Shown: in pieces, positions 1-64,000 of the stretch
Position numbering within the stretch: position 1 is the first letter of the stretch
How the letters are laid out: the number at the start of each line of letters is the position of its first letter
Assembly: GCA_964017065.1 (NCBI GenBank)
Contig: OZ024787.1
Coordinates: forward strand, 1,568,658 to 1,632,657
Length of the DNA stretch: 64,000 nucleotides
From: Haliclona indistincta
Lineage: Eukaryota > Porifera > Demospongiae > Haplosclerida > Chalinidae
Reading direction: 5' to 3'
The notes under the pieces: model-generated
Told to the model about the DNA's origin: nothing
The model's input: only the letters and a program-made list of their open reading frames with translations
Database searches by the model: none
Made by a program: the position numbers and the translations under genes

Positions 1-210
1 ATGTGACTGATTTCTATACCAAACACTACAGAGTTGATAGTAACTTGGTATCCATTAAAGATCTACATTATAATAGAATTATTTCTGATTTCTAACAACA
101 AGCAACGTAACAATTACAACACTAAGAGGGAATTGCTGATGTTGATGATGGTCAACCTAACTACATATAGAGCTACACTACAGTACAGTGAGTCATGGGA
201 TACTGTATAT

Positions 211-2770
211 TCAGTCTTTGAAAACAGTTGTTTTAACGTAAGTCTTTTTACTGTCCTGGTATACCACGGCACTGTAGACCAGCCCTTTAATACTGGCATC
301 ATTTTCTCCATTGATCACACTGTAATTAACATCAGGGATCTCTTCATAGGTTGTTCTATTAGTATCATCGATAACACTATAACCAGCAAGCTGTTCCTTA
401 TCAGTAATCTCACTGTATTCACCAGGTGATGGTACAGTGTTGCAAGGTGGAGTATTGATGTGTGTTGTGCAGCTATATAGCTCGCTGTTGTCACATGTCA
501 TTGTTGGTTCATTGTCTGTGATACCAGCCATGTCATCCAACTGTGTTGGTCTGTATAGGAACTGAATAAACAATTGGTGTGCAGTCAATGTATGAACTCA
601 CTTTGTTGTTTGTTGTTGATGATGTTTAGCTCTGTAGTACAGTATGATGATAGTAGCTATAACACACACTACTAGTAGACACACTACTAGTACTACTGGT
701 ACTACTATTGCTGGGACTAGTACATTGATAACACTAGTTGCCGTACTTGATGTAGTAGTAGGTGATGGTGATACAAATGATGTAGTAATAGTAATAGTAA
801 TAGTAGTGGATAGTGTAGTAGCTGTAGATAGTGCAGTAGCTGTGGATAGTGTAGTAGCTGTGGATAGTGTAGTAGCTGTGGATAGTGTAGTAGCTGTCGA
901 TAGTGTAGTAGCTGTCGATAGTGTAGTAGCTGTGGATAGTGTAGTAGCTGTGGATAGTGTAGTAGCTGTGGATAGTGTAGTAGCTGTGGATAGTGTAGTA
1001 GCTGTGGATAGTGTAGTAGCTGTGGATAGTGTAGTAGCTGTGGATAGTGTAGTAGCTGTGGATAGTGTAGTAGCTGTGGATAGTGTAGTAGCTGTGGATA
1101 GTGTAGTAGCTGTCGATAGTGCAGTGACTTTAGATATTGATCAGGAGGAAAGAAAAATTTGGTTTACTTTATGCTATTGTTTTACTCACCTGATGGTAGT
1201 AGTGATAGTGATGGTGTAGAGGTGATTGTTCTATTGCATTCCCATAGTAGACCTTGTATATCAGGGGCACACACACAGCAGTGTATAGGTCGAGATACAT
1301 TAGCTGTGATGTTCATGACTTGACAGCCTCGTGTTAAAGTGTTTATCACAGCTGTACAATGGTTGTTCGTACAGTTCAATGTAGTGGACACACATTGAGT
1401 GAAGTCGGTATCAAAATTACTGTTATAATTACACTTATTGGTTCTTTCTTGACAAGGTCCTGTGGATGGTATGTATATGTTATACCATGCCTACCTGTGG
1501 TGTATCATGAATACACTCAGCAATAACTATTAATCCCTCAGGCTACGCCCTCGGGATTAATAGTTATTGCTTCGTGTATTCATGATACACCACGGGTAGG
1601 CATTTTATAACTGACTTGTACCATGGCAACCACAATGCCCACTGATGTCTGTAGGTTTCTATAGGATAAATAAGGGCGGCTTGCGCACTCTTTATAGTTT
1701 ACTGGTGAGGTTGACTCGCAACTCTCACCCCTTCCTATTTTTCTCTCTGGAAGGTAGATCATTTCTATGATCTTTTTTGCCCAGTGGGAGTCATGTGACT
1801 TCCTGTGGAATATCAAGATATACCACAGGAAATCACATGATAAACCGTGGAATATCTAGTTATTCCACAGGAAATCATGTGACTTTCCGTGGTATATCTG
1901 AAATCAGAGGAGGTTGGCCACGCGTCATACTTACACGCACGATCACATGACATTGAAATAGCAAAGAGCCCCGCCCACCGATGCTGCAGCATAGCTGCTG
2001 GCAGTCCAGCTACAGTCAGTGCTGTGCGAATGGAGACCAAATGTACACGAGGCTGTCCACGAGTGATGTAGAACTGCTGCTAGCAGTGATTGAATGCTGT
2101 AGCCTTGACTGGCGGTAGGCTGTGCTCAATATGCTGTACGACTGTTATAAGCGGTCCTACAATAATGTTGGCAAGCTCCAATGCTGTTTCAAATGCTCAC
2201 AGCGTTCCTTCGGCGCTCATGGTCACCGTAGACCATCTTCTGCTTCTTCCCAATGTTTCACAGTGTGGCAACCAAAACGGCCAAGCCGAGCCAAGCCTCC
2301 TGAAATACGACCTTCTTTTGGTTGGTTAACAACTTCTTGAACGCTTGCAAACAGTTTCGCTCTGTCCTGCGCCTCCAACTAGTTGCAAATCAGCAAATTC
2401 ATATAATATGAATAAATTCATGAGGTTCCAAAAGGTTCGAAAACGTCTATTAATTTAAGTTATTCATGTTGGAATTACGTCCGGCCTGTGCGGTCACATG
2501 AACTCGGCCTACGCATTGCATACGTAGAAATGATGATCGATGACGCGTGGCCAACCTCCTCTGATCTGAAATACACCACTGGCGGTGCCTTTGAAAATAA
2601 GGCTTCCCATGGTACAAGTAATGATATACACTAGCAGAGGTTGTAGACTAATACATTTAAGTGCTACATTTCATTACCTCAGTAACCTCACCTGGTTGCT
2701 GGTCTTGTGCTGATCCAGTATTGATCCCAACACATACTATCAGTAGAACCACCAACTCACTGGACACCAT
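211..2770 (-). CDS. Array gene A: predicted type I membrane receptor, ITAM-like tail
   Basis: Exons (minus strand): 2692-2770, 1190-1459, 602-1127, 211-550; phases 1,1,2 close exactly, giving 404 aa. Exon 1 starts at ATG with a hydrophobic signal peptide (MVSSELVVLLIVCVG...TGSAQ). Exon 2 is a 90-residue domain with ten Cys, including a CC pair in IHCCVC and a last Cys followed by Asn. Exon 3 has about 17 copies of an 18-bp unit reading LSTATT (mucin-like stalk), then the helix VVLVVCLLVVCVIATIIIL and the basic YYRAKHHQQQTTK. Exon 4 is cytoplasmic with ELYS, YSEITDKEQLAGYSVI (YxxI-x8-YxxI, matches the ITAM consensus), VNYSVI and one LVYSAV. It lacks the Gln-rich linker and second YSAV found in B and D. 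Intron 1 is enlarged by transposons. All splice sites are GT/AG. Ligand and function are unknown; a signalling receptor role is inferred from the tail only. Confidence 0.8.
1473..2619. mobile_element. Nested inverted-repeat elements inserted in intron 1 of gene A
   Basis: Compared with genes E and F, where the intron runs directly from GTATGTAATGATATACAC, about 1.15 kb is inserted here. It contains a near-perfect palindrome at 1485-1612 (TGCCTACCTGTGGTGTATCA and its complement), outer ends that match as CTTGTACCATGG (1616) and CCATGGTACAAG (2606), and an inner pair of ~36-bp inverted repeats including GAGGAGGTTGGCCACGCGTC at about 1905 and 2540. No intact transposase is visible. These look like MITEs nested in one another; the class is not determined. 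Confidence 0.6.
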
Positions 2771-3009
2771 TACTAACACACCTGATATACTGACAGTGAT
2801 AACAGTACCTACATGTATGATACACAATCGTTGTAAAACACTTTGAGTCGATACTTGTGCCTAGTGTAATCTAAACAATTTTAATTTGATGTTGTTTGTG
2901 TTTCATTAAGTGTGTTACCATACTCAGGAACAGCATCACAAGAACACATTATTTAAAAAAAAACAGCTAAAGGATAATAATCATTAGTGTGCCCATTTGT
3001 TATATTTGC

Positions 3010-3185
3010 TTGCCTTGGTGGGGTGGTCTCTCTCAAGTAGTCTAAGCAGTGTGAACAGCAATGGTACTAGCTCTATACTGACAGGTCAGCTAGATCAACG
3101 TCAGAACCTACTGTTAGTGCTACTAATATAAACATAATGCTGCCACGCCCACCTACAGCTAAGTAGCTATCATAACATGTGGATA
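3010..3185 (-). promoter_or_regulatory. Conserved upstream block, candidate promoter of gene A
   Basis: Lies 240-415 bp upstream of the gene A ATG. On the minus strand it reads GGTGGGCGTGGCAGC (GC/CACCC-box like) followed closely by GTTTATATTAG (TATA-like), then a ~100-bp conserved leader. The same block occurs once upstream of most array genes (6905, 9045, 16195, 18535, 26305, 28670, 31255). Its position and conservation suggest a core promoter. This is inference; it could also be a hitch-hiking part of the duplicated unit. Confidence 0.45.
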
Positions 3186-3413
3186 GCATGTGACTGGTTT
3201 CTACACTGCCTTCAGCAAAACACTACATAGTTGATAGTAACTTGAATATTGATATCCATTAAAATCTCCATTGTGATAGAAATGAATACTGATTTCTCTA
3301 ATAACAAGCAACGTAACAAAAACACTAAGAGGGAATAACTGATGTTGATGATGGTCAACCTAACTACATATAGAGCTACACTACAGTACAGTGAGTCATG
3401 GGATACTGTATCT

Positions 3414-4769
3414 TCAGTCTTTGAAAACTGTTGTTTTAACGGTAGTTTTTGTACCATCCTTGACTACCACAGCACTGTAGACCAGCCCTTCAATACTGTT
3501 GTCTGGTACTGACTGCTGCTGCTGGCTGTCGTCAAGAACTGCTGTTGTTTTAACAGTGGTCTTTTTACCATCCTGGGATATCACAGCACTGTAGACTAGC
3601 CCTTCAATACTGGCATCCTTTTCCTCATTGATCACACTGTAATTAGCATGAGGGATCTCTTCATAGGTTTTTTTATTAGTATCATCTATAACACTGTAAC
3701 CAGCAAGCTGTTCCTTATCAGTAATCTCACTGTATTCACCAGGTGGTGGTACAGTGTTGCAAGGTGTAGTATTGATGTGTGTTGTGTGGCTATACAGCTC
3801 GCTATTATCACATGTCATTGTTGATTCTTTATCTGTGATATCAGCCAGGCTATCCAACTGTGTTGGTCTGTATAGGAACTGAATAAACATTGGTGTGCAG
3901 TCAATTCATGAACTCACTTTGTTGTTTGTTGTTGATGGTGTTTAGCTCTGTAGTACAGTATGATGATAGTAGCTATAACACACACTACTAGTAGACACAC
4001 TACTAGTGTTACTACTACACTGATAATGACATCAGTTTTCATGGCGATTGTTGGTATGATGACCATAGTAGGTGTGATATTGCTTATGTTGGTACTGTCA
4101 GCTGTACTAGTATCGTCAGCTATAGTAACAGCTGGAACGGTAATCAATATTGTGTCACCAATGTTAGTTGTCGTAGTTACTGTGGTAGTATCAGTAGTGG
4201 TCACCATGGATAATTTATTGCCATGGAAAGCAGTAGTGATTTCTGTCTTTAATAGTGCAGTAGCTGTGGATAGTTAAATACAGGAGTTAATAAATTTCCA
4301 TTGAAAACAACACTACACTCTTTGATATTATACTCACTTAGTGGTAGTGGCGAGGGCATGGTTATATAACTGCAATTCCATATTAGATTAGTACGGGCTG
4401 TTGCATTTGATTGTGGTGTACATAGACAGCAATGAATATCTACTGGTGTATCAGCTGGGATGTCTATAAAATTTTGGCAATTTCTTTGTTCAGTGTTTAT
4501 CACAGCTGTGCAATTATTTTTCACACAGTTCAATGTAGTGGACACACATTGAGTGGTGTCGTTATCATGAGCTGAATGAAAAGGCTGGCATTTGTTAGTG
4601 TTATCATCTTCACATGTTTCTGTGGAAAAGTCAACAACTTAACATGTAGGCTATGGTAATACTTTGTGTGTGGGTTAGTAACTAACTCACTTGTTGGGTC
4701 GTGTTGTGCTGATCCAGTATTGATCCCAACACATACTATCAGTAGAACCACCAACTCACTGGACACCAT
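3414..4769 (-). CDS. Array gene B: predicted type I membrane receptor, ITAM-like tail, non-repeat stalk
   Basis: Exons 4691-4769, 4338-4619, 3918-4263, 3414-3867; phases close to 386 aa. The signal peptide is as in gene A. The exon 2 domain keeps the Cys spacing (ETCEDDN...QCVSTTLNC...IHCCLC...WNCS) but is one of the most diverged in sequence and a little longer. The stalk has only a remnant of the LSTATT unit and is instead rich in TTTDTTTVTTTTN-type sequence. Transmembrane and basic segments are almost identical to the paralogues. The tail has YSEITDKEQLAGYSVI, ANYSVI and two LVYSAV motifs separated by a Gln-rich linker (SQQQQS). No frame lesion was seen. A signalling receptor role is inferred. 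Confidence 0.8.
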
Positions 4770-4985
4770 TACTAACAGATACTGACAGTACACTAGTACC
4801 TATGCTGTTTTGTTTAGTCAGCCAAGTTGCATCACAGGAGAACATATGGTGCTGTCTGATATACATGTATAAGATAAATGTATTCACTTTGGTGTCACGA
4901 GGTGCAGGCTGTTGTACACAAGCAAGAATATATTTAGTAATGAGTATGCTCTTTATATGTGGAAGTGTATCGAATGATTGTATCA

Positions 4986-5090
4986 TGGCACCGCCTGTGG
5001 TGTATTTCAGATATACGTGTACCCCAGAATTACAGGATTTCCTGTGGAATATCAGATATTCTACGGGAAGTCATTTTCACTGAAGGAAAC
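4986..5090. mobile_element. Short MITE-like fragment between genes B and C
   Basis: The stretch CCTGTGGTGTATTTCAGATA...TTTCCTGTGGAATATCAGATATTC is related to the element cluster in gene A intron 1 (1810-1900). The conserved promoter block seen upstream of other copies is missing here, so this insertion may have replaced it. No coding potential. Confidence 0.4.
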
Positions 5091-5171
5091 TGTATGTTGA
5101 TAATTATACAACCATGCAAAAGAAAATGTTGGTTTATCTGTACTAAACTAGCTATACATAAACACTATCTG

Positions 5172-6634
5172 CTACAATAATGAGGTCTTAGTCTTTGAAG
5201 AGACTGTTGTTTTCACAGTAGTCTTGATACCATCCTTGACTACCACAGCACTGTAGACCAGCCCCTCATTACTGGTGTCTGATACTGACTGCTGCTGCTG
5301 CTGCTGCTCATCAATCTGTGCTGTTGTTTTCACAGTAGTCTTGATACCATCCTGACGTACCACAGCACTGTAGACCAGCCCATCATTGCTAGCATCTTGT
5401 GCCTCAGTAATCACACTGTAATCAGCAGGGATCTCCTCTTTGGTTGTTTTAACAATAGTGCCGATAGCACTGTAACCAGCAAACTGTTCCTCCTCAGTAA
5501 AATCACTTTGTTTGTCAGGTAGTGGGCCTTCAGTGCTGTATGGTAGGGTCTGGCTGTATAGCTCACTATTATCACAAGTCAGTGTTTGTTCACTCTCTGT
5601 GATATCAGCCATGTTATCCAACTGATGGTGTATTCGTCTACATGTGATAACATAATACACATGTTGCAGGTAACATAAACCATAAACTCACTTTGTTGTT
5701 TGTTGTTGATGGTGTTTAGCTCTGTAGTACAGTATGATGATAGTAGCTATAACACACACTACTAGTAGACACACTACTAGTACTACTACTACTGGTGCTA
5801 CTATTGCTGGGACTACTGCACTATTACTAGCACTAGTTGCCATACTTGATGTGGCGATCATAGTACTAATTATAACACCATCAGTTGCAATGAATGTTGT
5901 TATTGGCTGAACTGCAATATTATTGGTAGTAGTAGGTGAGTCAAGGGAGGCACTAGTAGTCACAGTCTGTAGTGTAGTAGCTATGGATAGTGCAGTAGCT
6001 GTGGATAGTGTAGTAGCTGTGGATAGTGTAGTAGCTGTGGATAGTGTAGGAAATGTGGATAGTGTAGTAGCTGTGGATAGTGTAGTAGCTGTGGATAGTG
6101 TAGTAGCTGTGGATAGTGTAGTAGCTGTGGATATTGATTTGGAGGAAAGAAGTATTCATTGGTTTACTCCATGGTATTGTTTGTTGTTTTACTTACCTGA
6201 TGGTAGTAGTGATAGTGATGGTGTAGAGGTGATTGTTGTATTGCATTCCCATCGTAGACCGTGTATATCAGAGGCACACTGACAGCAATATATAGGTTGA
6301 GATACATTAGCTCCGATGTTCATGAATTGACAGCCTCGTGTTTCAGTGTTTATTTCAGCTGTACAATAGTTGTTTGTACAGTTAATTGTAGTGGGGACAC
6401 ATTGAGTGGTGTTAACATCATAATTACTGTTAAAATTGCATTTATTAGTTCCTTCTTGACAAGGTTCTGTGGATAGTAATCATAGTATGTACTGATATAC
6501 GCTAGCAGAGGTTGTAGACTAATACATTTAGGTGCTACATTTCATTAACTCAGCTCACCTAGTTGGTCTTGTGCTGATCCAGTATTGATCCCAACACATA
6601 CTATCAGTAGAACCACCAACTCACTGGACACCAT
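5172..6634 (-). CDS. Array gene C: predicted type I membrane receptor, tail class without a complete ITAM
   Basis: Exons 6559-6634, 6197-6466, 5692-6124, 5172-5637; in phase, 414 aa. Exon 2 has the usual ten-Cys pattern (EPCQEGTNKC...INCTNNYC...IYCCQC...WECN). The stalk carries about nine 18-bp units, one degenerate, plus a SPTTTNNIAVQPITTF segment shared with D, E and H. The tail belongs to a second class: the position of the first ITAM tyrosine reads KQSDFTEEEQFAGYSAI, so only the second tyrosine is left. It keeps LPYST, AGYSAI, ADYSVI and two LVYSAV motifs. The last residues differ from all paralogues: a 2-bp gain (GTCTCTTCAAAG against GTCTTCAAAG) changes the end TVFKD* into TVSSKTKTSLL*. 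Confidence 0.78.
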
Positions 6635-6904
6635 TACTAACACACCTGATATACTGACAGCAGTCACACTAACCTACATGTATGATACACTAACATTATA
6701 AAACACATTGAGTCGATACATGTATAATCAGCCTAATGTTATCTAAACATTTCAATTTAATGTTGTTTGTGTTTCTTTAAGGCATGTTATCATACTCTGG
6801 AACACCATCACATGAACACATATTGAAAAAACAGTTAAAGGATAGTGATGCCAATATTTATGAAAAGGCAGAGTCAAGTTTTACTTTCATGCCATTGGTT
6901 ATAA

Positions 6905-7090
6905 AATTATTTGCTTGCCTTGGTGGGGTGATTTCTTTCAAGTAGTCTAAGCAGTATGAACAGCAATGGTACTAGCTCTATACTGACAGGTCAGCTAGAT
7001 CAGCGTCAGAACCTACTGTTAGTGCTACTAATATAAACATAATGCTGCCACGCCCACCTACAGCTGAGTAGCTATCATAACATGTGGCTA
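6905..7090 (-). promoter_or_regulatory. Conserved upstream block, candidate promoter of gene C
   Basis: Same GC-box plus TATA-like arrangement (complement of AATATAAACATAATGCTGCC and the adjacent CACGCCCACC), about 390 bp upstream of the gene C start. Confidence 0.45.
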
Positions 7091-7299
7091 GCATGTGACT
7101 GGTTTCTATAGCAAACGCTACAAAGTTGATAGTAACTTGAATAATGATATCTATTAAAAATCCACATTGTAATACTGATTTCTCTAACAACAAGCAACTC
7201 AACCATTACAACACTAAGAGGGAACTGATGTTGATGATGGTCAACCTAACTACATATAGAGCTACACTACAGTACAGTGAGTCATGGGATACTGTATTT

Positions 7300-8785
7300 T
7301 CAGTCTTTGAAAACGGTTGTTTTAACGGTAGTTTTCGTACCATCCTTGACTACCACAGCACTGTAGACCAGCCCCTCATTACTGGTGTCTGATACTGGTT
7401 GCTGCTGCTGCTGGCTGTCGTCAATAACTGCTGTTGTCTTAACAGTTGTCTTTTTGCCATCCTGAGATACCACGGCACTGTAGACCAGCCCTTCAATACT
7501 GGCATCCTTTTCCTCATTGATCACACTGTAATTAACATCAGGGATCTCTTCATTGTTTGTTTTAGTGGTACCATCGATAACACTGTAACCAGCAAGCTGT
7601 TCCTCATCAGTAATCTCACTGTATTCACCAGGTGATGGTACAGTGTTGCAAGGTGTAGTATTGATGTGTGTTGTGTGGTTATACAGCTCGCTATTATCAC
7701 ATGTCATTGTTGATTCATTGCCTGTAATACCAGCCATGTTATCCAACTGTGTTGGTCTGCATAGAAAATGAATAAACTTTGACATACATTAATTATGTTA
7801 TAAACTCACTTTGTTGTTTGTTGTTGATGGTGTTTAGCTCTGTAGTACAGTATGATGATAGTAGCTATAACACACACTACTAGTAGACATACTACTAGTA
7901 CTACTGTTACTAGTATTGCTGGAACTACTGCACTAATACTAGCACTGGTTGCTGTACTTGATGTGACGATCATAGTAGTAGTTATAACACCATCAGTTGC
8001 AATGAATGTCGTTATTGGCTGAACTGCAATAGTATTGGTAGTAGTAGGTAAGTCAAGGGAGACACTAGTAGTCACAGTCTGTAGTGCAGTATCTGTGGAT
8101 AATGCAGTAGCTGTGGATAATGCAGTAGCTGTGGATAGTGCAGTAGCTGTGGATAGTGTAGTAGCTGTGGATAGTGTAGTAGCTGTGGATAGTATAGTAG
8201 ATGTGGATGGTGTAGTAGCTGTTAGTGTAGTAGCTGTGGATAGTGTAGTAGCTGTGGATAGTGCAGTAGCTGTGGATAGTGCAGTAGCTGTGGATAGTGC
8301 AGTAGCTGTAGTTATAGATTAGGAGGAAAAAAATGGTTTACTCCATGCTATTGTTTGTTGTTTTACTCACCTGATGGTAGTAGTGATAGTGAGAATGAAG
8401 TTATTATATTACAGCCCCATCGTAGATTTGATATATTTGTTGCACCAAGGTAACACATACAGCAGTGGATAGGTAGAGATACATTAGCTCCGATGTTCAT
8501 GACTTGGCATACTTCTCGTGTTACAGTCTTTATCACAGCTGTACAGCCATTGTTCGTGCAGTTCAATGTAGTGGACACACATTGAGTGCGGTTGGTATCA
8601 AAAGCCGTGTTAATACCACATATATTAGTTGTAGCTTGACAAAGTTCTGTGGATAGTGTGTAACAATGATATGGCACTAGCAGAGTTTGTAGACTGCTAG
8701 AATATGACACTAGCTCACCTTGTGCTGATCCAGTATTGATCTCAACACATACTATCAGTAGAACCACCAACTCACTGGACACCAT
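7300..8785 (-). CDS. Array gene D: predicted type I membrane receptor, ITAM-like tail
   Basis: Exons 8719-8785, 8371-8646, 7810-8305, 7300-7756; in phase, 431 aa. It has a shorter exon 1 (22 codons plus one base). The Cys-rich domain has an extra loop residue set (MCYLGATNISNLRWGCN) with the same Cys order. The stalk has about 12 units of the 18-bp repeat with A/T variants (STATAL and STATTL). The tail is the fullest of the family: ELYN, GEYSEITDEEQLAGYSVI (ITAM consensus), VNYSVI, LVYSAV, a QQQQQ linker and a second LVYSAV, ending TVFKD. The intron between exons 1 and 2 happens to be open in frame, which can mislead gene prediction, but the donor and acceptor match the paralogues. Confidence 0.8.
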
Positions 8786-9044
8786 TACTAACACACCTGA
8801 TATACTGACAGCAGTCACAGTAACCTACATGCAAACATTATAAAACACATTAAGTCGATACATGTACAATCAGCCTAACGTAATCTAAACAATTTTAATT
8901 TGTGTTTCATTAAGGTATTTTTATCATACTCTGAAACACCATCACAAGAACACATATTGATTTTCAGCTATAGGATAATAATATGAAAAAGCAGATTCAA
9001 GTTTAAGTTTCATGCTAATTGAATTATGTTTAAAAAGTAGATCA

Positions 9045-9205
9045 TGATCTGCTTGCCTTGGTGGGTTGGTCTCTCTCAAGTAGTCTAAGCAGTGTGAACA
9101 GCAATGGTACTAGCTCTATACTGACAGGTCAGGATCAGCGTCAGAACCTACTGTTAGTGCTACTAATATAAACATAATGCTGCCACGCCCACCTACAGCT
9201 GTGTA
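9045..9205 (-). promoter_or_regulatory. Conserved upstream block, candidate promoter of gene D
   Basis: Copy of the conserved block about 380 bp upstream of the gene D start; TATA-like at 9165-9175 on the minus strand. Its distal end (GTGTAGCTA) is cut by the MITE that starts at 9210. Confidence 0.45.
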
Positions 9206-9209
9206 GCTA

Positions 9210-9377
9210 CCGTAAGAGGGAAATTTTCAGCCTATTCGCGAAAATTTTATCTGTGAATGTCTTGTTTTAGTTGACAAAGATAGGGCAATAGCGCTGATTT
9301 GCGAAAATATTATTCGCGAAATGCTCTAACCCGCGCATTCACGAAATTTTCTCCCTTGAAAATTTCTTACTATACAG
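9210..9377. mobile_element. TA-target MITE (family 1, copy 1)
   Basis: About 168 bp with imperfect terminal inverted repeats (CCGTAAGAGGGAAATTTT against CTGTATAGTAAGAAATTTTC). It is inserted in the array consensus GTAGCTATCATAACATG so that TA is duplicated on both sides. A second copy with the same core (TGACAAAGATAGGGCAATAG) lies in a dynein intron at 62499-62688. Non-coding; mariner-like by target site only. Confidence 0.65.
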
Positions 9378-9379
9378 TA

Positions 9380-10110
9380 TCATAACATGGTTTCTATACT
9401 GCCTTCAGCTATATCGCCCAGGAAGTCACGCTCTCTTCCTGGGGATATATATCCTCCAGGAAGTCAGCTGACTTCAAAAAGTTGCCTCCCACTTACCCTT
9501 TCAATACGAAAGGAGGAGAGGCTGGCTTCACATAGAGTAAATCCGAAGTTTCCTTTGACGAGATTGCGGCGATTTTATAGCACTCAAGATTCATGATACT
9601 TGTGGGGCTCAAATAGTGCAAAGAAATGGCGTCTTGAATTTGTGGACAACAAAATAACACAGCCATAATCATGTAAAGGGAACTATCTGCAGCATTTAAA
9701 AAGCACAACTAAGTTTGGAGCGTGAACCAAGCTCGTTGGGAGGGCCAAGCTCAAGCTTAACAAAGGACGCGTTACTCGACCGACTGACAGTGACGAACGA
9801 CGCTGGTAACGGGCAAGTTGTTGGTAAGAATGGCTGGACAAACTACTGCAACTTAGGTTTGTTAAGCTGCAAGGCTAAAGCAGGACCCACGTATGCCTCA
9901 GCGAGGCTTACCTTTGCTGTCAGTTCTTCGGGCGGTCAACCAACGATCAGTCCCGCCCTCGACAAAGTTGGCTTATCCACGTTAGTAAACGGATGAAAGT
10001 CTGTGCAGAGAGCCAGTCTTGCTGTTGGATCTGAGAGCTTCCTGAGCTACAAAATGGTTAACCCATGGGTTAACCTATACTTAAAAATCTACATTGCAAT
10101 AGAAATTATT
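9380..10110. other. Non-array spacer, origin unknown
   Basis: This stretch does not match the array consensus. It includes a short palindromic part near 9405-9465 (CAGGAAGTCACGC...TTCCTGGGGATATATATCC) and a 93-codon open frame at 9715-9996 with no recognisable motif, which I do not call as a gene. It may be an unclassified insertion. Confidence 0.4.
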
Positions 10111-10246
10111 ACTGGTTTCTTTAACAACAAGCAACTCAACAATTACAACACTAAGAGGGAGTAACTGATGTTGATGATGGTCAACCTAACTACGTACATG
10201 TATAGAGCTACACTACAGTACAGTGAGTCATGGGATACTGTATTTT

Positions 10247-10310
10247 CAGTCTTTGAAAACGGTTGTTTTAACGGTAGTTTTCGTACCATCTTGGACTACT
10301 ATAGCACTGT
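10247..10310 (-). pseudogene. 3' fragment of an array receptor gene
   Basis: About 64 bp matches the end of the array cytoplasmic exon (complement of TACCATC...GTCTTTGAAAAC; residues YSxVV..DGTKTTVKTTVFKD). It then breaks abruptly at GTAGATGTTTC into unrelated sequence that begins the duplicated segment. The usual 3' flank is kept to its left (10110-10246). It is a truncated remnant. Confidence 0.75.
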
Positions 10311-12150
10311 AGATGTTTCATGTTGTGTCAGTCAGTCTAGTTATTTCTTCACCACAATACCATCGCAAAACATGTGGCGAAATCTGTTGGGACAGCAGTT
10401 GAGGTGATATTTGACTAAAATATCATTTTCCTTTCTTTGTGTGCTAACTCACGTACAAGCCACACACCAATGTCACTACTACTAGCATTGCTTAAGCCTT
10501 ACATTGCAGCTGATGGAGATGGTTGGTACTCCATCAACTTCGTAATTGTTGGTACTCATGGTGGATTGCACAGGCCGATTAGCAAGACTTTATTCTCAAA
10601 AGCCCTTGAATTTAGTTTTGAACAGTAATATAATTTCGCGAATAGTACCAGTCACACGGTAGTGTCTACAGTATTTTGCAGAAAAGATACACAAGATTTT
10701 GGTTGTGTTGTTTGTTATTGCATAGCCAGAGATCAAGTACTGGATGTTACATGTGAATAATTTCAGTAGCTCACCTTAATTTGTTAGCTGATGATACAAT
10801 GTTAACTGTCCAGTGCAGAGTGCACAGTTAACTACAGGAGTCAAGTGTTAGGAGCTAAACAGTGTCAGAGCTCGCAGTAGTTCATAAAAAATAATAACCC
10901 AGTGATTTGCTTGCCTTGGTGGGGTGGTCTCTTTCAAGTAGTCTAAGCAGTGTGAACAGCGATGGCACTAGCTCTTTACTGACAGGGCAGCTAGATCAAC
11001 GTCAGAACCTACTGTTAGTTCTACTAATATAAATAATAAACCAGGGTTTTACAATGTATACAGTGGGGAGGTGCCCTGGGATTTTCCCTCTGGAACCAAT
11101 TTCCCCCCTGGAATTTCACCAAATAATATTGAATGATATGAGTTACCACTTCGTAAGCACTTTTCTAAGCAGATATCATCAATAAACTAACCGCTGACTC
11201 TTGAAAGAAAAGTTTGTAAGCAGGCTGGCCCAGCTTCAGCATTCACACTGCCACACGCGGCACGCTTACCCGGGTCAGACCCCATTCTGGCTCATTATTG
11301 GAAACTGGGCTAATCAAGCTCGACTCGGCACGGCTCGACTTGGGCGTGTTCACACAGTAATTTTGTAGGTGCATGTCAACATGAACTGACCCGTGATCTT
11401 GTGCCTGTGTGAACACAGTATAAAGGATACAAGGTTCATTCATACCCATAACTAATCTTTGGTTATGAAGATTGTAAGACACTATTGATGACTAGCTTAT
11501 GATTTGCTTGCTTGGTTGTGGTCTCCTTTGATAAATAATCTAGTGAACAGAGACATGCTAGCTCTATACTGACAGGTCAGCTTGATCAGCGTCAGAACCT
11601 ACTGTTAGTACTACCAATACAGTATAACATAATGCTGTCGTGCCCAGCTGGGTAGCTACAGGTATCATAACATTTGGATAGCACTTGACTACTGCTCCAG
11701 AAGAACACTGCAGAGCTGACAGTTAACTATATAATCAGGCAGTGTAGCTGCTGGTCTCTATAGCTCATAATGGAATCCTACCACTGCCGCGACCTCATTT
11801 TAGAATCCCGCCTCACGGCACAGATTACGGTTCTGTGTGCAGAGTTCTATTGAATAATTTTAATTTTTACAGCGTCCTTGGTCATGGTCTGTTTGCTGTT
11901 TCTACAATCAAAATCAGTTTGGACTCTCTAACACCACACTGTGCGACAAGATAAGATTATGAACCTGCAGGTTATAACAGACTACCTGCAGCCGCACTGT
12001 CCAACTGGGTAATCTGATTGGTCAAACGCTCATAGCAATGATCTAATGATGATATAAAAATTACAACACTAAGTGGGAAACAGGTGATGATGATGATCAT
12101 CAAACTAACTAGATTTATACTGCAGTGAGTCATGAGATACTTAAATGGCT
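10305..12150. repeat. Segmental duplication, copy 1
   Basis: Collinear with 20950-22546 plus 24427-24570. Shared landmarks are TTCATGTTGTGTCAGTCAGT at the left end, TCAAGTACTGGATGTTACAT, two copies of the promoter block (10905-11040 and 11505-11670), TTTCACACAG-type inverted sequence around 11230-11410, and CCAACTGGGTAATCTGATTG at about 12000. Copy 1 keeps the unoccupied TAAT target of the 1.88-kb element found in copy 2. At 10503-10530 it contains 28 bp nearly identical to the start of the first visible dynein exon. No intact gene is seen. Confidence 0.75.
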
Positions 12151-12159
12151 ATAATTATT

Positions 12160-13709
12160 TCAGTCTTTGAAGACTGTTGTTTTCACAGTAGTCTTGATAC
12201 CATCCTTGACTACCACAGCACTGTAGACCAGCCCCTCATTACTGGTGTCTGATACTGACTGCTGCTGCTGCTCATCAATCTGTGCTGTTGTTTTCACAGT
12301 AGTCTTGATACCATCCTGACGTACCACAGCACTGTAGACCAGCCCATCAATACTGGTGTCTTGTGCCTCAGCAATCGCACTGTAACCAGCAGGGATCTCC
12401 TCTTTGGTTGTTTTACCGATAGAACCGACAGCACTATAACCAGCAAGCTGTTCCTCTTCAGTAATCTCACTGTGTTCATCAGGTAGTGGGCCTTCAGTGC
12501 TGTATGGTAGGGTCTGGCTGTATAGCTCACTATTATCACAAGTCAGTGGCTGTTGACTCTCTGTGATATCAGCCATGTTATCCAACTGATGGTGTGTTTG
12601 TCTACATGTGATAACGTAATACACATGTAGCAGGTAACTTAAACTCACTTTGTTGTTTGTTGTTGATGGTGTTTAGCTCTGTAGTACAGTATGATGATAC
12701 TAGCTATAACACACACTACTAGTAGACACACTACTAGTACTACTACTGGTGTTACTATTGCTGGGACTACTGCACTAATACTAGCAGTGGTTGCTGTACT
12801 TGATGTGGCGATCATAGTAGTAGTTATAACACCATCAGTTGCAATGAATGTCGTTCTTGGCTGAATTGCAATCGTATTGGTAGTAGTAGATGAATCAAGG
12901 GAGACACTGGTAGTCACAGTCTGTAGTGAGCTAGCTGTGGATAGTGTAGTAACTGTGGATAGTGTAGTAGCTGTGGATAGTGTAGTAGCTGTGGATAGTG
13001 TAGTAGCTGTTGATAGTGTAGTAGCTGTGGATAGTGTAGTAGCTGTGGATAGTGTAGTAGCTGTGGATAGTGTAGTAGCTGTGGATAGTGTAGTAGCTAT
13101 GGATAGTGTAGTAGCTGTGGATAGTGTAGTAGCTGTTGATAGTGTAGTAGCTGTGGATAGTGTAGCAGCTATGGATAGTGTAGTAGCTGTGGATAGTGTA
13201 GTAGCTATGGATAGTGTAATTGCTGTGGATATTGATAGGATTATTCATTGGTTTACTCCATGCTATTGTTTGTTGTTTTACTCACCTGATGGTAGTAGTG
13301 ATAGTGATGGTGTAGAGGTGATTGTTCTATTGCATTCCCATAGTAGACCTGGTATATCAGGGGCACACACACAGCAATGTATAGATTGAGATACAGTAGC
13401 TGTGATGTTCATGAATTGACAGCCTCGTGTAAAAGTGTTTATTTCAGCTGTACAATGGTTGTTTGTACAGTTAATTGTAGTGGGCACACATTGAGTGGGG
13501 TTGGTATCAAAAGCACTGTTATAATCACATCTATTGGTTCCTTCTTGACAAGGTCCTGTGGATAGTATGTAATGATATACACTAGCAGAGGTTGTAGACT
13601 AATAAATTTAGGTGCTACATTTCATTAACTCACCTGGTTGGTCGTCTGCTGATCCAGTACTGATTCCAACACATACTATCAGTAGAACCACCAACTCACT
13701 GGACACCAT
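12160..13709 (-). CDS. Array gene E: predicted type I membrane receptor, tail class without a complete ITAM
   Basis: Exons 13634-13709, 13286-13555, 12649-13222, 12160-12601; in phase, 453 aa, the longest member. Its Cys-rich exon is close to those of genes A and F (GPCQEGTNRC...INCTNNHC...IHCCVC...WECN). The stalk has about 16 near-identical 18-bp units, with exon 3 beginning inside the first unit (TATCCACAG|CAATT). The tail has LPYST, EHSEITEEEQLAGYSAV (His instead of the first ITAM Tyr), AGYSAI, and two LVYSAV motifs around a short Gln run. The gene lies at the right end of the duplicated segment, and its closest relative in the window is gene H at the end of the other copy. Confidence 0.8.
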
Positions 13710-13778
13710 TACTAACACACCTGATATACTGACAGCAGTCCCAGTAACCTACATGTATGATACACTAACATTACAAGA

Positions 13779-15990
13779 AAATTAAAAAGATTTCTATCGA
13801 AATCAAAAGGATGTAGTGATGAAGAAATCTACTACTGGTCCACAATGTAAACCAACAAGGAACAACCATGGAATGGTAACACGATTGACTTGCTAACAGA
13901 CCATAAATCCCTACATCCGTGGCTGCTGTGGCTGACTATATAGCTAGTTCAGCTAGTTGCTGTTGACTGACACATGACGTGCATTGAATTGAATTCAGCT
14001 TGTGACAAAAATATTGATCTTATGTACAGTAGGGTCTCCAATGAAAAAAAATCGACAGTCACAGATTCAGCGGGCTTGCATCTCGGTGTGTAGAGTGGTT
14101 CGACCCGAACATAAAACGGACAAACAGAGAAGCGCCAAGTCCTTCCTTTTAGCAGGAAAAATTAAAAACACTCGAACTAACTGGACGGAGCTAGCCAATC
14201 GTAAGTAAATACTTTTTGTTCAAACCACATTCAGCGCCAAAGCTTATTTTTGTTGGTAAGGATGCACAGGATCATGCTGTCAAGATTTCCAAGTTCTTCG
14301 ACGACGCAGCGATCTTTACGCGCTGTTTCCAGGCCATACATTGAAAGAGGGCGGGGCCCCAAGACGATGACGAAAATAGACTTAGGACTCCAGCGCTTTT
14401 GTAAATTGTGCTGTAGCAACCCTAATGCAGATTTTACTTATTTAGGTATCAATACATCTGCACAGCAAGTTTTATGAAGTTCATACACTTCCTTCCATCT
14501 GGCTCAAAAAACCAAAAATTAAACAGAAAATTTTTGAGCCAGATGGAAGGAAGTGTATGAACTTCATAAAACTTGCTGTGCAGATGTATTGATACCTAAC
14601 TAAGTAAAACCTGCATTAGGGTTGCTACAGCACAATTTACAAAAGCGCTGGAGTCCTAAGTCTATTTTCGTCATCGTCTTGGGGCCCCGCCCTCTTTCAA
14701 TGTATGGCCTGGAAACAGCGCGTAAAGATCGCTGCGTCGTCGAAGAACTTGGAAATCTTGACAGCATGATCCTGTGCATCCTTACCAACAAAAAATAAGC
14801 TTTGGCGCTGAATGTGGTTTGAACAAAAAGTATTTACTTACGATTGGCTAGCTCCGTACAGTTATTTCGAGTGTTTTTATTTTTTCCTGCAAAAAGGAAG
14901 GACTTGGCGCTTCTCTGTTTGTCCGTTTTATGTTCGGGTCAAACTACTCTACACACCGAGATGCAAGCCCGCTGAATCTGTGACTGTCGATTTTTTCATT
15001 GGAGACCCTATGTACAGCCACTGATGTAGGATCTATGGTCTGTTAGCAAGTCAATCGTGTTACCATTCCATGGTTGTTCCTTGTTGGTTTACATTGTGGA
15101 CCAGTAGTAGATTTCTTCATCACTACATCCTTTTGATTTCGATAGAAATCTTTTTAATTTTCTTGTTTGTGTCCTTTTTCTTTTTCAGTGAAGTGCAGTT
15201 CAATATCATGCATGTACTGAGCCGTCTTTGTTTCCACCATTAGTTTACTTTTACTGTTGTTGATGGCTTTTCTTTATAATAAAAATATTATTATTGATTG
15301 TCATATCAGCTCGCCTACGCATACATGCAGTGCATACGAGCCCCGCCCACACTTGTTTGTAGACACGGAGGACAAGTTATAATAATCTGGAAAGCGCAGA
15401 ATAGTGATCCTACACAAGCTTACCGTTCTTCGAAGACTCCAGACAAATAAATTATGTGTTCTCTGTGATTGATACGGCGCGGCGATACTCGAGCTGGTGC
15501 TTGGTCACGTGCGCTAACCACTGCCTGGTCACGTGCGTATTGCGCAATCACAATAATGGCGTCTAGCACTTAGCTGACAATGGATCACGATCGAGAAGTC
15601 GCAGAATTCATATCGCCGTTTTGCTAAAAACGAAGTTCGAAAGGCACCTGCCAGGAGAATTTCACGACTGTTCGTGGGTGTTTTGGTCTCGGCACTGCTC
15701 GCATAAAGGCGCTAGGCGCGCTGAAGAAAGAAAGAAAGAAAGAAGAAGAAAACGAAGATGACGAAACTCGATTTTCACCATTTCCAGGTTCGTCACTTTA
15801 GTAACAATTTCGAGCGATCTCCTTGCTACTGTAAGATGGGGCAACGCTAGAGAGCAGATCTAAGTATCTTTGGACGTTTAAAGTTCATCACCAGGCGAAA
15901 TATCAGCGTTTGAACGCTAATACATTGTATGTAGCCGCCATCTTGTTTTCTCGTTCATTTCTACATAGGGAGTCACTACCGTGCCTCCCT
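13779..15990. mobile_element. Large inverted-repeat element between genes E and F
   Basis: Left arm 13779-14512 and right arm about 14535-15172 are inverted copies, with a ~20-bp spacer, so the DNA can form a ~650-bp hairpin. The left arm has ~85 bp not in the right arm. 15165-15990 continues as the complement of 60244-61110, ending in GGGAGTCACTACCGTGCCTCCC. The same family is found at 56148-56480 and 60244-61517. Array sequence resumes on both sides (AACATTA / AATAAAACAC), consistent with a TA target duplication. No transposase was recognised. The element separates gene E from its conserved promoter block at 16195. Confidence 0.7.
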
Positions 15991-16194
15991 AATAAAACAC
16001 GTTGAGTGGATACATGTATAAATAGCATAATGTTATCAAAAAAATTTTAATTTCATTTGTTTGTGTTTCATTAAGGCGCATGTTGTCATACTCTGGAACA
16101 CCATCACAAGAACACATATTAAAAAAAAAAAGCTAAAGGATAGTGATGTCAATATGAAAAAGCAGAATCAAGTTTTAGTTTCATGCCCATTGGT

Positions 16195-16380
16195 TATATT
16201 AGCTTGCCTTGGTGGGGTGGTCTCTCTCAAGTAGTCTAAGCAGTGTGAACAGCAATGGTACTAGCTCTATACTGACAGGTCAGCTAGATCAGCGTCAGAA
16301 CCTACTGTTAGTGCTACTAATATAAACATAATGCTGCCACGCCCACCTACAGCTGAGTAGCTATCATAACATGTGGCTAG
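16195..16380 (-). promoter_or_regulatory. Conserved upstream block, displaced from gene E by an insertion
   Basis: Full copy of the conserved block with intact GC-box and TATA-like sequences. It would be the upstream block of gene E, but the 2.2-kb inverted-repeat element now lies between them (about 2.6 kb from the ATG). Confidence 0.4.
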
Positions 16381-16604
16381 CATGTGACTGGTTCCATAGC
16401 AAACACTACAAAGTTGATAGTAACTTGAATATTGATATTCATTAAAAATCTACATTGAAATAGAAATTAATACTGATTTCTCTAACAACAAGCAACTCAA
16501 CAATTACAACACTAAAATAAGAGGGAATAACTGGTGTTGATGATGGTCAACCTAACTACATATAGAGCTACACTACAGTACAGTGAGTCATGGGATACTG
16601 TATT

Positions 16605-18302
16605 TTCAGTCTTTGAAAACAGTTGTTTTAACGTAAGTCTTTTTATTGTCCTGGTATACCTCGGCACTGTAGACCAGCCCTTCAATACTGGCATCATTTT
16701 CCTCATTAATCACACTGTAATTAACATCAGGGATCTCTTCATAGGTTGTTAACCCTCGGCGCATGCGCGAGGGTTACGGTACTTGCTCTGTCACTCACTC
16801 ATTCCTTCCTTCGTTCGTTCATTCATTCTGTCCATCGAGCTGCAGAGACTATCGCTCACTTCTGAAACTCTGTAAAGGTACATGTATGAACAGGCTTAGC
16901 ACGACAATGGCTTGCAATGTGACTCGTGGATTTCGCTAAAGTGCTTTCGTTCTCGAGTTATGTATGGCTGGCTCACCTATGGCTGGCTGTCGACAGCCAT
17001 CTTGGACCTCTCTGACGGCAAAAGCGCCCACAGTTGACTACCTAGGTACTTGTAGATTCTATATAAACTTCAGGACAGCTCTGGGGGTGCGTAGACATCT
17101 CAAGAAAAAGCCTATCAAAGCCAAGAGCAATGGCTAGCTACTCAGTGTTCACGGTCACGCCCACTTGTCACACCTTGTTCTTGTGGTCAGCACTTTGCTG
17201 TCTTCTGGTTATTAGTGCAGTTTCAATTGCAACCAGGTTGGTTTTAGCTGCAAAGCTCCTTCTGCAAAACATAACCAAGGAGCTAACTCTACAATGTGCA
17301 ACACGCCGAGGGTTTCGTGAAATCTGTTCATTTTATTAGTATTATCGATAACACTATAACCAGCAAGCTGTTCCTTATCAGTAATCACACTGTATTCACC
17401 AGGTAGTGGTACAGTGTTGAAAGGTGTAGTATTGATGTGTGTTGTGTGGCTATACAGCTCGCTATTATCACATGTCATTGTTGGTTCATTGTCTGTGATA
17501 CCAGCAATGTTATCCAACTGTGTTGGTCTGTATAGGAACTGAGTAAACATTGGTGTGCAGTCAATGCATGAACTCACTTTGTTGTTTGTTGTTGATGGTG
17601 TTTTGCTCTGTAGTACAGTATGATGATAGTAGCTATAACACACACTACTAGTAGACACATTACTAGTAATACTACTGGTGCTACTATTGCTGGGACTACT
17701 GCATTGATAACACTAGTTGCCGTACTTGATGTAGTAGTAGGTGATGGTGATACAAATGATGTACTAGTAGTAATAGTAGTGGATAGTGTAGTAGCTGTTG
17801 ATAGTGTAGTAGCTGTAGATATTGATCAGGAGGAAAGAAAAATTTGGTTTACTTTATGCTATTGTTTTACTCACCTGATGGTAGTATTGATAGTGATGGT
17901 GTAGAGGTGATTGTTCTATTGCATTCCCATAGTAGACCTGGTATATCATCAGGGACACACAGACAGCAATGTATAGGTCGAGATACAGTAGCTGTGATGT
18001 TCATGAATTGACAGCCTCGTGTAAAAGTGTTTATTTCAGCTGTACAATGGTTGTTTGTACAGTTAATTGTAGTGGACACACATTGAGTGGGGTTAGTATC
18101 AAAAGCACTGTTATAATCACATCTATTGGTTCCTTCTTGACAAGGTCCTGTGGATAGTATGTAATGATATACACTAGCAGAGGTTGTAGACTAATAAATT
18201 TAGGTGCTACATTTCATTAACTCAGCTCACCTGGTTCTTGTGTTGATCCAGTATTATTCCAACACATACTATCAGTAGAACCACCAACTCACTGGACACC
18301 AT
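16605..18302 (-). pseudogene. Array gene F: receptor copy with three lesions
   Basis: Exons by comparison: 18231-18302, 17875-18147, 17578-17812, and a tail exon at 17331-17527 continued at 16605-16750. (1) The signal-peptide exon is 1 bp short (TATTATTCCAAC against TATTGATCCCAAC), so the ATG frame does not join exon 2. (2) The tail exon is split by a ~580-bp insertion; reading through it adds unrelated residues and stops at 17212. (3) The TATA-like part of its upstream block is degenerate (TATTACAAACAC). The Cys-rich domain and transmembrane helix are intact, the stalk has only two repeat units, and the tail keeps GEYSVITDKEQLAGYSVI before the break. Confidence 0.75.
16751..17330. mobile_element. 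Insertion splitting the tail exon of gene F
   Basis: About 580 bp between GGTTGTT and TTTTATTAG, which are contiguous in the paralogues. It starts with AACCCTCGGCG, itself part of a hairpin (AACCCTCG...CGAGGGTT), and near the right end has the inverted CGCCGAGGGTTT. Inside are a TATA-like TCTATATAAAC (about 17061) and a short open frame at 17130-17339 that I do not recognise. The target duplication is unclear. Confidence 0.6.
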
Positions 18303-18534
18303 TACTAACACACCTGATATACTGACAGTGATAACAGAACCTACATGTATGATACATAATCGTTATAAAACACATTGAGTCGATACTTGTGCCTAGTGTA
18401 ATCTAAACAATTTTAATTTGATTTTGTTTGTGTTTCATTAGGTGTGTTACCATACTCAGGAACAGCATCACAAGAACACATTATTAAAAAAAAAACAGCT
18501 AAAGGATAATAATCATTAGTGTGCCTATTTGTTA

Positions 18535-18720
18535 TATTTGCTTGCCTTGGTGGGGTGGTCTCTCTCAAGTAGTCTAAGCAGTGTGAACAGCAATGGTACT
18601 AGCTCTATACTGACAGGTCAGCTAGATCAGCATCAGAACCTACTGTTAGTGCTACTATTACAAACACAATTCTGCCATGCCCAGCTATATCTGAGTAGCT
18701 ATCATAACATGTGGATAGCA
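18535..18720 (-). promoter_or_regulatory. Degenerate upstream block of gene F
   Basis: Same block as upstream of the other copies, but the TATA-like sequence is changed (complement of TATTACAAACACAATTCTGCC) and the GC-box region reads CATGCCCAGC. This fits the pseudogene status of F. Confidence 0.4.
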
Positions 18721-18989
18721 TGTGACTGGTTTCTATAGCAAACACTACAGAGTTGATAGTAACTTGAATAATGATATCCATTAAAAATCTACATTGTAAT
18801 AGAAATTATTACTGATTTCTCTAACAACAAGCAACGTAACAATTACAACACTAAGAGGGAATAACTGATGTTGATGATGGTCAACCTAACTACATATAGA
18901 GCTACACTACAGTACAGCGAGTCATGGGATACTGTATTTTCAGTCTTTGAAAACGGTTGTTTTAACGGTAGTTTTCGTACCATCCTTGA

Positions 18990-20437
18990 CTACCACAGCA
19001 CTGTAGACCAGCCCCTCATTATTGGTGTCTGATACTGACTGCTGCTGGCTGTCGTCAAGAACTGCTGTTGTTTAACAGTAGTCTTTTTGCCGTCCTGGGA
19101 TACCACAGCACTGTAGACCAGTCCTTCAATACTGGCATCCTTTTCCTCATTGATCACACTGTAATTAACATCAGGGATCTCTTCATTGGTTGTTTTGTTA
19201 GTATCATCGATAGCACTGTAGCCAGCAAGCTGTTTCTCATCAGTAATCTCACTGTATTCACCAGGTGTTGGTACAGTGCTGTATGGTAGGGTAATATCGT
19301 GTGTTGTGTGGTTATACTGCTCGCTGTTATCAGATGTCATTGTTGGTTCATTGTCTGTGATACCAGCCATGTTATCCAACTGATGGTGTGTTTGTCTACA
19401 TAGAAAATGAATAAACTTTGGTGTGCAGTCAATGTCTAAACTCACTTTGTTGTTTGTTGTTGATGGTGTTTAGCTCTGTAGTACAGTATGATGATAGTAG
19501 CTATAACACACACTACTAGTAGACATACTACTAGTACTACTACTGGTGCTACTATTACCACAGTAATAGTAGTACCTGTTGCCATGGTGACCGGAATAAT
19601 AGTACTGGCATCAACTGTTACAGTATCATCAGTTGCCATAGTAACAGTTGATGTGGCAGTTAGTTTTACCATAGCATTATCAGTGGGGCTAAAACTATCA
19701 GTTGTCACGGAAATAGTAGACATGGGCGTGGTGGTCAATTGCACTCTGCTTGTATCGGTAGTAGTTAATACGGTAACAGCAGATAATGTGTTGTCATGGT
19801 AAGCTCTTGTAGTACTAATCTCAGTCTGTATTATGGTAAAATTATCAGTTGTCATGGAAATAGTAGACATGGGCGTGGTGGTCAATTGCACTCTGGTTGT
19901 ATCGGTAGTATCGGTAGTAGTAACAGCAGATAATGTGTTGTCATGGTCAGCTCTTGTAGTACTAGTCACAGTTTGTGTTAGTACCTTTGTTGTAGCTGTA
20001 AATGGTGAATCGTTTTTAAATCTGGATTGGTTCACTGTTGCTACACTCACCTGATGGTAGTAGTGATAGTGATGGTGGGATTGTAGTACAGCCCCATATC
20101 AGTGGACCATCATCTGGGGCACAAAGACAGCAGTGGATAGGTTGTGATACATTAGCTCCGATGTTTATGAATTGACAGTCTCTTATGATTGTATTTATCT
20201 TTGCTTCACAGTCATTGTTCACACAGTTCAATGTAGTTGATACACATTGAGTGGTGTGATTGTCAAAACCTTCATCGTAAGTGCAATTCCTGTTGTTATC
20301 ATCTCGACAAGGTGCTGTGCATTGGAAAGTACAAATGATTGTGTGTTAGTAGCTGAGTCACCTGGTTGGTCTTGTGCTGATCCAGTATTGATCCCAACAC
20401 ATACTATCAGTAGAACCACCAACTCACTGGACACCAT
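18990..20437 (-). CDS. Array gene G: receptor copy with frameshifted tail and a different stalk
   Basis: Exons 20362-20437, 20051-20314, 19446-19995, 18990-19395; in phase as read, 431 aa. Intron 2 is only ~55 bp. The stalk lacks the LSTATT repeat. Instead it has two ~47-residue tandem repeats (STTRAYHDNTLSAVT...RVQLTTTPMSTIS), still Ser/Thr-rich. The Cys-rich domain resembles that of gene I (QCVSTTLNCVNNDC...IHCCLCAPDDGPLIWGC). The tail has GEYSEITDEKQLAGYSAI, VNYSVI and one LVYSAV. A missing T near 19070 (GTTGTTTAACAG against GTTGTTTTAACAG) then shifts the frame, ending in ASSSQYQTPIMRGWSTVLW and losing the second YSAV; the family stop would be at 18940. This could be a real lesion or a sequence error. 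Confidence 0.72.
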
Positions 20438-20547
20438 TACTAACACACCCGATATACTGACAAGTCTCCTGTACACCAGTTTCTATGTCTAAATAATCCA
20501 AATTTTTGTATAAACGCAACTATTAATCAGTGTACAGTCATGTATCC

Positions 20548-20938
20548 TAGTCTTGCTCGCCAGACCCAACCCAAGGGAAGGGTCTGGTAAAACGTTATAG
20601 AACCAGTTGTGCCACAGGAATGTGAAATATGCACCGTAGCCATGGTAACGTGCACTAGTACGTACGCGCGCACTGCATTGAGACCGTACGAGACAAGAGT
20701 ATACACGAGCCATGGGCCTTGGCAGTGCTTTTTAACCTTCGTCTCCATTGAACTAGCTGGTCGGTCTACCGTGGTGCTCACGGCGTACGTCCTACTCGAC
20801 ATGGCTACTCGTTAGTACTCGCGCGATACGTGACAACGCAATCTGATTGGCTTGCCCGATTTCATGGCAAGGGGCACAACTCGTTCAATAGCGTTTTACC
20901 AGACCCTTCCCTTGGGTTGGGTCTGGCGCGCGAGACTA
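20548..20938. mobile_element. Mutator-like (MULE) MITE with 9-bp target duplication
   Basis: 391 bp bounded by CATGTATCC direct repeats (20539-20547 and 20939-20947). The terminal inverted repeats are about 60 bp (TAGTCTTGCTCGCCAGACCC against TAGTCTCGCGCGCCAGACCC at the other end). Long TIRs with a 9-bp TSD are the hallmark of Mutator-like elements. There is no transposase inside, so it is non-autonomous. It lies just upstream of gene G. Confidence 0.8.
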
Positions 20939-20949
20939 CATGTATCCTT

Positions 20950-22546
20950 ATGATTTCATGTTGTGTCAGTCAGTATAGTTTTTCCTTCACAGCAATACCA
21001 TCACAAACATGTGGTGCAGTCTGTTAGGACAACAGTTGAGGTGATATTTGATTTTTATTTCTTTGTGTGTTAACTCACGTACAAGCGATACACCATTTTG
21101 TCACTACTACTATCATTGCTTAAACTTTACATTTTACATTATGCAGCTGATGGAGGTGGTTGGTACTCCATCAGCTGCACAATGGTAGATTGTACTGGCA
21201 TTCACGTGCGAATTTGGAAAATTTTAAAAGCCTTTGATTTTAGTTTAGAACAGTAATATGATTTCATCAATAGTACCAGTCATACGGTGGTGTCTACAGT
21301 ATTTAGCATAAAAGATCCACAAGATTCTGGTTGTGTTGTGTGTTATTGCAAAGCCAGAGATCAAGTACTGGATGTTACATGTGAATAATTTCAGTAGCTC
21401 ACCTTAATTTGTTAGCTGATGTCACAGTGTATACTCTGGTCTGGTGTGATACAATGTTAGCTGTCCAGTGCAGAGTGCACAGCTAACTACAGGAGTCAAG
21501 TGTTAGGAGCTAAACAGTGTCAGAGTTTGCAGTAGTTCATAAAAATAATAACCTAATGATTTGCTTGCCTTGGTAGGGTGGTCTCTTTCAAGTAGTCTAA
21601 GCAGTGTGAACAGCAATGGTACTAGCTCTATACTGACAGGTCAGCTAGATCAGCGTCAGAACCTACTGTTAGTGCTACTAATATAAACCAGGTTTCATAC
21701 AGTGGGGGTGCCCTGGGATTTTCCCCCTGGAATTTCAAAAATTATATTGAATGATACATGAATTACCACTTCGGAAGCGCTTTTCTAAGCATATATCATT
21801 AATAAACTAACCGCTGACTCTTGAAAGAAAAGTTTGTGAGCAGGCTGGGCCCAGCTTTAGCGTTCACACCGCCACACGCGGCACGCTTACCCAGGTCAGA
21901 CCCCATTCTGGCTCACCATTGGAAAGTGGGCTAATCAAGCTCGACTCGGCACAGCTCGGTTCGACTTGTGCGTGTTCACACAGTAATTTTGTAGGTGCGC
22001 GTCAACGTCCGCGATCTTGTGCCTTTGTGAACACAGTACATCTCCTTTGATAAATCTCCTCCTGAACATCTCCTTTGATAAATAGTCTGAGCAGTGTGAA
22101 CAGCAATGGCGCTAGCTTTATACTGACAGGTCAGCTAGATCAGCGTCAGAACCTACTGTTAGTGCTACCAATACTAATGCTGTCATGTCCAGCTGGGTAG
22201 CTATCATAACATGTGGATAGCACTTGAATATTGCTCCAGAAGAACGCTGCAGAGCTGAAAGTTAACTATATAATCAGGCAGTGTAGCTGCGGGTCTCTAT
22301 AGCTCATAATGGAATCCCACCACTGCCGCGACCTCATAATGGAATCCCACCACACGGCACAGATTACGGTTCTGTGTGCAGAGTTCTACTGAATAATTTT
22401 TACAGCGTCCTTGCTCGTGGTTTGGGTTGTTTCTGTTTGCTGTTGCTATGATCTAAATCAGTTGGACTTTCCAACACCACCCTGTGTAGCAGGATAATAT
22501 TATAAACCTGCAGACTACCTGCAGCCGCACTGTCCAACTGGGTAAT
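20950..22546. repeat. Segmental duplication, copy 2 (left part)
   Basis: Collinear with 10305-12007; it resumes after the 1.88-kb insertion at 24427. It contains two copies of the promoter block (21560-21690 and 22060-22215), the block TCAAGTACTGGATGTTACAT also found at ~34760, and at about 21141-21168 the same short match to the first visible dynein exon. No gene is seen in these 1.6 kb. Confidence 0.75.
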
Positions 22547-24426
22547 GGGTCATTCCATATCATTTCAACAACTTTTTGGCATGACCCTCTGGGATTTTCT
22601 CGAAACTTGGTATTGTTGAACCCCTCATCTTCATATGATTCCATAACAAGTTTCAGCTTGATACCTTGTACGGTTTCTTTTTAAACCCTGATTGCATTTT
22701 CGACGATATTTCCTACTTCTTACTGTTTAACTATTCATAACTTTGTCTTATTTAGTCCTATCAGTAAACTAATAACATCACATTGAAGCTGAACAATTGC
22801 TCTTTCATATGACGTGCAACACATAGTGCATCGCATGTCGTAACTATTTAACCACGCCCACAAACTTTGATCTTTGATTATTTAAAAAAAACGCTGCGTC
22901 AATTTTCATTTTAAATGGATGTAATTTAATAGTAGTCTATTAGCTACTTCTAAACCAAATTTCATGTTGGGACACAAATGGGAACCTAGCGCTATTCTCT
23001 TCAAAGCCAGTGTAGCTGATGAATCTATTATATAAAACTATTGATTATCAAAATTCCTTGACAAAATAGATGTTGTGTGCATGTGTATGAACCACTTGGA
23101 AGTGTTTAGCCCATTTTTGAGATATTAGAACATGCAAAATGATAAATAGCTAGTTTATAATTGTACATTTATCACTGCTGTTTCAATCACACGTACCATA
23201 CTGCATTTACTAAAGATAGTAAATCAAAGGTACTATGTAACAACCCTCTCTCACAAGCTGCTGCCTTCAGAATCATCAGAAATAATTGTGGGATAATGTA
23301 TGTAGTGTTTTCAAGTAATGAACGAAGAGATTGAGGTTTTTGGAATTTAATTATTGAGAGATATAAATTTTTCTATGACAAAAATTAGGTAGCAAAGCAA
23401 CAAGCAGTCTTTATAAGTTATAAGATTAATTTGAATGTAATTTTAATGAAATAAACTCAATTATTCAATTAATTTTGTGTTGTTCATTACCTAGGTTTGC
23501 TAGTTAAACAATGTAGTCAAAAAATTCAGACAATGTTCATAATCACAATACAATCACAGTTTGTATACCAGAAGTGCTTTAGTGATTTATTTTTTCTAAT
23601 TACGTTCGATTTTCAGCAAAATGTTTAGCATTGTATAGGGCTTTGTATCGTAACAAGTAAAACACCACAAAACCCTGTAAAACAGCTATGGCATGATTGG
23701 TCTATTGTCAACTGGCTTCAACAAGAAAGGTTCTTTTACTGATTGTCTTCTATCATTGATTCAAGAACACAAAATTATGTCAGATGGCTTGTGTGATCAA
23801 AGCAATTCCGATTAAAAATTGTTCTCATAATATTGAATAATTGAAATTCTTGACATCAACATACATGTAGATTCAATAAGCAGCTATCTTAAGTCATCAA
23901 ACAGCTAGCCAAGTCTTCTCAATGTGTTGATCGGTGTCCAAGTAGTACCCATTTATGCCCATTTTTTCTAATAAAGCTTGCAAACTACCCTTCCCATTTG
24001 TGTCCCAACATGAAATTTGGTTTAGAAGTAGCTAATAGACTACTATTAAATTACATCCATTTAAAACAAAAATTGACGCAGCGTTTTTTTAATAATCAAA
24101 GATCAAAGTTTGTGGGCGTAGCTAAATAGTTACGACATGCGATGCACTATGTGTTGCACGTCATATGAAAGAGCAATTGTTCAGCTTCAGTTTGATGTTT
24201 TTAGTTTGCTGATAGGACTAAATAAGACAAAGTTAAGAATAGTTAAACAGCAAGTAGCAGGAAATATTGTCGAAAATGCAATCAGGGTTTAAAAAGAAAC
24301 CATACAAGGTATCAAGCTGAAACTTGTTATGGAATCATATAACCATGAGGGGTTCAACAATACCAAGTTTCAAGAAAATCCCAGAGGGTCATGCCAAAAA
24401 GTTGTTGAAATGATATGGAATGACCC
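22547..24426. mobile_element. 1.88-kb DNA transposon with ~440-bp inverted repeats
   Basis: It begins GGGTCATTCCATATCATTTC and ends with its complement, flanked by TAAT on both sides. The paralogous segment at 12000-12020 (GGGTAATCTGATTG) is the empty site, so TAAT (or a 3-bp TAA within it) was duplicated. Arms are 22547-~22995 and ~23985-24426. The centre (about 1 kb) has no long open frame. A related copy at 53962 in a dynein intron adjoins a hAT-like transposase remnant. Non-autonomous; superfamily uncertain. Confidence 0.8.
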
Positions 24427-24579
24427 TAATCTGATTGGCCAAACACTCATACATGTAGCAATGATCTAATGATGAGATAAAAATTACAACACTAAGTGGG
24501 AAACAGGTGATGATGATCATCATCAAACTAACTAGAACTATACTGCAGTGAGTCATGGGATACTTAAATGGCTATAATT

Positions 24580-26043
24580 TTAGTCTTTGAAGACTGTTGT
24601 TTTCACAGTAGTCTTGATACCATCCTTGACTACCACAGCACTGTAGACCAGCCCATCATTACTGGTGTCTGATACTGACTGCTGCTGCTGCTCATCAATC
24701 TGTGCTGTTGTTTTCACAGTAGTCTTGATACCATCCTGACGTACCACAGCACTGTAGACCAGCCCATCATTACTAGCATCTTGTGCCTCAGTAATCACAC
24801 TGTAACCAGCAGGGATCTCCTCTTTGGTTGTTTTAACAATAGTACCGACAGCGCTGTAACCAGCAAGCTGTTCCTCCTCAGTAAACTCACTGTGTTTATC
24901 AGGTAGTGGGCCTTCAGTGCTGTATGGTAGGGTCTGGCTATATAGCTCACTATTATCACAAGTCAGTGTTTGTTCACTCTCTGTGATATCAGCCATGTTA
25001 TCCAACTGATGGTGTGTTCGTCTACATGTGATAACGTAATACACATGTAGCAGGTAACTTAAACTCACTTTGTTGTTTGTTGTTGATGGTGTTTAGCTCT
25101 GTAGTACAGTATGATGATAGTAGCTATAACACACACTACTAGTAGACACACTACTAGTACTACTACTGGTACTACTATTGCTGGGACTACTGCACTAATA
25201 CTAGCACTGGTTGCCGTACTTGATGTGACAATCATAGTAGTAGTTATAATACCATCAGTTACAATGAATGTTGTTATTGCAATAGTATTGTTAGTAGTAG
25301 GTGAGTCAAGGGAGGCACTAGTAGTCACAGTCTGTAGTGCAGTAGCTGTGGATAGTGTAGTAACTGTGGATTGTGTAGTAGCTGTGGATAGTGTAGTAGC
25401 TGTTGATAGTGTAGTAGCTGTGGATAGTGCAGTAGCTGTGAATAGAGTAGTAGCTATGGATAGTGCAGTAGCTGTGGATAGTGTAGTAGCTATGGATAGT
25501 GTAGTAGCTGTGGATAGTGTAGTAGCTGTGGATAGTGTAGTAGCTGTGGATAGTGTAGTAGCTGTGGATAGTGTAGTAGCTGTAGATATTGAAAGGAATT
25601 GGTTTACTCCATGCTATTGTTTGTTGTTTTACTCACCTGATGGTAGTAGTGATAGTGATGGTGAAGTTGTTATATTACAGTCCCATCGTAGACTTGTTTG
25701 GTTATTTGTATCAAGGAAACACACACAGCAGTGGATAGGTAGGGATACATTAGCTCTGATGTTCATGAATTCGCAGAATTCTCGTGTAAAAGTGTTTATC
25801 ACAGCTGTACAGCCATTGTTCGTACAGTTCAATGTAGTGGACACACATTGAGTGGGGTTAGTATCAAAACCACTGTTAAAATCACATATTGTAGCTTGAC
25901 ACGATTCTGTGGATAGTATAACAATGATATTGCACTAGCAGAGTTTGTAGACAGCTAGAATATGACACTAGCTCACCTTGTGCTGATCCAGTATTGATTC
26001 CTACACATACTATCAGTAGAACCACCAACTCACTGGACACCAT
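24580..26043 (-). CDS. Array gene H: predicted type I membrane receptor, tail class without a complete ITAM
   Basis: Exons 25977-26043, 25637-25906, 25069-25579, 24580-25021; in phase, 429 aa. The Cys-rich exon starts ESCQATICDFNSGFDTNPTQC, missing a few residues between the first two Cys compared with E. The stalk has about 13 units of the 18-bp repeat with a few substitutions. The tail nearly matches gene E: LPYST, KHSEFTEEEQLAGYSAV (His at the first ITAM Tyr), AGYSVI, two LVYSAV. It ends in TAA rather than TGA. It is the partner of gene E in the segmental duplication. Confidence 0.8.
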
Positions 26044-26304
26044 TACTAACACACCTGATATACTGACAGCAGTCCCACTAACCTACATGTATGATACACT
26101 AACATTATAAAACACATTGAGTCGGTACATGTATAATCAGCCTAATTTTATCTAAACAATTTTAATTTCATGTTGTTTGTGTTTCTCTAAGGTATGTTAT
26201 CATACTCAGGAACACCATCACATGAACACATATTGAAAAAACTGCTAAAGGATAGTGATGTCAATATGAAAAAGCTGAATCAAGTTTTAGTTTCATGCCC
26301 ATTG

Positions 26305-26480
26305 GTTGTATTTGCTTGCCTTGGTAGGGTGGTCTCTCTCAAGTAGTCTAAGCAGTGTGAACAGCAATGGTACTAGCTCTATACTGACAGGTCAGCTAGA
26401 TCAGCGTCAGAACCTACTGTTAGTGCTACTAATATAAACATAATGCTGCCACGCCCAGCTACAGCTGAGTAGCTATCATA
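26305..26480 (-). promoter_or_regulatory. Conserved upstream block, candidate promoter of gene H
   Basis: Full block with intact TATA-like sequence (complement of AATATAAACATAATGCTGCC), about 390 bp upstream of the gene H start. Confidence 0.45.
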
Positions 26481-26622
26481 ACATGTGGATAGCATGTGAC
26501 TGGTTCCATAGCAAACACTACAGAGTTGATAGTAACTTGAATAATGATATCCAGATCTACATTGTAATAGAAATTATTACTGATTTCTCTAACAACAAGC
26601 AACGTAACAATTACAACATTAA

Positions 26623-27244
26623 GGTGGCGGGTGCGTATGAATATCATTAATTCTAGATTTTTTTTCTTTCTTTTGTTTATCGAATTTTTATTCATGAAAG
26701 AGTTACCAAACTTTAGCTGCGTATTAAAGTAAGTATCTACTATATAAATAGAAAGTCTAGAATGTGAAGAACAGCATTTAGTGCGCTGTTCGCCTCTTGC
26801 AAGGTGACTGGCCTTCTGTGACGTCTCATTTTCACGAGCTTCGTTTTACCGGAGAAATAATCGTTGTGGAGCTTTGCCTGGCTGTCAGCTTCAGAACTAT
26901 GCATGGATTACCGGTTATTCAGCTCGTGGGGCCAGTAACCAGTTAGTAGGCACGATCAGGAACCTTCTCCAGAGCGCTACAGAGCGAAGGGACCGACTTG
27001 GGCGAACAGAATGCATAGTTTTATAGAGGGGGCGGAGCTAAAGGTCACAGCCGAATACTATCTAAAAATAGCTAAGTATATGGAAACTAGACGTCATAAT
27101 AGGTTGTGTATTTTTAACGTCCTAGCCATCATCGAGTTTACTTTACTTAGTACGCGGCGCGTGCGCGCTTCCGGCCGGTCACGTATTATTATACTACAAA
27201 ATTTACTATGAATAATTCATTATTATAATTATGCACCCGCCACC
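26623..27244. mobile_element. TTAA-target element
   Basis: 622 bp bounded by TTAA on both sides (26619-26622 and 27245-27248) within array spacer that is otherwise continuous (ACAACA...GAGGGAATAACTG). Short inverted ends GGTGGCGGGTGC and GCACCCGCCACC. TTAA duplication suggests a piggyBac- or Kolobok-like source. The 66-codon frame at 27011 has no recognised motif. Confidence 0.75.
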
Positions 27245-27332
27245 TTAAGAGGGAATAACTGATGTTGATGATGGTCAACCTAACTACATATAGGGCTACA
27301 CTACAGTACAGCGAGTCATGGGATACTGTATT

Positions 27333-28419
27333 TCAGTCTTTGTATTCGGTTGTTTTAACGGTAGTTTTCACACCATCTTGTACTACCACAGCACTGTAGA
27401 CCATTCCTTCAATACTGGTGTCTGATTCTGGTTGCTGCTGCTGGCTGTCGTCAAGAATTGCTGTTGTTTTAACAGTAGTCTTTTTACCATCCTGGGATAC
27501 CACAGCACTGTAGACCAGTCCTTCAATACTGGCATTCTTTTCTCCACTGTAATTAACATAAGGGATCTCTTCATTGGTTGTTTTATTAGTATCATCGATA
27601 GCACTGTAATTAGTCTATGCAAACAGGTTAATATTTATAAACTCACTTTGTTGTTTGTTGTTGATGGTGTTTAGCTCTGTAGTACAGTATGATGATAGTA
27701 GCTATAACACACACTACTAGTAGACACACTACTAGTACTACTGTTACTACTACTGCGACTATTACTGGATTGATAGTAGCACTGGTTGTCATGGTAATTG
27801 TTGGTGTGTTGGTAATAGAGGTAGTACTAACACTAGTATCTGTTGTCATGGTAATGGTTGTCATGGTGATCATGGTAGAGTCTGTAACAGTTGTCGTAGT
27901 AACAGGTGGATCGGGGAAGGCACTGGTAGTCACAGTTTGTGATAGTGCAGTAGCTGTTGGGGAGTTGATAATGGATTTAAATTTTGTGTACATTATTCAT
28001 TGGTTTACTCCATGCTATTGTTTGTTGTTTTACTCACCTGATGGTAGTAGTGATAGTGATGGTGTGATTATAGTACAGCCCCATATCAGTGGACCATCAC
28101 CTGGGACACAAAGACGGCAGTGGATAGGTTTTGATACATTAGCTCCGATGTTCATGAATTGACAGTCTCTTTTGAGCATATTTATCTCAGTTTTACAGTC
28201 ATTGTTCACACAGTTCAATGTTGTAGTCACACATTGAGTGATGTTTGTGTCAAAGCTTGGTTTGAAAGTGCAATTCCTGTGGTTATAATCTTGACAAGGT
28301 TCTGCGCATGGAAGGTAAAATGATTGTGTGTTAGTAGCTGACTCACCTGGTTGTTGTGCTGATCCAGTATTGATCCCAACACATACTATCAGTAGAACCA
28401 CCAACTCACTGGACACCAT
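27333..28419 (-). CDS. Array gene I: receptor copy whose tail lacks the ITAM
   Basis: Exons 28347-28419, 28038-28301, 27647-27953, 27333-27603; in phase, 304 aa. Exon 4 is shortened at its 5' side. The only acceptor that keeps the family frame is ACAG at 27604-27607, so the tail starts at NAIDDTNKTTNEEI and the ELYS and ITAM part is gone. What remains is VNYSG, LVYSAV, a QQQQ linker, a second MVYSAV and a changed end (TTEYKD). The Cys-rich domain has CR in place of the CC pair (PIHCRLC). The stalk is Thr/Met-rich with hardly any LSTATT. Exon 4 boundaries are less certain than in the other copies. Confidence 0.68.
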
Positions 28420-28669
28420 TACTAACAGACTGACAGCAGTCCCAGTAACCTACATGTATGATACACAAACATTATAAAACACAATACATGTATAATCAGA
28501 CTGGTGTAATCTAAACAATTTTAATTTGATGTTGTTTGTGTTTTATTAATGCATGTTATCATACTCTGCAACAACATCACAAGAACACATCATTGAAAAA
28601 AAACCAGCTAAGAGATAGTGATGTCAATATGTAAAAGCAGAATCAAGTCTTAGTTGTATGCACATTGGT

Positions 28670-28870
28670 TATATTTGCTTGCCTTGGTAGGGTGATTTCT
28701 TCCAAGCAGTCTGAGCAGTGTGACCAGCAATGGTGCTAGCTCTATACTGACAGGTCAGCTAGATCAGCGCCAGAACCTACTGTTAGACATAATGCTGCAA
28801 TAAACATAATGCTGCAATGCCCAGCTAAAGCTGAGTAGCTCCTTGACCGTCCTTGACTATCATAACATGT
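28670..28870 (-). promoter_or_regulatory. Diverged upstream block of gene I
   Basis: Recognisable copy of the conserved block, but the TATA-like part is rearranged (ACATAATGCTGCAATAAACATAATGCTGC), with a small internal duplication. Confidence 0.35.
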
Positions 28871-29106
28871 GGCTAGCATGTGACTTGTCTGGTTTCTATA
28901 CTGCCTTCAGCAAAACACTACAAAGTTGATTGATCATTACTGTACATTGTAAAAGAGAAATGTATACTTATTTGATTTAAACAACACATTAATAATGATA
29001 TAAAAATATTGCAACACTAAGAGAGAAATAACTGGTGTTGATGATGGTCAACCTAACTACATATAGAGCTACACTACAGTACAGCGAGTCATGGAATACT
29101 GTATTG

Positions 29107-30290
29107 TTAGTCTTTGAAAACGGTTGTTTTAATGGTAGTTTTGACTCCATCTTGGACTACCACAGCACTGTAGACCAGTCCTTCAATACTGTTGTCTGAT
29201 ACTGACTGCTGCTGCTGGCTGTCGTCGTCAAGAACTGCTGTTGTTTTAACAGTGGTCTTTTTACCATCCTGGGATACCACAGCACTGTAGACCAGCCCTT
29301 CAATACTGGCATCCTTTTCCTCATTGATCACACTGTAATTAGCATCAGGGATCTCTTCATAGGTTGTTTTATTAGTATCATCGATAACGCTATAACCAGC
29401 AAGCTGTTCCTTATCAGTAATCTCACTGTATTCACCAGGTGATGGTACAGTGTTGCAAGGTGTAGTATTGATGTGTGTTGTGTGGTTATACAGCTCGCTA
29501 TTGTCAGATGTCATTGTTGGTTCATTGTCTGTGATACCAGCCATGTTATCCAACTGTGTTGGTCTGTATATAGGAACTGAATAAACTTTGATTTTATGTT
29601 ATAAACTCACTTTGTTGTTTGTTGTTGATGGTGTTTAGCTCTGCAGTACAGTATGATGATAGTAGCTATAACACACACTACTAGTAGACACACTACTAGT
29701 ACTGCTACTACTACTGCTGGGACTACTGCACTAATAGCACTAGTTGGTGTACTTGGTGTAGTAGTAGGTGATGGTGATACAAATGATGGAGTAGTAGTGG
29801 ATAGTGTAGTAGCTGTGGATAGTGTAGTAGCTATAGGTATTGATTAGGAGGAAAGAATTGGTTTACTCCATGCAATTCTTTGTTGTTTTACTCACCTGAT
29901 GGTAGTAGTGATAGTGAGAATGAAGTTGTTATATTGCAGTCCCATAGTAGATTTAATGGATTATTTGTATCAGGGGAGCACACACAGCAGTGGATAGGTA
30001 GAAGTACATTAGCTCCGATGTTCATGAATTTGCACAATTTTCGTGTAAAAGTGTTTATCACAGCTATACAGCCATTGTTCGTACAGTTCAATGTAGTGGA
30101 CACACATTGAAAGATGTCGGTATCAAAACCACCGTTAAAATCACATGTTGTAGCTTGACAAGATTCTGTGGATAGTGCAACAATGATATTGCACTAGCAG
30201 AGTTGGTAGACACACTAGCTCACCTTGTGCTGATCCAGTATTGATTCCAACACATACTATCAGTAGAACCACCAACTCACTGGACACCAT
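29107..30290 (-). CDS. Array gene J: predicted type I membrane receptor, ITAM-like tail, short stalk
   Basis: Exons 30224-30290, 29896-30165, 29611-29830, 29107-29563; in phase, 337 aa. The stalk is very short, with two 18-bp units followed by a PSPTTTPS-type run. The Cys-rich exon is most like that of gene H (SCQATTC...LNCTNNGC...IHCCVCSPDTNN...WDCN). The tail is complete and close to genes B and D: ELYN, GEYSEITDKEQLAGYSVI, ANYSVI, and two LVYSAV around SQQQQS. Stop is TAA. No lesion was seen. Upstream, its leader is interrupted by an insertion at 30453. Confidence 0.8.
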
Positions 30291-30452
30291 TACTAACACA
30301 CCTGATATACTGACAGCAGTCCCAGTAACCTACAGTGTACATGTAACATGTATGATACACACACATTATAAAACACATTGAGTCGATACATGTATAATCA
30401 GCCTAATTTTAATCTAAACAATTTTAATTTGATGTTGTTTGTATTTCATTAA

Positions 30453-31030
30453 GGTGGCGGTATACTGGTTTTATGAATATTAATGAGTGACTTTCTTTTA
30501 TCTGCAGCTCGTGACAGAGCAACGCTAGCAGCGTGAAATGTTGCACAATATTCTACACCAATGAATAATCAACATCGTACGATACGCATTTTTCTAGCCA
30601 AAAATCTCTCCTGCCTAACCATGCAGCAAAGGTTACCAGCTGAAATCGACTCTTATAAACCATTTCTAGTTGCTGATGAAGAGTTTTCTGCATTAATTTA
30701 TGTTTTTGAATTTTAAAATTTAAAATTTAAGAATTTTTCTCTGCTATACGAACGCAACTTCCTATTTTCATTGGATAATGCCGAGTTTCTCACAAAGATA
30801 TTGACTTTGTAAATAGACTGTAATAATTATAACAACTTCATTCTAGTTTCTTCTAGCTTCTCACTACTAAAATTTCTTGTGAAAGTCCTCCCTCTTTGAG
30901 AACAACTCAAAGTATCTAATGCACAAGGCATTCCTATTTGAACATGAATCTTATTACCGGTCTCGTTCTATGTAAATAGTACCGCCTACTTGTACATTCC
31001 TGCATAAGCTAATGGTTGTTAGGTGCAGCT
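30453..31030. mobile_element. Second GGTGGCGG element, 5' leader region of gene J
   Basis: Array spacer stops at TTTCATTAA and is followed by GGTGGCGGTATAC, related to the ends of the TTAA element at 26623. A partial inverted match TACCGCC occurs at about 30980, and array-like sequence (TATGAAAAGCAGAATCAAG) returns at about 31037, after a deletion. The right boundary is uncertain and there is no coding sequence. Confidence 0.5.
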
Positions 31031-31066
31031 CCATTAATATGAAAAGCAGAATCAAGTTTTACTTTC

Positions 31067-31229
31067 TGTCGTATCGTGTACTGACGTGGGTTTACAACAT
31101 AGTATCTGGCTGGCTCAAATAATGATTCAGAATAAACAGCACTGATTTAAATAGTAATAGAACAGCTACCGATTGTTCTTATTATTGCAATCAATACAAT
31201 CATGATGTAATCATGTCCAGGGCTGTAAC
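31067..31229. mobile_element. Small insertion flanked by ACTTTC
   Basis: About 163 bp interrupt the array consensus AGTTTTACTTTCATGCCATTGG; ACTTTC is present on both sides (31061-31066 and 31230-31235). No terminal repeats were recognised. Confidence 0.45.
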
Positions 31230-31254
31230 ACTTTCATGCCATTGGTTATAAAAT

Positions 31255-31435
31255 TATTTGCTTGCCTTGGTGGGGTGGTCTCTCTCAAGTAGTCTAAGCA
31301 GTGTGAACAGCAATGGTACTAGCTCTATACTGACAAGGTCAGCTAGATCAGCGTCAGAACCTACTGTTAGTACTACCAATACTAATGCTGTCACGCCCAC
31401 CTACAGCTGAGTAGCTATCATAACATGTGGATAGC
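31255..31435 (-). promoter_or_regulatory. Conserved upstream block, gene J
   Basis: Copy of the block, but the TATA-like segment is replaced (TACCAATACTAATGCTGTCACGCC). With the two insertions it lies ~970 bp from the gene J start. Confidence 0.35.
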
Positions 31436-31439
31436 ATCT

Positions 31440-31800
31440 GACTGGCTTCTTTGATGTCTTCTGCATACTAGTTAAAGCACCGTGTCCAGTGCTCTATTGC
31501 GTATAATTACATGAGTGATGTGCTGAGAGGCAAATAGAGCACGAGCCGAAGGCGAGTGGTTCATTTGTCATCGAGACACGTCCCGAGTGCAATTTATGCC
31601 GTAGAGCATGAGACACAGTGTTTTACTGGTTTAAAGTGTGACCTAGCCGATACTACTCCAGAGTCGATCACTACGCGAACATTTTTTTTTTCGAGTAGCT
31701 GCCCATGGCCCTGCCCCTAGTGCTCTATCAGTTGATGCATGCACTCTGTAGCATTTAGAACACTGGCGGCACCTTTGAACTTGTATGGTATCATACTTTA
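31440..31800. other. Non-array insertion between genes J and K
   Basis: The sequence from CTTCTTTGATGTCTTC to about 31795 is absent from the other spacers. It contains AGCACCGTGTCCAGTGCTCTATT and the related, partly inverted GAGCATGAGACACAGTGTTTTA near 31605, so it may be a degraded mobile element. No gene was found. Confidence 0.35.
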
Positions 31801-31990
31801 AAGAGTTGATGGTAACTTGAGTAATGAGATACATTAAATCTACATTGCAATAGAAATTATTTCTGATTTCTCTAACAACAAGCAACGTAACAATTACAAC
31901 ACTAAGAGGGAATAACTGATGTTGATGATGGTCAACCTAACTACATATAGAGCTACACTACAGTACAGTGAGTCATAAATTGTTGCCTTT

Positions 31991-32088
31991 TCAGTCTTTG
32001 GGGACAGTTGTTTTCACAGTAGTCTTGATACCATCCTGACGTACCACAGCACTGTAGACCAGCCCCTCGTTACTGGTGTCTGATACTG

Positions 32089-32132
<44 letters not shown>

Positions 32133-33777
32133 CTGTCGTTGTGAATAAACTTTGACATAGATGTACATTCATGGTACACACTCACTTTGTTGTTTGTTGT
32201 TGATGGTGTTTAGCTCTGTAGTACAGTATGATGATAGTAGCTATAACACACACTACTAGTAGACACACTACTAGTACTACTACTGGTACTACTACTACAC
32301 TGAGAGTAGTATCAGGTGTACCAATATTATGTGGTGTGTTGTCAAGGGAGGCACTACTATTCACAATCTGTGATTGTGTAGCAGCTGTTGTGGAGGCACT
32401 AATAGTCACAGTCTGTGATAGTGTAGCAGCTGTGGAACAACAAAATGTAATTCATAGTATGTCAATCAGCTTAATCTATTTGAGGGCATTAATGTAGGTT
32501 ATTGACCGCGCGTAATTAATCTATGGCAACAAGTAACGATGCACCGTCGTTTTAGTGTTGACTGCATGGGATTCGAGTCTTCATCAGATGGCGCAACTTA
32601 ACGAATGTTGTTGTGCGAAGTAGTTCGTGCCTACAAGAGCCCTAGTTCATCCCATGATCAGCAGTGCCGACGCACGAGCCACCATTGGGCCGATCCCGCA
32701 CGTGATGAAGAGTGTCCTGGATTGTAGTTGCGCCTCGTACAATAAACTATAATTTAAACCATTTATTGCACTACACAGCTCGGGCATAGCCGACATTATT
32801 GACCTTTGGAAAGTCGAGTTACCCTCAAACAGTCTCGGGATACTCTCTTGACCGTTATTCGGGCTACACGACTTTTCCTCAGTCAATAATGTCAGTTATT
32901 GCCCTCATGTGAGTGCAAATTATTTGTCAGAGCATTTACTGCGACAAAATAGCATTACGAAAAGCTATTTGTGTTTTGCACACTCATAAAAATTCCTTTA
33001 CAAACCTTCCTGCTATATGATGATACACATGACAATTTAGTCATTTTTTTGGTATTATAACCAGCAAAGTGTTCCTTCACAATGCTGCTTACCTGATGTT
33101 GTTAGTGATGGAACGGATGTGGTTATATTGCAGTCCCATGAAAATTGACCATGTATATCAGTGTAGCACAGACAGCAATTGATAGGTAGTGATGATACAT
33201 TAGCTGGGATGTTCATAAATCGACATTCTCGTGGAAAATAGTGTATTACAGCTGTGCAATTGCTATCCACACAATTCAATGTAGCTGGTAAGCAGACAAA
33301 CTGTACGTCAGTACCAGCATAAAGCGCATTGCACTTATTGCTTTTATCTTGACAAGGCCCTGTAGTAGTACAATGGTTAATGATATGGACTACTGTACTT
33401 TATAGTGTACAGTTTTGCTAATAATTATTATTATACAGTGGAACTCCTCCTTGTGAACACCCCCATACACACACTCTAATACAGATGCTGTTTGTGATCA
33501 CTAACAAAATTCTGAAAGGTATAATACATTAATGACCCTGAAATGCGAACATCCCACTGTTCCATAAAGCAGACGCCCAAGCATGTCCACAAATGTTTTA
33601 GTCAATAGTAAAGGCGTGTTCGTACACATAATAGATTGACACATAATAGATTCTTCCAGAATACCTTGCACTATTGTTTTGCATGTGCCTAGTTATTGGC
33701 TCACTTGCTTGTTGTTCTGATCCAGTATTGATCCCAACACATGCTATCAGTAGAACCACCAACTCACTGGACACCAT
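31991..33777 (-). CDS. Array gene K: receptor copy with polyQ tail and no ITAM
   Basis: Exons 33705-33777, 33093-33359, 32186-32429, 31991-32132; in phase, 241 aa, the shortest member. The tail exon starts directly in a CAG repeat (acceptor CGACAG|CCAG), giving about 14 Gln, then SVSDTSNEGLVYSAVVRQDG and the end TVPKD. All motifs upstream of the last YSAV are missing. The Cys-rich domain is the most diverged (GPCQDKSNKC...LNCVDSNC...INCCLC...WDCN). The stalk is short without LSTATT (NSSASLDNTPHNIG). Intron 2 carries a MITE. It is the last array gene before the dynein gene. Confidence 0.72.
32482..32909. mobile_element. MITE in intron 2 of gene K
   Basis: The ends are inverted repeats of about 25 bp (GAGGGCATTAATGTAGGTTA against GAGGGCAATAACTGACATTA at the other end). 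About 428 bp, no transposase. The element accounts for most of the unusual length of this intron. Confidence 0.6.
33360..33704 (-). other. Intron 1 of gene K, no further feature
   Basis: AT-rich sequence between the signal-peptide exon and the Cys-rich exon. I see no coding or repeat structure beyond short AT runs. Confidence 0.4.
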
Positions 33778-35319
33778 TACTAACACACCTGATTATACTG
33801 ACAGTGATAGCCGTAACTCACTAGCACCTATGGTGGAACACACAAAGAGAGTGTTTTTTATAATTTGCTTCATATTTCTAAATAAACTGGATATTTCCAT
33901 GTTTCATGTATGAAATTGACCCTATCCTTACTGAATCCCATGAAGTATAAAAGCTCGCAAAATATATTTGAACTCTGCATGGTCATGTCTACGTACCTCT
34001 GACCAGCATCTTTGCACCTAGCCAGCGTCGCTACAAAAGTGCAGTGAGAAAAAATGTCTTTTGCGACCTGTCTCAACACTAGGTACGAAAACTCAAAAAT
34101 GTGCAGTAGATAAGATGCAAAACTTGCTTACTGCAAAGGTTAAACATAGAGTGTTCCCGCTTGGTGCGTCTCTACAAAGCACTGTCTCGTGAGAGAGCTG
34201 CTTTTTGACGACCTTCTTGCTGTTTGTGATTTTATGGGCTGCGCCTTGAAAAAAATGACGACACGAATAATAACAGTAACCGTGTGACGCCATTGTCTTG
34301 TGCAGTTGGTGATTACTGTTTCTCAAAAGTGTTGTCATTCTTTTCAAAGCAGATATTTGATCACAAGAACATGTGGTGCAGACTTTTGAGAAGACACAGT
34401 TTGTTTATAAGTGCTTACATATATCCAAGGGCTTGATGTTACAGACATTGTTTGATGTAGGCTATATACAGGCTATATACAAGCTATTCAGTACAGCTGA
34501 ACAGAGCGCAGCTGCTATTCAGTATTGTTTGCTAATGCACAGCTACATGTACACATTGCTCGGTATGCATTTCTCATTGTTTCGTTTGTCATAATGTAAC
34601 TGTGTGCATGGGAAAACACTAAAATTTTATTTCTACAATTGCACAGAGAAAAAATCACAAAGCCCTTGATTTTGGCTGGATAAATACAATTTCTGCAAAT
34701 ATTACTGGTCATATGGTAGTGTCTACATAATACAGCCACAAGACTTTGTTGTGTGTGTAATGCATAGCCAGAGATCAAGTACTGGCTAGATGTTGCTTAA
34801 CAAAATGATTCAATACATGCATGTCTACAGTAAATTACCTTGATATTAATTTGGTAGCTGCTACAATGTTAGCTGTCCAGTGCAGAGTCCACGGCAGGCT
34901 AGCTCACCAACAGTAGTTGAGTGTGTCGAACTGAACAGTGTCAGAGCTCGCGGTAGTTTATAAAAAATAGCTTCGTGCTAGACCAATCAAACTGGCGTGG
35001 CAGCTGATCATAACATGTGGACTGCATGCTAATAATACAGTAACCCTTTTGATAATGTATACCTAGGTCAATGATCAAAGACGCTGCCCGCACCATAAAT
35101 CCCATATTGCACGCTTAGAAATAAGATGGCGGTGAATGGGCTTTCAACCCTCACGCAACCTACGATCTATGACTGGGTTCGCCTCGTGCTGTATCAGCCT
35201 CTCGACCCAACCCCTCGTGCTTTAACTGCAATACAGCACTCCAACCATGCTTTAACTAATACTTACAGCACATTTCAATGCTCATTCATGAAATTTACTC
35301 ACCTATTCTCCCAATGCAG
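33778..35319. other. Spacer between receptor array and dynein gene
   Basis: 1.5 kb without a supported gene. 34700-34960 matches parts of both segmental-duplication copies (GCCAGAGATCAAGTACTGG, AGCTGTCCAGTGCAGAGT), and 34985-35030 (CTGATCATAACATGTGGA) resembles the distal end of the array promoter block, so array-type sequence reaches to within 300 bp of the dynein exon. An ATG in good context (AAGATGGCGGTG, 35126) opens a 65-codon frame without recognisable dynein sequence; I do not call it. Confidence 0.5.

Positions 35320-64000
<28,681 letters not shown>

Follow-up and report, generated by a model that had tools for sequence, protein, structure and literature searches.

A large demosponge gene family of candidate paired receptors with ITAM- and ITIM-type cytoplasmic tails

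As read here, a demosponge genome carries a large and expanding gene family whose members are, on balance and with considerable reservation, paired activating and inhibitory single-pass receptors. Eleven paralogues, all on the minus strand, occupy positions 211-33777 of the window (the whole 64,000-nucleotide stretch of DNA that was analysed), and the four exons of each encode a signal peptide, a ten-cysteine domain and a mucin-like stalk, followed by a single hydrophobic helix and a tail rich in tyrosines. The tails may dock SH2 proteins and the family may serve in immunity or allorecognition; judging from the sequences, the outer and inner halves of the receptors appear to have been shuffled between genes by recombination. 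What the analysis adds to an initial annotation of this DNA is the conflict between exon trees, a within-clade contrast in dN/dS, and SH2 partners encoded in the same genome.

The count of eleven minus-strand paralogues was borne out by a pattern search of both strands, which located the signal peptides listed in Table 1, with no match to the same patterns on the plus strand of the window. The window holds only the distal end of the family: the genome has at least 71 ectodomain matches, at least 33 of them in a C5 array that spans about 130 kb on one strand and continues leftward past the window edge, with at least 7 in a second C5 cluster at 5.3 Mb, at least 29 on C6 and at least 2 weak ones on C4, all of which supports the clustered, diversified family described initially. 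Its assignment to a non-vertebrate genome also held, as the mitochondrial contig (atp9, genetic code 4, at least 10 tRNAs) indicates a demosponge, a placement that leans as well on parts of PMC2800124; a silicatein motif pattern was not found in the genome search, which carries little weight. Genes A-E, G, H and J have GT-AG splice sites and exon joins that keep phase (1/1/2), and the joins of gene K close to give a short tail. The earlier statement that phases close in every copy except F is right for these nine genes and for F, in which a one-base loss in exon 1 breaks the phase and about 570 b interrupt the tail, but not for gene I, whose joins close only if the acceptor sits inside the tail, so that the ITAM half is lost. 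The domain of gene I has 9 cysteines instead of ten. The damaged members in the window are F, G and I.

Table 1. Coordinates (window positions, all on the minus strand) of the eleven receptor genes, their exons and their motifs
Gene	Span	Exon 1 (signal peptide)	Exon 2 (10-Cys domain)	Exon 3 (stalk, TM)	Exon 4 (tail)	ITAM-type pair	ITIM-type LVYSAV	Stalk 18-bp minisatellite
A	211-2770	2770-2692	1459-1190, clade I	about 1127-602 (start by reading; 17.8 repeats)	550-211, type 1	370-417, YSEITDKEQLAGYSVI	265-282	806-1125 (Ser/Thr, LSTATT)
B	3414-4769	4769-4691	4619-4338	ends 3918	3867-3414, type 1, two LVYSAV	3687-3734	3582-3599, 3468-3485	
C	5172-6634	6634-6559	6466-6197, clade I	ends 5692	5637-5172, type 2, lacks first ITAM Tyr, C-terminus altered		5361-5378, 5244-5261	5970-6133
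D	7300-8785	8785-8719	8646-8371, clade II	ends 7810	7756-7300, type 1	7576-7623	7471-7488, 7354-7371	8082-8309
E	12160-13709	13709-13634	13555-13286, clade I	ends 12649	12601-12160, type 2		12325-12342, 12214-12231	12932-13231
F (broken)	16606-18302	18302-18231	18147-17875, clade I	ends 17578	starts 17527, interrupted; rest at 16752-16606	17347-17394 (YSVI first)		
G	18940-20437	20437-20362	20314-20051, clade III	ends 19446	from 19395, type 1; frameshift past first LVYSAV, stop at 18990; unshifted end matches at 18940	19209-19256	19104-19121	
H	24580-26043	26043-25977	25906-25637, clade II	ends 25069	25021-24580, type 2		24745-24762, 24634-24651	25335-25588
I	27333-28419	28419-28347	28301-28038, 9 Cys, clade III	ends 27647	27603-27333, ITAM half missing		27501-27518	
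J	29107-30290	30290-30224	30165-29896, clade II	ends 29611	29563-29107, type 1, two LVYSAV	29383-29430	29278-29295, 29161-29178	
K	31991-33777	33777-33705	33359-33093	about 32429-32186	32132-31991, poly-Gln run, one LVYSAV, no ITAM		32045-32062	

The HMM and structure search of the exon 2 domain that the initial annotation had proposed was run, and it returned no Pfam or PDB sequence relative: Pfam gave weak matches only, whether searched with the domain, the tails or the stalk exons (the nine families that reached E<=10 were each matched by 1 of 28 domains), a sequence-profile search of the PDB with the ten-cysteine domain gave no match at E<=10, and the predicted all-beta model of the domain found no convincing fold match. 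The fold matches listed (OB-like parts, GFP barrels, TREM-1 and TCR) are weak and were given no weight. Separately, the CCxC...CN ending of the domain had suggested a three-finger (Ly6 or activin-receptor) fold, and none is among the matches listed (15 from VIA and the best 50 of 85 from Foldseek), though the domain may still have one. The minisatellite that encodes the stalk is reduced to about 2-3 units in genes F and J. Each gene has, by reading, one TM-like helix without charge.

Genes A, B, D and J show the exact YSEI-x8-YSVI spacing in their tails and genes F and G show variants of it, so pattern reading upholds the YxxI-x8-YxxI pairs first assigned to these genes; A, B, D, G and J fit YxxI/L-x6-12-YxxI/L in a tail that lies, by reading, behind the TM helix, and F does so in a broken tail. 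As to the further claim that (V/A)NYSVI fits [ILV]xYxx[ILV], VNYSVI (A, D and G) does, but ANYSVI (B and J) does not because of the alanine at -2, where many upstream tail motifs have Ala or Gly. A YEEI motif in the tails of A, B and J had been overlooked, and C, E and H have Gln or His in place of the first ITAM tyrosine.

Ten tails (K left out) were each compared with their own shuffles, a strict ITAM pair being defined as YxxI/L-x6-8-YxxI/L and a loose one as x6-12 with I/L/V allowed. Strict pairs occur once or twice in each of A, B, D, F, G and J, where shuffles average 0.00-0.01, and are absent from C, E, H and I, which places the pairs claimed earlier well above chance; C, E and H each have one loose form (YSVI-x12-LVYSAV). 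Eight of the ten tails hold 4-6 core YxxI/L/V motifs, where shuffles average 1.1-1.4, and F and I hold 2. The excess of ITIM-type motifs is weak: the count is matched by 0.15-5.5% of shuffles in eight tails, by 24% in I and by all in F.

SH2 proteins of the Src and SHP kinds and a putative one of the Syk kind, all named earlier as docking partners, are encoded in the same genome. For the SHP-2 type, one ORF on C9 has PTPN11 as its best PDB match (E 8e-192), this ORF and the one beside it each contain two SH2 domains and a PTP domain, and a third, intron-bearing gene with the same domains lies on C2. A Syk-type gene has an N-terminal SH2 domain closest to ZAP-70 (E 4e-36) and a C-terminal one closest to SYK (E 4e-40), followed by a P-loop exon, the only part of its kinase domain seen, which has no Syk-specific match; the locus is absent among the kinase matches listed. 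SH2-kinase exons of Src-like kinases are present.

Across the family, the ITIM-type motif [SILV]xYxx[ILV] occurs in 25 of 26 tails and the strict ITAM pair in 11, in a set recovered by searching with the tail of gene J, which favours similar tails (30 tail loci minus L012, in the wrong frame; L021 and L028, repeats of L010 and L019; and L026, a fragment). Loose pairs are found in 20 of the 26, including type 2 tails, whose label as ITAM-poor therefore hinges on the strict definition. Among 34 relatives (sequences without a counterpart in the loci collected from this genome), [LM]VYS[AT]V is present in 28 and the strict pair in 26.

The same motifs admit other functions. YxxPhi is an AP-2 sorting signal, which YSVI, YSAV and YSEI all fit, and NPxY is another internalisation or PTB motif. 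The tails could thus be sorting tails, whose YxxPhi repeats bind AP-2 and cycle mucin-stalked adhesion or glycocalyx proteins without SH2 signalling; every core motif can be read this way, NPxY is present in 3 of the 26 tails (all three on C6), and stalk lengths differ greatly. We nevertheless regard this as unlikely, as the x8 spacing is fixed in type 1 tails, strict pairs far exceed shuffles, the near-universal ITIM-type motif and the ten core motifs of the richest tail are more than sorting should need, and the genome has an SH2 toolkit. Retention of the strict pair in own tails and relatives, and the Syk-type tandem-SH2 gene, similarly make it improbable that the receptors are inhibitory or adhesive only, with LVYSAV recruiting SHP-2 and the ITAM-like spacing a by-product of YSxI module duplication, even though nearly every tail read retains an LVYSAV-type motif, losses of ITAM tyrosines recur (C, E, H, m2, m3 and m6), and tail modules are visibly duplicated.

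The reading as paired receptors draws further on the histories of the two halves. Trees of the ectodomain (exon 2) and of the tail (exon 4) conflict in four AU tests (delta lnL 167-237), the groups for which were chosen by eye from the same sequences ahead of tree building, so that the p-values are not strictly independent. Each of the ectodomain clades I, II and III is linked to tails with and without a strict ITAM pair, domain-tail pairs outside the window having been matched by nearest position (m1: 1,735 b apart). Piecewise identities, for which gene F exon 2 was entered 7 b too long, agree with the conflict: the last 180 nt of gene D exon 3 are nearest to H (97%) and the first 150 nt of its exon 4 to J (97%), and gene H is nearest to J in exon 2 (89%) and to C/E in the tail (95-99%).

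Within the three clades, exon 2 has dN/dS of 1.31, 0.91 and 0.94 (dN>dS in 17 of 26 pairs), whereas comparisons within the tail types give 0.46 and 0.54 (dN>dS in 0 of 20 pairs), a contrast that holds only among close copies, since over all pairs the values are equal: 0.57 for exon 2 (105 pairs) and 0.55 for exon 4 (66 pairs). The exon 4 set dropped I, m4 and m4b for stops, and F and m2 were kept out of the type 1 group. Values near 1 are also compatible with a relaxation of constraint, and pairwise dN/dS is subject to distortion by gene conversion. Such relaxation in exon 2, the damage to F, G and I, and at least 13 tail matches outside the window with in-frame stops would suit a largely decaying array that unequal crossing-over has enlarged, in which few members are expressed and none serves diversification, but this seems very unlikely given that the matched part of all 71 domain matches is free of in-frame stops, that tail dN/dS within types is about 0.5, that the TM stretch is almost identical in 18 of 23 array genes (those where the pattern matched), that splice sites are intact in most window genes, and that relatives share family and motifs.

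We hypothesize that each receptor displays a small, disulfide-rich domain, predicted to be all-beta, atop a mucin-like stalk, and that a ligand would cluster the receptors, making their tails substrates of Src-type kinases. SHP-2-type phosphatases would then bind the widespread LVYSAV motifs at the C-terminus, which would be inhibitory or modulating, and the optional upstream YSEI-x8-YSVI, together with YEEI where present, would bind a Syk-type tandem-SH2 protein or Src-type kinases and be activating; both the phosphorylation of the tails and the sign of the signal are what we infer. Recombination would repeatedly have put one ectodomain lineage on tails with or without an ITAM pair, like in vertebrate paired receptors. 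More tentatively, and with less confidence than in the paired organization itself, it is possible that sponges possess a receptor complex of their own for immunity or allorecognition, made up of a recombining array, an undescribed ten-cysteine beta domain, ITAM and ITIM versions, and Src/Syk/SHP-2 signalling.

With tails that resemble the on/off switches of vertebrate immune receptors and with shuffled halves, the members of this fast-changing family are candidates, open to experiment, for recognizing self and non-self, or microbes, in an animal lineage that is among the oldest. These candidates are defined by sequence; their ectodomain belongs to no known family, their tail is directly testable with peptides, and the exon conflict points to the wiring of one binding lineage to different tails. 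A sponge receptor family with ITAM/ITIM tails was not found in the open-access literature searched, subscription papers lying mostly outside it, and the sections consulted of a 2025 review (PMC12065747) name no ITAM/ITIM receptor in sponges. If the reading is true, the ITAM/ITIM logic told so far for cnidarians, tunicates and vertebrates reaches the base of the animals.

Among known systems, the sponge aggregation factors are a gene family discussed for allorecognition, as cited in part of PMC12065747. The present family, unlike them, has a TM-like helix and a tail, and no Calx-beta or similar aggregation-factor domain appears among its Pfam matches. Aggregation factors are secreted and proteoglycan-type, without a TM segment or signalling tail. 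The Alr genes, from the allorecognition complex of the cnidarian Hydractinia, encode clustered single-TM receptors with Ig-like ectodomains. They include candidate allorecognition genes with ITAM/ITIM motifs, and their signalling partners are encoded in the genome (PMC12065747, in part). The sponge genes resemble Alr in clustering, in the single TM segment, in motifs and in genomic partners, and differ in the small ten-cysteine beta domain, for which no relative was found, and in the mucin-like stalk. In Botryllus, the fester co-receptor FcoR of the fuhc locus is a type I TM receptor with ITIM, hemITAM and core YxxI/L/V motifs, with activating and inhibitory forms in one locus, Ig and sushi ectodomains, and a swap of ITIM and hemITAM by allele or splicing (same review, in part). 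The sponge family likewise unites activating- and inhibitory-type TM receptors with ITIM and core YxxI/L/V motifs, but its tail exons vary between genes, apparently through recombination. The vertebrate KIR, LILR, Siglec and FCRL families are tandem genes with related ectodomains, activating and inhibitory tails, and fast turnover by recombination; their ectodomains are Ig or lectin domains, and activating members mostly combine a charged TM residue with an adaptor. By contrast, the sponge TM segment reads without charge and the ITAM lies within the receptor's own tail, and yet, as in vertebrate paired receptors, the same ectodomain lineage is joined to both activating- and inhibitory-type tails.

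The eleven minus-strand paralogues at 211-33777 (genes A to K, from the low-coordinate end) have the four-exon architecture first proposed for them: a signal peptide (exon 1), an ectodomain (exon 2), a Ser/Thr stalk followed by a single hydrophobic helix, LVVCLLVVCVIATIIILYYRAKHHQQQTTK (exon 3), and a tyrosine-rich tail (exon 4). The exon 2 domain has ten cysteines in each of these genes except I, where it has nine. The helix, near-identical and located in 18 of 23 array genes, contains no charged residues by reading. The initial annotation had exon phases closing in every copy except F: phases 1, 1 and 2 with GT-AG sites hold in A-E, G, H and J, and F is indeed broken, but K closes with a short tail and I only with an internal acceptor. 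Where exon 3 begins cannot be placed with certainty, since acceptor-like CTATCCACAG also occurs within the 18-bp stalk repeat; any repeat unit could be an in-frame alternative acceptor, making stalk length variable. The same letters form the 3' splice site preceding exon 2 in several genes.

Ectodomains and tails group differently. Exon 2 falls into clade I (A, C, E, F and m1), clade II (D, H, J and m4) and clade III (G, I, m2 and m3), m1-m4 being genes of the array that lie immediately beyond the left edge of the window, whereas exon 4 separates C, E, H, m1 and m3 from A, B, D, F, G, I, J and m2; constraining any of four such groups to stay together in the tree of the other exon lowers the log likelihood by 167-237 units (AU p 3e-5 to 6e-79). 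Piecewise identity agrees with this conflict: gene H resembles J most in exon 2 (89%), but its intron 3 is closest to that of E (100%) and its exon 4 to those of C and E (95-99%). Gene D has its best match in H over the last part of exon 3 (97%) and in J over the first part of exon 4 (97%), but the closing part of its exon 4 is nearer to G (96%) and B (93%) than to J (88%). All three ectodomain clades are therefore found with both tail types, through more than one exchange.

Type 1 tails (A, B, D, F, G, I and J) carry YSEITDKEQLAGYSVI or a variant, except that gene I has lost this half of the tail; the exact YxxI-x8-YxxI claimed for A, B, D and J is present in all four, and A, B and J additionally have YEEI. 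In type 2 (C, E and H) the first tyrosine is replaced by Gln or His. Strict ITAM pairs (YxxI/L-x6-8-YxxI/L) number one or two each in A, B, D, F, G and J, against 0.00-0.01 in shuffled tails, and zero in C, E, H and I; the loose form (x6-12, I/L/V) adds one each in C, E and H. [LM]VYSAV is in frame in all window tails but that of F, which is cut short. Among 26 own-genome tails, 25 have an ITIM-type motif ([SILV]xYxx[ILV]), 11 a strict and 20 a loose ITAM; among 34 relatives not matched to the own-genome loci compared, a strict ITAM occurs in 26 and [LM]VYS[AT]V in 28, both sets being biased toward similar tails by retrieval with the gene J sequence.

Pairwise dN/dS (Nei-Gojobori) inside the exon-2 clades is 1.31, 0.91 and 0.94 (dN>dS in 17 of 26 pairs), and inside the tail types 0.46 and 0.54 (0 of 20). 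Over all pairs, exon 2 (0.57; dN>dS in 19 of 105) and exon 4 (0.55; 1 of 66) have equal ratios. Recent ectodomain copies are therefore changing fast in protein within a domain that is constrained overall, which would fit diversifying selection or, alternatively, relaxation.

The gene A domain has at least 71 matches in its own genome (144 Mb, 46 contigs, with the window at C5:1568658-1632657; 75 candidates scored, all counts being lower bounds). The gene J tail has 72, which lie in the main array and on contig C6 (13.2 and 14.06-14.15 Mb), with a single match on C9; it finds no match in the second, plus-strand cluster of seven ectodomain exons on C5, whose tails are apparently different or missing. 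Four related receptors on C6 have NPxY in three tails, and in one (L022) a single open frame spans stalk, TM and tail. Seven of 51 database proteins are at least 98.9% identical to the own-genome loci compared; the other 44 align to these at 71% or less, and one of them, P0012, reaches 60% against the whole genome. A related sponge is the probable source of these 44; less probably they come from another individual.

The genome's mitochondrial contig (C46, 24,895 b, with cox1) carries nad4L, cob, atp9 (ATP synthase subunit c), nad4 and ten tRNAs in its first 10 kb under code table 4. Among animals, mitochondrial atp9 is known as a sponge trait. According to PMC2800124, demosponge mtDNA has 14 protein genes, atp9 included, and the keratose sponges treated there have two tRNAs only. 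The gene content is that of a non-keratose demosponge.

Features of the receptor array, its relatives and candidate partners
Feature	Location	Remarks
18-bp stalk repeat	window 806-1125, 5970-6133, 8082-8309, 12932-13231, 25335-25588	
Gene F insertion	window 16606-17330	~570 b, splits tail
Gene K poly-Gln	window 32090-32131	14 CAG units, tail start
Dynein heavy chain gene	window, about 35-64 kb	
POT/PTR2 transporter ORF	window 56673-58241	522 aa, between dynein exons, same strand
Domain matches, at least 33	C5 1.472-1.602 Mb	all minus
Domain matches, at least 7	C5 5.336-5.359 Mb	all plus
Domain matches, at least 29	C6	
Domain matches, at least 2	C4	weak
Second ectodomain cluster (the 7 C5 matches at 5.3 Mb)	G000:C5:5336152-5358885	plus
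Related receptors (L022, L025, L027, L029)	C6 13.2 and 14.1 Mb	
SHP-2-type ORFs	G000:C9:7650603-7653885	adjoining
Two-SH2 phosphatase gene	C2 12787 kb	intron-bearing
SH2-kinase exons (L066, L067)	C2 14.20-14.23 Mb	HRNLAARN, DNFSRA
Mitochondrial duplicated segment	L086 8179-9444	trnR(ucg) x2

Candidate partners exist among 90 exon-level SH2 matches. Two intronless ORFs on C9 each combine a pair of SH2 domains with a tyrosine phosphatase domain (one with PTPN11 as best PDB match, E 8e-192), and an intron-bearing gene on C2 has the same parts; the ORFs are possible retrocopies of an ITIM effector. A gene on C8 has two SH2 domains, best matching ZAP-70 and SYK, followed by a kinase P-loop exon whose own match is not Syk-specific; this locus is absent among the kinase matches listed (best 133 of 1135 candidates). 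SH2-plus-kinase exons on C2 are labelled Src-like from layout and sequence. Those at C2 14.20-14.23 Mb have altered catalytic motifs and are possible pseudokinases.

By analogy with vertebrate pathways, ligand bound by the beta domain would cluster the receptors, Src-type kinases would phosphorylate the tail, LVYSAV would recruit SHP-2, and the YSEI-x8-YSVI pair, where present, a Syk-type protein; exon shuffling would make both outputs available to one binding lineage. The strongest rival is that the tail motifs serve AP-2 sorting. Vertebrate paired receptors are among the closest systems by mode of work. Because the ectodomain finds no relative in Pfam and PDB sequence searches, kinship by descent is not established with these, nor with Alr or FcoR. 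By mode of work, Hydractinia Alr and Botryllus FcoR, as described in PMC12065747, are also among the systems closest to the sponge receptors.
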